Positions 1 to 64,000 of a DNA stretch of 64,000 bases are shown here, one piece after another. Made by a program: the position numbers and the translations under genes. The stretch is from a virus. The notes beneath the pieces were generated by a model, which saw only the letters and a program-made list of their open reading frames with translations, did not search any database and had not been told where the DNA came from. How positions within the stretch are numbered: the first letter of the stretch is position 1; each line of letters opens with the position of its first letter. The stretch lies in the IMG/VR virus record IMGVR_UViG_3300017969_000006, positions 1-64,000 of that record. One strand, written 5' to 3'.

Positions 1-322
1 GATAGACGCCAGCATCCAGCGTGGTGTCAATTTTTGACGAAACGCACTGGTTTGTGCTGTTGTGGTTGCCGTCATCATTGCCAGTTATCAATGTGCCGGA
101 CAAGTCATATAGCCACAAGTACGGATCAGACGTTAGTTCCTCACAGGAACTGTTGGAGTTACCGTAGATAACAACATCAGTGGCGTCCTGCTCGATCTCG
201 AAGTACCAGTCGGACTCCTCGGTGACCGTGTATGAGGACGCGTTCGCAGAGGCCGGTGTAAAGAAAACAAAAACCGCAGTAACCCAAAAGATCCACGAAC
301 CACGCCGATTCCGCCGGTTCAT
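1..322 (-). CDS. Secreted protein, C-terminus beyond the window
   Basis: The minus-strand frame starts at an ATG at 322 and is open to the left edge, so the C-terminus is missing. Residues 1-27 look like a signal peptide: a basic start (MNRRNRRGS), a hydrophobic stretch (WIFWVTAVFVFFTPA) and an AxA-type cleavage site in SANA. The exported part (about 80 residues seen) contains a LYDLSGTLITGNDDGN segment and two Cys, resembling the beta-sandwich of bacterial pre-peptidase C-terminal domains. That likeness is a pattern judgement only. It follows the small gene at 326-610 with a 3-base gap, so the two are probably co-transcribed. A signal peptide on a phage protein suggests export from the infected host cell. 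Confidence 0.6.
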   Translation of the reverse strand, partial: MNRRNRRGSWIFWVTAVFVFFTPASANASSYTVTEESDWYFEIEQDATDVVIYGNSNSSCEELTSDPYLWLYDLSGTLITGNDDGNHNSTNQCVSSKIDTTLDAGVY

Positions 323-325
323 GAA

Positions 326-610
326 CTAAATTCTGTTCGGTCCCTCGAGTTTTTCCACAACCAGTTCAAGCCGATCAGCACAGGCGATCAACTTGTTGTA
401 AATAGTATGCTCTGGAGAGGTTGGATCAATTCCCGGAAGGTCGGTTTCAGTGTCATGCCATAGCGCACCAATTAACGTCAGATCCTGAACTTCATCCGCG
501 TCGACACCCAAAGATGCGGCAAGTGAATATATAGTCAACTCCAAGTCTTTTCGGACAGCCTGCAATGCTTTCCGACGTTGCTCGATAGTTAATGTGCTTT
601 CAACTGGCAT
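326..610 (-). CDS. Small acidic protein of a paralogous family
   Basis: A 94-residue protein of unknown function. The ATG at 610 is preferred over an in-frame GTG at 619 because AAAGGG lies about 8 bases upstream of it. It has an N-terminal helix rich in Lys/Arg/Glu, then SLGVDADEVQDL, and a C-terminal helix ending LEGPNRI. The arrangement of helix, a hydrophobic-G-x-D motif and a C-terminal leucine helix matches small proteins at 4901-5191, 11781-12011, 12013-12225, 12243-12449 and 12681-13016. I infer one expanded phage family; similarity is weak and no function is known. It lies downstream of the adhesin gene 637-2217. Confidence 0.6.
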   Translation of the reverse strand: MPVESTLTIEQRRKALQAVRKDLELTIYSLAASLGVDADEVQDLTLIGALWHDTETDLPGIDPTSPEHTIYNKLIACADRLELVVEKLEGPNRI

Positions 611-636
611 TTGGATCACCCTTTCACTATTTTACA

Positions 637-2217
637 CTAGGAGTTCAACAGCACGTTGCTCGTATGAGCGACAAGGGTAATGTTTTGATCAATTGAGTCA
701 CAGATGGCCATGATCCCGCCAGTAGCGCCGACGCTTCCCTGATTGCCTGTTCCGCCAGTTCCTTTAAGCCCTCTTGCTCCCGCCGCACCAGCGTTTCCAC
801 GCGCACCAGCATTTCCACGTGTGCCAGCAGCACCGCCGGGTACAGCCGCAAATTGGATATCTGGGTTTCGGGTTCCGGGAGTGGTGCTGTAGACCGCATG
901 ACCCGGAGTGATGTTTGCAGGGTTTTCCACTGTATGAGTATTGCTCGGGTTGTGAGCCCCTGCCACATGATGATTGTGATTGGGGTTGTAGTTGTAATAC
1001 GTGTAATAGGAATAAATAGCACCGGGCGCATGCAACACGTAATGGTGATTGGACCGCTTCGCAGTGTAGTGAACATGCTGCTGAGGAACACCGGTTTCAT
1101 CAACGGCGTGACCGGTATTGTGATGGTAATTGCTTCGTTGATGGTGTGAATACGGTGGGTGACGATTTTCGACTGTAATCGTTTCAGCGACCTGCGCTCC
1201 ACCGTGTGCGTGGTGATGGTCTTGATTACCCGGAACCGTCACGTTGTGCTGCTGATAGTTCTGAACATCGGGGTTCGTGCCAACGTAGTTTGTGACAGGA
1301 GGGTTATGGTTGCCTTGGGCGTGGTGACCGGCATGACTGTTCCCAGCAGTTCCAGCGTTGCCAACGGTCCCAGCAGTTCCAGCAGTTCCAGCGTTGCCCG
1401 GATTTCCGTCAATCCCGTCAGCGCCTTTTTGTCCCAAATACCCGGTGCGGCCTTCACTCACAATTGAACCACTACCAACAATATGTTTAGCCACTACGAG
1501 AACAAGCCCGCCACCATCCCCACCTAAACCGGCAGCACCTGTAGCACCCGGATTCCCCGGGTTCCCCGGATTACCATCAGTGCCGGGGTTGCCGGGATTT
1601 CCCGGATTCCCTGGGTTACCGGGGTTCGATGAATATTCCGGAGAATTGCTATTGGCAGGGACGGTTCCACCCGCGTTACCAGCGCCACCCGCGCCACCTA
1701 GACCTGCTGTCCCACCGGCACCACCAGAGGTTCCTAATGTTCCAGCAACGTCGGTGCCCAAATTACCGTCATCAGCATTTTCGACACGGACAAAACCGTT
1801 TTGAGGATCAAACCTCCAGCCTGAACGAACAAAGTTCAAGTCCTTCATAAGTGACTGAGGAACCTGTGTTCCGCTTGAAGAAGAACCAAGAACAAAGGCT
1901 TTGGTGACGCCAAGTCCAACTGCCTCAATATCGTTGACGCGGCCAACAACAGTTCCGAGACTCACTGTCTCATCAATTGCTGATGTCATGCCAATTTTTC
2001 CACCAGTGTTGATAGTGAGAGTGTCTCGCACGAACACACGGAAACCGTTAGTGAAAAGCGTACAGTTTTGATTAATGGTCAAGTTCTCGTAATACATGTC
2101 TCGAGAAATGAGGTGCGAAGAAGTTGCCACCGTGTAGTTGCCGTCGCGACCGGAACCATAGATCGAGTCGTTACCCAAACGCTGTTCACGCTTGCGCGTC
2201 CGAATGACGCCAGCCAT
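637..2217 (-). CDS. Collagen-like, histidine-rich tail adhesin
   Basis: A 526-residue fibre or adhesin. Residues 15-75 (IYGSGRDGNYTV, DMYYENLTI, TNGFRVFVRDTL) are shared with the next gene, 2217-2921, and probably anchor both proteins. Glycine-rich runs at 160-185 and 230-240 recall the polyglycine sandwich of T-even gp38-type adhesins. Residues 198-224 are nine Gly-X-Y triplets, eight of them Asn-Pro-Gly, and more triplets follow at 265-293 and 460-510. Residues 295-460 are very rich in His, Asn, Tyr and Pro, including HHHAHGG and HHNTGH. The start overlaps the upstream stop as TAATG. The likely role is receptor binding at the tail tip. His clusters might bind metal, as in other phage fibre tips, but that is inference. 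Confidence 0.75.
   Translation of the reverse strand: MAGVIRTRKREQRLGNDSIYGSGRDGNYTVATSSHLISRDMYYENLTINQNCTLFTNGFRVFVRDTLTINTGGKIGMTSAIDETVSLGTVVGRVNDIEAVGLGVTKAFVLGSSSSGTQVPQSLMKDLNFVRSGWRFDPQNGFVRVENADDGNLGTDVAGTLGTSGGAGGTAGLGGAGGAGNAGGTVPANSNSPEYSSNPGNPGNPGNPGNPGTDGNPGNPGNPGATGAAGLGGDGGGLVLVVAKHIVGSGSIVSEGRTGYLGQKGADGIDGNPGNAGTAGTAGTVGNAGTAGNSHAGHHAQGNHNPPVTNYVGTNPDVQNYQQHNVTVPGNQDHHHAHGGAQVAETITVENRHPPYSHHQRSNYHHNTGHAVDETGVPQQHVHYTAKRSNHHYVLHAPGAIYSYYTYYNYNPNHNHHVAGAHNPSNTHTVENPANITPGHAVYSTTPGTRNPDIQFAAVPGGAAGTRGNAGARGNAGAAGARGLKGTGGTGNQGSVGATGGIMAICDSIDQNITLVAHTSNVLLNS
1546..1626 (-). repeat. Gly-Asn-Pro collagen-like triplet repeat
   Basis: Nine tandem 9-base units encode NPG x5, TDG, then NPG x3 within the adhesin (residues 198-224). 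Proline sits directly before glycine in each NPG unit, which is the X-Pro-Gly context recognised by collagen-type prolyl 4-hydroxylases. Several putative 2-oxoglutarate oxygenases are encoded in the following 20 kb. Confidence 0.9.
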
Positions 2218-2921
2218 TAGTCAACCTCTAAATAGATAGTAGTGCCGTCACTTCCAGAGCCCTGTCCTCCAGCATTCAAAATAGGGTTGGCGTACGGGTA
2301 GGCGTTGTTAATCGGTGAAGGAGTTGAGACAAGAATCACCACCCCGCCGCCAGCATCCGCTCCTCCCGTCGCCACGATTTGTGAACCATTACCGGCATCC
2401 GCAATGATGTAGCGAGCAGCAACAATAACCACTCCGCCACCCTCACCAGTTCCCCCTGCTCCACCTTGTAGGTAGAGGGGACCGTTGGTTGCTGCGGTGA
2501 CTTGATAGCCGAGAACAGCCTGAGATGCGTAGTGTGTATAGTAAACAGATCCGCCGTCCGCTGTAGTGATCTGAGTGGCGGTAGCGCTGGCACCGTTGCC
2601 ACCAAGACTATTTGTTGTTCCGGTTCCCGCTGCGCCGCCACCAAGAAGCGTTCCTGACCCGTCAAATCCACCGGGTAAACCAATGATCGCATTGTCATGC
2701 AGGGTCAAATTATTCTTAACAAACAAGCGGTAACCATTTGTATTCAGAACAGAGTTTGCGCCGACCTCAAGGTCGTAGTAAAACATGTCGCTCTGGAGGG
2801 TATGAGTAGTGGAAGCGTTAACGGTGTAACTTCCATCAACGCCGCTACCATAAATCTCGTCAGCGGAATCTAAGAATTCTTCCAGCGGACTGGGTGCGTT
2901 CAGTCGTACGATGCCGCCCAT
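2217..2921 (-). CDS. Glycine-rich tail adhesin or fibre tip
   Basis: A 234-residue protein whose residues 20-80 (DEIYGSGVDGSYTV, DMFYYDLEVGANSVLNTNGY, FVKNNLTL) match the N-terminal region of the adhesin at 637-2217, so the two are paralogues. The rest alternates Gly/Ser-rich loops (LLGGGAAGTGTTNSLGGNGA, LQGGAGGTGEGGG) with short beta strands (VVIVAARYI), the pattern of polyglycine-sandwich adhesins. It lacks the collagen triplets and His-rich block of its neighbour. It overlaps that neighbour by one base and lies 5 bases after the 128-residue gene upstream. It probably works at the distal end of the tail. Confidence 0.65.
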   Translation of the reverse strand: MGGIVRLNAPSPLEEFLDSADEIYGSGVDGSYTVNASTTHTLQSDMFYYDLEVGANSVLNTNGYRLFVKNNLTLHDNAIIGLPGGFDGSGTLLGGGAAGTGTTNSLGGNGASATATQITTADGGSVYYTHYASQAVLGYQVTAATNGPLYLQGGAGGTGEGGGVVIVAARYIIADAGNGSQIVATGGADAGGGVVILVSTPSPINNAYPYANPILNAGGQGSGSDGTTIYLEVD

Positions 2922-2926
2922 CGGTA

Positions 2927-3313
2927 TTACACCTCTTGGACTGCTGAGATTGTCACATTCAGGCTTGTTCCGTCACTTGCTCTCATGTAGATCGAGTCGC
3001 CCGCATTCACACTTTGTGCAACATATTCAATAACCAAAGACATGTTGATAAAAGTTGTCTCGTTTGCGTCAATCGTAAAGTTGTTGAACACCATGTGAGT
3101 ATCATTGACGCTTCCCAGAGCGGTAGCGGCAGGCTTAATCCACATAGTGTAAGTCTTCGCGGAAGCAGCGGTGTTGGTAACAATAATCTGCTTAATAATG
3201 TCAGTTGCGTTGGTGGGCACCGTGTATAGGGCGTTCGCGGGCAGGGTTGAAGAACTTGCAGATGTTGGGACCCGGACAGGCCCCACGATGCGTTTCTGAT
3301 AAAAGGCTGTCAT
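2927..3313 (-). CDS. Putative virion beta-sandwich protein
   Basis: A 128-residue protein with no signal peptide. After a short basic start it reads as a single beta-rich domain with strands such as ALYTVP, KQIIVTNT, KTYTMWIKP, ETTFINMSLVI and LNVTISAVQEV. It is Thr/Ala/Asn rich, typical of phage decoration or fibre-associated proteins. Small proteins of this composition are common beside tail fibres in large marine phages. It is transcribed just ahead of the two adhesin genes (5-base gap), so a structural or fibre-assembly role is the best guess. The exact function is unknown. Confidence 0.5.
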   Translation of the reverse strand: MTAFYQKRIVGPVRVPTSASSSTLPANALYTVPTNATDIIKQIIVTNTAASAKTYTMWIKPAATALGSVNDTHMVFNNFTIDANETTFINMSLVIEYVAQSVNAGDSIYMRASDGTSLNVTISAVQEV

Positions 3314-3345
3314 TATCTTGAACCTCGCGAGTGTCGTCAGTTACC

Positions 3346-4185
3346 TTACATCTTACCAGTAATACGTGACTTGAAGCGGCGAATAATGCCAGTTCTGGGC
3401 GCTTTCACATCACTCGAGGAGTAGGGGCACTTTTTGTCTTCAAGTCTTTGGCGGCGCCGATATCGACGCTTGATCGACATTGGCTCAAATGCCATTCCCC
3501 AAGGATGATTGCCTGTGAAGCGATGCATCGTCTCATCGCCCCATAAAACTTCTTGTTTAACGAACCTAGGAAACGTAATCATTGTACCAATTGGCGTCCC
3601 AGCAGGAAGTGTAAAGTCTTCATCTGTAAAAATATTGATAACCCAGTTCATGTGATGGTAAAAATCTGTGTGAACAACCCCGGGAATCAATGTAAATCTT
3701 CTGTCTTCATCCCATGTACACGGAAAAAGCATTGAAGACCACCCGGGAGCAGTCATAACTTCCCATGGATTTACCAATTTCACAAAACTCGCCTCAGGGA
3801 GAGCCCTCTGGTCAGTAATTTTATGAGGACCGACGTCCTCGTAGCGGAATCCTTCAATCTTGAGATATCCGTTTTCGGTACTTTCCCAACGTGATTCCCA
3901 AGTTTTTCCATCAGGAGATTTTCTAAATTTAAGATCAGTGGGAAGAACCCATGTCACACCAGACGTCAGAAAATCCTGCGTACCTTGACAACGCTTCAAC
4001 CCTCTTTTTTCAGGATCGAGTTCCCTAAACCATTCAGGGAAACCTAAAGAGTTATCGACAGGCATTACTCCCGGAGTATAAAGACGGTTATCGCTAGGAA
4101 CCAGCAAAATTTGTCCGGGTTCAGGAACCGGAATATCAGTAAATGCCCGAACGGGGGGCAAAAGTTTCACAGAACTATGTGGCAT
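3346..4185 (-). CDS. DUF6065-like protein
   Basis: A 279-residue protein. Residues about 140-215 (APGWSSMLFP, LIPGVVHTDFY, HHMNWVINIFT, FTLPAGTPIGTMITF) resemble the core of DUF6065 proteins, also seen more clearly at 19086-19814: a large-solvent loop, GVV-x-TD, MNW and a P-A-G-x-P turn. The C-terminus is strongly basic (IKRRYRRRQRL, IIRRFKSRITGK) and holds one Cys in KKCPYSSS. DUF6065 has no established reaction; the fold looks like a small beta barrel. It closes the left end of the oxygenase block, suggesting it takes part in the same process. Homology at this distance is uncertain. Confidence 0.5.
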   Translation of the reverse strand: MPHSSVKLLPPVRAFTDIPVPEPGQILLVPSDNRLYTPGVMPVDNSLGFPEWFRELDPEKRGLKRCQGTQDFLTSGVTWVLPTDLKFRKSPDGKTWESRWESTENGYLKIEGFRYEDVGPHKITDQRALPEASFVKLVNPWEVMTAPGWSSMLFPCTWDEDRRFTLIPGVVHTDFYHHMNWVINIFTDEDFTLPAGTPIGTMITFPRFVKQEVLWGDETMHRFTGNHPWGMAFEPMSIKRRYRRRQRLEDKKCPYSSSDVKAPRTGIIRRFKSRITGKM

Positions 4186-4206
4186 GGGTGAAGATTACTA
4201 CAGCGA

Positions 4207-4908
4207 CTACGCCTTAGTGATCACATAAACCCCGAAGAGAAGTGGGATCGGGTAAATGTGGACATCGTCCAACAACTGCCATCGACGAAATGCCGAGTGA
4301 TACTGGTGGGCCGACCGGTATCGATACAAATTCCCCGAATTTGAGAAATTCGTGACAACGATGGATGCGCCGGAAGGCATCGAGTTGTACAACCTGTCGA
4401 CAATCTCAAAATTGTGAGAAATATATGACGCGTTTACCAACGCCATCTCGAAGCCAACAGGCAAATTGCCGTCATCTACCTGCTGCATCATAACAACATT
4501 GAAATCGAAATCTTCTGGAATCAACCCGTGCCGTTGGGCATAGTCCAAATGAATTGAGTTCCCCACCCAAACGTTCTGTGCGGGAAATTGGTGAATCATG
4601 GGTAGGAGTTCTGGCGCCAAAACAAGCAGGTCGGCTGGCTTTGCTACACGGACATAGGATTCCACGATCGTTTTGAGAGAATTTAAACTGACCTTGTAGC
4701 GCAGGGAGTTGGCTGCACCCATGTCGTACATAACGATTTCATCAACGAAGGACACCCGAGCACGGGAACGATCCATTCCATGCGCACTTTCCTCGGCCAG
4801 AACGGACTCGCAAAAAGTCTTGTAATCGTCGGAGGATAGATTGGCGTGCTCCGTTACAGCCATTTCCTCTGCGTAACTGACAGTCTGGATTGGGTCGGGA
4901 TCAGGCAT
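4207..4908 (-). CDS. Methyltransferase-like Rossmann protein
   Basis: A 233-residue protein with the order of a class I methyltransferase-like fold: a helix, YDMGAANSLRY, strand LLVLAPEL, NVWVGNSIHLDYA, then strand FEMALVNASYISHNFEIVDRL, SMPSGASIVVTNFS and a C-terminal strand pair. The glycine-rich SAM loop (GxGxG) is not recognisable, so catalysis is doubtful. Its 5' end overlaps the 96-residue gene 4901-5191 by 8 bases. The same pair, small protein plus Rossmann protein, recurs on the plus strand at 12681-13785, which suggests a duplicated two-gene module. Substrate unknown. Confidence 0.45.
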   Translation of the reverse strand: MPDPDPIQTVSYAEEMAVTEHANLSSDDYKTFCESVLAEESAHGMDRSRARVSFVDEIVMYDMGAANSLRYKVSLNSLKTIVESYVRVAKPADLLVLAPELLPMIHQFPAQNVWVGNSIHLDYAQRHGLIPEDFDFNVVMMQQVDDGNLPVGFEMALVNASYISHNFEIVDRLYNSMPSGASIVVTNFSNSGNLYRYRSAHQYHSAFRRWQLLDDVHIYPIPLLFGVYVITKA

Positions 4909-5191
4909 CTTCTTGAGACCTTGCTAGATACAAGTCGCGGAAATGGGTAAACCGTTTTGCATCGAAAGAACAACGATAGTTCTGCCGTCGGATAATCCGC
5001 TCCGCTTCCGACATATCCTCAACAACGGTTCCATCCGCCACTTCGTTTGGATATGCAACATTGATCAGACTGTACAATTCGTCGAGCGTAATAGTCTCGA
5101 CTTGCTCTTCGTCACCACCGACCAATGAGATAAGGCGAGCGAGATTGGTGAGGACGTAGTTGTAGTCCTCTTCCGAATTGAAATTACTCAT
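4901..5191 (-). CDS. Small protein paired with methyltransferase-like gene
   Basis: A 96-residue protein. Residues 10-50 (NLARLISLVGGDEEQVETI, LDELYSLINVAYP) resemble residues 20-60 of the protein at 12681-13016 (LATVMYIAGLDPEQTLNTV, IDEIIDAIESTF). Both end in a Arg/His-rich helix (FTHFRDLYLARSQ here). Both precede a methyltransferase-like gene, so they are probably paralogues of one partner protein. Start ATG at 5191 overlaps the stop of the 50-residue gene upstream. Function unknown; an accessory or adaptor subunit is plausible. Confidence 0.6.
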   Translation of the reverse strand: MSNFNSEEDYNYVLTNLARLISLVGGDEEQVETITLDELYSLINVAYPNEVADGTVVEDMSEAERIIRRQNYRCSFDAKRFTHFRDLYLARSQEDA

Positions 5192-5340
5192 TGAAAACCT
5201 TCCTGATCTTCGATTTCAACGACGCTCATGGTCCACATCCAGCAGGTCAAAACGACAGATTCCTCTCCACGAGACTCGACAAAACGGTCCGTGTCAACGT
5301 CATACAGATCTGGAATATATGGCAACTGGATTTCAGGCAT
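5188..5340 (-). CDS. 50-residue hypothetical protein
   Basis: A short ORF (MPEIQLPYIPDLYDVDTDR at the start, EIEDQEGFQ at the end) with an AGGGAG ribosome-binding site about 7 bases before ATG 5340. Its stop overlaps the ATG of the next gene (AATGAGT). The tight packing and good ribosome-binding site support it as a real gene. It is acidic, with one Cys and two Trp in CWMWTM. No family is recognised. Confidence 0.6.
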   Translation of the reverse strand: MPEIQLPYIPDLYDVDTDRFVESRGEESVVLTCWMWTMSVVEIEDQEGFQ

Positions 5341-5370
5341 GGCAAACTCCCTGCCCTATAGATTACACCA

Positions 5371-6084
5371 TTATTCTTCGTTATCTAAAGACGGATCGTG
5401 GCTGCTCTCGTCAACATCAGTCATCTGGTCGAACGGCACAATTTCTTGACGGACGCATGTCATGAAGGTACTGATCATCCATTTATCTTCACTTATCGGG
5501 GTTGAACCAGAATGCGGGTGCGTCCAATTCGTTGGAAATAGAACGATGCGTCCTGCCCGGGCAGAAACTTTACAGTTGTGGGCGGGAAATGCTGTTTCGC
5601 CACCAACAGCAACATCGTTAAGGTAAATAACGGCACCCAAAACACGTGTGCCGACAGCGTTACCACCTTCCCATGGTGTTCCATCAACATGGGTTCTGTA
5701 GTAACCGACTGCTTTCCTGTATTTCTGAAGACGAAAGCCGGTGTCTTGAATGCCGGGCCATGCCCACAGGTCGCTGAACTCATTAATGTATTTCCCTACA
5801 GCCGCAGCCAAGGATTCTCGGATTATCTCTTCGCAATACCCGAAGATGACTGGATCTACACCGGAGTTCGAAACTGCTTGAACGCTGAGGTTGCAATCCA
5901 TTGAACTTTTCACTCGTGGATCCACCCCTCCAATCGTGGGACCCGGGGTGAAGAGCATCTCGTAGTAGGCCTTGCACTCGTCAATCAATTGAGTGCCGAG
6001 CGACTTTGGGAACATGTTGTCAGCAATCATGATTTGGGTGTCTTTATTATCTTTTGCCCAATTAAATGTTGGAAGTTTGGACAT
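5371..6084 (-). CDS. Prolyl-4-hydroxylase-type 2OG-Fe(II) oxygenase
   Basis: A 237-residue putative dioxygenase that would couple 2-oxoglutarate decarboxylation to hydroxylation of a peptide or small substrate. The double-stranded beta-helix runs from about residue 115 to 212. Iron ligands fit H132 and D134 in YYRTHVDG and H189 in FPTNWTHPHSG; K201 in EDKWMISTF would bind 2-oxoglutarate. VIYLNDVAVGGETAFP is the characteristic P4H-superfamily strand pair. Length is typical of phage P4H-like proteins. It overlaps the halogenase-like gene 6062-7546 by 23 bases, so the two are probably translated together. The substrate is unknown; X-Pro-Gly repeats in the adhesin at 637-2217 are one candidate. 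Confidence 0.85.
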   Translation of the reverse strand: MSKLPTFNWAKDNKDTQIMIADNMFPKSLGTQLIDECKAYYEMLFTPGPTIGGVDPRVKSSMDCNLSVQAVSNSGVDPVIFGYCEEIIRESLAAAVGKYINEFSDLWAWPGIQDTGFRLQKYRKAVGYYRTHVDGTPWEGGNAVGTRVLGAVIYLNDVAVGGETAFPAHNCKVSARAGRIVLFPTNWTHPHSGSTPISEDKWMISTFMTCVRQEIVPFDQMTDVDESSHDPSLDNEE

Positions 6085-7546
6085 TTCCGATACCTCTCAT
6101 GAGTGCATCCCTGTGCGGGATCAATGTTGTGTTGCTGTTTTCAGCCTTGATACTAGCCAGTACCTCTTGTGCTCGCACAACTAGGTTTCTTGCTTGCAGG
6201 CTTCGCTGAGCACTATCGCTTTTAATCAAACCCTGCCCTTGTGCCACGAATAGGAAATGATTTGCTGAAAATAGTTCGCAACCGTTGGTTGGGATGTCGA
6301 CCTGTTCGAGGGGTCGATTTTTAACAATATCCAGAATGTATGTAAGAAAATCTGGTTTTTTTCTCAATTTCTGATCTCGCCAAAGGTCGGTATCATCACG
6401 GTCCGATACGTAATGTAAACAAATCATCGTTAGTAGATTCTCTACCATCCGATCGTATTTTTTGTTGTACGAATCTCGTGCCCATTGACGATCATTGGTG
6501 TAGTGCGGCAAGTATGAAGTAAGAAGGAAACCTTGGAGTACCGATGCGCTGATCGATGTTGCTTCGAGTGGTTCTACAAAGTTTGACGAAAGGCCAATTG
6601 CTACACAGTTGGCAACCCATGGTCTTTCTACTGTTCCGGGTGAAAAATCAATAAATCGCGGATCGTCGATAATTCTGTCAAGGCGTTGCTCGAATTGTTT
6701 GTGGACTTGTTCTTGTGTAGCATACTCCGATCCGTAAACATAACCATTCCCGATACGCGACTGTGTAGGTATTTCCCAACGCCAACCAGCAGGCATTGCC
6801 TCAGCAATCGTGTAGCCACGTAAATCTTTTTCGTTTTCATGCTGGCTTTGAAAAACCATCGCAGAATCACAAGGGAGATAATCCGAAAACGAAACCCACT
6901 TTTGATTTTCAAGCGCGCTAATTATTTTCCGCTTGAATCCAGAGCAGTCAATAACGAAGTCAGTTTCATAAGAACGCTTGGAACCCAAAAGGCTGGTGAT
7001 TTCCCCAGATTCAGATATGTTCACATTGATGATTTCATCATCAGAAAACGAAACACCTATTGATTCGCAAACTCTACGGAGAAAAGAATTCAATTTGTGT
7101 GTGTCGAAATGTAGTTGGTTAGATTGCGCAAGCAACTGCTCAAGATCGTCATTGTCTGCGACATAGCCATCAGGTAAACCGGGATGTGTAAATGCTGGAG
7201 TTAACTGCTTTCCTTGAGCAATTACAGAACTAAACAGGGAATACGCTGTGAAGTGTTCCGTCTGCCCTCCAGCAATACTGTGAAAATAATCAGGGACAGC
7301 CGTTGTCCAGTCAAGAAACCTGATACCAAACTTAAATGTTGCGTCAGTCTCTCTGATCACATCAGAGCGCTGTATGCCAACGAGAGTTTCAAACATTCTC
7401 CAATGTTCGGTACTTCCTTCACCAACCCCAATAATTCCTATCGTGTCAGATGAAATAACCTCAACGTCATATAGCGGGAAGCAGGACTTCAGTAGAGCAG
7501 CGGAGATCATTCCGGCTGTGCCTGATCCAACTACATGTACTTTCAT
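6062..7546 (-). CDS. Tryptophan-halogenase-like flavoprotein
   Basis: A 494-residue protein of the FAD-dependent tryptophan halogenase family. The FAD-binding GSGTAG lies at residues 8-13, a Gly-rich VGEGST at 41-46, the conserved lysine at K72 in ATFKFGIRFLDW (position of the catalytic Lys in PrnA-type enzymes), the halogenase signature WRWEIP at 255-260, and NFVEPLEATSI at 322-332. Retention of Lys and WxWxIP suggests a functional oxidant-forming site. These enzymes need reduced flavin from a separate reductase; none was recognised in the window. Chlorination or bromination of a Trp or other aromatic is possible. Such genes also occur in marine cyanophages beside oxygenases. Confidence 0.85.
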   Translation of the reverse strand: MKVHVVGSGTAGMISAALLKSCFPLYDVEVISSDTIGIIGVGEGSTEHWRMFETLVGIQRSDVIRETDATFKFGIRFLDWTTAVPDYFHSIAGGQTEHFTAYSLFSSVIAQGKQLTPAFTHPGLPDGYVADNDDLEQLLAQSNQLHFDTHKLNSFLRRVCESIGVSFSDDEIINVNISESGEITSLLGSKRSYETDFVIDCSGFKRKIISALENQKWVSFSDYLPCDSAMVFQSQHENEKDLRGYTIAEAMPAGWRWEIPTQSRIGNGYVYGSEYATQEQVHKQFEQRLDRIIDDPRFIDFSPGTVERPWVANCVAIGLSSNFVEPLEATSISASVLQGFLLTSYLPHYTNDRQWARDSYNKKYDRMVENLLTMICLHYVSDRDDTDLWRDQKLRKKPDFLTYILDIVKNRPLEQVDIPTNGCELFSANHFLFVAQGQGLIKSDSAQRSLQARNLVVRAQEVLASIKAENSNTTLIPHRDALMRGIGNVQTSNI

Positions 7547-7549
7547 GGT

Positions 7550-8119
7550 TTAACCAAAAAAACCCTGCAAGACGAAACAGTGAGGAGATTCGAAGGAAAA
7601 AAGTTGCTCAAACGGGAATCCGGTAGGACCAACAAGAACATCTCCAATGTCCAAAACGAAGTCCCTCTCAAGCAAAGGAAATGAGACTTTTGCCGATGAA
7701 GACAACGGTGCAAGGATCGAAAAAGGAAAACGTGGATCACCAGAAACTGGGCCTGAAGCAGGGGACCACTCCGCATTTTTCTCAAACAACATTATAGAAT
7801 ATAGGCTCTTTTCGACGTTGGGGTGGTCATAACGCATTCCATAATCGCGAACACACTCAGAGACAAGTTCGTCAACAACAGAAAAAACTTCCTTGATGGG
7901 ATTCAGTCTTTTGTTATCGCGGCTTTGTCCCACCGGATTCAAGTCGATCAAACTTGAAGCAATTATTTCGTTACTCCCGGGATTGATCTTTCTTGGCTCG
8001 AGATATGACCAATCGCGTTTAACTTCTGCATCTACCAAAGAAAAGAAGTCACCGACAGAAATTCTATTACGGAAAATTGAAGTGAAATTGTATTCTTCCG
8101 GAACAAATGCGTGACTCAT
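7550..8119 (-). CDS. Degenerate oxygenase-like protein
   Basis: A 189-residue protein, the same length as the active-looking oxygenase just upstream (8121-8690). Its C-terminal half has jelly-roll-like strands (KSLYSIMLFEKN, FSILAPLSSS, DFVLDIGDVLVGPTG, PHCFVLQGFF). At the place of the HxD motif it reads EWSPASG, and no distal His-Arg pair is evident, so the iron site is missing. I infer an inactive paralogue or partner subunit of a 2-oxoglutarate oxygenase. A different cupin-like fold is possible. Gaps of 1-3 bases on both sides place it firmly in the operon. Confidence 0.5.
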   Translation of the reverse strand: MSHAFVPEEYNFTSIFRNRISVGDFFSLVDAEVKRDWSYLEPRKINPGSNEIIASSLIDLNPVGQSRDNKRLNPIKEVFSVVDELVSECVRDYGMRYDHPNVEKSLYSIMLFEKNAEWSPASGPVSGDPRFPFSILAPLSSSAKVSFPLLERDFVLDIGDVLVGPTGFPFEQLFSFESPHCFVLQGFFG

Positions 8120-8120
8120 A

Positions 8121-8690
8121 TCAGGCCAACCAAGTCACAAGGGAATATTTCATGCCAGCATTGACTGGAGTTGCATGATGAAGAAATGGTGTACTTGAAG
8201 GGAAAATAACCACGGTTCCATTTTCTGCGGGAACGCTAAGACCAATGTGACTAAAGTCAAGGTCCCCACCATCTTCAGGAGTGCTCAAGAAAGCGACAAC
8301 GCTCAAAATACGTGGGACCGAAGGGTGAGCATCGAAATGAGGTTGATACTCTGCGCCGCTCCCATACTTATTAATACTCCAACCTTCATCACGTGTGAGT
8401 TCAAGACGAAAATGATCTCGATACTGATGAATCAAGGGATTAATATTGTTATGAACAGCCTTGAAAGCAAGCGAAACTGGATGATCGTCATAACTCTCAA
8501 AGCCAATCATGTGGTTCAGTTCACATTGTTGATTTGAGCGAAAATTAGACACAGTCCCAAATCCAGTCGATGCCTGTTTCCAGAACAGTGGAGAGTTTGG
8601 AATGTTCGCCCAATTTTCAACCTCTTCGACAAGGTCAGTTCCATCGAAGATGTTTTTATGGATGCGAATAAATTTTGACTCATCAAGCAT
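8121..8690 (-). CDS. 2OG-Fe(II) oxygenase, P4H superfamily
   Basis: A 189-residue putative dioxygenase. The HxD pair is H118/D120 in YQPHFDAHP, the distal His is H171 or H172 in PFLHHATPV, and K181 in GMKYSLVTW takes the 2-oxoglutarate-binding position. VVAFLSTPEDGGDLDF is the conserved strand pair, and NGTVVIFPSS precedes the distal His. This compact size is typical of phage and marine bacterial P4H-like proteins. Its 3' end lies one base from the degenerate relative at 7550-8119, suggesting gene duplication or a heterodimer. Substrate unknown. Confidence 0.8.
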   Translation of the reverse strand: MLDESKFIRIHKNIFDGTDLVEEVENWANIPNSPLFWKQASTGFGTVSNFRSNQQCELNHMIGFESYDDHPVSLAFKAVHNNINPLIHQYRDHFRLELTRDEGWSINKYGSGAEYQPHFDAHPSVPRILSVVAFLSTPEDGGDLDFSHIGLSVPAENGTVVIFPSSTPFLHHATPVNAGMKYSLVTWLA

Positions 8691-9111
8691 GAGGCTCTAC
8701 AACTTTCACTTCAGCATCAGCAATAATCCCTGACTCATCGTGTAGTTCTATGGTTGTAATCCCACAATCGACGAGACGGAAACGGAAAATAGCCTGATGT
8801 TTCGTGCTTCGCGTAGTGTGAGCAACAGTGAAACGATTTACTGGAGTGGCAACTTCAACCCATGTCTCCCGACAGTCCATCCAATCGTCATTGTACGTTA
8901 CTAATAGAAAACGGCCGGCCTTAATTGCCGTTGAAGAAAGTTGAAATGACTGCTCAACGGGAATCTCAAGAATTTGCACCAGAGTTTCATCAAACTCCAA
9001 GTCTTCCATTGCGCCGCTGCGGCCGACAACAATGGGTAGCGACCATTCAGTGGCAAGTTTTTCAGCCTCTGCCATCACTTCACTGGATGGGCAAAAAACT
9101 ACCCTATCCAT
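8683..9111 (-). CDS. Hypothetical protein, C-terminal beta domain
   Basis: A 142-residue protein with no family recognised. Residues 1-45 alternate helix and strand. Residues 75-140 look like an all-beta domain (GRFLLVTYNDDW, RETWVEVATPV, AIFRFRLVDCGITTIELHDESG, AEVKVVEP), reminiscent of an Ig-like sandwich. It overlaps the oxygenase 8121-8690 by 8 bases and touches the next upstream gene by one base, so it belongs to the same translation-coupled series. A binding or accessory role is a guess. Confidence 0.5.
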   Translation of the reverse strand: MDRVVFCPSSEVMAEAEKLATEWSLPIVVGRSGAMEDLEFDETLVQILEIPVEQSFQLSSTAIKAGRFLLVTYNDDWMDCRETWVEVATPVNRFTVAHTTRSTKHQAIFRFRLVDCGITTIELHDESGIIADAEVKVVEPHA

Positions 9112-9302
9112 TACTGTTCCTCTTCTGAGACCTCTGCCTCTTGTGCGGGAAATGGAGGGACAGCAGGCGCTGTCAGTTTCTCGTTAAGGGCGTTCGCCTG
9201 CTTGAGCATTTGCCGGAGAATTGTGTTGTTTAAGGACAATTGTTTGTTTTGCTCAGAAAGATCTTCAATCACAGCCCTGAGGTCAACTTGTTCGTTACTC
9301 AT
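9111..9302 (-). CDS. Small coiled-coil protein
   Basis: A 63-residue protein. Residues 8-42 (LRAVIEDLSEQNKQL, NNTILRQMLKQANAL) form a clear leucine-heptad coiled coil; the tail is Pro/Glu rich and acidic (VPPFPAQEAEVSEEEQ). It overlaps the next gene at the 3' end by one base. It probably mediates oligomerisation or tethers a partner from the same operon. No function can be assigned. Confidence 0.55.
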   Translation of the reverse strand: MSNEQVDLRAVIEDLSEQNKQLSLNNTILRQMLKQANALNEKLTAPAVPPFPAQEAEVSEEEQ

Positions 9303-9311
9303 GGCTGGATC

Positions 9312-10070
9312 TTACCACTCAACTTCACGGAAATACATTACGCCGCCTTCACCATGCCGGGCATAACGTTCAGTCTGCTTCTGCATCTCAGCCACACGTG
9401 TCTGATACTCCGGGAGTGGACCTTTGTGCAGGTCATGAGAGTAATTACCACAGTAGTGCCCAATAACGGTCTTGCGTCGCTCTTTACCTGAGACTGGAGA
9501 ACCACGATGGGCCAGTTGGCTATGCCAAATCAAAACATCACCCTTCTTGCCTAGAAAAGTGAAAACATCAGAGTTGCGCTTCTCTGCTTCTTCCAAAATC
9601 AACGTTTCCATCAATTCTTCGCCAATATTCGGCTGTTCGATAATTTCGCGAGTCATCAGCGGAACAAGATTGTCCCACTTGTGCGAACCCGGAATCACCT
9701 CGAAAGGACCCGACGAAGGATCGATGTCTTCTAAACAGACAAAAACACCGATGTATGTGGACGCAGCGAATGGATCCTGTAAAACCGAATCTTTATGCCA
9801 CTTGCATTCAGTCGACTTTTGCATCGTCATTTCAATGTGTAGTGCAGCAGCCATCTCAATCTGAGAGAAAGCGTCCTCAATCGATGGATGGCACAACACA
9901 TCTTTGATTTCAACATGCTTGTTGTACTGCTCGGATCGACCCCAACCCGCCAAGGAGTCACCATGCTCTGCCTGATACATGTCAAGATATGCGTCAACGA
10001 CATGCTCTGGGATCGATTTCTCCAAAATGAAGAAACCGTCACGTTCATACTTCTCAGCAACTGTTGTCAT
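9312..10070 (-). CDS. Phytanoyl-CoA dioxygenase-family oxygenase
   Basis: A 252-residue protein of the PhyH branch of 2-oxoglutarate oxygenases. The start is typical (YERDGFFILEKSIPEHVV). Iron ligands fit H92/D94 in CKWHKDSV and H188 in WHSQLAHRGS; an Arg in ERRKTVIGHY would hold 2-oxoglutarate. GPFEVIPGSHKWDN is a hallmark of the family. PhyH enzymes hydroxylate lipids, amino acids or small natural products, so this branch could act on a different substrate than the P4H-like neighbours. It lies 2 bases after the TauD-like gene 10073-11044. Confidence 0.85.
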   Translation of the reverse strand: MTTVAEKYERDGFFILEKSIPEHVVDAYLDMYQAEHGDSLAGWGRSEQYNKHVEIKDVLCHPSIEDAFSQIEMAAALHIEMTMQKSTECKWHKDSVLQDPFAASTYIGVFVCLEDIDPSSGPFEVIPGSHKWDNLVPLMTREIIEQPNIGEELMETLILEEAEKRNSDVFTFLGKKGDVLIWHSQLAHRGSPVSGKERRKTVIGHYCGNYSHDLHKGPLPEYQTRVAEMQKQTERYARHGEGGVMYFREVEW

Positions 10071-10072
10071 GA

Positions 10073-11044
10073 TCAGAAACCTACCATTTGTTTATATTCT
10101 TCGCGCGAAAGATATTCCGTCGGCTCCACTTCGGAACCTTGAGCGAAAGTCCAGTACCCTTCAAATTTTCTTTGACCAGCCGAAAACCCACCCTTAACGC
10201 CATGAGCCATCCGGAACAAATCTGGAATAAGGAAATCGTTCTCTTGCCATTCCCACCAGATTTGGTTTTCCTTGACTGCGCAAATTTGACTTTGAACCCA
10301 GTCGATTATTTCACGGAAAAGAACATGTTCTTTCCCTGTCGGTAATCCATTCTGGACCAACAGTAGATAGTCCTGAACCCCCCAAGCGGCCGCACATGGA
10401 CATAGTCGCAGAACTGGGAAGCCGAAATCTGGGTGATTCTCAATGGCTGGTCGAGCAAACGAAGAGACGTAACGGTCTCCGTCCAGAGTCCAGATCTTAC
10501 GCACACCTTGATTAACTTTTCTCATGAATCGCGTTTTGAAATCATCTACTGATTCCGGTTCGGTCGACCAATTTGGCATATGGATAATCGTTGCTTCCGA
10601 AAGAAGTTTTACGTAATGAGAAGGCATCTTTGAAATAAGGTTTGCCATGTCCACAAAGCCGGTCTGTCCAGTTCCAGCAGGAGCAGAGAAGGTGTCCATG
10701 TTCCATCCCGCAGCCCGCTGTGGTGACCTCAACGACGCGCCCTCGACATGCCACTCAATGATCGTGTCGTCCGGAGCGTTGCGCCCCTCGCCATTCAACT
10801 GTGTGACCATTGAGTCATACTGTTGGGTATAGTGCCAGTGAAAAACACCGTCATTCGCATACGGCGTCCACGATAAGGATGAGCCGATAGCGGTGAGGAT
10901 TTGAAGAACATCTGACTCGGAGTATTCGACACCACGAAAAGCGAGTACGCCGGTTTTTTTGAATTGATCAATAAAAGCCGAAGGGTTATTTTGTATCTCT
11001 TCTACCGATACGCCTCGGAAGACAGAGAAGTTCGACTCATGCAT
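10073..11044 (-). CDS. TauD-like 2OG oxygenase with HxE site
   Basis: A putative 323-residue TauD/TfdA-like oxygenase. I choose ATG 11044, which overlaps the preceding stop by 8 bases (ATGCATGA), over a GTG at 11080 that would overlap by 44. The N-terminal region (FIDQFKKTGVLAFRGV) is typical of TauD proteins. The metal motif reads H99-V-E101 in IEWHVEGA, with Glu in place of the usual Asp, a variant known in some family members. The distal site fits H281 in RMAHGVKGG and R292 in GQRKFEGYW. Hydroxylation of an amino acid or small acid is the usual role. The Glu ligand and exact substrate are uncertain. Confidence 0.65.
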   Translation of the reverse strand: MHESNFSVFRGVSVEEIQNNPSAFIDQFKKTGVLAFRGVEYSESDVLQILTAIGSSLSWTPYANDGVFHWHYTQQYDSMVTQLNGEGRNAPDDTIIEWHVEGASLRSPQRAAGWNMDTFSAPAGTGQTGFVDMANLISKMPSHYVKLLSEATIIHMPNWSTEPESVDDFKTRFMRKVNQGVRKIWTLDGDRYVSSFARPAIENHPDFGFPVLRLCPCAAAWGVQDYLLLVQNGLPTGKEHVLFREIIDWVQSQICAVKENQIWWEWQENDFLIPDLFRMAHGVKGGFSAGQRKFEGYWTFAQGSEVEPTEYLSREEYKQMVGF

Positions 11045-11693
11045 CGTAGGGCTCTGAGAGGAAATGCTCAATTGCAGCACGAATCCTCAGCAACGCCTCT
11101 TCTGGAGAATAAGCGTCCTTGCCCATTTCGAAGTTTGCAGGGAGTAGGCACCCGTTGGTGAACCGAGCGCGACGTTTGCCGTCTCTGGAAACGACGAATT
11201 TTTCAAAGTTTCCGAGAATTGGACCATCGTCTACACCAAGTCGTTTGTACAGCGGGTGCGGTGCGAAGGTTTCGTCATCGTCATCACGGCTGTAACGCGA
11301 GGCCACAAGTTCAGTGAATGGCATTCGAACTCGGTAATGGGAGTATGCAAAGCGCTCACACTCCTCAGCGGTGCTTCGAGAATCTTTGAAGTCGCCATAA
11401 CCAAACTCGCAATAGTCATTCGTAGGTACGCACACAATTTTAAATCCGAGATGCGCATAGTCGTATTGGAGAACCTGCAAAATTGGGTACTGCATAGAGT
11501 TACCACATTCACCAGTGACATTGACAATCATCGTGACCTCCCCGTGCCGGTCGGCTAGGGCCTCTACATCACCGGTGACACTTTTTACGCTGATGTCATA
11601 GATGCTTTCCCCGTCAACAGTTGGACCCAAGTCGTGATCCCGCTGAAGAGTTTCAAGCATGTCGGAGGTGATTGCTGATTCCATGATCGTCAT
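11037..11693 (-). CDS. Glutathione peroxidase-like protein
   Basis: A 218-residue thioredoxin-fold protein matching glutathione peroxidases along most of its length: IYDISVKSVTGDVEAL, EVTMIVNVTGECGNS (peroxidatic Cys at C63), FKIVCVPTNDY (the FPCNQF region), and NFEKFVVSRDGKRRARF (the NFxKF region). C112 in AEECERFAYSHYRVRMPF aligns with the resolving Cys of thioredoxin-dependent GPx enzymes. The catalytic Trp before NF is Gly161 and the usual Gln is Asp93, so the standard tetrad is incomplete. It may still reduce peroxides, perhaps protecting against by-products of the adjacent oxygenases and halogenase. ATG 11693 is used; ATG 11684 is possible. Confidence 0.7.
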   Translation of the reverse strand: MTIMESAITSDMLETLQRDHDLGPTVDGESIYDISVKSVTGDVEALADRHGEVTMIVNVTGECGNSMQYPILQVLQYDYAHLGFKIVCVPTNDYCEFGYGDFKDSRSTAEECERFAYSHYRVRMPFTELVASRYSRDDDDETFAPHPLYKRLGVDDGPILGNFEKFVVSRDGKRRARFTNGCLLPANFEMGKDAYSPEEALLRIRAAIEHFLSEPYDA

Positions 11694-11780
11694 ATCGTCG
11701 ATTTTACACTACTGTCATCAGGTGATTTCGAAACTCTGGTACACTTGAGAGCGGTAGTCCCACCACGATCGGAGTCTAAA
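11694..11780. promoter_or_regulatory. Divergent promoter region
   Basis: An 87-base gap separates the leftward peroxidase gene from the rightward small-protein gene. On the plus strand TGGTACACT (11737-11745) resembles an extended -10 element; no good -35 hexamer is seen. On the minus strand AGTGTAAAAT is a weaker candidate. Divergent transcription requires promoters here; the exact elements are uncertain. Confidence 0.35.
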
Positions 11781-12011
11781 ATGGTTGCACTGAATAGTGT
11801 TTCTGACGAGTATAAGGCAGCACAAAAAGCCGAAGTCATTGCTACTCTCGAATCTGCTGTTTGGGCTTCTGCCGTGGCCTGCGGTGTGGATCCTGCCGAA
11901 TTGACGGCAGACTGGCAAATTCCTGCCGAAGATACCGTGCCGCCTCCGGGCGACCTTGAAGATCGCCTGTTTAGTCTTATCACCCGTCTTGAAGGGGCAC
12001 GAGGAGTCTGA
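11781..12011 (+). CDS. Small protein of the paralogous family
   Basis: A 76-residue protein that opens the plus-strand island. The ATG at 11781 has GGAG six bases upstream; a TTG at 11745 is unlikely. A Lys/Ala/Glu helix (YKAAQKAEVIATLESAVW) leads to ACGVDPAEL, then an acidic-Pro linker (PAEDTVPPPGD) and a C-terminal helix ending in RLEGARGV. It is closest to the next gene (shared ...AKAEAI..., CG[VL]D and ADW), and the C-terminal LEG recalls 326-610. The leader GGAGTCTAAAATGGTT is nearly repeated before 12013, supporting tandem duplication. Function unknown. Confidence 0.65.
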   Translation: MVALNSVSDEYKAAQKAEVIATLESAVWASAVACGVDPAELTADWQIPAEDTVPPPGDLEDRLFSLITRLEGARGV

Positions 12012-12012
12012 A

Positions 12013-12225
12013 ATGGTTTTTAGCGACGGATTTGACGCAGCAGCAAAGGCTGAAGCGAAGGCAGAAGCAATCAGGATGATTGAAGAAAAAGTGTACACGT
12101 ACGGCCTTATTTGTGGTCTAGACGTGTCCTCACTGCCAGCAGACTGGACGCCAACTGAGGGCGTAGACTACGAAGAGGCACTCAAAGTGCTTATTGATCG
12201 ACTAGCATGGGCTAACACTCTCTAG
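12013..12225 (+). CDS. Small protein of the paralogous family
   Basis: A 70-residue protein starting one base after the preceding stop. ATG 12013 is chosen because GGAGTCTGAAATGG copies the leader of the gene before it. The N-terminal helix is AKAEAKAEAIRMIEEK, followed by LICGLDVSSLPADW and a C-terminal helix LKVLIDRLAWAN. It shares CG[VL]D, ADW and the helix pattern with 11781-12011, so the two are tandem paralogues. No function known. Confidence 0.65.
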   Translation: MVFSDGFDAAAKAEAKAEAIRMIEEKVYTYGLICGLDVSSLPADWTPTEGVDYEEALKVLIDRLAWANTL

Positions 12226-12242
12226 TCTGACGGAGGAACGTA

Positions 12243-12449
12243 ATGAACGCGGCACAAATTGCAGCAGCAAAATCAGAAGCAATTGATTTTCTTGAGTATT
12301 CAATCTTTGTTCTCTGTTCACTGCTTGATATCGATTCTGCCGGAGTCTCGCACCCATATGTGATCCCGGTCCCTGAGGACGACCCGCAGTATGATCAACA
12401 TCTTTCGCTTCAGAGGCAAGTTTCCGCCCACGCAACTGTTACGGCATAA
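12243..12449 (+). CDS. Small protein of the paralogous family
   Basis: A 68-residue protein with a strong GGAGG ribosome-binding site before ATG 12243. The start AAQIAAAKSEAIDFLEYSIF repeats the family helix, LLDIDSAGV takes the place of CGLDVSSL, and an acidic-Pro segment (VPEDDPQYDQH) follows. It is the most diverged of the three tandem copies. Its stop overlaps the next ATG (TAATGG). Function unknown. Confidence 0.6.
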   Translation: MNAAQIAAAKSEAIDFLEYSIFVLCSLLDIDSAGVSHPYVIPVPEDDPQYDQHLSLQRQVSAHATVTA

Positions 12450-12679
12450 TGGAATTTCGGGCCGAATCCCTTCGCGGCCAAAGACCAAAAAACTGGTCGG
12501 ATCGCATTAAAGAGGCAAACCTCTCAGAGGCTGAACTGTATCCAGACAACGATTCAAGTACTCGAGATCAAGCAATTTTCTGGTCAAAAGAGTCCGGTAC
12601 CGCAATGAACACAGAAACTGGACAAGTGTTTATTTGCGGTACGGTAGCGCTCGATCCACTGGAAGTAACGGAAAACTAA
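12449..12679 (+). CDS. Hypothetical protein
   Basis: A 76-residue protein starting by overlap with the stop of the preceding gene. It is polar and charged, with EFRAESLRGQRPKNW, a helix SDRIKEANLSEAELY and a short beta hairpin at the end (TGQVFICGTVALDPLEV). It is not a member of the small helical family around it and no domain is recognised. Its place in the island suggests co-expression with the methyltransferase-like and oxygenase genes downstream. Confidence 0.5.
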   Translation: MEFRAESLRGQRPKNWSDRIKEANLSEAELYPDNDSSTRDQAIFWSKESGTAMNTETGQVFICGTVALDPLEVTEN

Positions 12680-12680
12680 A

Positions 12681-13016
12681 ATGCCAAAATTCACGAATGT
12701 TGATACTGCGCCGTTTTACGACAACACGGCAAACCTTGAATGGGTTGAACAGGAACTTGCAACCGTTATGTACATCGCTGGTCTAGACCCAGAACAAACG
12801 CTGAACACGGTAACGATTGATGAAATCATTGACGCTATCGAGTCAACATTTGTTATCGGAGACCTACAGATCGCAGAGCAGATCTTCGGGAAAGATCGCC
12901 AAACTAACGGTGCTCAAGCCTACATCCGGAAATGCAACAACAAACTGGCCAACGTCGCTAGACGCCACTGGCGGGAACGGCACGTAGCGAAATGGTTGAG
13001 TGAAAATGAGTATTAA
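12681..13016 (+). CDS. Small protein paired with methyltransferase-like gene
   Basis: A 111-residue protein. Residues 20-60 (LEWVEQELATVMYIAGLDPE, TVTIDEIIDAIESTF) resemble the 96-residue protein at 4901-5191, and both end with a Arg/His-rich helix (VARRHWRERHVAKW here). Each stands immediately before a methyltransferase-like gene, so I infer a duplicated two-gene unit. Its stop overlaps the next gene by 11 bases. Function unknown. Confidence 0.6.
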   Translation: MPKFTNVDTAPFYDNTANLEWVEQELATVMYIAGLDPEQTLNTVTIDEIIDAIESTFVIGDLQIAEQIFGKDRQTNGAQAYIRKCNNKLANVARRHWRERHVAKWLSENEY

Positions 13017-13785
13017 TCCTGCAATCTCCAGAGCGCGAGTAGCGCGTATGCTTTCGTCTGATCAGACCGGTGAACAGTTTGATCACAAGATCCAAGTGAT
13101 GTCCGACTATGGTGAAACTGGACAGAACCTGATTGAAGCAACTTCACCGGACAAGCGAAGTATCGCAACTGGTGATGATCATTACTTTTTCCGCCACACC
13201 TCATATGTCGATATGAGCCCTGAGTGGAAAGAATCTGCGTGGGCAATGGGTGCAGGGTCAACGACGTTTACGGAATTGTACCAAGACTATTGTTTCGTTA
13301 ACGGGCCGGTAAAAGAACTTACGTGCGGCCTGCCACCAATCTGGCCAATCCCGGAGAACCTTCGAACCGGCAACGTCGAGACGTACATCCTCAACGAGGT
13401 CGAAGCGAAGATTTTTGAGCAATACATTCGCAACTCACCCGATTTTGCTGACTATGCCGACTTTAAGTATGGATTAGTTACATATCAGGAGATTATGGAT
13501 GGATCCCTGAATGAGACTTTCGACGTCATTCGTCTGGGTGTGCACCAGTTCGTAACCAGCACGAATACGCTGATTGATCGCCTATTCGACTGTCTGAAAC
13601 CAAACGGGTTGTTTTTCGGTCGCGGCATGGCTCACGGAACAGGCATGTATCTTGACGACATGACTGTGCATCAATCCTTCTGGGCGGACGTCAGCCGCTA
13701 TATTGCTAATAAAGAAAATGTGATGTCTCGACACGTTCCACTGCAAAATGGATTCGTTCTAGCGCGCAAACTACCAACAACGTAA
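13006..13785 (+). CDS. Methyltransferase-like Rossmann protein
   Basis: A putative 259-residue protein; ATG 13006 is used, though a GTG at 13000 is in frame. The order of elements fits a class I methyltransferase-like fold: AWAMGAGSTTFTELYQDYC, VKELTCGLPPIWP, NVETYILNEVEAKIF, then FDVIRLGVHQFVTS, LFDCLKPNGLFFGRGMA and C-terminal strands (FVLARKLP). A clear SAM-binding GxGxG is absent. It parallels 4207-4908, which also follows a small protein of the same type. It precedes a 2-oxoglutarate oxygenase by 12 bases. Activity and substrate are unknown. Confidence 0.45.
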   Translation: MSINPAISRARVARMLSSDQTGEQFDHKIQVMSDYGETGQNLIEATSPDKRSIATGDDHYFFRHTSYVDMSPEWKESAWAMGAGSTTFTELYQDYCFVNGPVKELTCGLPPIWPIPENLRTGNVETYILNEVEAKIFEQYIRNSPDFADYADFKYGLVTYQEIMDGSLNETFDVIRLGVHQFVTSTNTLIDRLFDCLKPNGLFFGRGMAHGTGMYLDDMTVHQSFWADVSRYIANKENVMSRHVPLQNGFVLARKLPTT

Positions 13786-13797
13786 GAGGTAAATAAG

Positions 13798-14814
13798 ATG
13801 GCTCGGCTCTACGGACCAGAGGATGCAGTTAAGCACGCCTACCACAAGGTGACAGAATCTGATTTCAAGATCATCTCCGACATGGAGTACACCAACCACC
13901 CGGGTGGCGTGATGCATTTCCATCAGGCTATTGATGTCAATAAAGAAGAACTGCTTCCCTATATTGACATGATGGCCTATGTCCCCTCTTGCGGTCTTGA
14001 GATTATCAAAGACGACGACGGCAACATGTTGCACGGACAAACGTTTGACGGGAAGATCATCGACATGTCAGATCTTCTGCAACTGCCAATGCGTGTCGGT
14101 GGCATGGGAATGCCCGAGCCAGTAAACCCCACCACCCCGGAAAACATCCGAGAAATTTTTGAGCACATTGAAGAAATGATGTACTTCGGGCTGGTTCGCT
14201 ACTGCGACATTTACCCGCTCGTCATCAACACCCTTTGGTGGAGAGCACGCGGGCACTGTCTGAAATACGTTCCCGGCGCAACTTTGGGTCTTCATAACGA
14301 CAACGACACGAACTCGATCACGAAGAACGGTCAGCGTTTCTACTCCGAGCGAGAAATCGCAATGTATCAAACCACCAATTGTCTCGTTTATCTAAATGAT
14401 GATTACGAGGGCGGAGAGATGCATTTCCCTTATCTCGATGTGACCATCAAACCGAAGACGGGAGACATCATCTTCTTCCCCGGAAATTATATTGGCACTC
14501 ATGGGGTGGCCCCAGTGAAGTCAGGTGAGCGCTACACCTATCTTGCACAGTACGGTCATGGTGGACTGCACAAGTATGAGGTCGTTGAAGCGAACGAGAG
14601 CACCAACTGGCTTGCCCCAGTGTTCATGCCATTCCTTTATCAGGACGCGACACGATTCCAGATGTCCGAATTCTCAGATTTTGACAACAGCAAAGACATC
14701 GCGCTGGGGTTCCACTCTTCGACAATCTTCACTCAGGACAGATCAACCGAGGGGCCCCCAGTCGGAGAATACATTGAATACGGCGAGGAGTGGCGCGAAG
14801 CGATGCGTCACTGA
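13798..14814 (+). CDS. 2OG-Fe(II) oxygenase, extended form
   Basis: A 338-residue putative dioxygenase, longest of its subgroup. H166/D168 in LGLHNDND and H235 in YIGTHGVAPV are likely iron ligands; R245 in GERYTYL binds 2-oxoglutarate. CLVYLNDDYEGGEMHFP and KTGDIIFFPG are classic P4H-superfamily segments. WWRARGHCLKYVPGATLG before the HxD is shared in pattern with 14808-15461 and 16032-16847, as is the N-terminal GGVMHFHQAIDV. These three are therefore paralogues although this copy is on the opposite strand. Residues 260-338 form an extra C-terminal tail not seen in the others. It overlaps convergently with the next gene by 7 bases. Confidence 0.85.
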   Translation: MARLYGPEDAVKHAYHKVTESDFKIISDMEYTNHPGGVMHFHQAIDVNKEELLPYIDMMAYVPSCGLEIIKDDDGNMLHGQTFDGKIIDMSDLLQLPMRVGGMGMPEPVNPTTPENIREIFEHIEEMMYFGLVRYCDIYPLVINTLWWRARGHCLKYVPGATLGLHNDNDTNSITKNGQRFYSEREIAMYQTTNCLVYLNDDYEGGEMHFPYLDVTIKPKTGDIIFFPGNYIGTHGVAPVKSGERYTYLAQYGHGGLHKYEVVEANESTNWLAPVFMPFLYQDATRFQMSEFSDFDNSKDIALGFHSSTIFTQDRSTEGPPVGEYIEYGEEWREAMRH

Positions 14815-15461
14815 AAAGGATCAGCGCCCGGCTGATTGCCTTGACCAAAAAACTCAAGATATGACACCCTGTGGCCAGATGTAATGTCAGTCACTGCGTG
14901 AGTTCCTAGATAGCCGGCTGAATAAATAAATGCTGATCCGGTTTTTGGCTTAAAGTCGAGATTCGGGTATTTGAATTGTAGGTTTCCACCTTCGCACGTG
15001 TCGCGAAGAATGAGAGATCCTGTCAAAACGGTCATGAGAGACGTTTCGCTCGCTTCACCATCACCTATGAGATTGTCATGGTGAAAACCCATTCCAGCGG
15101 TAACACCATAGGTCGCAACATGCGGTTGAGTTCTCCACCAAATACAAGGCCCCACTTCGGGGAAATGACTGATGTATCGGCGAACGCATTCACCCATTCC
15201 CTCATACATCGTATGAAAAAACTTTAAATCTTCGTCGTTTACTTCATGATCTAGACGAAGAAGTCTTCCCGGTGACATCTCGACTTCTTCAGCGGTGAAT
15301 CTGTATCCACCTCTGTTTAGGTACGTCCCATCGTCTTGAAGAATATAGTCGTCAGGCTGTTGCGCTTTGCGTCGTTCAATCCATCCACTAAGAAAGTCTT
15401 GATCGACTTCGATTACGTCATTAAACTCCATGACTCCGAAGCCATGAACGATCTCTTTCAC
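14808..15461 (-). CDS. 2OG-Fe(II) oxygenase
   Basis: A 217-residue putative dioxygenase. The HxD pair is H127/D129 in MGFHHDNL, the distal His H188 in YLGTHAVTD, and R198 in GHRVSYLEF the 2-oxoglutarate ligand. WWRTQPHVATYGVTAG and CEGGNLQFKYP align with the plus-strand oxygenase 13798-14814 and with 16032-16847. It converges on 13798-14814 with a 7-base overlap of the coding ends, so there is no room for a terminator between them. Its 5' end overlaps 15458-16030 by 4 bases, suggesting translational coupling. Substrate unknown. Confidence 0.85.
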   Translation of the reverse strand: MKEIVHGFGVMEFNDVIEVDQDFLSGWIERRKAQQPDDYILQDDGTYLNRGGYRFTAEEVEMSPGRLLRLDHEVNDEDLKFFHTMYEGMGECVRRYISHFPEVGPCIWWRTQPHVATYGVTAGMGFHHDNLIGDGEASETSLMTVLTGSLILRDTCEGGNLQFKYPNLDFKPKTGSAFIYSAGYLGTHAVTDITSGHRVSYLEFFGQGNQPGADPFQ

Positions 15462-16030
15462 TCCGGATGACCAGCCGCTAAGTTCTCGGCGCGTTCACGC
15501 TCGTTGCGTAAACGTTTGAATGTTTTTGCTGACATGTCGTCACGGACATCCGTTAAAATTTTGTCCCAGTAGGCTGAAGTGAACAATTCACTTACCTCAC
15601 TGGCATGTTCTCCCGAAAGGTACATCGTATGTTCATCCGTGTAGCCATCTCGTCCGGGATGAGGCCAACCGTACAATCCCATTTCGACGTACTTGATTCC
15701 GGCGTCCGAAAGAATTGATGCAACTTCATGCTCGGATTCTTCGCCCCAAAGGCCATTTGCGTCACAGTAAATCCCGGAATAATTCAGGCTGGCGAACTTG
15801 CGAGCGATATCAAGACACGCTCCACCGTTGACGATGCAAATAACCACGTCTGCTTCGGCAGCAACTTTATCGAGTGTCTCAAGGTCTTCGATTGAATACT
15901 CTTCTGCTCGCGCCTTTGTTTCATCGCTGCGCTCTTCCGATGCCCATACGAGACGATGTCCGCTGTCAATCAGGGAATGTGCCAGAGTTCCTCCCATTTT
16001 TCCGGGATGAAGAATCGCAATGGTACTCAT
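15458..16030 (-). CDS. Lone NAD(P)-binding domain, hydroxyacid dehydrogenase type
   Basis: A 190-residue protein from ATG 16030 (a TTG at 16045 is less likely). STIAILHPGKMGGTLAHSL is the dinucleotide-binding start of the 3-hydroxyisobutyrate/6-phosphogluconate dehydrogenase family. ADVVICIVNGGACLDIARK and GIYCDANGLWGEESEHEVASI continue the fold, and IKYVEMGLYGWPHPGRDG resembles the family's domain-end loop. The usual all-helical second domain, with the catalytic Lys, is mostly absent: only about 45 residues follow. It may be a truncated reductase or a binding domain. It sits between two oxygenase genes, so it may reduce or reshape an oxidised product. Confidence 0.65.
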   Translation of the reverse strand: MSTIAILHPGKMGGTLAHSLIDSGHRLVWASEERSDETKARAEEYSIEDLETLDKVAAEADVVICIVNGGACLDIARKFASLNYSGIYCDANGLWGEESEHEVASILSDAGIKYVEMGLYGWPHPGRDGYTDEHTMYLSGEHASEVSELFTSAYWDKILTDVRDDMSAKTFKRLRNERERAENLAAGHPE

Positions 16031-16031
16031 G

Positions 16032-16847
16032 TCAGTTGAATCCAATCGGTGGGAGGATGGAATATCCTTCGGTCATGTAAACGTTAGATGCTGTGGCAGC
16101 AACGTCAGGTTCCGTAACCGGGTCTGCTACTGCTTCAAGATAATTCGCATTTGGAGAACCTTGACAATACCAGCCAAGGTATGAATATCTCCACCCCCCT
16201 GTCACCGTCTTGACTTCATGTGCCGCAAGATAATTTGCTGGGAAGAAAATCATATCTCCACGCTTCGGTTTGATGCTGATGTCGTAGTAAGAGAAACTAT
16301 GCTCGCCACCAGTGAAATTTGTTCCGTCGAGTTCTTCCTCAGTTTCAACATGATCGTTGATGTAGGCAACGACGGATACAGATGAGCGTGTGGCAAGTTG
16401 GTCGCGCGGATGAGGTTTTCCGTACTCGTAATCAGTACTCACATCTGAGTGAGGACCAAGAAATGCACCTTTAGGGTAGGCGACGATATGCCCGCGAATT
16501 TTCCACCAGATGGTTTTCCCGGCCATCGGGAATCGCTCAAGGTAATCCAGTAAGCAAGCATCGCGACGTGCCTCGATGTAATCAAGGGTTTCGATTACTT
16601 TCGGATCTGGATTCTGGTGGACCAAACTTCCTCTCCATGGCATTTCGTCGAGGGTGCCTTTTTCAAAAAAGAACTTGCTTCGATTGATGTAACCCTCTTT
16701 GCCAGTGATCGGATCAACACCTTCGGTGTATGACTCTGCACGTTCACGTTCGAGGGTCGTTTTGCAGAATTCGCGCATCCAATCCCAATCAAGGTCGAAT
16801 ACGTTTTTGTAGTGCACGATGCCGCCACCCAAATGTTCGCCATGCAT
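16032..16847 (-). CDS. 2OG-Fe(II) oxygenase
   Basis: A 271-residue putative dioxygenase. H133/D135 in LGPHSDVS, H210 in NYLAAHEVKT and R220 in GGWRYSYL fit the iron and 2-oxoglutarate sites. WWKIRGHIVAYPKGAFLG and KPKRGDMIFFPANYL mark the same subgroup as 13798-14814 and 14808-15461, and the N-terminal GGGIVHYKNVFDLD matches their GG-start motif. An insert at 165-180 (HVETEEELDGTNFTGG) enlarges the strand II-III loop. It ends one base before the start of the dehydrogenase-like gene downstream. Substrate unknown. Confidence 0.85.
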   Translation of the reverse strand: MHGEHLGGGIVHYKNVFDLDWDWMREFCKTTLERERAESYTEGVDPITGKEGYINRSKFFFEKGTLDEMPWRGSLVHQNPDPKVIETLDYIEARRDACLLDYLERFPMAGKTIWWKIRGHIVAYPKGAFLGPHSDVSTDYEYGKPHPRDQLATRSSVSVVAYINDHVETEEELDGTNFTGGEHSFSYYDISIKPKRGDMIFFPANYLAAHEVKTVTGGWRYSYLGWYCQGSPNANYLEAVADPVTEPDVAATASNVYMTEGYSILPPIGFN

Positions 16848-16849
16848 GT

Positions 16850-17521
16850 TTATGCCTCCTCAGGAAAAATACTACTCAAATATCTCATCGAGCCACGTAT
16901 GGTATTTGCAAAAGTTTCGTCATGAGCGGCAATTCTTAATGTTCTCACCCGTGCCCAAAATTTTGACATACGTAAACGCGGAGCACCACCAGTAACCGGC
17001 AGAACTTCGTGCTGGTACTGGTGCCCGCATGGAAATACGACAAGCATTCCGGCCGTCGGTTTAACTGTCACGTTTATCTTGTTGAATGATATTTGACCAC
17101 CATGGTAATTATCGTTGAAATACAAGAGAGTGACGAATTCATTGAATGCTCTGGGTAGTCGCGTTCCATTGGGTCCAAAGTCAAGATCACCTCGTCCTGT
17201 GAGATGATCCCAGTGTCTGCCCATCACAAAGTTGTCAGCGCAACGCTCAAGAAATAGCCCGTGATCAGTTGCTACATCTTCACCACAAGTTTTCGCAAGA
17301 AGGTCACGCATACGATCAACGAGCAAAGTCTCATTATTGAGAACGTTATTGTCGATTGCGACGATTGTAGGATCGGTAATGTCAATTGCCTCAACATCAT
17401 TCTGGAGTTCGGCCCGATCCCAAAAATGATCTTCACGCATCAAACCATTCCAGTATGCGACTTCTTCTAGAGATAAGAAGTCTTTAACTATTCGCATGCC
17501 ATCAATAGATTGAATATCCAT
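16850..17521 (-). CDS. 2OG-Fe(II) oxygenase
   Basis: A 223-residue putative dioxygenase. H103/D105 in GRHWDHLT, H171 in HQYQHEVLPV and an Arg at 182 or 184 fit the active site. TLLYFNDNYHGGQISFNK and KPTAGMLVVFPCG are conserved family segments. The start (IDGMRIVKDFLSLEEVAYW) differs from the GG-start subgroup, and DFGPNGTRLPRAFNEFV shows a long loop after the HxD. It lies 2 bases from each neighbouring gene in a tightly packed operon. Substrate unknown. Confidence 0.85.
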   Translation of the reverse strand: MDIQSIDGMRIVKDFLSLEEVAYWNGLMREDHFWDRAELQNDVEAIDITDPTIVAIDNNVLNNETLLVDRMRDLLAKTCGEDVATDHGLFLERCADNFVMGRHWDHLTGRGDLDFGPNGTRLPRAFNEFVTLLYFNDNYHGGQISFNKINVTVKPTAGMLVVFPCGHQYQHEVLPVTGGAPRLRMSKFWARVRTLRIAAHDETFANTIRGSMRYLSSIFPEEA

Positions 17522-17523
17522 TT

Positions 17524-19089
17524 TTAACGAGATGCCTCGTGTTCATTTAGTTCAAGCATGTAGCCGATGTAATCGTGAACGCGCTCGATAATTCGCTTGC
17601 GAGAATCATCATCCTTCATGTGATTAAAACACCCGTAAAGAGTATCTATGGCAAACTGCACCAAAAAATCTTCAGGAGGCTCTTTGCCGCCGAAGTTCTC
17701 ATACTGCATGAAAGACAAGTTGTGGTAGTTCCAAGGACGATACTTGAGAGGTTGGTGTGGGAACCAATCTGGGTAATGCCAAGAGTGTCCAGCATGTCGC
17801 ATGTCGGGGTGCCAACCCAGAAAACCCCGAATCTGATTAGGGATGCAGCGAGTCGGATCAGGGTCATCATTCATGAACAGATCCCGGTCCGGGGAAAGGA
17901 ACTGATGGAAATCTCCATTTCGTGATGAAATGAATACACACCCCGGAATTGGGGCGTGCGGAAGTTGATGATTTTTATATCGCATTAAATTCGCGAATAC
18001 TCGGTTGTCCCAATTCCAAGGAACCCTATAAAGAATAAAGTCCTCATCGTCAATGAACGAGTGAAATCGTTCTACTTGATCAGGGATTCCTCCATCGGTA
18101 TCTTCAATGACGAACATTGTGACTTTCTGGAATAGGTGCTCGAGATCGGGTAGAGCATAGATTCCTTTCGTGAAAACCAATGGGATGTGGTCCGGATTCG
18201 GACCCATGCTGGTGTCTCGTTGATGATCATCATCAATAACTATGTCACCAAAGTTCTCATTCACCGAGGAGCGAAATTCAGGGTCGTAAAAAGGTCGGTC
18301 TGCGCCTGCTTCAACTCGTTGAAATATGCGGTCTTCTCGCTCCCATCCCGGATAGAAACCATGCATTACGGCTCTGTTGTCCCAAACAACAACATCGCCG
18401 ACACTCCACTCCCACTTGTACCGGTTTGCTTTATTCTTTTGATATTGCTCAACGAAGTCTTTTAGTTCGTCAAACCACGGCTGATTGCCACCATGAAGTT
18501 GTGTCCCCGGACCAGTCCAGTACAGCATCGTTTCACCCGTATCGGGGTGTGTGCGTAAAGCAGGGTGGGGCGTGACATCTCTATCTTCCGCTCCGGTACC
18601 GGAAGAGAACATCGCGGTCTGGAGGTGCTCTTTCAAGTTCGCAGGGCATTCGTCGTACATGTTACGAAGGCTAAGCCAGAACGTGTGACCGTATTCAGGC
18701 TCAACGTTGTATGTAGTCATGTGCATTGAGATCAATGCTGGAGGTTCTTCGAAAAACGGATTATCTGCGTGCCAGTTTTGGTGCAGGAAAGTTTCGGGGT
18801 CATCCTTGTTTTCTACATCTCTGATGGTCGGATGGTTGGCGTCCTTCATGATTCCATCCGGCACAGGCGTCGCATCTGGGTCGTGGTACCCAGAGTAAAG
18901 AGCCTTAACCACCGCGACATGCTCGGCATCAGTCGGGTTCATTCCGATAAACCCAATCATTTTATTCTTTTTGAGAATCTCTTTAAAGTATTCAGGCTCT
19001 GCCAGAACCTGATCAGCGGTAATCCCTTTTATTTTAAAACCAAGATTACCTAGTGTGAGTCCGATTGCGATTCCGCCTACGCCCTTCAT
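17524..19089 (-). CDS. TauD-like oxygenase fused to an unknown C-terminal domain
   Basis: A 521-residue protein. Residues 15-270 are a TauD/TfdA-type domain: KKNKMIGFIGMNP near the start, H107/D109 in NWHADNPF, a Thr/Ser-rich middle, H243 in NRAVMHGFYPGW and R257 in DRIFQRVEAG. Residues 285-521 do not match the family: LVFTKGIYALPDLEHLFQKV, FHSFIDDEDFILYRVPWNWD, FISSRNGDFHQF and HPDMRHAGHSWHYPDW. The second part is rich in Trp, His and Asp and looks like a separate folded domain of unknown function. TauD enzymes usually hydroxylate small acids. The 3' end abuts 16850-17521 (2 bases) and the 5' end overlaps 19086-19814 by 4 bases. Confidence 0.75.
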   Translation of the reverse strand: MKGVGGIAIGLTLGNLGFKIKGITADQVLAEPEYFKEILKKNKMIGFIGMNPTDAEHVAVVKALYSGYHDPDATPVPDGIMKDANHPTIRDVENKDDPETFLHQNWHADNPFFEEPPALISMHMTTYNVEPEYGHTFWLSLRNMYDECPANLKEHLQTAMFSSGTGAEDRDVTPHPALRTHPDTGETMLYWTGPGTQLHGGNQPWFDELKDFVEQYQKNKANRYKWEWSVGDVVVWDNRAVMHGFYPGWEREDRIFQRVEAGADRPFYDPEFRSSVNENFGDIVIDDDHQRDTSMGPNPDHIPLVFTKGIYALPDLEHLFQKVTMFVIEDTDGGIPDQVERFHSFIDDEDFILYRVPWNWDNRVFANLMRYKNHQLPHAPIPGCVFISSRNGDFHQFLSPDRDLFMNDDPDPTRCIPNQIRGFLGWHPDMRHAGHSWHYPDWFPHQPLKYRPWNYHNLSFMQYENFGGKEPPEDFLVQFAIDTLYGCFNHMKDDDSRKRIIERVHDYIGYMLELNEHEASR

Positions 19090-19814
19090 TGATCAGGCTC
19101 CTTCAGTTTTGGGTGACCAGAAAACTCTGGCCCAATTCGTTGTCCGTCAGCATCCAGACCAGTTCGGATTCCACCCATCCAAGTCCATGGTTGCTCTCGA
19201 AGTTTTGTCATTTTCGCATCGCTATAACGTTGACGTGAATCATTTAATTCCTTTTGGTCGTCATCCCACATGTTGTTCACAGTGAAATCAACTGAAGGCA
19301 TTAAATCTTTCTTGTAAAACTGGAAGAACATAAATGGGCTGCCAGCAGGAAACGTGACCGGAGATCCGACTTTCGTAATTTTCCAGTTCATATTGAACTC
19401 ATCGGGCCACCAGTCAGATGGAATGTTTGCCGTGAGTGGAACCGCTCCATCGATAAACAAATTCGGAGATCCAGAGATCCATGTTTCAATACCCGGAGGG
19501 GTATGAAATGTCCACCCGACACAAAAAGACATTATTCCGACGATGCTGGGCATGACGATGTCTCGCTCGTAAGAGTGCCCGTCGATCTCAAATGACATGG
19601 TTTGACCGGAAAGAACTTGAGGAACACCGACTCCATCCCATTGAACAACTACATCTTGTTGCAGTACGAGTTCCCAACCATTCACGTTTGCTTCCGTGAG
19701 CGGCAAACACTTATACGCGTGCTTGTTGTAGGTGTCGTCCATCCAGTCGCGACGCGGAGTTGCTTGCCGAATGGTGGGCGGGTTCTGATGGCTTCGCGTA
19801 AGCGTCACATCCAT
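19086..19814 (-). CDS. DUF6065 family protein
   Basis: A 242-residue protein from ATG 19814, which follows the stop of the gene upstream by one base; longer starts would overlap that gene deeply. Residues 80-170 carry the DUF6065 pattern: VGWTFHTPPGIETWISG, NLFIDGAVPLTANIPSDWW, FNMNWKITKVG and FPAGSPFMFFQF. The C-terminal part is polar and basic (SRQRYSDAKMTKLREQPW). The family is of unknown function and often lies near oxygenases. A second, more divergent member is at 3346-4185. Both are in the oxygenase block, so they may bind or process its substrate. Confidence 0.7.
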   Translation of the reverse strand: MDVTLTRSHQNPPTIRQATPRRDWMDDTYNKHAYKCLPLTEANVNGWELVLQQDVVVQWDGVGVPQVLSGQTMSFEIDGHSYERDIVMPSIVGIMSFCVGWTFHTPPGIETWISGSPNLFIDGAVPLTANIPSDWWPDEFNMNWKITKVGSPVTFPAGSPFMFFQFYKKDLMPSVDFTVNNMWDDDQKELNDSRQRYSDAKMTKLREQPWTWMGGIRTGLDADGQRIGPEFSGHPKLKEPDQ

Positions 19815-19815
19815 T

Positions 19816-20523
19816 TCAGGAACCAAGCATTGTGACTTGCGAATTTGCGTCTGGCAGACCCAGACCCGGCATACCGGCAGACGCATACCCGCCAGACCCG
19901 CCATGTTCTTTGTGGTTTCTATCGTTGTAGTCGTACATGGTGACGGCAGAATATTTGGTGCCTGACGAAACCGGCATTGAGGCGTGCGCATAAATGAAGT
20001 CGCTTGGATGCACGATGACATCACCAAATTCTGGCTTGAACTTGATGTTCTTGTACGGCATCATGTACTCGCCACCCTCGTAATCGTCATTGATGTATCC
20101 AATTGCGGACACTGCACACGAGTATGAAAAGCCGGAATCTGGATGCACGGCAAAGTGTTGGCCCGGACCGTATTTAACGAAGTTGGTTGCTTCTTCGTAG
20201 TCAAGAGACAGATTAAACATTGACGAGTAGTGCTTAACGCATGAACGCACACCAGCAATGACTTCCTCGTAGACCTTTCCAAGATCAGCAAATTCTTCAG
20301 GAACCGGCATGTCACCCTGTCGCAACTTGAAGTCGAAACAGTCGCGATAATCCTTCATGATCTCATTGTCGCCAACCATGGCCTGCTTCCACGTGAAGTA
20401 GTCGGTTGCACTTCCTTCGAGACCACGTTCCAGTCGGCCAGTGAAATTAGAGTCGACCGGCCAGACGTCCTTATAAAGGATGATCCCGTCTGTTGGGGTT
20501 CCCAGAGTGCCTGCTACGCGCAT
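19816..20523 (-). CDS. 2OG-Fe(II) oxygenase
   Basis: A 235-residue putative dioxygenase. H127/D129 in HFAVHPDSG, H180 in FIYAHASMPV and K190 in GTKYSAVTM fit the active site, with Lys in place of the Arg of most neighbours. SAIGYINDDYEGGEYMMP and KPEFGDVIVHPSD are conserved. The N-terminus (TDGIILYKDVWPVD) matches the GG-start subgroup. The tail (GGSGGYASAGMPGLGLPD) is Gly-rich and probably disordered. It overlaps 20523-21158 by one base. Substrate unknown. Confidence 0.85.
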   Translation of the reverse strand: MRVAGTLGTPTDGIILYKDVWPVDSNFTGRLERGLEGSATDYFTWKQAMVGDNEIMKDYRDCFDFKLRQGDMPVPEEFADLGKVYEEVIAGVRSCVKHYSSMFNLSLDYEEATNFVKYGPGQHFAVHPDSGFSYSCAVSAIGYINDDYEGGEYMMPYKNIKFKPEFGDVIVHPSDFIYAHASMPVSSGTKYSAVTMYDYNDRNHKEHGGSGGYASAGMPGLGLPDANSQVTMLGS

Positions 20524-21158
20524 TATTTCCTCAATTCAGTAATCGTGTAAAAAGATGGAGTGGTCCAGCGTTCGCCGGAGATTATTTGCTTCACGCCATG
20601 AAGGTAGTGTACGTCGCCGGGGTGAGCAACTGCAAGGCCCGGTTTGATCTCAAGTTCGATATCAAATTCTGGATAATAGAACTGGCCGCCCTCAAATTCG
20701 TCATTCCAATAAATAATCGAATTAATATCGTATGTTGGGAACGGGTTGGGTTTCCCATCATTGAGTTGCTTGTCGGCGTGTGGCTGCTGCTCGTTTCCGG
20801 GCAACCAGCGGATCAGGACGGGTGGCCGGCAGTAAACAGATACGTTGAACTTATCTTCAATTACTGACTGCATTTTGAAAATATACTTATTGATCAAGTC
20901 AAACATGTCTGGCGCTGTGCGTTGCAGAATTTGACCGCTGCACATCCTATCCCACCAGTATGAAGCATCGTAGATGCAGGTGCCGTCCTCGTCGAATTCG
21001 TCACCTTTCGGATTTTCCCATTCCTGAATTGTCGGAAAAAAGTCCTGAAGTCTACGAAGATCTTCGGGTTCAACGAAATCTTCAATAATTACAATGTTCT
21101 CTACACCTGTGCCGAAGTGTCCGGGGTCAATAAGAGAACGCTCCTCAGCGGTATCCAT
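20523..21158 (-). CDS. 2OG-Fe(II) oxygenase
   Basis: A 211-residue putative dioxygenase and the first gene transcribed in the leftward oxygenase run. H127/D129 in QQPHADKQL, H187 in VHYLHGVKQI and R197 in GERWTTPSF fit the active site. SIIYWNDEFEGGQFYYP and IKPGLAVAHPGD are conserved segments. The N-terminus (IVIIEDFVEPEDLRRLQDFF) is the usual phage P4H-like start. A 32-base gap separates it from the membrane-protein gene upstream, too short for a confident promoter. Substrate unknown. Confidence 0.85.
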   Translation of the reverse strand: MDTAEERSLIDPGHFGTGVENIVIIEDFVEPEDLRRLQDFFPTIQEWENPKGDEFDEDGTCIYDASYWWDRMCSGQILQRTAPDMFDLINKYIFKMQSVIEDKFNVSVYCRPPVLIRWLPGNEQQPHADKQLNDGKPNPFPTYDINSIIYWNDEFEGGQFYYPEFDIELEIKPGLAVAHPGDVHYLHGVKQIISGERWTTPSFYTITELRK

Positions 21159-21190
21159 GAGATGAGATTATCACAACAGCCGCAGTAGAC

Positions 21191-21460
21191 CTACTTATTC
21201 ATATATCTACGCACGCGATGTTCGCCGATGAGATGGAATGTGGCGATCATCCATGCGATATGAACAAAAACAGAACGTGTCGGGTGGACCGCATTCCGCC
21301 AGTAACTACGTGTCAGGGTTTCGATCTTTTGCGTTCGTATCGCGTACAGATCGAAAAGACATATGTACAAGGCGAGAAAGGCCCACCCGAGCGCTCCTGA
21401 CTTCCTGCCGTTCCGTTCAAGGCTGATAGGGCCCCAAAAACGCTTGACTAGAGAAGCCAC
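21191..21460 (-). CDS. Small two-segment membrane protein
   Basis: An 89-residue protein with a basic start (MASLVKRFWG) and two hydrophobic stretches: ALGWAFLALYICLFDLYAI (24-42) and VFVHIAWMIATFHLI (64-78). The loop between them is polar. The pattern of segment, D-x-x-A, TLTRSYWR, second segment, HL resembles small membrane proteins often seen in actinophage genomes, but I cannot name the family with certainty. It lies between the FPPx fibre gene and the oxygenase run. A second holin or membrane anchor is possible. Confidence 0.5.
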   Translation of the reverse strand: MASLVKRFWGPISLERNGRKSGALGWAFLALYICLFDLYAIRTQKIETLTRSYWRNAVHPTRSVFVHIAWMIATFHLIGEHRVRRYMNK

Positions 21461-21475
21461 CTTCCGCCACGCTCC

Positions 21476-22015
21476 TTACTTGAAGCGTGGCGGGAAGAAT
21501 GGCGGGAAGTGCGGCGGGAAGTGCGGTGGGAACCACGGAGGGAACCACGGCGGGAAGAACGGTGGGAAGTGAGGCGGGAAGTGTGGCGGGAAGAATGGCG
21601 GGAAATGCGGCGGGAAATGCGGCGGGAAGAACGGCGGGAAATGCGGCGGAAAGTGTGGCGGGAAGAACGGCGGGAAGTGGGGCGGGAAGTGTGGCGGGAA
21701 GAACGGCGGGAAGTGAGGCGGAAAATGTGGGGGAAAGTGAGGGGGGAAGTGGGGCGGAAAGAAAGGTCCAATTGCTCGAACGACAATGGTTGTGCCAAGA
21801 GGAATCTCAAAACTTGACGTGGTCGTATAGGTGACACCGTCTACAACGATTTCATGGGCTTTACCAACATCGCCAGAAACCGAGGTATTTGCCGTATTGG
21901 CAGTCTCTGTAGCGGGGAACCCAAGGTTAACCAAAGACGTGACGAGGTTGCCGGCGTCGGTGCCGTCGGTGTATGTAAAAGTTCCGAAAGGAAGGCTGCC
22001 CCTATCTTGTGCCAT
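21476..22015 (-). CDS. Fibre protein with FPPx repeat tail
   Basis: A 179-residue protein from ATG 22015. Residues 1-84 form a small domain (GTFTYTDGTDAGNLVTSL, AHEIVVDGVTYTTTSS, GTTIVVRAIGP) of a kind found at fibre N-termini. Residues 85-177 are 23 tandem FPPx tetrapeptides with x mostly His or Phe, sometimes Trp or Arg, in a higher-order FPPH-FPPH-FPPF pattern. The tail should form a polyproline-II-like rod carrying a regular aromatic and His face. It stands directly downstream of the giant fibre gene and just upstream of the oxygenases in transcription order. It could be a substrate of prolyl hydroxylases. Confidence 0.7.
   Translation of the reverse strand: MAQDRGSLPFGTFTYTDGTDAGNLVTSLVNLGFPATETANTANTSVSGDVGKAHEIVVDGVTYTTTSSFEIPLGTTIVVRAIGPFFPPHFPPHFPPHFPPHFPPFFPPHFPPHFPPFFPPHFPPHFPPFFPPHFPPHFPPFFPPHFPPHFPPFFPPWFPPWFPPHFPPHFPPFFPPRFK
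21485..21763 (-). repeat. 12-base tandem repeat encoding FPPx
   Basis: Twenty-three 12-base units plus one extra Phe codon encode FPPH/FPPF/FPPW/FPPR in the fibre gene. A 36-base superperiod (FPPH, FPPH, FPPF) is visible for most of its length. Such repeats can expand or contract by slippage or recombination. Nucleotide differences between units are mostly at third positions and at the x codon, indicating selection on the protein repeat. Confidence 0.95.
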
Positions 22016-22021
22016 CAATCA

Positions 22022-25000
22022 TCACGCCTTTGCATCGCCAGTCAGGAGCCAAGTATCGGTTCCACGCTTATGCAACGTTATCATAGACCACTGTTCACGG
22101 GTTTTAAGACCAACAGCAGCATTGATTGTTACCCCAGACCCAGCAGCCACTGTTGCAGTACCTGTTCCAGTCTGAATAATGTGTACGACAGTTCCAACAG
22201 GGAACGCTACTGAAGAGTTCGGTGGAACCGTGATCGTCGCCGCTGCCGAGACCTCCAAAGTATGACCCTCATTCACAGCGACCAACGTGTGGTTCGCCCC
22301 ATATGCGTCATAGTCGTGGAGAACACTTGTTCCAGCGGGAAGCGTGACCGTCCCAGTAAACGTGGGTGAAGCCAATGGCGCCTTCAGCGCCAGAGAGTTC
22401 GTCACGGTTGTAGAGAAGTTGGCGTCGTCGCCAAGAGCAGCAGCCAACTCGTTCAACGTGTCCAAAGTGGCAGGCGCCGCATCAACAAGGGCGGCGAGTT
22501 CCTGCTGAACGAACGCCGTCGTCGCCACCTGAGTGGTGTTCGTCGTCGTTGCCGCAGTAGGAGCCGTCGGAGTTCCAGTCAGATCAGTATTCGCCAGAAT
22601 GTCAACGTTGACCCATGCCGTGCCGTTCCATTGCAAAACTTCACCTGACGCAGCAGACGTGATTGTGACGTTTCCAACATCGTTGAGCGTGTTGATCTCA
22701 GGAATCGACGCATTCACCCATGCAGTACCGTTGTACTTCAGGAACTCACCGTCAGCCTCTGAGGTGAGCGTGACGTTGGTGATATTTCCAAGCGTGTGTG
22801 CCGTGTTGGCGTAGTTCGTTCCGTCATACAGAAGGATGTCACCGGTGGTCTCGCTAGATGTAGACACACCACCGGCGTTCTGAATCGTCAACGGATACGG
22901 AACCCAGTTGCTTCCATCAAAGTACGCAATATCACCTGTTGAAGGTGCGAGCGAGACCATGTCGACATCCGAAAGGTCATCAAAGGCAAGGGTAGTGTTG
23001 ACCCATGCGGATCCGTTCCATTCAAGAATGTCGCCGGTTGTGGCACTGGTGATGGTTACGTCATCAATTTGATTGACGGATGCGATGGTGTCGTTAACCC
23101 AAGCGCTACCGTTCCACACCAGAAGATCATTTGTGGTGGTGCTACTTAGACTGACATCTCCGACATCACTCAGGTTGGTGAGACCATCATTGACCCACGC
23201 AGTGCCGTTCCATTTGAGTAGATCGCCAGACGATGCGGTGGTGATTGTGACATTGCCCAAACCATTGAGGTTGTGGTTCGAGATATCGGAAACGGTGCCG
23301 GTAACATTGCCAGTCACGTTGCCGGTCAAGTTGCCGGTCACATCGCCAGTCACGTCGCCAGTGACGTCGCCAGTGACATTGCCAGTCACATTGCCAGTCA
23401 AAGCGGCTGAGACACTATTGAAAGTTACATCTGATGTAGTGAGAAGATCCTGACCAACATTGGATGTTTCGATCGACGTTACGCGGCCATAAGCATCAGT
23501 AGTAATCGAAGAAACAAAGTCGGAAGTGTTGGAACCCGTAGTGCTGCCAACAGTGACGCTGCCGAGATCAAGGGTGTCTGCGTTAACAACGATTCGACCC
23601 GAGTCAGCGGTTCCAATGTTGAGAGTATTCCCAGTTTGGCTCAGTCCATCACCAGCAGTAAAGGCCTGAGTTCCAGTGAACTGAGTGAACGCAATCGAGT
23701 CAGTTCCAATTGTGTGAGGATCATTGGTGGAGGTGACGACAAAACCTTGACGTGCGTTTGTCGATCCCGAAAGGACGAAGATTGCTTCGCCGGGCTGCAC
23801 GCCACCGGGCTGGGTGCCGTCAAAATCTTCTGCACGGGTCAAAACCCACGCAGCAGAACCTAAGGCACCCTGAGCAGTCACATCGTAAACGCCATTTTCG
23901 TATGCGTTCGACTGGTTCTTGACAAGAACTCTGTCGCCAGTGGAGGCATTAGTACCGTCAATGACGAGGCGGACTTGGCTTCCCGCTGTCAGAGTGGCAC
24001 CTTCCCCAGAGGTTCCGTTGCTGTACGTCGGTGAATCCGGAAGAGTCGTAGCAGTCGCAAGTTTTGCCGCCTCATGCCAGTCGATTCCAGCAGCAAGATT
24101 GTCAACATATGACTTTGTTGCTGCGTGAGTCGCCTGCGTTGGAGCAGCCCCAAGCGTGACAGTGTTGAATGTGACGTCAGCGTTCGTTGCTACGTCCTGA
24201 CCGATGGAAACGGTTGGCGTGTCGCCTTCACCGGTTGTCGATGACAGCGAAACACCTGTTCCAGCAACAAGATTCTGGACATAATCGCCGGTTGTATCGG
24301 TTCCGAGAGCAACTGAGTTTGCCTGAATTGTGGCGGAGATGTTTACGTCCCCGGTTCCGTCAAAAGAAACAGACCCAACGACATCTCCAGACAACTCAAT
24401 CGTGCGAGCAGTTTCCAGAGCAGTCGCCGTGTCGGCGTTACCAACGAGATCTCCACGGAAGTTGGCGGCTTGCATGTCGGCAAGGTTGAACGAGGCATGA
24501 CCGGTATTTACGTCGCCGTCCACCTCGGGGGTGTAACCGTCGAAAACCTTCCAGTAGCCATCAGATGTATCACGGAAGAAACCAGTATGGGCGTAGGTGC
24601 CGTCGTTGTAGTTACCCGCGAATCCCAAGTCGATGTTGACGGGGGACGCAGTGCCGGACCACGTGTCGCCGGAAGTGTGACCGGTCGTGGCAACAAACTC
24701 GATACTGATACCGTCAGACAGGGCAGTTGGTGAGGTGCTGACGTCAACACCAGTTGCTTCGGTTGTCGAGAAGTTGTCGGTCGACCATTCGAACGTGTCA
24801 ACGCCACCGGTACCTGTTCCGACACCATCGATTCGGACGTAGTAGGTAGTGCTAGAAGTGCCCGAGAAGTGGCCAACAAGCGTTCCGTCGTTGAGGCCCG
24901 AACCAGAGAATGAGGTGGTCTGAATCGTGTTGCCGCCGTTGAGGTAGATCCACGAGTCATCGACAGCAAGGTTGTTGACCGAAACGGTTGACTGTGTTCC

Positions 25001-27856
25001 GAGAATGCTGAGGTTTCCAGCAACAGTCAGGTTTCCGTCAATTCGGGCATCTTCCCGAACGCGGATATCGTCGAAAACTTCCGAAACGATATTGAGTCGA
25101 TAGCAGCCCGGGTTCGAGGCGAGAAGAACTTCTGCGATTTCGACCGCGTAGTTCGGGTAGGTCGGCGGGTTGGTTGTTAGTCCACCCGGAGTTGCAGCCG
25201 ACAAGTGGAGTCGATCGCCAACGGAGTACGACGAGAGGTCGATGCCGAGAAGAATTCCGTCGATGATGATGAAACCATGGGCGCCGTTAGCGATGGTCGC
25301 CTTGGTAATACCGGCAACGTTGATTTTGTCAGGATCGCTCGCATCGGCAAGGGCGATAGTTGGAATAGCAGAATTTTCCCCGGTGTAGTAAACAACCGAC
25401 CCGGCGGCAATGCTGGCCCCCGAGTTGTTGTATACGTACAGGGCGCGCTCCTGACCGAGCGCAATATCGACACCGGTCTGGCTGGTGTCCATGCGGAGAG
25501 CATCGTTTGTGGAGTCGTACCAAACGCGGCTTTCCGCGTGGGTCGGCCTCGACATGGGTGTGTACGACGAAACATCCCAATCGATGTAGTCGGTGTCGAG
25601 ATGGTTCGGAGTGTCGTTAGCGCGACCCGCACCAAGAATGAGGATTTCGCCAGTGGTTGTGTCCTGACGAACCACACGACCGATCGCCTGAATCTTGTCG
25701 TCCTCGCCAGTCGGCCGTGTCGAGGTTAGGCCGCCACCGTCGGCAACATACAAAACTGTGTTAACGCTGTAAGCGTTAGTGTTCATGCTTTCGATGACAC
25801 CCAGAATTACCGCATGACCTTCAGCGTTATTTTCCAATTCGGCTGTGGTAATACCCAACGCTGGCATGGTCGAGGCGGTAGCCGCATCAGACGGTGAAAC
25901 CTCGGTGGCTCCACTCGCCCCAACAGATCCCGTAGCGTAAACCGGAGTACCCTTAGCAATCGTTGAACCACTGGTGTTCTTGACATGCAGATACACAGGG
26001 CCAGCCAACTGGCCGTGAATATGTGAAGCATCAAGCAGACTATTGACAGTTACATCTTCGAACGTGACGTTTGCCGTCGAGTCGAGCGTGATTGTCGGGG
26101 TGGCACCTTCACCAGAGTTGTTGGTCAGGGTGACACCGTTACCCGCGACAAGACTTTGTACGTAGTCCCCGGTCGTATCGGTCCCCAGAGCAATACTGTT
26201 GGCTTGGATTGTCGTTGTGATGTCGACGTTGGCCGTGCCATCAAAGGAGACTGATCCAGCAACATCCCCGCTAAGGGAGATTGTTCGAGCAGTTTCAAGT
26301 GCAGTTGCCGTGTCCGCATTGCCGGTCACATCACCAGTGACGTCTGCTGTTACGGTGTTGAAAGTTACGTCACTTGTGGTTTCTACTGCCTGACCAATGG
26401 CGACAGTTGGGGTTGATCCTTCACCAGAGTTGTTTGAGAGCGTTACACCGGTTCCGGCAGTGAGATTTTCTACGTAATCACCAACGGTGTCGGTACCCAA
26501 ATTGATTTGGTCATTGACCCAAGCGGAGCCATTCCACTTTAAGAAATCACCGGTGGTAGCCGATGTGATTGTAACGTCCGAACGACCTGTAGTAAGGGTC
26601 AAATCTGGGGTTGTTTGCACCCAAGTCGAAGTGGAAGAATCATAAAGAATGATGTCGCCATTTGATGGGTTGCCGACACTGACATTGGCGATCTGGTTGA
26701 ATTCGGTTGGGAAGGGGTAGTACGTCGTACCATCGTTTGTCCATTCCCATGCGTCAGAAGTTTCGTTCCAACGCAGGAGAACATTTGCTGATGTTCCACG
26801 CTCAATCTCAATTCCGGCATTTGTTGATGGTGCTCCGGTGACATTGGAATTAAGTGTGACAATATTGTCTTCAACCGCAAGGGTTTCAGTGTTAAGTGTC
26901 GTGGTGGTTCCGTTAACAGTAAGGTCGCCATCGACGGTGACATCATTAAACGTGACGTCACTTGTGGTTTCGACTGCCTGACCAATTGCAACGGTGGGCG
27001 TATTACCTTCACCCGTTCCGCCAGTGATAGTTACACCCGTGCCAGCGGTGACGCCCTCCGTGTAATTACCCGTGGTGTCGGTGCCAAGAGCAACTGAATC
27101 AGCCTGAATCGTTGCGGCAATATCAACGTTGGCAGTTCCGTCAAATGACACTGAGCCAACAACGTCTCCGCTCAACGAAATGGTTCGCGCTGTTTCAAGA
27201 GAGGTGGCAGTGTCTGCGTTGCCGGTCAGGTCTCCAGTGAGTCCGTTGCTTGTCGACAGCCCGCCAGAAAGTGAAATGTCGGTTCCATCGCTGCTGATTG
27301 TCGCTCCACCGAGGTCAATCGAGGAGCCCGACAAGTAGATGTCGCGGAAGCGCGCCGAACTTGAACCCAAGTCGTAAGAAACGTCAGCATCAGGAAGAAT
27401 GTTTCCGCCAACAGTGATTCCGGCATCGGTTGTAACCGTGTTGAAAGTGACGTCATCCGTGGTTCCAACGGACTGGCCAATTGCGATCGTTGGCGTAGCG
27501 CCTTCACCAGAGTTGTTGGTAAGAGTGACGCCAGTTCCAGCGGTGAGGCTCTCAACGTAGTCGCCTACCGAGTCCGTGCCGAGATTGACGGCATCGTTAA
27601 TCCACGCGGATCCGTTCCAGCGGAGGAAGTCGCCATCCGCAGCAGAGGTGATTGTGACATCACTAATGTCATTCAATACACCGGCGTTAAGAGTATTGAG
27701 GTATCCAAGGCTGGTCCAAGCGGTCGAACCATCGCCGACTTTCATCTTGGCCGTATCGGACTCGTAACCTACTTCACCGTTAGCAAGGGTGGGGTTGGCC
27801 GAGGTCCAAGAAGCAGCCGTGCCTCTCCGGAACTGGATTACGACATTTGCGCTCAT
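22022..27856 (-). CDS. Giant modular tail fibre protein
   Basis: A 1944-residue fibre. The N-terminus (VVIQFRRGTAASWTSANPTL, GEVGYESDTAKMKVGDG) is the common phage fibre attachment motif. It is followed by five to six modules of about 100-150 residues sharing ARTISLSGDVVGSVSFDGT and SVALGTDTTGDYV, and many shorter units of the type DVTITSATTGDFLKWNGSAW. A run of NVTGDVTG repeats lies near 23290-23400. Residues about 600-690 and 760-850 form distinct domains (GSTIAKGTPVYATG; GASIAAGSVVYYTG). The C-terminus (LPAGTSVLHDYDAYG to TWLLTGDAKA) is a known fibre end. It is probably the long trimeric side fibre. Overlap of one base with 27857-28585. Confidence 0.85.
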   Translation of the reverse strand: MSANVVIQFRRGTAASWTSANPTLANGEVGYESDTAKMKVGDGSTAWTSLGYLNTLNAGVLNDISDVTITSAADGDFLRWNGSAWINDAVNLGTDSVGDYVESLTAGTGVTLTNNSGEGATPTIAIGQSVGTTDDVTFNTVTTDAGITVGGNILPDADVSYDLGSSSARFRDIYLSGSSIDLGGATISSDGTDISLSGGLSTSNGLTGDLTGNADTATSLETARTISLSGDVVGSVSFDGTANVDIAATIQADSVALGTDTTGNYTEGVTAGTGVTITGGTGEGNTPTVAIGQAVETTSDVTFNDVTVDGDLTVNGTTTTLNTETLAVEDNIVTLNSNVTGAPSTNAGIEIERGTSANVLLRWNETSDAWEWTNDGTTYYPFPTEFNQIANVSVGNPSNGDIILYDSSTSTWVQTTPDLTLTTGRSDVTITSATTGDFLKWNGSAWVNDQINLGTDTVGDYVENLTAGTGVTLSNNSGEGSTPTVAIGQAVETTSDVTFNTVTADVTGDVTGNADTATALETARTISLSGDVAGSVSFDGTANVDITTTIQANSIALGTDTTGDYVQSLVAGNGVTLTNNSGEGATPTITLDSTANVTFEDVTVNSLLDASHIHGQLAGPVYLHVKNTSGSTIAKGTPVYATGSVGASGATEVSPSDAATASTMPALGITTAELENNAEGHAVILGVIESMNTNAYSVNTVLYVADGGGLTSTRPTGEDDKIQAIGRVVRQDTTTGEILILGAGRANDTPNHLDTDYIDWDVSSYTPMSRPTHAESRVWYDSTNDALRMDTSQTGVDIALGQERALYVYNNSGASIAAGSVVYYTGENSAIPTIALADASDPDKINVAGITKATIANGAHGFIIIDGILLGIDLSSYSVGDRLHLSAATPGGLTTNPPTYPNYAVEIAEVLLASNPGCYRLNIVSEVFDDIRVREDARIDGNLTVAGNLSILGTQSTVSVNNLAVDDSWIYLNGGNTIQTTSFSGSGLNDGTLVGHFSGTSSTTYYVRIDGVGTGTGGVDTFEWSTDNFSTTEATGVDVSTSPTALSDGISIEFVATTGHTSGDTWSGTASPVNIDLGFAGNYNDGTYAHTGFFRDTSDGYWKVFDGYTPEVDGDVNTGHASFNLADMQAANFRGDLVGNADTATALETARTIELSGDVVGSVSFDGTGDVNISATIQANSVALGTDTTGDYVQNLVAGTGVSLSSTTGEGDTPTVSIGQDVATNADVTFNTVTLGAAPTQATHAATKSYVDNLAAGIDWHEAAKLATATTLPDSPTYSNGTSGEGATLTAGSQVRLVIDGTNASTGDRVLVKNQSNAYENGVYDVTAQGALGSAAWVLTRAEDFDGTQPGGVQPGEAIFVLSGSTNARQGFVVTSTNDPHTIGTDSIAFTQFTGTQAFTAGDGLSQTGNTLNIGTADSGRIVVNADTLDLGSVTVGSTTGSNTSDFVSSITTDAYGRVTSIETSNVGQDLLTTSDVTFNSVSAALTGNVTGNVTGDVTGDVTGDVTGNLTGNVTGNVTGTVSDISNHNLNGLGNVTITTASSGDLLKWNGTAWVNDGLTNLSDVGDVSLSSTTTNDLLVWNGSAWVNDTIASVNQIDDVTITSATTGDILEWNGSAWVNTTLAFDDLSDVDMVSLAPSTGDIAYFDGSNWVPYPLTIQNAGGVSTSSETTGDILLYDGTNYANTAHTLGNITNVTLTSEADGEFLKYNGTAWVNASIPEINTLNDVGNVTITSAASGEVLQWNGTAWVNVDILANTDLTGTPTAPTAATTTNTTQVATTAFVQQELAALVDAAPATLDTLNELAAALGDDANFSTTVTNSLALKAPLASPTFTGTVTLPAGTSVLHDYDAYGANHTLVAVNEGHTLEVSAAATITVPPNSSVAFPVGTVVHIIQTGTGTATVAAGSGVTINAAVGLKTREQWSMITLHKRGTDTWLLTGDAKA

Positions 27857-28585
27857 TTACACTCCACCTGCGTCAATAGATACATGAGCCCGGAGCCAAG
27901 TGGTTGGTGAGCCACCATCAGCCGAAATCACATCTTGCCATGAATAATTGTAGTCTGTAGCGTCGTTCTTCGTTAGCACCTGTCCGGTAGCCCCTCCCGC
28001 AGGAAGAGCGTAAAAGGTGCTTGCCTCCCACTGGGCGGTTGAAGAGTTGTACTGGAGAACCTGTCCGTCGGTTGGGCTTGATGCATCAACGTCAGATAGT
28101 GAGTTCAGATCAATGGCGCCAGTCGCGCTTACCCACTGATTTCCGGTTCGGACGTACAGAATTCCGTCGTCGGTGTCGAACCACATGTCACCGTCGGCGA
28201 TATTGTTGGTCGGCGCAGAGGTTGAAAGTTCGACACTTGCGCTGCCAGCCTTGACCCAAGCGCCTTGGCTGCGAAGGTACAGGCGGTCCTCGTCGACATC
28301 GATGGCCATAGCGCCATCCGGGAGACTGGTGGTCGGCGGCCCGCTAGTAGTTAAAGTAATTACACCGTTTGATGCATACAGGGTGTCATCAGTTTTGAGT
28401 GTGGTGGCATCCGACCTATAAAGGTTTACATCACCAGCACCCGAACCATCACCCCAAGTGAGCCGTCCGCCTGCATCAATCCTCAGCCGAGCATTTGAAT
28501 CACCGCTGACACGCGCGGAAATTGCTTCGTCTCCCGCATTGGCGAATTCGACGCCCCTTACGGGCGTGCCTACAAATCGTGTCAT
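27857..28585 (-). CDS. Tail fibre protein
   Basis: A 242-residue fibre-type protein. It has WNGS-like units (DGILYVRTGNQWVSATGAID, NSLSDVDASSPTDGQVLQYN) also used in the giant fibre next door, and an N-terminal beta-rich segment (EAISARVSGDSNARLRIDAG). LYLRSQGAWVKAGS repeats the short hairpin motif. It ends one base after the giant fibre start, so the two are probably assembled into one fibre or one complex. A linker or proximal segment is likely. Confidence 0.7.
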   Translation of the reverse strand: MTRFVGTPVRGVEFANAGDEAISARVSGDSNARLRIDAGGRLTWGDGSGAGDVNLYRSDATTLKTDDTLYASNGVITLTTSGPPTTSLPDGAMAIDVDEDRLYLRSQGAWVKAGSASVELSTSAPTNNIADGDMWFDTDDGILYVRTGNQWVSATGAIDLNSLSDVDASSPTDGQVLQYNSSTAQWEASTFYALPAGGATGQVLTKNDATDYNYSWQDVISADGGSPTTWLRAHVSIDAGGV

Positions 28586-28637
28586 GGTGAATCAGCCTCA
28601 ACTGTTTCGTTGTTAGTGCCCCTCAAGGCAGAATTTT

Positions 28638-29996
28638 TTAGCCGCTGATGACCACCCGATATGCGCCAGAAGCAGGCGCAACCGAGAAGGAAACATCAAC
28701 TTGGTTGGCGTTCGTCCGCACAACATCAGTAATCACAGTGTCATAGGTATTGCTGTCGTATACCTGAACGGTGACGTCGCGAGTGCCAAAGTTGTGAACG
28801 ATCGAGAAAGTGGTGTCAGTCGCATTACCGACAGTTTGGGCTGAAACCCGCGCCAAAGTCGGGGTGCTTGTGGTAAGGCCCGTCGCCGATGTCGCGGCGA
28901 GATTGTCGCGAGCGTCAGCCTCCGTACTGGCGTTCGTGCCACCATTTGCGATTGGAAGCAGGCCGCTGACACCGTTGCCAGATGCACTCGTGAGATCAAT
29001 CGTGTCAGTCGACAGAACACCTGAGGTAAACGTGATTCCAGTGCCCGCAATGTTGGAGTCAAGAGCAAGACCATCAGCGGTAGTTGTCAACCCGTCATAA
29101 TTGGTGTCAATCTTGATTTGAAGATCGTCGGAAGCAATTTCGATGCCACCGTCACTCGCAACATTTACGTTAAGAACATCACCAGTTTTTGATAGGCCGT
29201 CACCAGCAAGAATCGTTCCAGCCACCGAGAAGAGCGCAAATTCAAGCCCTGTCGTGCCGAGCGTAATTGTGCCATTGTTCGTGAGAACCCAACCGGCATC
29301 GGCATTGATCGTGCCTTCTTCAACGAAGGTGAACATTCCGGGAGTGACCTCATCGGCGCTGTCTGCGTCAGTTGCTCGAACCGCTGCTCCAGATGCTTGA
29401 ACGATATAAATGCCGTTTTCGGAAGCAGAAGTCTGATCTTTGACAAGGACGCGATCCCCAGCGACCAGAGTCACACCATCTATAGTGTCTCCAGCCTCAA
29501 GGTCGGTAGTGATACTTAGGTTGGTGGTTGTTGCTGCACGGACCGAGGCCTTAACGTCAAGACCGGTGCGAGCCGCGTCAACGTATGCCTTGTTGGCGGC
29601 GTCCAGATCGTTTACCGGAGCGGAAACCTGAAGTCGTCCACCAGAATCGCGCAGGGCAATTGTCGAGCCAGTGTTTTGTGAGGTCTTGTTATCAAGGGCC
29701 TGCTTATCGGTGCCATTCAGCAGTCCGGATGCGCCAGAGGGGACTGAGTCAGCGATCGAGAAGGTGACTGAACCGTTGGATTCCGTAATGGTGAGAGCGG
29801 TCGTCAGAGACGAGAGTGCGTGGAGTGCTTTACGCCAGCCGGTGCCGTCATAGACTTTGAGTACCTTTTCGGTACTGTTGTAGATCAGTCGACCCTCAAA
29901 GTTGTTTGTAGTGGGGTCAGCGGAGAGGCTCTCGAAGCGACCATTGAGCAACTGATTCTGATTGAGGTCGAGATTCGTTACAAATTTTTGCGCCAT
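28638..29996 (-). CDS. Tail fibre protein
   Basis: A 452-residue fibre. The start (FVTNLDLNQNQLLNGRFESL, GRLIYNSTEKVLKVYDGTGW) is a standard phage fibre opening. The middle has ADGLALDS, DILNVN-like beta repeats and KASVRAATTTNLS. The C-terminus (IVHNFGTRDVTVQVYDSNTY, APASGAYRVVISG) is a frequent terminal domain of large-phage fibres. Modules (SASENGIYIVQASGAAV) match segments of the giant fibre (SNAYENGVYDVTAQGALG), showing module exchange between the two genes. Confidence 0.75.
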   Translation of the reverse strand: MAQKFVTNLDLNQNQLLNGRFESLSADPTTNNFEGRLIYNSTEKVLKVYDGTGWRKALHALSSLTTALTITESNGSVTFSIADSVPSGASGLLNGTDKQALDNKTSQNTGSTIALRDSGGRLQVSAPVNDLDAANKAYVDAARTGLDVKASVRAATTTNLSITTDLEAGDTIDGVTLVAGDRVLVKDQTSASENGIYIVQASGAAVRATDADSADEVTPGMFTFVEEGTINADAGWVLTNNGTITLGTTGLEFALFSVAGTILAGDGLSKTGDVLNVNVASDGGIEIASDDLQIKIDTNYDGLTTTADGLALDSNIAGTGITFTSGVLSTDTIDLTSASGNGVSGLLPIANGGTNASTEADARDNLAATSATGLTTSTPTLARVSAQTVGNATDTTFSIVHNFGTRDVTVQVYDSNTYDTVITDVVRTNANQVDVSFSVAPASGAYRVVISG

Positions 29997-30008
29997 TGAT
30001 GACTCCCG

Positions 30009-30320
30009 TTACGTGAGATAGGCAAAGCCAGAAAAAGGAGCCGTAAACTCCAACCGAACTTCACTGTTACTTACATATGATACATCACCAAAAACGACTG
30101 TATCGGCAGAATCAACAACCATCACGGACGGTTTCCCACCCAAAGTGTGATTAATTGTCCACGTTTGGGATGGCGATCCTTGAGTGTGCACGTGACGTCT
30201 GGTGTTGGTCCCACCAGCACTGAGCCGCACCTCGATAATTGTTGGGGCTTCTTCGTCAACCGTAACCTGATTGGGAGAGTCCTGATAGACGTAAACCTGA
30301 TTTGGAACTGAGTTGCTCAA
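30009..30320 (-). CDS. Short fibre-type structural protein
   Basis: A 103-residue protein. Its last part (WTINHTLGGKPSVMVVDSAD, EVRLEFTAPFSGFAYLT) resembles the C-terminal domain of the fibre at 28638-29996, while the N-terminal part (NQVYVYQDSPNQVTV, PTIIEVRLSAGG) is a short beta segment. It overlaps 30317-30694 by 4 bases (ATGA). It is probably a baseplate- or fibre-tip component. Confidence 0.6.
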   Translation of the reverse strand: MSNSVPNQVYVYQDSPNQVTVDEEAPTIIEVRLSAGGTNTRRHVHTQGSPSQTWTINHTLGGKPSVMVVDSADTVVFGDVSYVSNSEVRLEFTAPFSGFAYLT

Positions 30321-30694
30321 CGTGTCACCTCCAAGGACAATGTAAATGTCCCCTTCAAGACACGACTCACAACGCCAGCACCAGAAATAATTTCCAAGTC
30401 GTACACACCGTCAGATGTCAACGATGCAGTCGTCGAATCATCCATTGACAAAACGATGCGACCTTTTACGCCTGCCGGTTCAATCGAAATACGCCCATTT
30501 TCAGTAGTTAACTCAACCTGAAACGACGTCGATTCAGTTGTGCGACGTACCTGCATACGGGCCGTATAGTTCTCGAGATCCATCTCCTGATACGTGGTAC
30601 CAGTAGGATCGGTAGGATCTGGTTCCTTCAGAACTATGTCACGGGTAAAAGTAGCCCCTTGTTCGCATGTAATGTTGTATACACCTGCAATCAT
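30317..30694 (-). CDS. Putative virion structural protein
   Basis: A 125-residue protein starting IAGVYNITCEQGATFTRDIV, with LENYTARMQVRRTTES in the middle and a beta-rich end (VYDLEIISGAGVVSRVLKG). This QGATF...YTARMQVR pattern recurs in small structural proteins of myoviruses from marine hosts, beside fibres. It overlaps the gene downstream by 4 bases. A baseplate or fibre-associated role is likely; no exact function is known. Confidence 0.6.
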   Translation of the reverse strand: MIAGVYNITCEQGATFTRDIVLKEPDPTDPTGTTYQEMDLENYTARMQVRRTTESTSFQVELTTENGRISIEPAGVKGRIVLSMDDSTTASLTSDGVYDLEIISGAGVVSRVLKGTFTLSLEVTR

Positions 30695-30736
30695 GGGCGC
30701 CTCTTCCCTCTAAACCTACTTAATTGTAGATCAGAG

Positions 30737-30753
30737 ACCCGGTTAAACCGGGT
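30737..30753 (-). terminator. Stem-loop after the holin gene
   Basis: ACCCGGTTAAACCGGGT is a perfect 17-base inverted repeat 13 bases beyond the holin stop codon. There is no U-tract after it on the minus strand, so it may be a weak terminator, a processing site or an operator. Confidence 0.4.
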
Positions 30754-30766
30754 AAATTCGCGCCGA

Positions 30767-30982
30767 TCAGAGAACGGAAGCCGAATTTTTGTTCGGTCCA
30801 ACCTTCTTCAGGCCCATGCTCATGGCAATCGAGAGCGCAACAGCGACAACGCCGGCTTTCAGATTGTCGGAACTAGCGAGGCCGTCGAAGTCGGCTCCCG
30901 TGGCCATCCAAACGCCGAGATACGCCTGAACGAAAGTTTTCGCAGCGCGCTCAACAGAGTCTTTGATAAAGTTCATGTTCAT
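30767..30982 (-). CDS. Holin, r1t type
   Basis: A 71-residue protein from ATG 30982 with GGGAGG upstream. FIKDSVERAAKTFVQAYLGVW followed by a hydrophobic segment, LKAGVVAVALSIAMSMGL, and a basic, Ser-rich end is the pattern of r1t-like holins common in actinophages (ERAxKTFxQ). It should insert into the inner membrane and time lysis. No endolysin is recognised beside it; the tape measure's peptidase domain is not a lysis enzyme. The gene sits among tail genes, unlike a classic lysis cassette. Confidence 0.7.
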   Translation of the reverse strand: MNMNFIKDSVERAAKTFVQAYLGVWMATGADFDGLASSDNLKAGVVAVALSIAMSMGLKKVGPNKNSASVL

Positions 30983-31037
30983 TTTGACCTCCCGGTCGTG
31001 TGTGCGGTGTGCACCTATATTATACCAAACAAGGAGG

Positions 31038-31346
31038 TCAGTTGATGACTTCCATGTACAACAGGACCTGCCCGGTTCGGTTTTCTTGAGCATCAACCTC
31101 GGCTTTCGTAGCAACCCTCTGCCAACCTGAACCATCATAGAAATGTGGCCGCTTCAAGTCGGTATTGCCGTCCGATTCATGCTCAATGTACGTCATTGTC
31201 CCTGAATCTCGAAACGATCCAAGGCCAGAATCGGCAGCGGAAATCGTGTCAAAGTACATGACCGACTGTTGCATCAAATACTCATTCATTTGCGTGGCAG
31301 TCAGCACCGTTTCGGGCTGAAACTCCATGAAACCTGAACCAGACAT
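31038..31346 (-). CDS. Tail or baseplate-associated small protein
   Basis: A 102-residue protein. MEFQPETVLTATQMNEYLMQ near the start (TA-x-x-MN-x-YL-x-x-Q) is a motif of phage fibre-attachment proteins, followed by VMYFDTISAADSGLG and FYDGSGWQRV. The second half is a short beta hairpin region. It lies 21 bases from the 1368-residue baseplate gene and probably contacts the fibres. The function is inferred from motif and context. Confidence 0.55.
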   Translation of the reverse strand: MSGSGFMEFQPETVLTATQMNEYLMQQSVMYFDTISAADSGLGSFRDSGTMTYIEHESDGNTDLKRPHFYDGSGWQRVATKAEVDAQENRTGQVLLYMEVIN

Positions 31347-31367
31347 AATCTCTCCTTATACCCAATA

Positions 31368-34300
31368 CTACACGTTTTCGGCGCCGAAGCCGCCAAGTTC
31401 AAAAAGGTCCAAACGGCCAACACCAACGTTGTTCAATGTCAAATAGATTGCGTCCTGAACGGCATGCGAGAACACGAAACCCATCGGGCGAGCAAGTTCA
31501 GCAATATTCAACACAGTCATAGAAGAATTCGTGACTGGATCAACATCTGGTGTTTCAGACTCAACTGTTCTAATATGGATACGCCAATCGATACCACGAT
31601 AATTAGGGCTAAGAGCAACAGTTTTATCTCCGGACAACACCTGCTGGACAGTAGAAACAATCGCGTCACGAGAACCCGATGCCCAACCGAACGAAGCATC
31701 TGACATCTGATAAATCGCGAATGCTTCAGCCTCTGTCGTATTGAAATGCGAACTAGACGTGACGGTCGTTGGCAATGCCAGCGCTGGCCCATCCACAGCA
31801 TACACATACCCAGTAAAAATTTCTGGCGAGGTAGTGGTGAAACTGTCCCATTGTGGTGAACCCGGATAACCATAGATCCGTTCAACACTGGAATAACCGA
31901 TCCACGTCAAATCACCAGTCGCCACACCTTGCCGCGCGAGACTACCGCCATAACCAAGAATGGCGATAGGACATTCAGGGTCTGAGGAGTTTAATCGCTG
32001 ATCCCAATAAGTTCCCGAATACTTGTATTTAAACCAATCGATGCCGTCGTAAACATAAAAGATGTCACCTCTCCTCATATCTGAAAGAGTTCCGACGATA
32101 CCGGGATCAACATCAAAGGAACCCGCAATCATGTTGATGACCTGTATGAACTTAGACGGTCCAATATAGTCAGCGTGGATTGAACTATAGGCATTTGTGT
32201 TGGGTCTCTTCAGGGAAATACCCATCTGCTCGAGGGTCAAGCCTGCCTGATACTCCGTTCGCCGACTTCGGCCTGCCATCCCGACACCGTAATGACTCCA
32301 AGATAGATAATTGAAAGAGTACCAAATGCTGTTGTCAACGCTGCCGTCGCTGTTGGGAGTTATCGCAGGCTTATAACCGGAATAAAACGCGTGGATCCAA
32401 CCTGATTCTCGAACACCCAAACTTTTTAGGTTTGATTCATACAATGTGGGCCGCCCATTGTAAATCCAAAGGTTTGGACCGAGGTCTTCAACGTGACTGA
32501 ACATGCCTGCTGTTATCATGTTTCCGTCGTAACTCATACGTACAGTCGAGCCTAAACGAGTTTGAAAACTGGTGGACTGCGGAGACATTCTGTGCGGGCC
32601 GGCAAGAATAATGTCTTGCCCTCCACCAGCAATTGATGACTCATAAACTTTGTAATCGAAGGCCGGGGTTTGACCTGCTTCCATAACCTCCCAACTTGCA
32701 GAGGATGAATTCCACCTAAACGCTTGCAAGAAACCGGAGTCAGCCGCGTTGATCAGAACATCGTCATGGTACAAGCCCAACAGTCCACCCGGGCATCCAA
32801 TTACAACAGATTGACCGTCCCCACTAATATCACACGATGTAAAATTTCCCCAAAAGTTAACCGTCTCATAACCAGAACCGAGGTAAAACTCATTCAGTGC
32901 GCCGCCAAAAGCGCTGTCATATGTCGACGACATATCCCAAGTTGTAGGGAAAACGATCTCCTGAGGAGTCAAGGCGTAAAGGTCGGGTGTTTCCATCCAC
33001 GAACCGCGCTGCTTCCATACGCCGGCAGACTGTCGGTCAAACACCGCCATGCGGTAAGTGAAAGAAGTAGACGATCCTAAACCTTCGTGCGAAGCCGCCC
33101 TCGCCGCAATCAAATCCTGTCTAGAGACACCGCCAGAAATAACAATGCTGGTTCCATCCTCATTCAGACGGGCACACGGTCTCCATAAAGACCAAGAATC
33201 ACTATTGTCATAGTTGAAAGTAAGAAGGTCATCGAAAGAGAAATCTTGAACCCATCGCTGACCATCCCAAACAAAAATGTACACGTTCCTCATCGAAGTT
33301 ACGCTCAGCACCGAACCATCAGGTGTGATATCGATATACGTGCCGAACCCACCATTCTCCATATCCCAATTGTCCAATTGCGATGCCACAGATGGAGGCG
33401 TAACTGTTTCTCCGTCCACATAAATGGGATCACCACGTTGCACATATTCCAAAGCATCAGGGTCCCAGTCAAAAACGTAAACACATCCTTGATCGTGGCC
33501 CCAAAACAATCCGTACTGATAGTCCGTTACGGTTGTTTCTTCAGGATTCCAGTTAACTGCTGATGCGAACACAGTATTGCCGTCATCAGTAATCGCAACA
33601 TCGTAACCAAACTTAGTGAACAGTCGATCACTGGGACTCTCAATGATTCTGAAAGCCAATCCATGATCATAATCAGTTGTCTCACTCGGAGGAGAACCAG
33701 ACCAACTCTTTCGTGGCCAGTCTTCTGGCCAGAGAGTGTCATTGACTGATTTCACCCAGTCAATTACGACAACATTGCTCTTTTGTATGTATTGTTGCAA
33801 CGTTCGATCTTGCGTCGTATACGGTTGACCATAAATCGAAAACTCGCCATATGAAGTTGTGTAAGCCGAATGCGAGTAATTAGTAACCCTATCTGGGTCA
33901 TTAAACACGGCAAGTTGCAGTTGTCGAGCGGATGCGTCAAACCAAGGCATTAAAGCGTACTTGCCTTGGTTCGTCACATAGGATGCTGTCTGAGCGTCTT
34001 GGTGGGCGCCGCGAATAAATAAACTTGTCGGATCGTATTGACTATTGCCGCCACCGTAGTTTGCGTCCGGAGTAGTGCGGGTGGTCCGAGCACCTGTATT
34101 GCCGTCAACGATGACAGCGCCAGCCATTTGTTGAAACGCAAACAGCGCCTTCTTGTCAGACATTGACCAATGCATGCGATCAGGGCCATCAGAATATTTA
34201 TGGAACCTTATAAGGATCCAAACAAGTGGGGAGAACAGTGTATCTACTGCCACACGCAAAGAAACTGGAATTGAATACAGTTCACCGTCAATGGAATCTT

Positions 34301-35474
34301 CAACTTCTAAAATCACGTCGTTAAAGACGTAGAGGCCGTTAGCCAACCCGGCAGGTATTTGAGTAGTGCGGAAAGAAAGAGAAAAATGTTGCAACGGGTC
34401 ATAGCCAGACGGCCGATTACTAGCCCCATCATTGCCCCAATCGATTGAAAAATGATCGTCGTTGTAAACACCTTCATAATTATCAGATGTCAATAACGGG
34501 AGCACCTGTTCAAGAACAGCCCAATTATCGCTGGATGTTGCGTCATTAATATCCACCGCACTGTTGTACATGTCAATAATGCCCACGACACCGTCAGCGG
34601 CTGGATCGGTCATATCTTGATTTGCTACAACCTGCAAATAATTTTGCTGTTCTGATCGAATGTTCGCAATAAGCGGATGGCCCGTGAATTGCGCCAACCA
34701 TGACCGGACAGACGGATCATGATACTCGGCATCAGTCAAAGTGCTTCGAGTAATCTGTTCCAAACCGGTGAATGACGGCGACAATTCGCCCAACTCGTAA
34801 TCAAACCAGTTTGCGTAAGTTGATACCGTGTCATTCATCGTTGTGGACAGAACGTCGATCAACTTAAACAACGGGTTATCTGGGTCTTCCTGCTGACTAT
34901 CAATATCCCAGTAAAAAGAAGGCATGAACTTGCGTGCGTTTTGCACAACCTGATTTTGGTAGAACGCGTTGTCATCAATCAGGGCGGGAATAGTGAAGTA
35001 GATCGGTTCTCCATTATGTTCCGTGATACTCATCTGAACACGAACAAACGATTCCACAGTTATATCGTCAGGGACGAAATGATTGGAACGAATCTGAGAA
35101 AATCGACCAATATCAGTATTTGTTATGTGTGGTGTGGGCGATGGCTGATTTGATTCAGCAATGACCGTTGAAACATAAAGAGAACCACTTCCTCGTAACT
35201 GAGCGTGGAACATGAGGTCGAAGTCCGCGCTGTTGGCCGCAGGAATTGGAACGTAGTCGATGTAGACGTTTACAGTTCCAGTTGAGTTATTTGGCTGAAT
35301 TTTGTATGCAAAAAAGTTTGGGACTAGCCGGTCGCTTTCCGCATCTGAAAGTACGGCAGAACCACCCGAGAATTGCCATGAAGGTGTGACGTCCTGTATT
35401 TTCCTAAGCGATCCACTGCTATCTGTGGCCTTGAGGGCGGTATCGTTATCGAGAAAATTTACTGTAGTTGCCAT
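31368..35474 (-). CDS. Large gpI-like baseplate protein with propeller-like region
   Basis: A 1368-residue protein downstream of the gpJ-like gene, where P2-type tails encode gpI. Residues 180-290 (SFYWDIDSQQEDPDNPLFK, LIDVLSTTMNDTVSTYANWF, PSVRSWLAQFTGHPLI) resemble tail protein I. Residues about 620-1000 contain repeating beta units of the FG-GAP or propeller kind (FGYDVAITDDGNTVFASAVN, GFGTYIDITPDGSVLSV, SCDISGDGQSVVIGCPGG). The rest is beta-rich with Tyr/Trp-rich segments. It would be an unusually large fusion of a baseplate wedge with a surface-exposed propeller. Fibre attachment or host-surface binding is plausible. The domain limits are approximate. Confidence 0.6.
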   Translation of the reverse strand: MATTVNFLDNDTALKATDSSGSLRKIQDVTPSWQFSGGSAVLSDAESDRLVPNFFAYKIQPNNSTGTVNVYIDYVPIPAANSADFDLMFHAQLRGSGSLYVSTVIAESNQPSPTPHITNTDIGRFSQIRSNHFVPDDITVESFVRVQMSITEHNGEPIYFTIPALIDDNAFYQNQVVQNARKFMPSFYWDIDSQQEDPDNPLFKLIDVLSTTMNDTVSTYANWFDYELGELSPSFTGLEQITRSTLTDAEYHDPSVRSWLAQFTGHPLIANIRSEQQNYLQVVANQDMTDPAADGVVGIIDMYNSAVDINDATSSDNWAVLEQVLPLLTSDNYEGVYNDDHFSIDWGNDGASNRPSGYDPLQHFSLSFRTTQIPAGLANGLYVFNDVILEVEDSIDGELYSIPVSLRVAVDTLFSPLVWILIRFHKYSDGPDRMHWSMSDKKALFAFQQMAGAVIVDGNTGARTTRTTPDANYGGGNSQYDPTSLFIRGAHQDAQTASYVTNQGKYALMPWFDASARQLQLAVFNDPDRVTNYSHSAYTTSYGEFSIYGQPYTTQDRTLQQYIQKSNVVVIDWVKSVNDTLWPEDWPRKSWSGSPPSETTDYDHGLAFRIIESPSDRLFTKFGYDVAITDDGNTVFASAVNWNPEETTVTDYQYGLFWGHDQGCVYVFDWDPDALEYVQRGDPIYVDGETVTPPSVASQLDNWDMENGGFGTYIDITPDGSVLSVTSMRNVYIFVWDGQRWVQDFSFDDLLTFNYDNSDSWSLWRPCARLNEDGTSIVISGGVSRQDLIAARAASHEGLGSSTSFTYRMAVFDRQSAGVWKQRGSWMETPDLYALTPQEIVFPTTWDMSSTYDSAFGGALNEFYLGSGYETVNFWGNFTSCDISGDGQSVVIGCPGGLLGLYHDDVLINAADSGFLQAFRWNSSSASWEVMEAGQTPAFDYKVYESSIAGGGQDIILAGPHRMSPQSTSFQTRLGSTVRMSYDGNMITAGMFSHVEDLGPNLWIYNGRPTLYESNLKSLGVRESGWIHAFYSGYKPAITPNSDGSVDNSIWYSFNYLSWSHYGVGMAGRSRRTEYQAGLTLEQMGISLKRPNTNAYSSIHADYIGPSKFIQVINMIAGSFDVDPGIVGTLSDMRRGDIFYVYDGIDWFKYKYSGTYWDQRLNSSDPECPIAILGYGGSLARQGVATGDLTWIGYSSVERIYGYPGSPQWDSFTTTSPEIFTGYVYAVDGPALALPTTVTSSSHFNTTEAEAFAIYQMSDASFGWASGSRDAIVSTVQQVLSGDKTVALSPNYRGIDWRIHIRTVESETPDVDPVTNSSMTVLNIAELARPMGFVFSHAVQDAIYLTLNNVGVGRLDLFELGGFGAENV

Positions 35475-35475
35475 G

Positions 35476-36705
35476 TTAACTCGAAGCAGTCAGATTAACA
35501 GTGATGTTACTTGATGCGGAATTAGGTATGAGCCCTTTCCTCAGGAATGTGACGTTACCGCTTGTCTCTGTTGCGATGTTTCCTGCCGCGACGTTGCCTG
35601 CGATATCCCCAATTACAACGTCTTCGACATACAAAACGCCGGGCATCGAACGCGCAACATTGGAGACTTCCGCAACACGAATTGATTCGATGTCACCATT
35701 GAATCCCGCAGGACTTAAATATTTTTGAACCTCTTGCTGAACTGTTTCTCGTACAACATCAGCAGAATAAGTCACGTCATAAATGATATTGATTGTGCAT
35801 GAAACTTCGATAGGTGTGTAGTTGTAAACCCCGATATAAAGTCCTGCAATTGACCGATTAGTCACATCTAATTGAATGTCGTAAAGTTCCGCATTAGTGA
35901 GCGTTCGATCGATTCCATAAACAAAAACTGACGCATATCCCGGTGCGTTAGGAGCAACAAAATCTAAACCACCACCTGCATCGCCGTTGGTTAGATCATA
36001 AACCTTGGCTTGGGAAACATTGGAATATTGCGTCACGATATGTGATCGCATTTGTTCAGTTGTTGCGAATGATGCTGACAAAGCCCGAATAGCCGTCGTG
36101 CATCTCGCCAAGTAGGTGATGTCTGTTTCGGCATTCGTTCCATTGGAAAAATCAGCGAGAGCACTAACATCACCAAGTTCAGGGATAACAGTTTGACAAA
36201 CAAACTCCGCTCCTTCAGGAACCAAAGGATGAATTCCAGTCAGAGTCGAAAGCACTTCAACTTCAACATAATGCAGAGGATCTGTCTCCGTTTGATTTGC
36301 GCCTCTCAGAATTGCAATTGCATCAGTGTTTTCATAAGTGAACGATTGATCATCACCCGCAACACTGATTGTGTAACTGAAGGTTGTTCCTGCTGGGATA
36401 TAAACATCTACAAACTCGCCAGCAAACAAACGCAATGTGACAGAAGCCCTAGTGCCCTCATCGCGGTATACCCCAAGTATGCGGGCAACACCTTCCATAA
36501 TTCTCGGCGGTAGGCGATTGATCGCTGCCGTATTTAGCGTTGTCATGTATGACATTGCTTGGAAAATTGCATCGTCAACCGTTCCTTGACGCAAGGTAAA
36601 ATCAGGAAGAGTTAAGCGGGCAAGTTCGATTGCGCCAAAGTAAACGTCAACCGGATTAACATCGTAGGGAGTGAGATCTACGTACTCCGAAAAATCTGAT
36701 GGCAT
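35476..36705 (-). CDS. Baseplate J-like protein
   Basis: A 409-residue baseplate wedge protein of the gpJ type. The N-terminal region (NPVDVYFGAIELARLTL, PPRIMEGVARILGVYRDEGT) is followed by the characteristic beta domain (ATVTLRLFAGEFVDVYIPAG-type segment, then FVCQTVIPELGDVSALADFS) and the conserved TDITYLARCTTAIRALSASF, IVTQYSNVSQAKVYD and PIEVSCTINIIYDVTYSAD. It lies between gp25/gpW-like and gpI-like genes, the usual P2-like order. It is needed for wedge assembly. Confidence 0.75.
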   Translation of the reverse strand: MPSDFSEYVDLTPYDVNPVDVYFGAIELARLTLPDFTLRQGTVDDAIFQAMSYMTTLNTAAINRLPPRIMEGVARILGVYRDEGTRASVTLRLFAGEFVDVYIPAGTTFSYTISVAGDDQSFTYENTDAIAILRGANQTETDPLHYVEVEVLSTLTGIHPLVPEGAEFVCQTVIPELGDVSALADFSNGTNAETDITYLARCTTAIRALSASFATTEQMRSHIVTQYSNVSQAKVYDLTNGDAGGGLDFVAPNAPGYASVFVYGIDRTLTNAELYDIQLDVTNRSIAGLYIGVYNYTPIEVSCTINIIYDVTYSADVVRETVQQEVQKYLSPAGFNGDIESIRVAEVSNVARSMPGVLYVEDVVIGDIAGNVAAGNIATETSGNVTFLRKGLIPNSASSNITVNLTASS

Positions 36706-36708
36706 ACG

Positions 36709-37002
36709 TCATCGTCTCCTGAACGAAAAGTTGACAATGTTTTCACCCTCGTCGTTGATTGCTGATTCAACTGATTCAATTTCAACCTCAGGCACAAAAC
36801 GTGAAGCGTGCAAGACAAATGCACCTTTTTCGACACCGTTAAATGTTGGATCCCAGATACCAAAATCGGGAGTCAAGGGGAGCGACTGTGGCTCCGTCAA
36901 GGTGCAAATAGACAACAACTGCTTGTAATAGTCGTCAGTACCATCGACATCTCTCACAAGGCCATTGGCATCAAATTGTAAAGGGAACTTCATTGCGTCC
37001 AT
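36709..37002 (-). CDS. Baseplate wedge protein, gp25/gpW family
   Basis: A 97-residue protein from ATG 37002 (GGTGG lies 5 bases upstream; GTG 37011 and ATG 36993 are alternatives). The pattern FPLQFDANGLVRDVDGTDDY, LPLTPDFGIWDPTFNG, EVEIESVESAINDEGENIVN, FSFRRR fits the lysozyme-like gp25/gpW family of contractile-tail baseplates. The position upstream of the gpJ-like gene supports this. It is a core wedge subunit contacting the sheath. Confidence 0.7.
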   Translation of the reverse strand: MDAMKFPLQFDANGLVRDVDGTDDYYKQLLSICTLTEPQSLPLTPDFGIWDPTFNGVEKGAFVLHASRFVPEVEIESVESAINDEGENIVNFSFRRR

Positions 37003-37024
37003 AATTACCACCGTAACAATTCTA

Positions 37025-37441
37025 TCAATGATAACCCTGAAGGGTGCTTACCTGCGATTGAAGGGTACTTACCTGCGATTGCAGGGTGCTTACCTGCGAC
37101 TGAAGGGTGCTTACCTGCGACTCCAGAGCGTCTATTCGATTATCCAGCGATGCAGCGTAGGTTTGCAGTGCAAATACGTCATACGACCTATCCAACGCGC
37201 CAATTACAACAAGATTGTTTTTATTATGGTCAATAAACGCGCAAAGGACCCGCTCATTGACCTTCAGTGGTTGCTTCGGTGTAGAAAACACAACCGAACA
37301 ATCCGTGATAGTGATACCAAGCATGGGAACCTTAACTGCGACACGACGCGTAGATCCGACATGCGTGACAGTGCCGATATAAATACCGCCACCCGGTTCC
37401 GGATGGGAGGCACCACTAGCAGCAGAAACAAAACCAGCCAT
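37025..37441 (-). CDS. Baseplate spike-like protein with perfect heptad tail
   Basis: A 138-residue protein. Residues 15-95 resemble the OB-type domain of gpV/gp5-like baseplate proteins (GIYIGTVTHVGSTRRVAVKV, VNERVLCAFIDHNKNNLVVI). Residues 97-135 are a coiled coil, of which 109-135 are four nearly identical QVSTLQ(S) heptads. This would give a trimeric coiled coil below the OB domain. No beta-helical needle or PAAR-type tip is visible, so the spike tip may be a separate protein. It starts in overlap with the stop of the hub gene upstream. Confidence 0.6.
   Translation of the reverse strand: MAGFVSAASGASHPEPGGGIYIGTVTHVGSTRRVAVKVPMLGITITDCSVVFSTPKQPLKVNERVLCAFIDHNKNNLVVIGALDRSYDVFALQTYAASLDNRIDALESQVSTLQSQVSTLQSQVSTLQSQVSTLQGYH
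37037..37117 (-). repeat. 21-base tandem repeat encoding identical heptads
   Basis: Four copies of a 21-base unit encode QVSTLQ(S). The units differ by only a few bases (for example ACTTACC versus GCTTACC), indicating recent duplication or gene conversion. Changes in copy number would lengthen or shorten the coiled coil by whole heptads. Confidence 0.9.
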
Positions 37442-38532
37442 CAGTTTCCAAACCTTTCCATGTAATCAAACACGGACTCGAATTTCTGTCCAACAGCAAG
37501 TTGATTAATTTCTTTATCTTCACGCTCTGGTGAGCGAAATTCGATACTGACCGGGTCATTACCCAAATGCGAGTAACTCACATTACTAATAATATACGGC
37601 CCCTGCATTGTCGGATAATTTGTCACATGCACCGTCATTCCAGCACGCAATTTTGACCCAGAAGACCGTTCCAACTCAGCAGAACCTTGCACGGCAAGAG
37701 GGTCGTTGTCTGAGCGGCGAAGACTTGGCATTGAAACAAGTTTGAATGTGTCATCCGACCTGCTTGGATAACGGATGGGGCAAACATTCATTTCCGTAGC
37801 ATTTTGCATATAGGGAATAACTTCCTCTTTTGGAATATTTTGGAAGTCTGAACCCCATCTACCCAGTAAATATTTTTGAGAACAGAAAAACAAAACGCCT
37901 TCCGACTCAAACACGACAAACTTCGCATCAGAGGCCAGTCGCGAAAGAACATCCCAAGTCGAGTCAGCGGCACGATCGTTAGTTGCCTTATTTATCTTTT
38001 GTGTTTTTGAAGTAGATTCTGCAACGCAATCAAGACCATAATCATGGGCAACGTTAATAACCCAGTTGTGTCCGGTTCCCTTGATGCTTGAAGGATTTTT
38101 GTCACGGCGCATCTGCTGTACAGCCTTGTTTCTCAATTCCAGCGTCCATACTGGTTCGCTTGCCGGGCCGGAAGCACAAGCAGCAGAAGCAATTTCGAGT
38201 GACATGAATTGATGTGCGGCGAGCGTTTCTGCCGCTCCGACACCGTAACCATCCATAAGTTTGAGATCTGTGAGTGTGGATGTTTTAAAATAGACATCGC
38301 GACCAATAGCAAAATAGTTCGCTCGAGCAAGTTCGAAATTTGGGTCGTGAACACGAACAGTGAGTTGTGTCGCGAGATCGATTCCCATTTCAACTTGAAT
38401 GTCGAGAATCGCATCCCGAATATCGCTTTTACCATCTATCAGTGTTGGGTCATCCCAAACAAGGTCGGTTCGTCGGTCGACGAACTCGGCAGTACCACTA
38501 GACGTCCAATAATCGCTGTAAACATCACTCAT
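37441..38532 (-). CDS. Baseplate hub protein, gp27/gpD-like
   Basis: A 363-residue protein. It has the pattern of a late-control or hub protein: RDAILDIQVEMGIDLATQLT, VYFKTSTLTDLKLMDGYG, a middle region around a GTGHNWVINVAHDYGLDC motif, then STWDVLSRLASDAKFVVFES and GVLFFCSQKYLLGRW, and a C-terminal beta domain (GMTVHVTNYPTMQGPYIIS). It sits between the spike-like and XkdP-like genes, which is the hub position. It starts in 4-base overlap with 38529-40079. Confidence 0.7.
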   Translation of the reverse strand: MSDVYSDYWTSSGTAEFVDRRTDLVWDDPTLIDGKSDIRDAILDIQVEMGIDLATQLTVRVHDPNFELARANYFAIGRDVYFKTSTLTDLKLMDGYGVGAAETLAAHQFMSLEIASAACASGPASEPVWTLELRNKAVQQMRRDKNPSSIKGTGHNWVINVAHDYGLDCVAESTSKTQKINKATNDRAADSTWDVLSRLASDAKFVVFESEGVLFFCSQKYLLGRWGSDFQNIPKEEVIPYMQNATEMNVCPIRYPSRSDDTFKLVSMPSLRRSDNDPLAVQGSAELERSSGSKLRAGMTVHVTNYPTMQGPYIISNVSYSHLGNDPVSIEFRSPEREDKEINQLAVGQKFESVFDYMERFGN

Positions 38533-40079
38533 ACCGGAGTAGCCAGACCGCTAATCAAATTTACATCAAAATTCTTCCCTGCTCCATCAACACCGGAACT
38601 GAACAACGGAGCAGAGCCTTGGTCGCTGCTGGTGGGTTTCTTGATTGCCGGCACAGGAATAGAGAACTTCGGCATTGAAAATTTTACAACTGTCAATTTT
38701 TCGATCGGGATTTCCCTTAACGTCAAACGAATTGTTGCCGCTGTGATTTCGCGACTTTGAGAATTCATTGACCGCCGCAGTGATGTCACCTGCATGTCGG
38801 TAATAACGAACTCCATCGGCTTCCCCGTCTCGGCAGCACGTTTCAACTGGATACGGAACATGTCATCCAAGTTAAACACTGAAACAGGGGCACGTCGTTG
38901 CGACATGCGACGCAATGTATCGATGCGTGCTTGAACACTATTGAAGATGCCATCAGGCACAGTGGCACCGCCTTGTTCAACTCGATCCTCAGCGACTGTA
39001 AATTCCATTTCGGCTTGCATGAGGCTCCAGCCAGCCCATTCAACAAGTGGATAGTTCCCCTGACGATCAATATCCACCCATTCTGAACCCAGACCAGAAT
39101 AACTAATAGTATTCGGAACATAAGGGAAGTAGAAAATATCTTGACGCGACTCTGAACGTTTCCCACCCGAAACCGTAGTGTCGGTAACGTATTCAGTGTA
39201 AGTCTGAATAATTTGGGGTCGTAGATCCGGCGCTTTGTCGGGGGGAGCAGAGTAACCAAAAGGCGCTTTAATAGTCACTTTTCTCGTAGCGGGCGTAGGC
39301 GCAATGGCATCCCGTGCAGGACTATTCGATGGACCAGTCTGCCTAGAACCCGAAGGACTACTCGCGTTGCCGCTCTGACGTTTTACTGACTCGCCAGTAA
39401 TCGACTGAGACGGGTCAAAATACCAACGAATATACGCATCTGTATATCCAGCGTTCTTCAATGCTTCTTCCGCTTTACCCTTCAAAGACGCAATTGCGCC
39501 ATGTAGCGCATAACTGCTAGAGAAATCCGACGATTCAAGAGAACTGATTTGTCGGCGCACACCGTTTGTAATACGATCCATTTCAGAACGCGTGTTACTA
39601 AGTTGATCAGACAGACGATCATCAGATGAAGTTGCTATCGCATACGGGGTCATGCTTGGAGACGAAAGATTCGCACCATTTGAAGTTGTTGACGAAGCGT
39701 ACGCCTGTTCTCTCTGAACTTGAGCAATCCATGCATCTTTTTGAAACGTCGTTTTGACCTTATATTGCGGGTTGTATCCGTAGATTTTTGAACCAACCTT
39801 GTAATGAGACGCAGACGAGCCCGCTGGCCAAACCCATTTAGCGTAGGTTTTAGTGTAATTACTAATGCTGTACGGGTTATCAGGGTGTCCGGGCCCTAAA
39901 GTTTTCGTGTACGTTTCACTCTTCGCTTTGCCCCACAGGCGTTGAACGTAATAGGTGTTTCCGACTTTCTGTAAACCCCAGTAAGATTCAACCCGATACA
40001 TAGTGTCTTGGTAACACAACGTGCCGGTTTCGTTCCGAACCGTATAAGCAATATTTACAGGCCAGTTTTCGCCACTCAT
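38529..40079 (-). CDS. Tube-baseplate connector or hub-associated protein
   Basis: A 516-residue protein with two parts. Residues 1-250 are Ser/Thr/Tyr rich and of unknown fold (YWGLQKVGNTYYVQRLWGKA). Residues 260-480 carry the more conserved part (YTEYVTDTTVSGGKRSESRQ, FPYVPNTISYSGLGSEWVDI, YPLVEWAGWSLMQAEMEFTV, RRMSQRRAPVSVFNL) that resembles proteins linking tube and baseplate in Gram-positive-host myoviruses (XkdP type). A LysM motif could not be found with confidence. It precedes the hub gene and follows the tape measure, fitting that role. Confidence 0.5.
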   Translation of the reverse strand: MSGENWPVNIAYTVRNETGTLCYQDTMYRVESYWGLQKVGNTYYVQRLWGKAKSETYTKTLGPGHPDNPYSISNYTKTYAKWVWPAGSSASHYKVGSKIYGYNPQYKVKTTFQKDAWIAQVQREQAYASSTTSNGANLSSPSMTPYAIATSSDDRLSDQLSNTRSEMDRITNGVRRQISSLESSDFSSSYALHGAIASLKGKAEEALKNAGYTDAYIRWYFDPSQSITGESVKRQSGNASSPSGSRQTGPSNSPARDAIAPTPATRKVTIKAPFGYSAPPDKAPDLRPQIIQTYTEYVTDTTVSGGKRSESRQDIFYFPYVPNTISYSGLGSEWVDIDRQGNYPLVEWAGWSLMQAEMEFTVAEDRVEQGGATVPDGIFNSVQARIDTLRRMSQRRAPVSVFNLDDMFRIQLKRAAETGKPMEFVITDMQVTSLRRSMNSQSREITAATIRLTLREIPIEKLTVVKFSMPKFSIPVPAIKKPTSSDQGSAPLFSSGVDGAGKNFDVNLISGLATPV

Positions 40080-43000
40080 CGCCGCTCCCTATCAGACTGC
40101 TCGCGTGCTTTAATTCGAGACATCACAGTGTCAGCAATAAGTTGCGGATCTGCTCCAGAACCATTCACGTTAATCGTGTAGTTGTACGTCATATTTCCAG
40201 CAGTAGACCCCATGGTGGCCGGCGAGGAAGAGTCACCGGTGTTCGGTACCGCATGCAAATGACGAGAACCAGCGGAACCATGGAACTCCGCAAAACCGCC
40301 GCCGTTTTCAATCATTTGTTTGTACTGACCGAGGTTGTCTCCGATCAGGTCGAGAGCACCGCCCTTAATGTGGTCAGAACTTGGGCTTCCGAGATTGAAA
40401 TTGCGCCAACCAGATGTCACAATTTGTTTGCCGTTAATCATCGATGACAGCGAACGGTGTGCCGCCATGGTGCGACCAAATCGTCCAGAAGCAGTGTCAC
40501 CCCTCGGCGAGGAAGTATCCGAAGAACCTCCTGTGCTTGGAGGTGTCGTCGTCGTCGGGTCTGTCTCAATACCCAAGTCGGCGAGAGCATCATTCATCGC
40601 TTTCGTCAACCTACCCAACTGCGAAATGAATTCATCAGTCTGACCTTCAAGGCTCTTGCCCGTATCCTCAATCTCGTTAATCATGATGTCAAGACCATAC
40701 GATTTGAGAATGGCTTCAATTTCAGACTGCGACTTACCCTCAAAAATGTCGCCCGTGATACCCTCAGCCAATCTTCGAACACCAGCCGATCCCAAAGCCG
40801 AATAGCGGCCTTCAAAGTTGGTTCCTTGAGCAACGGAGAATCCTGCATTTCTCAATACGCTCTGAATTTGCTCGGTAACCATACTGTTATCAGCAATACT
40901 TCCTGTACCAATGGTATCGAGGAACTGAGCAATAGGCCCAAAACTGCGAAGAGCACCCTCCATTCCCTCCAGAGTTCTGCCTTGACCAAACGCTGCGCCG
41001 CCACGACCAAACTGTCTCGTGAACTCCTGATTGGCACGGAAAACGTCGCCGCCATACAACGACACCAACGAGTCGTAAATCGCTGTGAGTTGCTCTCCGA
41101 TATCTGCTGATGTGAGAGAGCCCTCGGAATTCATCTCAACCAGAGCGCGAGCCGCCTCGTCCATAATCAACGGTGCGTTCTCTGCCTCAATTGACTTATT
41201 TAGTTGCGCAAAAACATCGGACGCTTCGTCAGCCATAGCGCCTTGCAACTGCTGATATGACTGAATCATGTTTTGCGTCAAGGAAGCAATCATGTCCGAC
41301 GTTTTCGCTGTAGCGTCATACAGATTGGTACCAGTTTCATGAGCGAGACTAATAATTTGGTCTTCAGTCATATGAAGCGCATCTCGCAGACCGCTCATCC
41401 GGTCGTTATATGTTGAATCTGCGAAATCAATCGCATCAACAAATGCCTCAACCTGCGGAGTCAGTTTTTCTAACGCCTCTTTAGGTTTTTCCATCATCTC
41501 GGCTAATTGTTCCGTCGAGATTTCAAGACCAAGCGCTCGACGGTTATCGTAAATATTTTGGATTTGCTCTTTTCGATATGCGTCATCTATATTGGCACCA
41601 CGACGATTCAAGAGAAGACCCATGCCGGCTGCTCCAAGGGGGCCACCCAGCAGATAACCGCCACCCATCAGAGCCGCACCTTTTAAGCCCCCGACGCCAC
41701 CCATGCTCTTTCGATTCGGGTCACCCTTAATAGCCTGTCGTGAACTGGCAGCAACCTTTCGCAACTCATCAACATTGAAGACCGAACCAAGATTGCCACT
41801 CACCGCAGCAAGTTCTTTAGCCGTTGAACCCTTCAAACCCGCGAGTGCCTCAGAGAACATCGACGATCCGATTTCCTCACCGGCTTCCCGTGCCGCATCT
41901 TTCTTCGCATTGTTTTTATTCCAAAACGACTTGACGCCACCCACAACACCACCGGCAATGGCACCAATAATCGCTCCATGAATACCGAACTGTGCGCCCA
42001 TCGCGGCACCACCGGCGGCACCACCCAAAGTTCCGACAACAGAATTCTCTGCCGTAAGAGCAGTTCCCAAACCGGCGACACCGAGACCCATCAACGGATT
42101 AAATCCAGCAACCATCGAACCCAACGCCATTGCACCCTGAGTTTCCTCAGGCATAAATTGGCTCGCAATACCTAAGCCAGCCATGGTACCCATGCGGGCC
42201 GTGCCGGAATTATTGAAACGACCCACGCCCTCCATGAAACGCTGCCTCGTCGGAGTTCCCGTTCGCCACGAACGTGGACCATACTGGCCGGAGAAACGTT
42301 GCAGGGCGCTCGGCCCAGCCCATACTGGGCTTCCAGCCATGTACCCGCTCGCACCCGGAGTACCAAGGCCACGATTGTATTGCTGTGCGGCACGCAACCC
42401 CGACATACCGCCGTTGCGGTACGCGCTATAGAGGCTTTGACGCTGAGCCGCTGTCCCTGCAACAGGAGGAGGCAACATTCCCCCGCTCGTTTGGCTACGC
42501 ATCCCGTTTGCCGGACCCGGATACAACTGTCCGCCAGCAGTACCACCGGTAACATTAACAACACCAGCATTAACATTCATGGTCCCAGTGTTCTTCGGGA
42601 CAAAACCACCTTTGGTGTTTTTCATGGAACGGAACATGATGCCCGCACCCATCAGCAACCCGAACGCACCGAAACCATCACCCATGCCACCGAAAATGCT
42701 GGCAGATGCTTTGAAAACCTGACCAAGTGCACTGACGATCTGTTTTACGCCCTCAAGGATTTTATTGACAAACGGAAGTGCTTTGAAGAACAACTCACGT
42801 GACACATCCATGATTTCGCCGAACTTGGCGAGGATTGCCCCAACCTTGGTGCCAAATTCTTCAAGGTTTTCCCTATTGTCTTGAATCATCTCATTGAGAG
42901 ATCCGAACCCTTCACGGAATCTATCAATGACAGGCATAAAGATGTTTTTCAACATCTGCTCTAAAACTCGTGCGCCTTCAATTAACGGCCGGAGCGACTC

Positions 43001-44224
43001 CTTAATATTATTCCAGCCTTTAGTAAACCTTTCCCAACGGTCAGCCATCCGTTGCATCATTCCGGTTGCTCGAGGCAAGTAGTCGCGAATCAACATGACA
43101 AAAATGTCGGAAAGTTTCTCGGCGAAACCACCCACACTGTCAATAAATGGTCCGTTGCCGAAACGGATCAATTCGCCTTGGACTCTACGGAATGCGTTCT
43201 CGAAAGTATTAAGAACTTCTCGGGTGACTTCCTTCAGGGGTTTCAAAAACTGTTGACCGAAGTCAGCGAAGTTATTTTGGATCTCAGTGAAACCACCCTT
43301 AAGCACACTAACCAACGTGCTATTCACAGCCCCAAACTGGCCTTCAACACCGCCAAGAACAGCAAGGTTTCCTGAAAGAATTGCCTCTTTCAATTCTTCA
43401 GCCGTATTGATGCCCTGCTTTTTCGCTTCCTCCATGGCTTTTTTCATCTCAGGCCCGAGCGCTTCAGCCGCTTTAGTAATTTCACCAAACGACTTCTTCG
43501 GATCCTGCAACAAACCAATAAACTCGCCGGCGGCTTTTACGCCTTGCTCGAGTGGCTGGCCAGCAGAAGCAAAATCCATCAAACCTTTAAGGAGATTTTG
43601 TGATCCACGAGTGAAGGTGGAATTCTTAGACACCGCAGCATATGCGGCATTCAAATTCTTCAGACCAACAGAAGCAAGTGCGGTATCGGTATGCAAGCCG
43701 CGCATCACGACTCGTACCTGATTCAGGTTGCTACCGAACTCACCAAACCCTGAATTGCGTCCCTTGTAGGCATGCATTGCTGCTGTTTGTTCACGCATGG
43801 CGGCAGCAACGGCAGCAATTGCGACAGCGGCAGCAGCGGCACCGGCGGCAACAACATTAAGCATTGCATGATACGCCCTACCTAACAGGTTGCCAGCCTT
43901 AAAAAGGGCATGAACGCCAATCATTGCAGCACCCATCAGCGCAAATTCGGCGACTGTTGCTTTCAACATGAGGCCCAGTCCCTTAAGGGAGACCTTGCCA
44001 AACATCGCAACCATTTTGTCTACGGAGTCAAAATGTCTCTTCCACGATTTGGTGATGTTCGTGAGCCGCTTATTTACAGCGTCGTTGTAACCCTTGGAAA
44101 AAGCATTCAACTTAGCCTGAGTTGCTGTGGCAGCAGCACCGATCTGAAGAAGACCATTACGAACTTTTCGGAGTTGGCGTTCCCCAATTGCCCCAATTTT
44201 AATTCGTAGTGATGCTTGTTCCAT
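40076..44224 (-). CDS. Tape measure protein with M15-like peptidase domain
   Basis: A 1382-residue tape measure: long helical N-terminal region (residues 1-130, 230-500), Ala/Gly-rich hydrophobic segments near 55-150 and 680-760, and helices to 1200. It determines tail length and enters the cell at infection. The C-terminus has a peptidase M15-like pattern: SGWR at 1271, SSDHIKGGALDLI with H1285 and D1292, and RHLHAV with H1322/H1324. This would cut peptidoglycan cross-links during DNA entry. It lies directly downstream of the frameshifted chaperone genes. Confidence 0.85.
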   Translation of the reverse strand: MEQASLRIKIGAIGERQLRKVRNGLLQIGAAATATQAKLNAFSKGYNDAVNKRLTNITKSWKRHFDSVDKMVAMFGKVSLKGLGLMLKATVAEFALMGAAMIGVHALFKAGNLLGRAYHAMLNVVAAGAAAAAVAIAAVAAAMREQTAAMHAYKGRNSGFGEFGSNLNQVRVVMRGLHTDTALASVGLKNLNAAYAAVSKNSTFTRGSQNLLKGLMDFASAGQPLEQGVKAAGEFIGLLQDPKKSFGEITKAAEALGPEMKKAMEEAKKQGINTAEELKEAILSGNLAVLGGVEGQFGAVNSTLVSVLKGGFTEIQNNFADFGQQFLKPLKEVTREVLNTFENAFRRVQGELIRFGNGPFIDSVGGFAEKLSDIFVMLIRDYLPRATGMMQRMADRWERFTKGWNNIKESLRPLIEGARVLEQMLKNIFMPVIDRFREGFGSLNEMIQDNRENLEEFGTKVGAILAKFGEIMDVSRELFFKALPFVNKILEGVKQIVSALGQVFKASASIFGGMGDGFGAFGLLMGAGIMFRSMKNTKGGFVPKNTGTMNVNAGVVNVTGGTAGGQLYPGPANGMRSQTSGGMLPPPVAGTAAQRQSLYSAYRNGGMSGLRAAQQYNRGLGTPGASGYMAGSPVWAGPSALQRFSGQYGPRSWRTGTPTRQRFMEGVGRFNNSGTARMGTMAGLGIASQFMPEETQGAMALGSMVAGFNPLMGLGVAGLGTALTAENSVVGTLGGAAGGAAMGAQFGIHGAIIGAIAGGVVGGVKSFWNKNNAKKDAAREAGEEIGSSMFSEALAGLKGSTAKELAAVSGNLGSVFNVDELRKVAASSRQAIKGDPNRKSMGGVGGLKGAALMGGGYLLGGPLGAAGMGLLLNRRGANIDDAYRKEQIQNIYDNRRALGLEISTEQLAEMMEKPKEALEKLTPQVEAFVDAIDFADSTYNDRMSGLRDALHMTEDQIISLAHETGTNLYDATAKTSDMIASLTQNMIQSYQQLQGAMADEASDVFAQLNKSIEAENAPLIMDEAARALVEMNSEGSLTSADIGEQLTAIYDSLVSLYGGDVFRANQEFTRQFGRGGAAFGQGRTLEGMEGALRSFGPIAQFLDTIGTGSIADNSMVTEQIQSVLRNAGFSVAQGTNFEGRYSALGSAGVRRLAEGITGDIFEGKSQSEIEAILKSYGLDIMINEIEDTGKSLEGQTDEFISQLGRLTKAMNDALADLGIETDPTTTTPPSTGGSSDTSSPRGDTASGRFGRTMAAHRSLSSMINGKQIVTSGWRNFNLGSPSSDHIKGGALDLIGDNLGQYKQMIENGGGFAEFHGSAGSRHLHAVPNTGDSSSPATMGSTAGNMTYNYTINVNGSGADPQLIADTVMSRIKAREQSDRERR

Positions 44225-44242
44225 TGGGCTGAACCCCTACAA

Positions 44243-44440
44243 CTAAGACCGATTTTGTCGTGCTTTTCGCTCCTGTTCCTCACGGTCGCGCTCTATAACT
44301 TTAGCACAGGCCATAAGTAGTACCCATTCGTCATCGTCAAGGGCGAGCAAATCCAAAGGATTTGTTCCCCATAACTCTCCTAGTCGAGCCGAAGAAATCA
44401 CATAGGAATCTTCGGTTAATTCATCTAGGAGTCCTTCGTA
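44243..44440 (-). CDS. Tail assembly chaperone, frameshift extension (T part)
   Basis: A 65-residue extension in the -1 frame of the gene at 44425-44946, just upstream of the tape measure. It has no start codon of its own. After the slip it reads YEGLLDELTEDSYVISSARL, then LWGTNPLDLLALDDDEWVLL and a Glu/Arg-rich end (KVIERDREEQERKARQNRS), typical of the T part of gpG-gpT chaperones. The likely slip is at CCCT (44440-44443), where tRNA-Pro can move from CCT to CCC. The joint product would have 234 residues. Confidence 0.65.
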   Translation of the reverse strand, partial: YEGLLDELTEDSYVISSARLGELWGTNPLDLLALDDDEWVLLMACAKVIERDREEQERKARQNRS

Positions 44441-44946
44441 GGGTCCACAGCATCTACGGTCTCCCCATATCCAGCGGCCTCAAGGATAGCGAGTGCCGCA
44501 GCCTCTACGTGGGGATCAGTGTGGAAAAAAGCCATAACGGCGTCTGGTACAGGACGGGTACAGTCCGTAGATGCAAGTATATCAGCGGAGGCAAAGTTGA
44601 GTGGGAAGCCATTCTCATCGAATACTTCTTCCTCATCCATTTCAATGCCGATAGTCGTGTGCCCGACCACGTAAGCAGCAAACTTGGTTGGGTCCATTCC
44701 GTTACGAGTGTCCTCGCCAGCGTTGCGACGCCAAGCCTTCATCTGCTTCTGCGTGATGTTCGGACTGATCTTCAGGGCAACACCCGGACGATCAGGAACT
44801 TCCAAGATGACTTCAGGTCGCGTTACCTTCGCTGAAATCTTCTCTTTCAACCTGTCGAGAGGTGATTCAACCTTGCTTGAGCCAGCCGCCTTTGCCGGAG
44901 CCGGATCATCAGGGGTGTCGTTGTCAATATACAGTGAGTCGCTCAT
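44425..44946 (-). CDS. Tail assembly chaperone (G part)
   Basis: A 173-residue protein upstream of the tape measure, the place of gpG in lambda-like order. An acidic start (LYIDNDTPDDPAPAKAAGSS) precedes a conserved-looking region (RPEVILEVPDRPGVALKISP, ITQKQMKAWRRNAGEDTRNG, VVGHTTIGIEMDEEEVFDEN). The C-terminus (AALAILEAAGYGETVDAVDP) is followed by the putative -1 slip into the extension at 44243-44440. It should coat and escort the tape measure during tail assembly. Confidence 0.7.
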   Translation of the reverse strand: MSDSLYIDNDTPDDPAPAKAAGSSKVESPLDRLKEKISAKVTRPEVILEVPDRPGVALKISPNITQKQMKAWRRNAGEDTRNGMDPTKFAAYVVGHTTIGIEMDEEEVFDENGFPLNFASADILASTDCTRPVPDAVMAFFHTDPHVEAAALAILEAAGYGETVDAVDPTKDS

Positions 44947-44995
44947 GGTTCGTCAACCTAGCACAGTCAGCGCGATTTTGGCGCAACAATGCAAC

Positions 44996-45046
44996 GCGGC
45001 CCACCCCATTTCGGGATGAGCCGCAAAGCCGTAAAACCTAGGTTTT
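44996..45046. promoter_or_regulatory. Stem-loop and palindrome between tube and chaperone genes
   Basis: The 112-base gap holds an imperfect hairpin with GCGGC/GCCGC arms (44996-45000 with 45020-45024) and an inner CCC/GGG pair, and a perfect 14-base palindrome AAAACCTAGGTTTT (45033-45046). Either could reduce transcription from the highly expressed tube gene into the chaperone genes. No U-tract is evident, so a classic terminator is uncertain. Confidence 0.4.
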
Positions 45047-45058
45047 ATCGAGTTTTTA

Positions 45059-45523
45059 TCAGGATGCAGAGTTCACATTCTGAATAGCAAACGTCAGAGC
45101 GAAAGTCGCCGGAGCGCCAGATGACGAGTCACCCTCAGGCTCCGTGATTCCGACAAGCAGAGCGTTCGAGTAGACGCGGTCGGTGCCGATCACCTCGATG
45201 TCGCAGTCGTACGTTTTCACGTTGACGTTGTAGTACGCCTGACCGACGAGCGGACGCAACTGGGCCAACTTGCGGGCAAGACCGGCGGCTCCGTCACTCT
45301 CGGTGTAGTCATCGTCGTAATGAGCGGTGAGCGTAATGTCACCAATCTCGAACGGCGCGCAAAGAACCGTAGGGAACTTCGCTCCACCTTCATAGATTTT
45401 CTCAACCGACGCCGTGATCTCACCGCCGGACACCTGAGCGAAACGAAAGCCCTCCCACTTGGGGTGGTTCGTATCAACTGGTGCGATATCGGCGAGGATC
45501 TGTCGCTGTGAAGTTTTGGCCAT
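45059..45523 (-). CDS. Tail tube protein
   Basis: A 154-residue protein downstream of the sheath gene, where the tube gene is expected. It is beta-rich: FRFAQVSGGEITASVEKIYE, VLCAPFEIGDITLTAHYDDD, AYYNVNVKTYDCDIEVIGTD and ATFALTFAIQNV, with one helix (GLARKLAQLRPLVG). Size and order fit tube proteins of Gram-positive-host myoviruses. It polymerises into the inner tube of the tail. A 17-base gap separates it from the sheath gene. Confidence 0.75.
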   Translation of the reverse strand: MAKTSQRQILADIAPVDTNHPKWEGFRFAQVSGGEITASVEKIYEGGAKFPTVLCAPFEIGDITLTAHYDDDYTESDGAAGLARKLAQLRPLVGQAYYNVNVKTYDCDIEVIGTDRVYSNALLVGITEPEGDSSSGAPATFALTFAIQNVNSAS

Positions 45524-45540
45524 CTGTCATTCTCCCTTGG

Positions 45541-47019
45541 TCAGACAACCGAGTTGGTCAGGTTGCTCTTAACGATGTCGACTTCGATCTTGTCGCCGAC
45601 ACTCGACACGCGGATACCGACCTTGGCCTTGATAAGACCATCAGCCAACTGGGTAACAGGGTTGAGCGACGTATCGCACTTAACCGTGTATCCATAGTCG
45701 ATCCGCTTGCCGTTTGCGTCGAACGCCTCATAAAGGGCGCCGGCGAGACGAAGAGGTTCAAGCACAGCGATGAGTTTCGCCTCAACGCTGGCAAAAATGT
45801 TGTTACGTCCGTCGATGACGCTGAAGAGAAGATCTTCAAGCGTGCGATTGGCCTCGACAACCACGTGGTTGACAAGATCCTGCGCCGTCATGTAACGGAA
45901 GTTGCTGGTGTCCGACGAGAGCGAACGAGCGCCATAGATGCGAATCGTGTTATTGATCGTGCGAATGGCGTTCACGTGTGCTTCGTCCAGTGCATCTCCC
46001 GCCGACTTGTCGAGAGCAAACTCGATTCCGTTGACGTAGCGTGCGTTCGAGATGATGCCTGCGCCGGGCTGCTGAGGTCCAACCTGATTGTGTGCGCGGG
46101 AGCGAACACCGGCAGCGTAGCCAAGCGGTGGAATCAGACGGTTGATGCCCGGAGTGGAAGTTGGAACATAAACCCACGGGTAAAACACCGCAGCATGCTC
46201 ACCATTAGCAGCACCGAGCGCTTCCGACCTGCCGTTAGCACCAGCAGTCACTGCGGTGGTACCAGCCGGATAGTGATGGATGCTCATACGGTTGTTGGTG
46301 TTCGCGTGGGCGATAAGCGCGTCACGGACGACAGCGGAAGTTGTCTCTGGGCACCCAACAACGCCAGTTCCAAAAGAATTGAGGAACAAGTCGAGAGCAG
46401 CCGAGTACTGGTTGTCACCGGGGGCTCCACCGTCGCTCACCACTGAATTGTCAGCGTTCGTGGTCGGGAACGCAGTTGAAGCAACTGGAGCGGGCATCAA
46501 CGTGCCGGTGATTTCCGCCGTCACATATCGAGAAGCAATAGCGCTCGTGTTGATGCGTCCGACCATCTGAGCAAGCGACAAACAGTCACCAGTGTTGTAC
46601 ACCATGGTGCCTTCCCAATAAAGGCGAAGAGCCGAACTGTTTGCAGCAACACCGATGACGACTTCGTAATTGAGATCGTCTACCCATGTTCCCGGACCGT
46701 TGGCGGTAAGTTGCAATGCCGAATCAGCGTTGACATCATCGAGTTCGATGTACGAAGTGACTGGGTTGGCGCCAGTGACTCGAGCGACGTAACACTGGGT
46801 GCCGCCCTCCTCGAAGAATGCTTTAACGGTGTCATGCAGGTAGCCGTTTGAGACGTATCCGCCGTAGAGGGCCTCGTACTCTTCCATGCTGTTGACTTTT
46901 GAGGCCTGATCGGCAGGACCACGCTCGGTGATACCTGCAAAAAAAGCCTGTGACGATTCGCGAGTGGTGTTCCCGGTAGGGCCACTTCGCACTGCTGTTG
47001 AAATTACGACTCCCGGCAT
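45541..47019 (-). CDS. Contractile tail sheath protein
   Basis: A 492-residue sheath protein. The start (PGVVISTAVRSGPTGNTTRE, AFFAGITERGPADQ, EYEALYGGY, DTVKAFFEEGGTQCYVARVT) is diagnostic of phage sheaths. The middle has SIHHYPAGT, HAAVFYPWVYVPTSTPGINR and LIPPLGYAAGVRSRAHN. The C-terminal domain (IRIYGARSLSSDTSNFRYM, DLVNHVVVEANRTLEDLLFS) is the conserved sheath core. Its presence shows a contractile tail. AGGGAAG lies about 8 bases before ATG 47019. Confidence 0.9.
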   Translation of the reverse strand: MPGVVISTAVRSGPTGNTTRESSQAFFAGITERGPADQASKVNSMEEYEALYGGYVSNGYLHDTVKAFFEEGGTQCYVARVTGANPVTSYIELDDVNADSALQLTANGPGTWVDDLNYEVVIGVAANSSALRLYWEGTMVYNTGDCLSLAQMVGRINTSAIASRYVTAEITGTLMPAPVASTAFPTTNADNSVVSDGGAPGDNQYSAALDLFLNSFGTGVVGCPETTSAVVRDALIAHANTNNRMSIHHYPAGTTAVTAGANGRSEALGAANGEHAAVFYPWVYVPTSTPGINRLIPPLGYAAGVRSRAHNQVGPQQPGAGIISNARYVNGIEFALDKSAGDALDEAHVNAIRTINNTIRIYGARSLSSDTSNFRYMTAQDLVNHVVVEANRTLEDLLFSVIDGRNNIFASVEAKLIAVLEPLRLAGALYEAFDANGKRIDYGYTVKCDTSLNPVTQLADGLIKAKVGIRVSSVGDKIEVDIVKSNLTNSVV

Positions 47020-47119
47020 AGGATTCTTCCCTTTTCTTGCGTCGGACGGTCACTTGTAAGTGTAATCACAATTGTACAGAACACTTATTCGTTTCCTTGC
47101 AACTGCTTTGTATAGGATA
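47020..47119 (-). promoter_or_regulatory. Putative sheath-gene promoter region
   Basis: A 100-base gap ahead of the sheath gene. On the minus strand CTGTACAAT resembles an extended -10 element, and CACTTACAAGTG (47051-47062) is a perfect inverted repeat that may be an operator. No strong -35 hexamer is visible. A promoter here would suit the abundant sheath and tube proteins. Confidence 0.3.
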
Positions 47120-47518
47120 TCAGACCTCATCTTCCGATGAGTTGACATTTTCGGGTTCTTCCACCTTCTCCTCGACTTCGGGCGCTGCCTCTTCAGCGGT
47201 CTCCTCTTTGGGAGATTCTGCTGATTCATCGGACACCACTTCCTCGACGGGATCAGTTTTGGTTTTGGAGGGAGATTTCTTTGGCTTTGAAGGAGCATCC
47301 ACACTGGTTTCGTCGATAGCGACGTCGCCGCGCTCAACAGCGGCCTTCAGGGTTGCGTCCTGCTTTTTAAGGCGACCCCAAGAACGTGCTGGCATGACCT
47401 GACCTTCATCGTTGATCATTACGCTGTAGGAGCGAAGGCTGTGGACACCAACTCCACCGTCCACTTTGGCCATCGCTGCTTCTGAGCGTGTGCAAACTTC
47501 GAAATGATTTCCAGACAT
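47120..47518 (-). CDS. Hypothetical protein with acidic tail
   Basis: A 132-residue protein from ATG 47518 (a GTG at 47536 with AAAAGG just upstream is possible). Residues 1-65 form a small domain (GNHFEVCTRSEAAMAKVDGG, SYSVMINDEGQVMPARSWGR). The rest is disordered, first Lys/Pro/Ser (PSKPKKSPSKTKTD) and then strongly Glu-rich to the end. It lies between the tail-terminator-type gene and the sheath gene. An assembly factor is possible; function unknown. Confidence 0.5.
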   Translation of the reverse strand: MSGNHFEVCTRSEAAMAKVDGGVGVHSLRSYSVMINDEGQVMPARSWGRLKKQDATLKAAVERGDVAIDETSVDAPSKPKKSPSKTKTDPVEEVVSDESAESPKEETAEEAAPEVEEKVEEPENVNSSEDEV

Positions 47519-47532
47519 GTGTAGAGTATACC

Positions 47533-47796
47533 TCACTTACCTTTTAGAAGACGTCCAGTTTTACCGAACGACGCCAATGTTTTCAAGAACTTTTTTTCCA
47601 GACCGTCTACGATTCTCGGGTTATCTTTTGACACGAGCCAGATTTCGTGTCGTTTCGTTTTGCATGAATGGTCACAGATTTCAAAGTTGTCTATACCGCT
47701 GCAAGCGACGACAACTTTGTCCTTTGTGTCATAGCCAAACGCATAAACATCAGACACGCCGTTATTCAATTTAATACAACAACCACAATTACTCAT
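47533..47796 (-). CDS. Cysteine-containing hypothetical protein
   Basis: An 87-residue protein. The start NCGCCIKLNNGV has three Cys, and CSGIDNFEICDHSCKTKRH adds three more plus His, so a metal site is possible. A short beta strand (DKVVVACSG) and a basic C-terminal helix (LEKKFLKTLASFGKTGRLLK) follow. It overlaps both neighbours by 4 bases. No family recognised. Confidence 0.45.
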   Translation of the reverse strand: MSNCGCCIKLNNGVSDVYAFGYDTKDKVVVACSGIDNFEICDHSCKTKRHEIWLVSKDNPRIVDGLEKKFLKTLASFGKTGRLLKGK

Positions 47797-48401
47797 AACT
47801 CAATGCTTTCCGTAGATCCCATTCCTCTAATAACCGTTTCGATATCGAACTCACCGACCTCACCCAAAGGCTCGCGCATCACAATCTCATTAATTGACAA
47901 GTCGTAACCCAAATACGAGCCAGCAAGCATTCGATCACCCTTCAATACAGTGAGGTCCGAGAACTGCTCCTGAATTGTTCCCTCATCAACGAGAACTTGG
48001 AAAGTTTCCCGAGGATCGGTTGCCCTCAAACATGGGCGGTCAAGCAACGCTGAACGCACGACCGTAGTCAGACGGTCTCTCATGGTCGTGGCCTCTTCAG
48101 ACCCAGCATCACGTACCCAAATGTATGTTCGCATCTGATACGTGACCCGATACTCGGGATGACTCCGATCAAAACCAATTCGCTCAAAGTTCGATGTCGA
48201 GATAGCCACCGTAATCAGGGTCGGCCACGAATCCAAAGCAATTGGTTCGTAAGTCAAATACTTGCGGGGATCAGGCAGTAGATAGTCATCTAAATTCCAT
48301 CCGTTACGATACGAAACCAATCGAGTCGGAAGATCGAACTTGAGATACTCGTTTACATACTGTTTGGCGAAATGTGCGCCATGCATCAAATCAATTGCCA
48401 T
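47793..48401 (-). CDS. Putative tail terminator or neck protein
   Basis: A 202-residue protein downstream of the gpG-type morphogenesis gene. WPTLITVAISTSNFERIGFD, YRVTYQMRTYIWVRD, ATTMRDRLTTVVRSALLD, PRETFQVLVDEGTIQEQFSD and LAGSYLGYDLSINEIVMREP fit the tail terminator/minor tail U-like pattern: a capacity to join tube and connector. The identification rests mainly on order and secondary structure. It ends in 4-base overlap with the small Cys protein. Confidence 0.5.
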   Translation of the reverse strand: MAIDLMHGAHFAKQYVNEYLKFDLPTRLVSYRNGWNLDDYLLPDPRKYLTYEPIALDSWPTLITVAISTSNFERIGFDRSHPEYRVTYQMRTYIWVRDAGSEEATTMRDRLTTVVRSALLDRPCLRATDPRETFQVLVDEGTIQEQFSDLTVLKGDRMLAGSYLGYDLSINEIVMREPLGEVGEFDIETVIRGMGSTESIEL

Positions 48402-48407
48402 AAACCA

Positions 48408-48869
48408 TCACCCGTCCACGTCGCCGTCTTTAATGTATTTAGCGGTTTTCTCTGCCCACTCGCGAGAGAAATTCATCGGCTCATACACAACTTCACGTTT
48501 CGGCATCTTCGTAGTGCCGTACTGATGGAATTTAGCATACTTAATACCATTACCAAAAGTAGCCTCTTTATCTCGAATCTCACTATCTGTACCACGCAGT
48601 TCACTGAGGCTTCGAAACAAGCGTCCACTCTGAACCATGGGCGGAGCACCGGGAAAATGAACAGATTTCCAAGATGCATACTCTGCATCGAGAGGCCGCC
48701 AACCGCCAGCAGCCAAGCCGTTGTCAAGGAAGTTTTGACGCCAGTCTCGCTGAAGTTGACGCCTCATGGCACGAAACACCGGTTTGAAATTATCTGCGCG
48801 ATGCATCATCCCGCGAAGGTCAGAACGAGTGCCGTCGTCCTCCCACTCAACATCAAAAAGAAGTGCCAC
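48408..48869 (-). CDS. Head-tail morphogenesis protein, gpG(Mu)-like
   Basis: A 153-residue protein of the phage virion morphogenesis family. WRQNFLDNGLAAGGWRPLDA, GAPPMVQSGRLFRSLSELRG, NGIKYAKFHQYGTTKMPKR and the helical end EWAEKTAKYIKDGD are typical (QSGxLxxSL and HQYG motifs). It completes heads before tail joining. It lies 2 bases after the connector gene 48872-49495. Confidence 0.75.
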   Translation of the reverse strand: MALLFDVEWEDDGTRSDLRGMMHRADNFKPVFRAMRRQLQRDWRQNFLDNGLAAGGWRPLDAEYASWKSVHFPGAPPMVQSGRLFRSLSELRGTDSEIRDKEATFGNGIKYAKFHQYGTTKMPKREVVYEPMNFSREWAEKTAKYIKDGDVDG

Positions 48870-48871
48870 GG

Positions 48872-49495
48872 CTATGACACCTGAACGCGTCGATACCTCT
48901 TGACCGCCATCAATTCTTTTTCAAGAAAACCGGTTTCCATCGGCGCAACATTTCGTGGTTCCAAATCCTTGACACCGACAACGTCGTCATGCATGTTTTG
49001 CATTTCACGAGTGGCAGCACGCAAAATCATCAACTTGAACATTTTGATGTCGTTGCCCGCCAAACCAGCGTCGTATGTGACTTCAACAATGTCATCCGCC
49101 CAACCACGGAAAAGATCCATCCCGTATCTGCGAACAACAAAATCACGATCCTCAGTCAAAGTTTCCCATTCCTGAAAACGTGGCTTCAACCTGACCTGAG
49201 AAACGGAGACAACCGGTGAATTGCGCAAATAAATCGTTGCAGGTGGCTGGGCATAAGTGATCGGATTCATCGTTGTATCTAGTGATGTGTTGTAGAAAAA
49301 CGACGACATCGGAACGCCAACATGGTTTGCTGGAAGTTTGTATTCCTCGGTAAAAGTTCCAACCTCGATAGGTCGATTTAAGTACGCCTCGAGTTCGCTT
49401 TGCAATCCACCAAGCACCATTTCAGCGGCGTCCTCTTGACGCAGCGAAAAGGATATATCCATGTAATTTTTGAGATCAGCGATAGAAACAAGCAC
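48872..49495 (-). CDS. Head-tail connector protein, gp6-like
   Basis: A 207-residue protein. The GTG at 49495 is chosen as start because AAGGGG stands 6 bases upstream and it opens the characteristic LVSIADLKNYMDISFSLRQE. DAAEMVLGGLQSELEAYLNR, STPVVSVSQVRLKP-type strands (YLRNSPVVSVSQVRLKPRFQ) and VEVTYDAGLAGNDIKMFKLM continue the connector pattern. It would form part of the ring between portal and tail. ORFs upstream of this start in the same frame lack a ribosome-binding site. Confidence 0.65.
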   Translation of the reverse strand: MLVSIADLKNYMDISFSLRQEDAAEMVLGGLQSELEAYLNRPIEVGTFTEEYKLPANHVGVPMSSFFYNTSLDTTMNPITYAQPPATIYLRNSPVVSVSQVRLKPRFQEWETLTEDRDFVVRRYGMDLFRGWADDIVEVTYDAGLAGNDIKMFKLMILRAATREMQNMHDDVVGVKDLEPRNVAPMETGFLEKELMAVKRYRRVQVS

Positions 49496-49511
49496 CAAGG
49501 CCCCCTTCGAA

Positions 49512-49679
49512 TTAGCCTCGGCGACGACGGCCGCGTTCGCGAATAATGTCACGAATCGTTTCGTCACGACGCCTGCGACCAACAAGACGACCGACGCCCT
49601 GCGCACCAGATCTAATCAAACGACGAAGAGTGCCCGGCCTACGGACGGTCTCATCTCCTGTTCTACCGGGTACAGCCAT
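49512..49679 (-). CDS. Small Arg-rich protein
   Basis: A 55-residue protein from ATG 49679 with AAGGAG about 7 bases upstream. It is very basic (RRPGTLRRLIRSGAQGVGRL, RRRRDETIRDIIRERGRRRR) and probably binds nucleic acid or packs with DNA in the head. It is the first gene of the head-tail connector run. No family recognised. Confidence 0.6.
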   Translation of the reverse strand: MAVPGRTGDETVRRPGTLRRLIRSGAQGVGRLVGRRRRDETIRDIIRERGRRRRG

Positions 49680-49699
49680 GTCAATCTCCTTAAGGTGAT

Positions 49700-49740
49700 G
49701 ACATAAGTGTAGCACCAGAACACGTGCGTTTTTAAGAAAA
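49700..49740 (-). promoter_or_regulatory. Putative promoter for head-tail genes
   Basis: In the 64-base gap upstream of the Arg-rich gene, the minus strand reads TGCTACACT (an extended -10-like element; TACACT at 49711-49706) with TTAAAA about 17 bases before it. The same TGnTACACT form occurs in the divergent region near 11737. Confidence 0.35.
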
Positions 49741-49743
49741 ATA

Positions 49744-50292
49744 CTAGCGATCTGGGCCCGGAGGTGGTTCAACTAGAGCGCCACCGGCGTCAACTGTTCC
49801 CGCAGGAGCCTCAACCGGAACCCACGCACGAGAATACTGATGGTTTTTTACGTTTCGGCTTTTCAGAATCGTTCCATCTAGCATCAACTCGAGTTCATCG
49901 CCGCGCATCGACCACTGGCGATTGAAATCTTCTGCCTTAAACACACCAGAGCGTTTCAGGGTGCGGACAATGTTTGACAACTTTTTAGCAACGATGCTTC
50001 CACGGCCTCGATTGAGTTGAATATGAAGCGCCATTGCCTCAACCTCAGATATGTCTAAAGAACGCACGGGAACAACGTCAAACTTCTCTCGCAGGTGTTT
50101 ATTCCCTTGAATCAACATGACCCTCTGAGACCCATCAATGATTTGTTTCGTTGAAGAACGAATAACTATTGGAGTTAGCAGTCCGTAATCTCCAAGCGAG
50201 GAGGCCAAGGTCAGCAGATCCGGCCGAAGAATATGGGTGGCGTTCCATGTTGGAACAACAAGTTCATCAATTTCCATGTACTCAAGCATCAT
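49744..50292 (-). CDS. ParB-like domain protein
   Basis: A 182-residue protein. Residues 1-85 are a ParB/sulfiredoxin-type domain: IDELVVPTWNATHILRPDLL, LASSLGDYGLLTPIVIRSST and IIDGSQRVMLIQGN (the GxxR box as DGSQR). The rest is helical and ends in a Pro-rich tail (VEPPPGPDR). It overlaps the PAPS-reductase-like gene 50282-51424 by 11 bases. Pairs of these two domains are known as IbrB and IbrA in bacteria and recur in phages. The role may be regulation, DNA modification or nucleotide hydrolysis; uncertain. Confidence 0.65.
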   Translation of the reverse strand: MMLEYMEIDELVVPTWNATHILRPDLLTLASSLGDYGLLTPIVIRSSTKQIIDGSQRVMLIQGNKHLREKFDVVPVRSLDISEVEAMALHIQLNRGRGSIVAKKLSNIVRTLKRSGVFKAEDFNRQWSMRGDELELMLDGTILKSRNVKNHQYSRAWVPVEAPAGTVDAGGALVEPPPGPDR

Positions 50293-51424
50293 TATCCTCG
50301 CTCAACTTTTCCAGTGCTTTACGGCGAAGAGTATCCGCCCTTGTTTTTGGCCCAACAGGTGACGCCGCCAACGTGGTCAACTCGTTCAACAGCAAGTTGC
50401 GAATCAGCCAGTTCAGTGGATATGAATACGGATCGGCAGCGTGCTTCTTCCTGAATTCAGCAACGAAGGCTCTCGCCCTAGTTTGCTTCGTCGGGCCTAT
50501 CATGAAAGTGCCCACTACGTCTTTGACGCCGTCCCAACCACGAGACGCAAACTTTTCAATGACCTGTTCGATGTCATACTCTGGCCACCATCTACGTTGA
50601 GCATCGATGTATGGGAAGCATTCGTAGAGCCTGTCGTAGAACTCCGGTTCTGTCGCAACAAGATCCCCAATACGTCGAATGGCAACGGAGTGTAAGGGAA
50701 TACCAACCCGCGTGTTTGATCCTGTAAGTGCGGCAAGATCATAATATTCGCAATACGGTGCACCATGTTCCTCAGAGATGAATTTGAATACATCATCGGT
50801 ATTCCAGTCATAGATGACCTTCGCGAATTTAAGTGGAACACCGCTCTTCAGTCGGTACGGCTTCACAATGTAGTTCTCGTGGAGTTTCTGAACACATGAC
50901 CTGTAACGAATCATGGATTCCGATGCTCGAACACCGGTAATAAAAGCGGTCGAACCCTTTTTCCCCTGCATGGTGTAATAGTCAACAGATTCCGGAAGGC
51001 TTTTGCTGTGATCTAGGCCAAACGAGTAACCGGTAATCGCATCATCCGGCATCTCGCGAACAAGACGACCCTCTGAGCGTCGTTGATCACCCCACAAAAT
51101 GACAGACTGCCGGCGACCCAAAACCCAAACCTCAGCACCATAAGGCAGGCAATACCACTCCATGTCGACCCAGTCAAAATTCTTGACCATGTTGACATAG
51201 TCAATGACTACGGGTGAGACCATTTCCTCGTCACGAAAAATAACTTTCACAGGGCCGAGGCCACGCTCTTCGTGAATTTCTTTGGCCAAATACAAGACTG
51301 CTGTTGAGTCTTTTCCCCCAGAAAATTGGACGCAAACGGTATCGAACGAATCATAGATATGGCGAATTCGTTCACGCGCAGCATCGACAACGCTGATGTC
51401 TAGAAACATCCTCTGACGTGTCAC
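50282..51424 (-). CDS. PAPS reductase-like protein, IbrA type
   Basis: A 380-residue protein from GTG 51424, which overlaps the preceding stop (GTGA) and has GCGAGG six bases upstream; ATG 51409 is an alternative. The PP-loop SGGKDST is at 35-41 in VCVQFSGGKDSTAVLYLAKE. GPVKVIFRDEEMVSP, DMEWYCLPYGAEVWVLGRRQ and VIYDWNTDDVFKFISEEHGA match the PAPS reductase/IbrA family with C-terminal EHGAPYCEYYDLAALTGS. Classical enzymes reduce PAPS; IbrA-like phage proteins have an unknown substrate. It may adenylate or thiolate a target together with the ParB-like partner. Confidence 0.75.
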   Translation of the reverse strand: MTRQRMFLDISVVDAARERIRHIYDSFDTVCVQFSGGKDSTAVLYLAKEIHEERGLGPVKVIFRDEEMVSPVVIDYVNMVKNFDWVDMEWYCLPYGAEVWVLGRRQSVILWGDQRRSEGRLVREMPDDAITGYSFGLDHSKSLPESVDYYTMQGKKGSTAFITGVRASESMIRYRSCVQKLHENYIVKPYRLKSGVPLKFAKVIYDWNTDDVFKFISEEHGAPYCEYYDLAALTGSNTRVGIPLHSVAIRRIGDLVATEPEFYDRLYECFPYIDAQRRWWPEYDIEQVIEKFASRGWDGVKDVVGTFMIGPTKQTRARAFVAEFRKKHAADPYSYPLNWLIRNLLLNELTTLAASPVGPKTRADTLRRKALEKLSEDNDA

Positions 51425-52035
51425 AACTTGCCTCGCTTGATCTTGCCTCGCTTGATGTCGTATGCGAGTTTGGTTTGAGTTGGCTTGGTAAACGGCGCAG
51501 GGTGCCTGAAAATACCAAGGTACAGGGCTTCCCATCGTTCCTGTGTTTCAATTCGAATCCAGTTCCCCCTAATCAGAGGTGAGGGATAAGGTGCTCGCCC
51601 AAGCATCTCGTTGATCTCAACAACTGTGTATCCCTTGTCGCGGATTCGCTGTGCGATTTTTTTGCTGTAAGAGGAACGCACCAGTTGCTTGGGGCCGAAA
51701 TTGTCTGGTCGAACCCGCAAGATCTTGCTTTCCGTTTCTCGCCAAACCATCTTGGATTTCCCGGAACGGATTTTTTTGAGCGTTGCTTCATGTATGCCTG
51801 ACCGTATTGCAACAGCGTTGATGCTAACCCCATGTTCCTTCAGGTAAAGCAAATGTCGTTGAGCAACGCCCGGATCAACCGAACGACTCGGCGGCTCAGG
51901 CCCAATCCCCTGCTTGAATCGTCGATGCAGACGCATACGCTCACGATTGTAGGTTCTGTGTGCGATTACGCATGCCTCACACTTGCAACCCCTTGAATAC
52001 CCGGCGTGCTCTCCGTGGCGTATCGGTTTGCTCAT
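51421..52035 (-). CDS. DNA-binding protein with Cys-pair motif
   Basis: A 204-residue protein. Residues 7-35 (HGEHAGYSRGCKCEACVIA, followed by Arg-rich helix) are a motif widespread in actinophage proteins, with a Cys-x-Cys-x-x-Cys cluster that may bind zinc. Residues 65-95 (HGVSINAVAIRSGIHEATLK, IRSGKSKMVWRET) form a helix-turn-helix, followed by a second HTH-like unit (IAQRIRDKGYTVVEINEMLG). It is very basic at the C-terminus. A transcription regulator is likely; the target is unknown. Confidence 0.65.
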   Translation of the reverse strand: MSKPIRHGEHAGYSRGCKCEACVIAHRTYNRERMRLHRRFKQGIGPEPPSRSVDPGVAQRHLLYLKEHGVSINAVAIRSGIHEATLKKIRSGKSKMVWRETESKILRVRPDNFGPKQLVRSSYSKKIAQRIRDKGYTVVEINEMLGRAPYPSPLIRGNWIRIETQERWEALYLGIFRHPAPFTKPTQTKLAYDIKRGKIKRGKL

Positions 52036-52700
52036 GGGGAAACTCTACCGTGGGCCTCCCAAGCGTCAAACGTCACCGGCATTTTTTCTTTGAATGAATA
52101 CTCAATCGCGCCGGCATAATCCCGGATTTCCCTTTGAGCGGTAGAATCCGTACGCAAAGAGAGGAAGTTCATAAGCGCCCTAGCGTTTACAGTCCAGTAA
52201 AACTCCGTGAATGTTGACACCGGGAGTACCGTTCTGGCAATTTCCTTCGCAACTCCCCGCTCAAGCAAATAGTTGTATGTTCTAAACGCCGCCTGATTCG
52301 ACTGATTGATCACCTCGGAGACCTGCTCAGCCAACTCGTCATCAAGAGGTTCAAAAGTATAACTCCCCGGTTTACCCGTCTGCTTTCGACAATATTCTCC
52401 GACAGGCACATACCCAGCATTGTCCAAGCGGGTATACCGACCAGAAATTTCATTGAACGAACCAATGCGGTGCCGGAACCATTCGCGGGCGACAAAAATT
52501 GGACACTTGACGTGGAACCGAAATGAGTTGTGCTCGAAAGGCGTCCCATGACGCTCCCTCATCAGAAAATTAATGAGCCCCTCATCAGCATCACCCATGA
52601 CCTCTCGCCTATCCCCAAAAGAAACTCTGGCGGCATTGACAACAGACAGATCATCAGCCATCGAATCGTCAAGTCGAACAAAACCATGTTCATGAATCAT
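52032..52700 (-). CDS. thyX: Flavin-dependent thymidylate synthase
   Basis: A 222-residue ThyX from ATG 52700. It makes dTMP from dUMP with FAD, NADPH and methylenetetrahydrofolate. The signature RHRIGSFNEISGR spans residues 76-88 (RHRxxSxNExSxR). HGTPFEHNSFRFHVKCPIFV, SRYTRLDN-like sequence and RTVLPVSTFTEFYWTVNARA (nucleotide binding) are conserved. Length is normal for the family. ATG 52700 is used rather than upstream codons because it gives the usual start HEHGFVRLDDSMADDLSVV. It sits near a dCMP deaminase, which would supply dUMP. Confidence 0.95.
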   Translation of the reverse strand: MIHEHGFVRLDDSMADDLSVVNAARVSFGDRREVMGDADEGLINFLMRERHGTPFEHNSFRFHVKCPIFVAREWFRHRIGSFNEISGRYTRLDNAGYVPVGEYCRKQTGKPGSYTFEPLDDELAEQVSEVINQSNQAAFRTYNYLLERGVAKEIARTVLPVSTFTEFYWTVNARALMNFLSLRTDSTAQREIRDYAGAIEYSFKEKMPVTFDAWEAHGRVSP

Positions 52701-52701
52701 C

Positions 52702-53484
52702 TTAGACCTCCGAATGCGCGTCGATAAAGGACATAATTTTCTCTGCCGTTGTAGACCCGTCGTAGCCGGGGTCATTCCGCAACCACCGAATAAAGTCATA
52801 CCATCGACGTTGCTGCTCCGGATCGTCGAATACCAAGGTGTATTGAACGACAGCCTGAGGCGCAGAACCCGGTGACGCTACGGTCGAACCCTGAATTGCA
52901 ACTTGCTTATGATCGACGTCACCACCGGCCACAATTTGACGCTCGCCGTCAGCGTTCTCTTCGACAATAGGATTGTAAGTTGGCTTTGTGTCAACTATGA
53001 CTGGCGGAACATAAGACGAAGAACCGACCGTCGGATCGTTGGCGTTAAATGATGCTTCCTCGTATGCGGCGATTTCAAACTCGTCCCATCCAAGTCCATC
53101 GAAAAGGTCCTGATAGTTGTTCTCTGCCATCATTTCCATGAGTTCAAAAACCGCAGCGTTATCGCTTTGGCCTAGTTCAACAGTTCGGTTGTCAGCAAGA
53201 GCGAAGGCAATTGCTTTATCCATGTCACCATCCATGCGCACTGCCGCAACCTGAGTCCATCCCAGTCGTCGTGCTGCTTCAACTTGGTGATTCCCAGCGA
53301 TTACCGTGAATGTTCCATCATCACCATTTGGAGTGATGACAATTGGACGCACTTGTCCGAATTCACGATACGACGCCATGATTGCCTCAACGTTACCTTT
53401 TCGAGGATTACTAGGCAGTGGCGTCAAAACGCTGAGGTCGATAGCAAGATCGGCAATTGCTTTATCAATATTGTTACTCACCAC
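52702..53484 (-). CDS. ParB-like domain protein
   Basis: A 260-residue protein. Residues 15-105 form a ParB-type domain: LSVLTPLPSNPRKGNVEAIM, EFGQVRPIVITPNGDDG, VIAGNHQVEAARRLGWTQVA and MDKAIAFALADNRTVELGQS. The GxxR box is GNHQVEAARRL. A C-terminal domain (VVQYTLVFDDPEQQRRWYDF, PGYDGSTTAEKIMSFIDAH) is typical of phage ParB-like proteins that regulate or modify DNA. It lies one base from thyX and overlaps the deaminase gene by 11 bases. It is a second ParB-like protein beside 49744-50292 but not closely similar. Confidence 0.7.
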   Translation of the reverse strand: MVSNNIDKAIADLAIDLSVLTPLPSNPRKGNVEAIMASYREFGQVRPIVITPNGDDGTFTVIAGNHQVEAARRLGWTQVAAVRMDGDMDKAIAFALADNRTVELGQSDNAAVFELMEMMAENNYQDLFDGLGWDEFEIAAYEEASFNANDPTVGSSSYVPPVIVDTKPTYNPIVEENADGERQIVAGGDVDHKQVAIQGSTVASPGSAPQAVVQYTLVFDDPEQQRRWYDFIRWLRNDPGYDGSTTAEKIMSFIDAHSEV

Positions 53485-53935
53485 TAATCACCTCAATAAC
53501 ATCGATGTGAGCATTTTCCATGAACAAACGCACTCTAGCCCAATCTTCATACGCTGAATCGGAATAACAAACCACCCTGACAATTCCACTGGAGGCAATT
53601 TGTTTGGCGCACCCGTAACAGGGTGGTCCGTTTACAATCAGGGTGCCACCAATCCTTTGACTGGGGTCAGACCACAACAGCGCATTTGCTTCGGCATGTT
53701 GAGCGATGCAGTTGTCGTAAACCGCGCCATTGGCCGATCCCTCCGTATAGCGTGGACAATGACCGTCGACACAATGACCAATTCCCGGCGGGGAGCCGTT
53801 ATAACCCACTCCAGCGACACGGCCATTGGGCATTAGAACAACAGCGAAATACTGACGTTTAGCGCAAGTGGAAAACCTGCCGGCCAGATCAACGCACGAC
53901 TCAAGCCAGTTCTTCTCGCGCCTTGATATTGTCAC
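53474..53935 (-). CDS. dCMP deaminase-like protein
   Basis: A 153-residue zinc-dependent cytidine/deoxycytidylate deaminase. The catalytic HAE is residues 80-82 and the zinc Cys pair is C106 and C109 in PPCYGC. GRVAGVGYNGSPPGIGHCVD and NCIAQHAEANALLWSD are family hallmarks. It would convert dCMP to dUMP for ThyX, and so favour T synthesis. Extra Cys residues at C55 and C60 fit the second zinc often seen in dCMP deaminases. It overlaps 53932-54279 by 4 bases. Confidence 0.9.
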   Translation of the reverse strand: MTISRREKNWLESCVDLAGRFSTCAKRQYFAVVLMPNGRVAGVGYNGSPPGIGHCVDGHCPRYTEGSANGAVYDNCIAQHAEANALLWSDPSQRIGGTLIVNGPPCYGCAKQIASSGIVRVVCYSDSAYEDWARVRLFMENAHIDVIEVISGE

Positions 53936-54279
53936 GGCCCAACCTGAACACGCACATTTGCATTCAGTGTCCGCATGGCATCAATTGACGTTCTAAGTGA
54001 CAACAACTTTTCCCGCTTCGATTTCACAAGCGCTTCAGCAATCTTGAAATCGTATTGCTCATCCGCCATCTTGTAATCAGCCCAAGACTCACGTTCCTTA
54101 ATTGAGCCCTTAGCGCTGAGATATTCTTTAGCCCAATTTGATTTATATAAGGCTTCTTTCTTCGCCGAATCTTCCGCTAATACTTCGAAGGCCTCCGTCT
54201 CATCTTCGAGATCAGCGATCAAACGAAGCAACTCGTCTTCGATTTCAACCTGACTAATAGGGCTGTTTCTACGGTTCAT
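53932..54279 (-). CDS. Coiled-coil protein
   Basis: A 115-residue protein that is almost entirely helical: ISQVEIEDELLRLIADLEDE, EAFEVLAEDSAKKEALYKSN and ALVKSKREKLLSLRTSIDAM. It is similar in character to the small recombination-linked helical proteins of actinophages. It overlaps the RuvC-like gene by 11 bases and the deaminase gene by 4. Possibly a structural or replication accessory protein; function unknown. Confidence 0.5.
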   Translation of the reverse strand: MNRRNSPISQVEIEDELLRLIADLEDETEAFEVLAEDSAKKEALYKSNWAKEYLSAKGSIKERESWADYKMADEQYDFKIAEALVKSKREKLLSLRTSIDAMRTLNANVRVQVGP

Positions 54280-54781
54280 TTCTCCACTCTATTTTTTCTA
54301 ATGCGGCCAAATGTGATTCTGGCCAACTGTAAGATGACTCACCCAAATGCGCTAAAACCATCTGACGCAAAATCCATGCGTCACACATATCGTCAGATCC
54401 AGAACCAGACCACACGATTCCGGTTCTCGCAGAAATTGAACTTACAACTTCGGTTTTCGAAGCATTCCCTTTTCCGGTGGCGAACTTCGCTCGTGAAGTG
54501 GGTGGTATTTCCACGTAAGGAATACCATGCTCATAAAAATCGACACGCAAAACTCCACCAAGTTCACCCAAAGCATGAGCGTGAGAATTTCTTGAAGAAA
54601 AGGAATATCCCTCGATCGCTATCAGATCTATCGAGTGCGCCCGCACAAGAGCGTTGACAAAATTACGTATCTGAATTAGACGTTCAGGACCTTTTGTCTT
54701 CGGCTGAAAAACCATCGTTTCATCGTCAGACATGCAAACACCAGTCGATGTCAGCGATGGATCAACACCAAGGACGTTCAT
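54269..54781 (-). CDS. RuvC-like Holliday junction resolvase
   Basis: A 170-residue RNase H-fold protein from ATG 54781 with GGGAG upstream, overlapping the HNH gene's stop as ATGA. LGVDPSLTSTGVC gives D7; LIAIEGYSF gives E57; SDDMCDAWILRQM supplies the C-terminal acidic pair (D131, D134). AHALGELGGVLRVDFY and IPPTSRAKFATGKGNASKT fit phage RuvC-like resolvases. It would cut four-way junctions before packaging, together with the Rad52- and RecB-like genes nearby. Confidence 0.85.
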   Translation of the reverse strand: MNVLGVDPSLTSTGVCMSDDETMVFQPKTKGPERLIQIRNFVNALVRAHSIDLIAIEGYSFSSRNSHAHALGELGGVLRVDFYEHGIPYVEIPPTSRAKFATGKGNASKTEVVSSISARTGIVWSGSGSDDMCDAWILRQMVLAHLGESSYSWPESHLAALEKIEWRNEP

Positions 54782-55149
54782 TTCTCCCAGCCGTGTTTCG
54801 CTAAACCCAACTCGAATGCCAACTGCGGATAATTGCCAATTCGAACATGACATTCTCGACAGACTGCAATGCAGTTGGACTCATCAAGAATCGAACCGCC
54901 CTGACTTCTGCGAACAAGTTCGTGAATGTCTACACTCCCCCTACGAGTGTAAGCAATGACTCCATCGTGCCTCGCAAAAACCGGACACGCTTGACAGTAT
55001 CTGTGATCGTCCAACATTTTTGCGACAAGTTTGCGTCGCTCAACATATTCTGCTTCACGTTTCTTGCTACGCACTTTCAATGGCGAACCACGCTTCAGAC
55101 CACCAGACCTCTTCAAAGGGGTCCGCTTCATCGGTTTGCCACGCTTCAC
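54778..55149 (-). CDS. HNH endonuclease
   Basis: A 123-residue protein with a very basic N-terminus (KRGKPMKRTPLKRSGGLKRG). CQACPVFARH and CRECH give the zinc Cys pairs, and VDIHELVRRSQGGSILDESN followed by CHVRIGNY gives the HNH site. Phage HNH proteins of this type nick or cut DNA and often assist packaging or recombination; position here between the RuvC-like and coiled-coil genes favours recombination. It has short overlaps with both neighbours. Confidence 0.8.
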   Translation of the reverse strand: MKRGKPMKRTPLKRSGGLKRGSPLKVRSKKREAEYVERRKLVAKMLDDHRYCQACPVFARHDGVIAYTRRGSVDIHELVRRSQGGSILDESNCIAVCRECHVRIGNYPQLAFELGLAKHGWEK

Positions 55150-55652
55150 AACAACGCAGCATCCACGTTGTCGAACTCCCAGCGATTATCGAGGGTAGCC
55201 CACAGTGCTTTGTCGACCTCAGTTTCTTCCATGTTGTACTCCTGCAACATGGTCCGATGCATCTTGATAGCGCGACGATAAAAATCTGCGGTTTCCCAAG
55301 GGCTTTCCTCGATGACCTGACCGTTTTCAATCATCGCATTAACTTGGTTCAAGCGTCTTTGAACAAAGAACCTAAATCGCTCAACCTTGTTTCGCTTAGA
55401 TTTGTATGCCGACTCAGCGGTCTTCAATAATTTTGCACCATCACGGCCAAGCGCTTTGTACCTAGATGCATCGGCTTCAGAGTCAGCATCAATATCGTCA
55501 ATCTGTCCGTTCAAGTTTTCAACAAGTACCTGAAGGGCCCGTCTCCACTTGTCCCAGTTCTCTTGCTTCATTAATGTCTGTCTTTGATCTGGCGACAGTT
55601 TATTTTTGACTTCTTCAGCCACCATTTGTGCAAAAATTTCGTCCGGAATCAC
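55146..55652 (-). CDS. Helical protein of the recombination module
   Basis: A 168-residue protein from GTG 55652, which has GGAGG five bases upstream; earlier in-frame codons would lie inside the upstream gene. It is nearly all helical (VAEEVKNKLSPDQRQTLMKQ, WRRALQVLVENLNGQIDDID, AYKSKRNKVERFRFFVQRRL), with EYNMEETEVDKALWATLDNR at the end. The family is not recognised. It lies between a RecB/Cas4-like nuclease and an HNH nuclease, suggesting a DNA-metabolism role. Confidence 0.5.
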   Translation of the reverse strand: MIPDEIFAQMVAEEVKNKLSPDQRQTLMKQENWDKWRRALQVLVENLNGQIDDIDADSEADASRYKALGRDGAKLLKTAESAYKSKRNKVERFRFFVQRRLNQVNAMIENGQVIEESPWETADFYRRAIKMHRTMLQEYNMEETEVDKALWATLDNRWEFDNVDAALL

Positions 55653-55654
55653 CA

Positions 55655-56428
55655 CTACCTCCAAGCAGGGCAAATTGTTTTGTAGGCGCACCAATCGCAA
55701 AGCCGTGAGGTGCGAGTTTCGAATTGATGTGTCTCACACGCCTCATCAATAAGACGCTTCGTGATAGTTACATACTCAATTGTATCGCTTCTATCCTGAT
55801 CAGTGAATGGAACTTTATATTTAGTCCCATCCTTCAAATACAACAGTTCGAGTTGATCAGGTTCACATACTCCGAGTTCACCAATCAGCGTCCCATAAAT
55901 CCGCAGTTGCAAAAATTTGTCATCGACCCATCGCTTTGCAGGAGTTTTTCCGGTTTTGTAATCGGAAATAACATTTGTGTCACCGATGGTTAAACGGTCG
56001 ATGAAACCCTTCAATGTCACACCATTAATCTGGCCATTCAACTCGTACTCAATGTGGGTTGCGTCAACTTGCTTAGGGTTCTCGACATTGAAGATGTTCT
56101 CCAGACACCACCACGAGTTCCAGCGGAACATTCTGATGACATCTGGATCAGTACCAATCCAAGGCGTTACGCGTTCGAGCCATTCACTGTTCTCCCACGT
56201 GCTCGCAGCAAGTGACTTTAGGTTCGCTAAATTCCTATCGTCGGATGGGAGCACGTAGAAGTATTCCAATGTTTCATGCACAAAGTTACCCATCAGCGTC
56301 GCCTGCGTTGGCTCGTCTGGGATCATGTCGATTTTTGAGAACCGAAACTTCTGCGGACACTGATTGAACGTGCCCATTGATGATGGCGATAAATGCGGTG
56401 GGGGGACTAGAACATCACTACTCGCCAT
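55655..56428 (-). CDS. RecB/Cas4-like PD-(D/E)XK nuclease
   Basis: A 257-residue nuclease from ATG 56428 (TTG 56437 is less likely). CPQKFRFSKID near residue 25 and CDWCAYKTICPAW at the end provide four Cys for an iron-sulphur cluster, as in Cas4/AddB nucleases. GFIDRLTIGDTNVISDYKTG carries the D...D-x-K catalytic core, and KFLQLRIYGTLIGE the QxxxY motif. It should be a 5'-3' or end-processing exonuclease partnered with the Rad52-like annealing protein, as in phage recombination pairs. Confidence 0.85.
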   Translation of the reverse strand: MASSDVLVPPPHLSPSSMGTFNQCPQKFRFSKIDMIPDEPTQATLMGNFVHETLEYFYVLPSDDRNLANLKSLAASTWENSEWLERVTPWIGTDPDVIRMFRWNSWWCLENIFNVENPKQVDATHIEYELNGQINGVTLKGFIDRLTIGDTNVISDYKTGKTPAKRWVDDKFLQLRIYGTLIGELGVCEPDQLELLYLKDGTKYKVPFTDQDRSDTIEYVTITKRLIDEACETHQFETRTSRLCDWCAYKTICPAWR

Positions 56429-57062
56429 TAGGCTCAACCCATTCCCCGCCCATCATAATGCGAACGCACTCACCGATTAGAAACTCCAGATCGACAGCCG
56501 ACGCGGTTTCCAAAGTGGGCTTAGGGGCGCCGTCGGCATACTCCGACCATACCTGTCCAAGTTCAGCCTTCTGATCGGCATTCAATTCCTTAGTGTGGCT
56601 AATGAAAGAAGTCCACAGTGCGATGATTTCTTCACTAACGACAGGCTTGGAAGCCTCCTCGTCAATGGCCAAAGCCTCGTCGGTTCGTGCGAGGTAGAGG
56701 CCGATACCGAACTGTTGAGCGGCCTTCTTGAGAGCGTCCGAAACGGCGCCCTTGAACTCGTCACCAAGATCAACAATGTCTCCGTTCTTGGTGCGCTTAA
56801 TCTTCTGACCGCCAATGCCATCCTTCCAGACCAACGTGCCGTCAATGGTGGTTTCGATGCGAACATGGGCGACAATGAAGTCAGGATCAAGTTGGTCTCG
56901 GGCGCACGAGATGATCTGGCTACTCCACTTTTCTACACCAAACACCTTGTTCATTCGAGTGATGACTTCACTGACGGGAATGTAAGTCAGGTTCGCACCA
57001 CCCTTTTTAAGGGTCCGTTCAACCTCTCGGGGAAACGGTTCGTACAGGTCATTCAATTCCAT
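56418..57062 (-). CDS. Rad52-like single-strand annealing protein
   Basis: A 214-residue protein. Residues 20-125 show the Rad52/22 pattern: LTYIPVSEVITRMNKVFGVE, WSSQIISCARDQL, VAHVRIETTIDGTLVWKDGI and FKGAVSDALKKAAQQFGIGL. The C-terminus is helical and acidic. It would anneal complementary strands during recombination-dependent replication. It overlaps the nuclease gene by 11 bases and starts in overlap with 57062-57565. Confidence 0.85.
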   Translation of the reverse strand: MELNDLYEPFPREVERTLKKGGANLTYIPVSEVITRMNKVFGVEKWSSQIISCARDQLDPDFIVAHVRIETTIDGTLVWKDGIGGQKIKRTKNGDIVDLGDEFKGAVSDALKKAAQQFGIGLYLARTDEALAIDEEASKPVVSEEIIALWTSFISHTKELNADQKAELGQVWSEYADGAPKPTLETASAVDLEFLIGECVRIMMGGEWVEPNGE

Positions 57063-57565
57063 TACTTCGCCTTTCCAATATTGCCCTTGCGGACAATGAC
57101 GCTGGTTTTTGCTTCTGACTCGCAGTAGTTGTCAGGGTTGATTCCAATTTCATTCAACTTTGATGCACGCCAATACGAAGGCTGAACAAAGTCCAACATA
57201 CGCATGGCGACATCCTCCGAAGACATGACAACCTCGCCGGTATCCATGTCAATCGATGATTGAACGATTCTACGCACGACGTCGTTTGCAATGTCCTTGT
57301 GACGCCACTTTGTGCGAGACGATGACATCTTGCGTTCGATTTCAGCACCGTCACGCAACTTGATGAATTCATTGTTTCGCATCAGGACGCCCATTCGTGC
57401 TTCGACAGAAGAATAGACGTACGAGAGATCCGTCTTGAGAAGATTCAGTTCGAGCATCAAATTTGCGGCATCTTCCACATTGACCTCATCGGACAAATAT
57501 TCCGCGAGTGCATCATCGAGATCCGCGATTTGACGCCGAAGATCAGCAATCAAGTTAGTAATCAT
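57062..57565 (-). CDS. Helical protein of the recombination module
   Basis: A 167-residue protein. The N-terminal 60 residues form a coiled coil (NLIADLRRQIADLDDALAEY, NLMLELNLLKTDLSYVYSS). Residues 75-135 include EIERKMSSSRTKWRHKDIAN and MRMLDFVQPSYWRASKLNEI. Proteins of this kind commonly precede Rad52- or RecT-like genes in actinophages. Its function is unknown; it may help the annealing protein or bind DNA. Confidence 0.55.
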   Translation of the reverse strand: MITNLIADLRRQIADLDDALAEYLSDEVNVEDAANLMLELNLLKTDLSYVYSSVEARMGVLMRNNEFIKLRDGAEIERKMSSSRTKWRHKDIANDVVRRIVQSSIDMDTGEVVMSSEDVAMRMLDFVQPSYWRASKLNEIGINPDNYCESEAKTSVIVRKGNIGKAK

Positions 57566-57597
57566 TGTTCCCCTTTAATAAGTGTGGGTGGTTGTTG

Positions 57598-58902
57598 TTA
57601 TACGACGATAGCAACTCTTTTTCGCTGTGGCAACCCCAAACCTGTTAAATGTGTGAACGCCCCCACAGCAGAGTCGACTTGGTCATCATGTGGCGCGGCC
57701 TCCGGGAACGCCGATAACTCATCAAGCCATTCTGTTAACCATGGGGCGCGTACACATCTGACGTTGCCGTTGGCAACAGCAGCAGCAAATGGCCGTGCGC
57801 GCGTAACCTTGTCTCCAGTCGAACGGATTCCAGCAAAATCATAGCCAGACAGCACATATCGAGCATACTGATCGACAAGGGCCTTCCCTGATGAACCCGG
57901 CTCTTGCTCCATGCGAATCGCAACATGCCTTCCGTCTTCGTACGCCGTTTGAGCGATCAGTTGTTCAACCTTCTCGCCCTTGACCCTTGCTTTCTTTACA
58001 TCAAGGATGTATGCGATGCCCTGATCGAACAGCATCAACGTACCCACAGTCCAGTCAGGGTCCGGGTTGGACTGTGATGGTTCGGTGGCAGCCAAGTCCC
58101 AGAATCGAACAGCCCGGGCAGCAGATGAAATCTCAGGAACCTCATGCTGATCGAGAAGAACAACATTTTCACGTTCAAAAAGACTGCCAAGCGTAGTTGA
58201 CCACCAATCACCTTCTTCGAGCCGGCGTCGCTCAACAGGGTCAAGCGCTTGAAGGGTCTGTCTGTAGGAAGCAGCGTCGATACCCGGGTTGTCCGTCAAC
58301 TTCGACGGAACGAAAATCCGGTTGTGTTCGAGACCTTCAACAATGAATCGTTGCCGCACCCAGTTGGGCGCCGGGTTGGAAGCAGCCCTCATCCGTAGTG
58401 GCACCTTGGACAGGGGGCCGTTTGCTGGACGACGCAAACGCGAGAACATGTAGCGGTAGTCCGATTCGCGAATCTCGGTGACCTCGTCCATTCCGATAAA
58501 TTGAAATTCAGCACCCTTATAACGCAAATAGTCCTGCTGATTGTTCAAATACCCGAAAGATATGCGTGCGCCAGACGGGAAAACTGCCGTGTAGTTATTG
58601 GCGTTCCACCGAACGTCATCTTCGGCAGCAATCCAAGATTGGAAACGGTCCATGATTGCTCCGGGCAAAGCAAGGTCAGCGTAGGTGCGCCTAAACAGGA
58701 TTGCGCTATACCCGGGCACATCGACATATTGAAGTGCCGACATCAAAAGGGCCGAACTTTTACCGCCACCGGCCGCTCCGCCAAACAGGGCCTCGAGAGC
58801 GTACGTACGCAAAAAGACCTTTTGCGTCAACGATGCGGACTCTGGACAGTACAGCGCTTCCTTCGGCTGCAAATAATCTAAAACCTTTTGCCAATCTTCC
58901 AC
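57598..58902 (-). CDS. terL: Terminase large subunit
   Basis: A 434-residue packaging motor and nuclease. It starts at GTG 58902 with AAAGGT upstream. Walker A is GGAAGGGKS at 41-49, Walker B is FIGMDE at 135-140, and the ATPase coupling motif lies near MRAASNPAP. The nuclease domain has D269 in RFWDLAATE, IRMEQEPGSSGKALVDQY and DDQVDS near the end. It cuts and pumps the genome into the head. A small subunit was not recognised in the window. It is divergent from the portal gene, an unusual arrangement. Confidence 0.95.
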   Translation of the reverse strand: MEDWQKVLDYLQPKEALYCPESASLTQKVFLRTYALEALFGGAAGGGKSSALLMSALQYVDVPGYSAILFRRTYADLALPGAIMDRFQSWIAAEDDVRWNANNYTAVFPSGARISFGYLNNQQDYLRYKGAEFQFIGMDEVTEIRESDYRYMFSRLRRPANGPLSKVPLRMRAASNPAPNWVRQRFIVEGLEHNRIFVPSKLTDNPGIDAASYRQTLQALDPVERRRLEEGDWWSTTLGSLFERENVVLLDQHEVPEISSAARAVRFWDLAATEPSQSNPDPDWTVGTLMLFDQGIAYILDVKKARVKGEKVEQLIAQTAYEDGRHVAIRMEQEPGSSGKALVDQYARYVLSGYDFAGIRSTGDKVTRARPFAAAVANGNVRCVRAPWLTEWLDELSAFPEAAPHDDQVDSAVGAFTHLTGLGLPQRKRVAIVV

Positions 58903-58960
58903 TGAGAGACCTTTCGCGCTATTACCAGAATAGACGACAACGTTGCGCTATGTTGTGAGT
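58903..58960. promoter_or_regulatory. Divergent promoter region
   Basis: This 58-base gap separates the leftward terminase from the rightward membrane-protein and portal genes. It contains the 8-base palindrome CAACGTTG (58938-58945). Candidate -10 elements are weak on both strands (TATGTT rightward, TATTCT leftward). Divergent transcription implies promoters here or nearby. Confidence 0.3.
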
Positions 58961-59158
58961 ATGGCCGAGCAGATAAAAACGAAGTGGCGACGCATGCGTG
59001 AAAAAGTCAACCGCGTTAATGTTGCCAACCTTCTGATGCTATTATTTATAGTGTTTACCAGTATTGGTGTCGCTCTTGTCGCCCCTTCGGCGGGATGGGG
59101 TTTCATTGCTGCTGGTGTAACAAGCGGCATATTCGGCTATCTGCTGGGACTTGAATAA
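58961..59158 (+). CDS. Small two-segment membrane protein
   Basis: A 65-residue protein from ATG 58961 (a GTG at 58955 is possible). A basic start (EQIKTKWRRMREKVNR) precedes two hydrophobic segments, ANLLMLLFIVFTSIGVALVA and WGFIAAGVTSGIFGYLLG. Small membrane proteins of this type stand before the portal gene in several actinophages. A holin-like or packaging-site role is possible. It ends 2 bases before the portal start. Confidence 0.55.
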   Translation: MAEQIKTKWRRMREKVNRVNVANLLMLLFIVFTSIGVALVAPSAGWGFIAAGVTSGIFGYLLGLE

Positions 59159-59160
59159 GC

Positions 59161-61146
59161 ATGGCATGGAACTCCTTTGAAAAGAAGTCACTCAACAACA
59201 TTGAGTCGAAAGCCGCACGGGTGTCGGTCGGTGCGCCCATTGCCAACAACCCCAGTTACGCCGGAAAAGGTTACCGAGACCCTTGGGACATTGAACGTGC
59301 GTACAAAGAGGGGATGCAGAAAGTTGTCTGGGTATCGCGATGCATCGACGCGATTGCCGGCAACCAAGCGCGACTACCAGTAATTCTTCGGCAAAACAAT
59401 GATCCCGAAGGAAAGATCGTTACCAAAAAGAATCTTGGAAACGGCAGCATTCTCGACATCCTGAACACGAAGGCGAACGAAGGCGAAAACTCCTTCATCT
59501 TCCGTTACAGGCTTTCCGCCCAACTTCTGATGAGCACACGAGGTGCTTTCATTGAGAAGATTAGGGGGCGCGATGGTCGAATTATCGGGCTGAACTTGCT
59601 TCCCCCTCAGTACACGTCACCAATTCCTGACCCGAGGCGCTTCGTTGCTGGCTATGAAGTGCTCATGCCTAACGGCGAGAAAATCATCATGAAGCCAGAT
59701 GATGTCATTTGGATTCGCCGTCCGCACCCCATTGACCCATACCTGTCGATGACTCCAATGGAATCAGCAGGTATCGCGATCGAAATCGAAAACCTTGCGA
59801 AACTTTATAACCGCAACTATCTCATCAACGATGGCCGACCGGGTGGTCTCCTTGTTCTCAAGGGAGAAATCGACGAGGATGATAAAGATGAACTACGTAA
59901 TCGTTTCCGAGGAAATCTTGGACGCACCGGCGCAACAACGGTAATCGCCGCTGATGATGGTGTTGACTACGTCGACACCTCGTCGAGCCCCCGCGATGCT
60001 GCTTACATTCAGATGCGGCAAATCACGAAAGAAGAGATTCTCGCCTCCTTCGGCGTGCCTGAATCGGTCATCGGTAATGCTGCGGGTCGAACATTCTCGA
60101 ATGCTGCCGAGGAAATCCGAGTTTTCTGGATTGAGACGATGATGCCTCACTTGGAGCATCTTGCTCGAGGGCTGGACGAAGCAGACGAGAAGCATTATGT
60201 CGACTTCGACACCTCTGAAGTTCCGATCCTTGTGATTTACAAGCAGGAGCGGGAAAGATACCTGCTCGATGAACTCCAGCAAGGTCTCATCACCCCAAAT
60301 GAATACCGCGAGGCAACCGGTCGGAAAAAGGTGGAATCAGAACTTGCCGATTCCATGTTGATGAATCCCAACCTCACGCCTGTCGGAAACACAGAAAAAC
60401 CGATGCCCGGGCCAGAAGCGCAAATGGGTGGAGGGGCCCCCGGAATGCCGGGAGCGATGCCGGGAGCGATGCCCGGACAACCGGGAGAAACGCCAGCGGC
60501 AATGCCGCCGCAGCAGCCGGGCGCCGCACCGCTTGATCCAAACACCATGCAGGGCGCTATGGCGGCTGAGCAGGCTCCGATGGAAACAACTAACGTTGAG
60601 CCACCGGAAGGACAGTTGGCGGATCCGGCGTTCGGTAATGTGAATACCAAATCTGACATAGATGCCGATCTTGAGCGTTGGACTCAAATCCTTGAGCGGT
60701 CACTTGAAAGGCTTGTTGAGCGACAGCAGCGAGTTGTGCTTGAAAAAGTAAGTGGTCAGAAAGCGCGAAAAGCACTTGCCGAGGGAACAATCGATCCGGA
60801 CAGCGTAATGCCATTAGACGTCTGGACGAAGCAGTTGGAAGAAGACATTCTTCCTGTCTTGAACTCAATTATGAAGGACGGGCAGGGTTTTGATGTGAAG
60901 TCGGAAAATAACGACGACATGGTTGTTCATGCCAACGCTGCACTCAGTCGCATTAAAACTGTGGTTTCTGATACCCGCACGTTTTTGGATATTGAGATCA
61001 ATAAGTGTATGGCCATTCCAGACGGTGAATTGCGCCTGAAAGTGCTTCGTTCTGCGCTTACAGGGCATTTTGCCTATCTGATGGGCAAGAAGGTTAACGA
61101 GATTGCGACCGCAGAGGCTCGCAGGGCTTGGAAATTGGCCAAGTAG
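59161..61146 (+). CDS. Portal protein
   Basis: A 661-residue portal. The core (residues 30-420) has RDPWDIERAYKEGMQKVVWV, VSRCIDAIAGNQARLPVILR, FIEKIRGRDGRIIGLNLLPP, PDDVIWIRRPHPIDPYLSMT, and ITKEEILASFGVPESVIGNA with AAEEIRVFWIETMMPHLEHL, the HK97/SPP1-like portal pattern. Residues 415-480 are a Gly/Pro/Met-rich linker (GGGAPGMPGAMPGAMPGQPG), followed by a helical C-terminal domain. The portal ring is the DNA gate and nucleates head assembly. The long C-terminal extension is uncommon. Confidence 0.9.
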   Translation: MAWNSFEKKSLNNIESKAARVSVGAPIANNPSYAGKGYRDPWDIERAYKEGMQKVVWVSRCIDAIAGNQARLPVILRQNNDPEGKIVTKKNLGNGSILDILNTKANEGENSFIFRYRLSAQLLMSTRGAFIEKIRGRDGRIIGLNLLPPQYTSPIPDPRRFVAGYEVLMPNGEKIIMKPDDVIWIRRPHPIDPYLSMTPMESAGIAIEIENLAKLYNRNYLINDGRPGGLLVLKGEIDEDDKDELRNRFRGNLGRTGATTVIAADDGVDYVDTSSSPRDAAYIQMRQITKEEILASFGVPESVIGNAAGRTFSNAAEEIRVFWIETMMPHLEHLARGLDEADEKHYVDFDTSEVPILVIYKQERERYLLDELQQGLITPNEYREATGRKKVESELADSMLMNPNLTPVGNTEKPMPGPEAQMGGGAPGMPGAMPGAMPGQPGETPAAMPPQQPGAAPLDPNTMQGAMAAEQAPMETTNVEPPEGQLADPAFGNVNTKSDIDADLERWTQILERSLERLVERQQRVVLEKVSGQKARKALAEGTIDPDSVMPLDVWTKQLEEDILPVLNSIMKDGQGFDVKSENNDDMVVHANAALSRIKTVVSDTRTFLDIEINKCMAIPDGELRLKVLRSALTGHFAYLMGKKVNEIATAEARRAWKLAK

Positions 61147-61179
61147 CAGTTTACGTAAATAACTCGCAGTTTACGTAAA
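61146..61179. promoter_or_regulatory. Two palindromic direct repeats, candidate operator
   Basis: GCAGTTTACGTAAA occurs twice, at 61146-61159 and 61166-61179, exactly 20 bases apart. Each copy contains the perfect palindrome TTTACGTAAA. They lie in the portal-protease gap (the first begins at the last base of the portal stop codon). Twin sites two helical turns apart suggest a dimeric regulator. Weak -10-like TATATT is near 61231. Confidence 0.5.
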
Positions 61180-61256
61180 CCCTTTATTTTGCTCGTATTA
61201 GTTGCATTACGTCAACTACGCTTCGTTTATTATATTTAGTGTCGAAGGAGCGAAAA

Positions 61257-62939
61257 ATGCCCACTAACGAACTTACCGATCTCGAAATCAAAGCAGCGCC
61301 AGCCGGCCAGATGACCGTAAATCAGGCAAAAGGCATCGTCGAGGCTTTCGTTGCAGGAATTGGCAACAAAGACTCTGTGGGCGATATTTGCGCCTCGGGA
61401 GCGTTCAACGCGAGCCTTAAGCGCCGCAAGCCACGCGTGGTGTGGGGACACAACTGGAATGACCCAATCGGTAAAGTGCTTGAAATCTATGAGGTTCCGG
61501 CTACCGACCCCCGCCTTCCGGAAAAGATGAAACGTGCCGGAATCGGTGGACTTTACGCAAAAGTTCAGTTCAACCTCAACAGTGAAAAAGGACGCGAAGC
61601 GTTCGCAAATGTCCAATTTTTCGGTTTAGAGCAAGAATGGTCAATCGGATACAAAACGCTCGACGCCATTTTCGATCCCGCCAAGCAAGCGAATGTTCTC
61701 AAAGAAGTCGAACTTTACGAAGTCAGCCCAGTTCTTCATGGCGCAAACCAGTTGACGGGAACAATTTCCGTAAAAGCAGCGAAGCAGAAACTGCGCGACC
61801 CCAAGGGTGGGCTGACCGCCGCTGGGCGACGTCACTTCAACCAGACCGAAGGATCGAACCTCAAGCCGGGCGTTAAAGGTCCTGCTGATACGCCGCAAAA
61901 AATGCGTCGGAAAGGCTCGTTTCTGACTCGCTTCTTCACAAACCCATCCGGGCCAATGAAAAAGCCGGACGGCAAGCCGACTCGCCTCGCACTTTCAGCG
62001 GCTGCATGGGGCGAACCAGTTCCACAAAACCGCAGTGACGCAGCCAAACTCGCCGCAAAAGGACGTCGACTCCTTGAACGCTACGAGAATGCGAAGAAAA
62101 AAGATGCTGATTGGGACGAGGAGCAAATCGACTATACGGTCTTTGAGAACTTCTTCGCCGAGGATAACCCCGAGTTCAAAACGCTCGAAACTGACGAGGG
62201 ATTCTCTATTAACGATATTGAAATCGACGAGGTCGACGAAAAGGGCCACTACATGATGCGTATGGTTCCACGCAGAGCCCCAGAAAGCCCCCGCCGTGAC
62301 ATTTTCGCAGAAGGCGAAGCGCAATCCCTCAATGCGGAGAAGCGAAACGCCCTTGAAATGGAAATTGCTTCACGAACCCAGATGCCGATCAAACTCATTG
62401 AGGCGACGGAAAACTTGGCTGTCTTTGCTAAGAGTAAGCCAGATGGTACTAAGAAGTTTTACCGCCTTCCATACCACTGGGACACTGAAACCCAGCAATA
62501 CATGTTTGGCAAGCCAGAGCGCGTCGAGCCAGCGATGATGTGGCGCCCACGGAAGCCACGCGTCGTCGTCCCATCACAAATGCCGTCAATGCCGGTTGAA
62601 GTAAAGCCTCAAGGTGAAGGGCGAGGCGAGTACAACAACCCTGTAACCGTGAAGTTTGAAGAAGATGAGAAAAGCGCAATCGATCAAATGATGGAGTGGC
62701 TTGATGAATCTGAAGATGTCGAAATGAAGGAAGATGCTGTTCGCTTCATCATCGAATGCGACATGGAAGATGCCTTCAACGTGAAATCTGCATTCGACCC
62801 AATCTTCGATTACTACAAAGTTGACGTCGAAGTTACTGAAGATGGAATTGAAGTTCTGTCAGAGGCTTCTGACGACTTCTTGAATGCCATTGCGGTTGCT
62901 TCCAAATCGATCTTCGGGGAGACCGAAAAAAAAGTCTGA
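61257..62939 (+). CDS. Prohead maturation protease with DUF6321-like insert
   Basis: A 560-residue protein from ATG 61257, with GAAGGAG upstream; a GTG at 61239 lies before that site. Residues 1-170 are a U35/S78-type prohead protease: MTVNQAKGIVEAFVAGIGNK, H65 in VVWGHNWNDPIG, S129 in EWSIGYK and LYEVSPVL. Residues about 172-275 (GGLTAAGRRHFNQTEGSNLK, MRRKGSFLTRFFTNPSGPM, RLALSAAAWGEPVPQNRSDA) match DUF6321. Residues 280-560 are a further mixed domain. The frame ends GAA AAA AAA GTC TGA at a strong frameshift site, so a longer product is expected as well. Confidence 0.85.
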   Translation: MPTNELTDLEIKAAPAGQMTVNQAKGIVEAFVAGIGNKDSVGDICASGAFNASLKRRKPRVVWGHNWNDPIGKVLEIYEVPATDPRLPEKMKRAGIGGLYAKVQFNLNSEKGREAFANVQFFGLEQEWSIGYKTLDAIFDPAKQANVLKEVELYEVSPVLHGANQLTGTISVKAAKQKLRDPKGGLTAAGRRHFNQTEGSNLKPGVKGPADTPQKMRRKGSFLTRFFTNPSGPMKKPDGKPTRLALSAAAWGEPVPQNRSDAAKLAAKGRRLLERYENAKKKDADWDEEQIDYTVFENFFAEDNPEFKTLETDEGFSINDIEIDEVDEKGHYMMRMVPRRAPESPRRDIFAEGEAQSLNAEKRNALEMEIASRTQMPIKLIEATENLAVFAKSKPDGTKKFYRLPYHWDTETQQYMFGKPERVEPAMMWRPRKPRVVVPSQMPSMPVEVKPQGEGRGEYNNPVTVKFEEDEKSAIDQMMEWLDESEDVEMKEDAVRFIIECDMEDAFNVKSAFDPIFDYYKVDVEVTEDGIEVLSEASDDFLNAIAVASKSIFGETEKKV

Positions 62940-62965
62940 GGGGTCGCGCTCAAAGTTTCGACCCC
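62927..62965 (+). promoter_or_regulatory. Programmed -1 frameshift signal
   Basis: A canonical slippery heptamer, A AAA AAA (62927-62933 in frame), is followed by a 6-base spacer (GTCTGA, including the stop) and a perfect 7-bp stem: GGGGTCG (62940-62946) with CGACCCC (62959-62965) around a 12-base loop. Spacing and structure match established -1 frameshift signals. The next frame is open to the window end and has no usual start codon before 63086. Confidence 0.8.
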
Positions 62966-64000
62966 AACGCTGTAGATGGTGACGAGGACGGTCTCGTTCA
63001 GGAGGGCACCCCCTTCGAGCGTCCAGCCACACCCAATGTCGCTCGCGCCCTTAGGAGCGCCACAAGTTCCGCCGGATTCGACGGGATGAAACGCGACGAT
63101 ATGGCGAAAATGCGTTCAGAAGAATTCAACGAGGCGGTACAGAAACAGTTCGAAAAAGCAAAGGAACTGAGGGCCGAACTGTACGAGAAATATCCAAAAC
63201 TGGATGCGATGCTTGCAGCGCAGCAGATTGCGACCGTCACTTCAGTTCGCACCGGTCAGGACATCCGTGAAGAAGATGTCATGGAAGAACTTCAAGATCT
63301 GCTGAAGATCGATAGCGACGAAATCGACGACCTAGCAGACATCATCGCCAGTACACGATTCAGCCAAGACCTCCTCGAAGCGGACGAAGCGCAAATGTCA
63401 ATTTCTCGCGCTCGAGATTTCGTTGAGGAAACAACTGAGGACATGGGGAACATCTCGCTCGCAATCACCGACATGGAAGAAGACGTAGAAACCGCTCTTG
63501 ACCGAATCAAGAAAGAACTTGACGGCATGGAGATTTCTACAGGGCAATTCAAAGATCTTGCTGAATCCGATGACCGTGCCGACGCAACCCGCAGGCTACT
63601 CACTGATTTGATTGACGACCGAGAAGAACTTGAGCAACAGATTCCTCAAATGGGCTACCTTCTTGAAGATTACGACGAGGTCAAGGAGATGCGCGATCAA
63701 CTCAAAGACCTCGTAGATGAACTCGAAGAACTTTCAAGTGGACCTGTTGAATCTAGGGAGCGGGGACGAGATCTGCTTAAGCAAGGTTTCCTGAACGCTG
63801 ACTCACTAAACACGGGGTACGACGAAGACAAGTTTCGTGAGATGCTTGGAAAGTTCCGCAAGACAAAGACTTACGAGCGTGCCACCGAAGGGATGACAAT
63901 CGTCCGCAAGCGCAGTATTCCAAAATCTGAACCCGTTGCTGACAGCGACGCCGCAAGGGACATTCATGGACTTGGAAAGCGCAGCATCATCAACATCCCG
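62933..64000 (+). CDS. Protease frameshift extension, acidic coiled coil (partial)
   Basis: The -1 frame after the slip is open for 356 codons to the right edge. It begins SLRGRAQSFDPNAVDGDEDG, then LVQEGTPFERPATPNVARAL, a sequence I associate with capsid-maturation polyproteins of actinophages. After this it is a long, acidic, helical region (KMRSEEFNEAVQKQFEKAKE, EELQDLLKIDSDEIDDLADI, MEEDVETALDRIKKELDGME, MRDQLKDLVDELEELSSG), like a scaffold. No ATG, GTG or TTG exists in frame from the last upstream stop (62870) to ATG 63086, which lies after the conserved motif. It is therefore expected to be made as a fusion with the protease. A homopolymer error in the eight-A run is the alternative. 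Confidence 0.75.

Follow-up and report, generated by a model that had tools for sequence, protein, structure and literature searches.

Gene content of the oxygenase block

The analysed window, 64,000 nucleotides of an IMG/VR virus record, contains a block (637-22018) that has a Gly-Asn-Pro adhesin gene (637-2217) at one end and an (FPPx)n gene (21476-22018) at the other. Enclosed by the two are eight 2OG-Fe(II) oxygenases, each with an intact triad, together with one PhyH protein, two TauD proteins, and one intact flavin halogenase. This confirms the oxygenase block that a preliminary description had placed between these two genes. Pfam assigns seven genes of the block to PF13640, one to PhyH, two to TauD, and one to Trp_halogenase (2.3e-97), and each of the eight 2OG-Fe(II) oxygenases has the HxD...H...R/K ligands for iron and 2OG. 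A ninth, oxygenase-like paralogue (7550-8119), kept beside the halogenase in four phages, has lost the iron ligands, which rules it out as an active oxygenase.

All genes are encoded on the minus strand unless stated otherwise. Directly upstream of the FPPx gene, and adjoining it, lies a tail-fibre gene (Mtd_N; 22022-27856). On its other side follow two prolyl-hydroxylase-like oxygenases, here called A (20523-21158) and B (19816-20523), and a DUF6065 protein (19086-20027), whose listed start overlaps the preceding gene and whose Pfam match begins at residue 78. Next come a TauD-family oxygenase with a C-terminal extension (17524-19089) and three PF13640 oxygenases (16850-17521, 16032-16847, and 14808-15461), the second of them an accessory that recurs in FPPx loci; an NAD(P)-binding Rossmann protein (15458-16045) is flanked by oxygenases. 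A further PF13640 oxygenase on the plus strand (13798-14814), to which ORFs in 21 FPPx loci match best and which is closest in the PDB to Bacillus P4H, is kept together with a plus-strand protein without Pfam or NCBIfam match (13000-13785; methyltransferase-like by eye only). A glutathione-peroxidase/thioredoxin-fold protein (11037-11693) recurs in FPPx loci and is followed by the second TauD-family oxygenase (10073-11080) and the PhyH-family oxygenase (9312-10070). The remaining part holds a small conserved protein (8683-9111) adjoining a PF13640 oxygenase (8121-8690), the halogenase (6062-7546), a 2OG-Fe(II) oxygenase whose gene overlaps that of the halogenase (5371-6084), a conserved protein without family match (4207-4908; likewise methyltransferase-like by eye only), a phrog_7084 family protein (3346-4185), and a small conserved protein (2927-3313) next to two adhesin-like proteins, one Gly-rich (2217-2921) and one hypervariable and Gly/His/Tyr-rich (637-2217), whose N-terminus is homologous to the former.

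Co-occurrence across metagenomic phages supports a functional link within the block, but divides it into two modules. Module A comprises the FPPx protein, oxygenases A and B, and the DUF6065 protein; the TauD protein at 17524-19089 joins it in the closest relatives only. Module B comprises the halogenase, the oxygenase at 8121-8690, the phrog_7084 protein, and the Gly/His/Tyr-rich adhesins, with the small protein at 2927-3313. This phage and G048 (L216) carry both modules within a single block, and in further relatives (L209-L211 and L215) the two adjoin each other.

Core oxygenases of module A

Oxygenase A alone gave no Pfam match; its orthologues are 37-76% identical to the enzyme of this phage, and 29 of the 32 have a PF13640 match. 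The residues H127, D129, H187, and R197 are invariant in 32 aligned orthologues of oxygenase A, as are H127, D129, H180, and K190 in 31 of oxygenase B. Profile searches against the PDB returned prolyl 3-hydroxylase 1 (1.3e-8) and Bacillus P4H (2e-6) for A and Bacillus P4H (9e-7) for B, the similarity spanning mainly the catalytic core. The AF2 models (pLDDT 93.6 for A and 86.1 for B) gave Foldseek matches that include P3H1 and PBCV-1 vCPH for A, and P. putida P4H (1.6e-10) for B. Overall, fold and profile matches are led by P3H1, P4H, PHD2, and chlorovirus P4H, all with a double-stranded beta-helix, and the predicted structures show that A and B share the prolyl-hydroxylase fold. Human P3H1 and the P4H enzymes of Bacillus and Pseudomonas, the best structural matches, have this beta-helix and the HxD...H...R/K ligands in common with the phage enzymes. 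However, they are only 13-18% identical to them (Foldseek), while the phage orthologues are far closer to each other, and their substrates, collagen and EF-Tu, are cellular. Enzymes with a prolyl-hydroxylase fold can also target Lys, Arg, Asn, or small molecules for hydroxylation, and small molecules are the usual substrates of TauD and PhyH members.

The core oxygenase is nearly exclusive to viruses. At least 596 virus loci were found, compared with 3 loci in 84,980 species genomes, where orthologues would be common for an auxiliary metabolic gene of host origin. All 3 have FPPx nearby, and the three MAG contigs carrying them, which have conflicting taxa, are probably phage contigs. Among 50,697 records there was no cultured phage with the FPPx-oxygenase system.

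The FPPx-repeat protein

The FPPx protein has a PASTA-like N-terminus, followed by 23 FPPx units and a C-terminal FPPRFK. Its gene end at 22015 in the preliminary description corresponds to an ATG one codon after the program-chosen TTG (22018). All 23 units encode F, P, and P without exception while third codon positions vary, and both prolines use all four codons. As F, P, and P stay constant while synonymous sites vary, FPPx is a conserved protein repeat, and an artefact of DNA slippage is ruled out. Across loci, copy number and x residues differ widely; of 1281 units, 1266 (99%) have an aromatic residue at x, and less than 1% have Trp there.

Pfam found no domain in the FPPx protein of this phage. 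Its relatives carry fn3, PASTA, or S74-chaperone domains, FPPx also being embedded in fn3- or S74-containing proteins as long as 1566 aa, and one relative ends in an S74 fibre chaperone (3.7e-11). From gene position and these domains, we infer that the FPPx protein is part of the virion. A tblastn search with the protein gave no matches; low-complexity filtering removes the repeat. FPPFFPP-type strings and "DUF6065" returned no paper in the literature searched.

Linkage of FPPx to oxygenase arrays

As the records include near-duplicates and fragments, the counts given here and below are not fully independent. For oxygenase A, 25 loci have 5 kb of sequence to either side, and all of them carry FPPx within that distance; for oxygenase B, FPPx is nearby in 27 of 29 full-flank loci. 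Both oxygenase B exceptions retain an eroded FPP stub. The arrangement is polar: an oxygenase is found downstream of FPPx in 44 of the 50 loci with 5 kb there and upstream in 1 of 32, with a median gap of 548 nt. An oxygenase is absent from 6 of 45 FPPx loci with long flanks. Arrays of at least five oxygenases, and of up to 11, occur in 25 of 26 FPPx-positive records. A set chosen by terminase has arrays in 3/3 FPPx-positive and 0/24 FPPx-negative records (p = 3.4e-4), and DUF6065 is present in 24/26 FPPx-positive versus 0/24 FPPx-negative records. The co-occurrence of FPPx and oxygenases in related phages, proposed earlier as a check, is thus found far above background.

Shared descent as the only cause of the linkage is weakened by four separate changes on the terminase tree and by the probable presence of the linkage in different phage lineages. 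As only 7 of 24 FPPx-positive records share the terminase of this phage, module A probably crosses phage lineages. Two records with an identical terminase appear to be counter-examples: L128 (G019) is unusable, as its sequence breaks off within the tail-fibre gene, immediately short of FPPx, and L183, a 67-kb record, may also be a fragment. In itself, the linkage shows a shared function and not an enzyme-substrate relation.

The collagen-like repeats show no such linkage. The protein encoded at 637-2217 (526 aa) is Gly-rich, with nine NPG units, a His/Tyr-rich segment, and a longest Gxx run of 13, and it is only marginally collagen-like, as its Pfam Collagen score of 30.6 bits barely exceeds the cut-off (27.2). 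Collagen-like repeats occur in 13/26 FPPx-positive and 8/24 FPPx-negative records (p = 0.26), and six collagen-positive relatives are without any PF13640 gene; on co-occurrence, collagen is rejected as the prolyl-hydroxylase partner. The earlier proposal that the enzymes belong to the phage's own proline-rich fibres is therefore supported for FPPx, but not for the collagen repeats.

The halogenase module

Among adhesin loci with full flanks, represented here by 2217-2921, all 42 contain the halogenase. Conversely, of 38 halogenase loci, 36 contain the adhesin and 37 a 2OG oxygenase. The halogenase motifs GSGTAG, K72, and WRWEIP are intact and invariant over seven phages, and K72 aligns with the Lys of solved halogenases; a GxGxxG flavin motif, a catalytic Lys, and WxWxIP are the motifs of flavin-dependent halogenases (PMC8407142). 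Adhesins of this family have a high content of His (median 6.4%) and of Gly (18.8%). The phrog_7084 protein is possibly a distant relative of DUF6065 (hhalign probability 27%, E 7e-4).

FPPx was found in none of 156 halogenase/adhesin loci (up to 10 kb examined on each side), and two records (G041 and G044) have the halogenase module without FPPx. Hence the block is not the one self-contained system first suggested. By linkage, the halogenase is partnered with the Gly/His/Tyr-rich adhesin rather than with FPPW.

Proposed modification of the virion

Each of the two gene sets pairs one of the phage's probable fibre or surface proteins with dedicated oxygen-using enzymes, which makes it probable that the virion is oxidised or halogenated by the phage's own enzymes. 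We favour, with moderate confidence, two adjoining fibre-modification modules, of which A hydroxylates FPPx prolines and B acts on adhesin aromatics. In module A, the (FPPx)n rod would be made beside the tail fibre, and oxygenases A and B would hydroxylate its prolines in the host cytoplasm before assembly, using 2-oxoglutarate, Fe(II), and O2. This could stiffen or re-surface the polyproline-type fibre, with DUF6065 and accessory oxygenases possibly tuning the hydroxylation. In module B, the halogenase, the oxygenase at 8121-8690, and the phrog_7084 protein would modify His, Tyr, or Trp of the adhesins (637-2921). Each partner protein would thus be the substrate, and the benefit may lie in stability or receptor binding.

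The target residue is not fixed by the fold, and the oxygenases might instead act on the aromatic rings of FPPx or cross-link the rod (Phe/Tyr/His hydroxylation, oxidative coupling). The almost invariably aromatic x position would suit this, and the largest arrays far exceed the need of two prolines per unit. However, the closest folds and profiles of A and B are mainly peptidyl-prolyl hydroxylases and a close relative with aromatic-ring chemistry was not found, which leaves ring chemistry a minority reading that still carries some weight. It is unlikely that the block consists of auxiliary metabolic genes for host small molecules or glycans, with the FPPx and adhesin genes merely sharing a cassette site by the tail-fibre gene. 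The TauD, PhyH, GPx, and Rossmann genes would fit such a role, and metagenome papers list viral P4HA as an auxiliary metabolic gene (PMC9301287, PMC9611531), but cellular genomes almost entirely lack the core oxygenase, its pairing with FPPx is reciprocal and polar, each of the two modules keeps its own fibre partner, and a cassette site alone would not keep arrays out of FPPx-negative relatives. Quite improbable is a role of the FPPx protein as a scaffold or recruiting partner for oxygenases whose target is the adjacent tail fibre or some other protein of the virion: the gene does sit between the tail-fibre gene and the oxygenases, and copy number and x residues are widely variable, but the strict repeat fits the expected proline preference of the enzymes, and its presence inside large fn3 or S74 proteins resembles a fibre part. 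A common system in which, as first envisaged, NPG collagen units are the target of the prolyl hydroxylases and FPPW that of the halogenase is highly improbable despite the joint or adjoining modules here and in a few relatives, as the modules are separable, the arrays show no association with collagen repeats, and Trp is rare at x.

Returning to the two-module reading, its wider form is more tentative: widespread uncultured phages may have oxidised, sometimes halogenated fibres, with an FPPx rod hydroxylated by dedicated enzymes that accompany it from lineage to lineage and, separately, an adhesin class halogenated by its own closely linked FDH/2OG pair. Published work counts viral prolyl hydroxylases among metabolic genes and says that their use "remains cryptic" (PMC9301287). 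Given the strict pairing, each enzyme has a candidate substrate encoded beside it, which turns the questions of hydroxylase use and halogenase substrate into two-gene experiments. If correct, phage receptor-binding or rod proteins bear hydroxyproline or halogen, the view of fibre stability and recognition in aquatic phages would change, and a new enzyme set for hydroxylated polyproline materials would be available.

Comparison with known systems

In the literature searched, neither a phage version of the viral fibre-modifying hydroxylases of the PBCV-1 and mimivirus type nor oxidation or halogenation chemistry of phage fibres is described. PBCV-1 vCPH (PDB 5c5t), which ranks near the top in Foldseek for both A and B, is a viral peptidyl-prolyl hydroxylase, as A and B would be, and proline-rich repeats of the virus are its proposed targets; however, it is a single enzyme of a eukaryotic algal virus, whereas here two or more enzymes accompany one repeat family in phages. 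Hydroxyproline was sought and not found in PBCV-1 virions, though chloroviruses carry active P4H (PMC7019647). In mimivirus, 2OG oxygenases also modify the virus's own repetitive fibrous protein (L71, L230, prolyl hydroxylase; PMC9546862). There, in a giant virus, Gly-X-Y collagen undergoes lysyl and prolyl hydroxylation and glycosylation, whereas the present system has FPPx rods, and collagen is not the linked partner.

For the halogenase, VirX1 of cyanophage Syn10 (PDB 6qgm) is likewise a phage-encoded FDH, with an unknown natural substrate (PMC8407142). The halogenase described here belongs to a distinct subfamily, scoring higher with other solved halogenases, e.g. 9luq and 6frl, and its gene shows conserved linkage to those of an adhesin and a 2OG oxygenase. 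It also has a weak NCBIfam match (E 0.003) to QhpG, which sets a precedent for a flavoprotein monooxygenase acting on protein-bound Trp (PMC7876137); QhpG acts in quinone-cofactor biogenesis, whereas the phage enzyme retains the halogenase motifs.

Gene content of the oxidative-enzyme block

The window makes up the initial 64 kb of a virus record of 99,771 bp from a contractile-tailed phage, in which sheath, terminase, portal and head protease genes were identified. On the minus strand, a tail-fibre gene (22022-27856, Mtd_N) is followed by a protein of Phe-Pro-Pro-x repeats (FPPx protein, 21476-22018), a run of oxidative enzymes and two Gly-rich adhesin-like proteins (2217-2921 and 637-2217). 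Pfam matches in the block comprise seven PF13640 oxygenases, one PhyH, two TauD, one tryptophan-halogenase family protein, one GPx-fold protein and one DUF6065 protein; an eighth oxygenase (oxygenase A, 20523-21158) was identified via its relatives. All eight oxygenases have retained their active-site ligands, as have the PhyH and TauD enzymes.

Association of FPPx proteins with oxygenases

The constraint on the FPPx repeat of the window protein acts at the protein level, and in 1266 of the 1281 units counted over all loci, position x is occupied by Phe, Tyr, His or Trp. Domains of fn3, PASTA or Ig-like type precede the repeats, and one relative has an S74 intramolecular chaperone of fibres C-terminal to them. 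Because of these domains and the adjoining tail-fibre gene, the FPPx protein is likely part of a virion fibre. Hint-like (intein/hedgehog-type) sequences after the repeats in L014, L056, L075, L100 and L105 suggest autoprocessing of some FPPx proteins; three further loci (L072, L255, L298) hold two FPPx genes each.

A nucleotide pattern encoding four FPPx units matched at least 119 viral contigs. Fifty metagenomic records, some of them fragments or near-duplicates, were examined; 26 carried an FPPx gene, including the window phage with its seven PF13640 genes. Five or more PF13640 genes were present in 25 of these 26, and a single copy in the other. The preliminary description had proposed that the oxygenases modify the phage's own proline-rich fibres, and that the two should co-occur in related phages. 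Among 27 records chosen by terminase similarity only (82-100%), this was observed: all three FPPx-positive records contain arrays of 8-9 oxygenases, versus none in 20, one in three and three in one of the 24 FPPx-negative records (p = 3.4e-4 for arrays). The exception with three has a terminase identical to that of the window phage and ends within the tail-fibre gene. When FPPx presence is mapped onto the terminase tree, its four carriers require four changes. Since terminase and sheath of the window phage were found in just 7/24 FPPx-positive records, though several others exceed 60 kb, the FPPx genes and their enzymes probably also occur in unrelated phages.

The linkage also holds at the level of single genes, in agreement with the claim that enzymes and fibre belong together. 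Using an iterated HMM, an oxygenase was found within 5 kb downstream in 44/50 FPPx loci having such a flank (median gap 548 nt), and upstream in 1/32. Among the 119 FPPx loci, best-matching ORFs were obtained for oxygenase A in ~70, oxygenase B (19816-20523) in ~70 and DUF6065 in 55; of the 45 loci whose downstream flank reached 6 kb or more, 35 had both A and B. In the reverse test, on the best 80 relatives per search, an FPPx gene lay within 5 kb in either orientation in 25/25 oxygenase A loci that had 5 kb of sequence to each side, 100% figures applying to close orthologues only; a distant relative (L220, 59 bits) sits in an FPPx-less record. For oxygenase B the value was 27/29, and the two loci counted as lacking FPPx (L522, L524) keep an eroded stub, YFPPSFCPPCAPQPWP, and an intact oxygenase B gene. 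These two loci constitute a natural test of the FPPx repeat as sole substrate. Relatives of oxygenase A number at least 596 in viral contigs versus three from 84,980 species genomes, each of these three lying close to an FPPx gene. The DUF6065 family (19086-20027, -) is bound to FPPx as tightly as the oxygenases, occurring in 24/26 FPPx-positive versus 0/24 FPPx-negative records.

Oxygenase A matches profiles of prolyl 3-hydroxylase 1 (P3H1, 1.3e-8) and Bacillus P4H (2e-6), and its model (pLDDT 93.6) resembles P3H1 and chlorovirus P4H. Oxygenase B matches Bacillus P4H (9e-7), with a model (pLDDT 86.1) resembling P. putida P4H, PHD2 and Chlamydomonas P4H bound to (Ser-Pro)5. These profile and model matches support peptidyl-prolyl hydroxylation as the predicted activity of both, leaving the target residue unfixed. 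The match between two prolines per FPPx unit and two core enzymes, P3H- and P4H-like, is suggestive.

A separate halogenase-adhesin module

A single system serving both fibres, as originally proposed, is not borne out. The halogenase (6062-7546), an oxygenase (8121-8690), a phrog_7084 protein (3346-4185, -) and the adhesins occur as a set without FPPx in records G041 and G044. Adhesin loci with 8-kb flanks, again from the best 80 relatives per search, contain halogenase, 2OG oxygenase and phrog_7084 genes in 42/42 cases each; halogenase loci contain the adhesin in 36/38 and an oxygenase in 37/38. In 156 halogenase/adhesin loci, with up to 10 kb of flanking DNA on each side, FPPx was found in none, which also speaks against the Trp of FPPW units as halogenase substrate. 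The flavin, Lys and WxWxIP motifs of the halogenase are intact. The large adhesin is hypervariable, with Tyr/His-rich segments and median Gly and His contents of 18.8% and 6.4%. Hence, given this linkage and composition, the Gly/His-rich large adhesin, rather than the FPPx rod, is the candidate halogenase target. Its GNPG collagen runs are limited to some family members, and collagen repeats showed no significant excess in array-bearing records over those lacking arrays, contrary to a role of NPG units as hydroxylase substrate. For both modules, we infer the substrate, modified residue and benefit.

Viral precedents for the concept exist; mimivirus encodes collagens plus enzymes hydroxylating and glycosylating them (PMC9546862). 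The phage halogenase VirX1 was characterised on synthetic substrates (PMC8407142), and metagenome papers count viral P4HA among auxiliary genes and call its use cryptic (PMC9301287). FPPx strings were not found in the literature searched, and 50,697 records yielded no cultured phage with the adhesin or a full-length oxygenase A. What appears to be new is the version found in phages, together with the FPPx substrate family and the pairing of halogenase and adhesin.

The phrog_7084 protein has weak profile similarity to DUF6065, and on this sequence basis each module may have an accessory protein of related type. An oxygenase-like paralogue (7550-8119, -), retained beside the halogenase in L209-L211, has lost its iron ligands (HxD to ASG, distal His to Gln) and is a possible pseudo-enzyme partner. 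The GPx-fold protein (11037-11693, -) recurs in 22 loci with oxygenase arrays and perhaps provides peroxide protection or disulfide chemistry. Elsewhere, PAPS reductase, thymidylate synthase and ParB-like genes lie amid structural genes (50282-53484, -). Past window position 1, on the far side of the adhesins, a contig of the same phage (L007, 17225-20655) encodes a Thr-rich secreted-looking protein and, by eye, a probable endolysin, with peptidoglycan-binding-like repeats.
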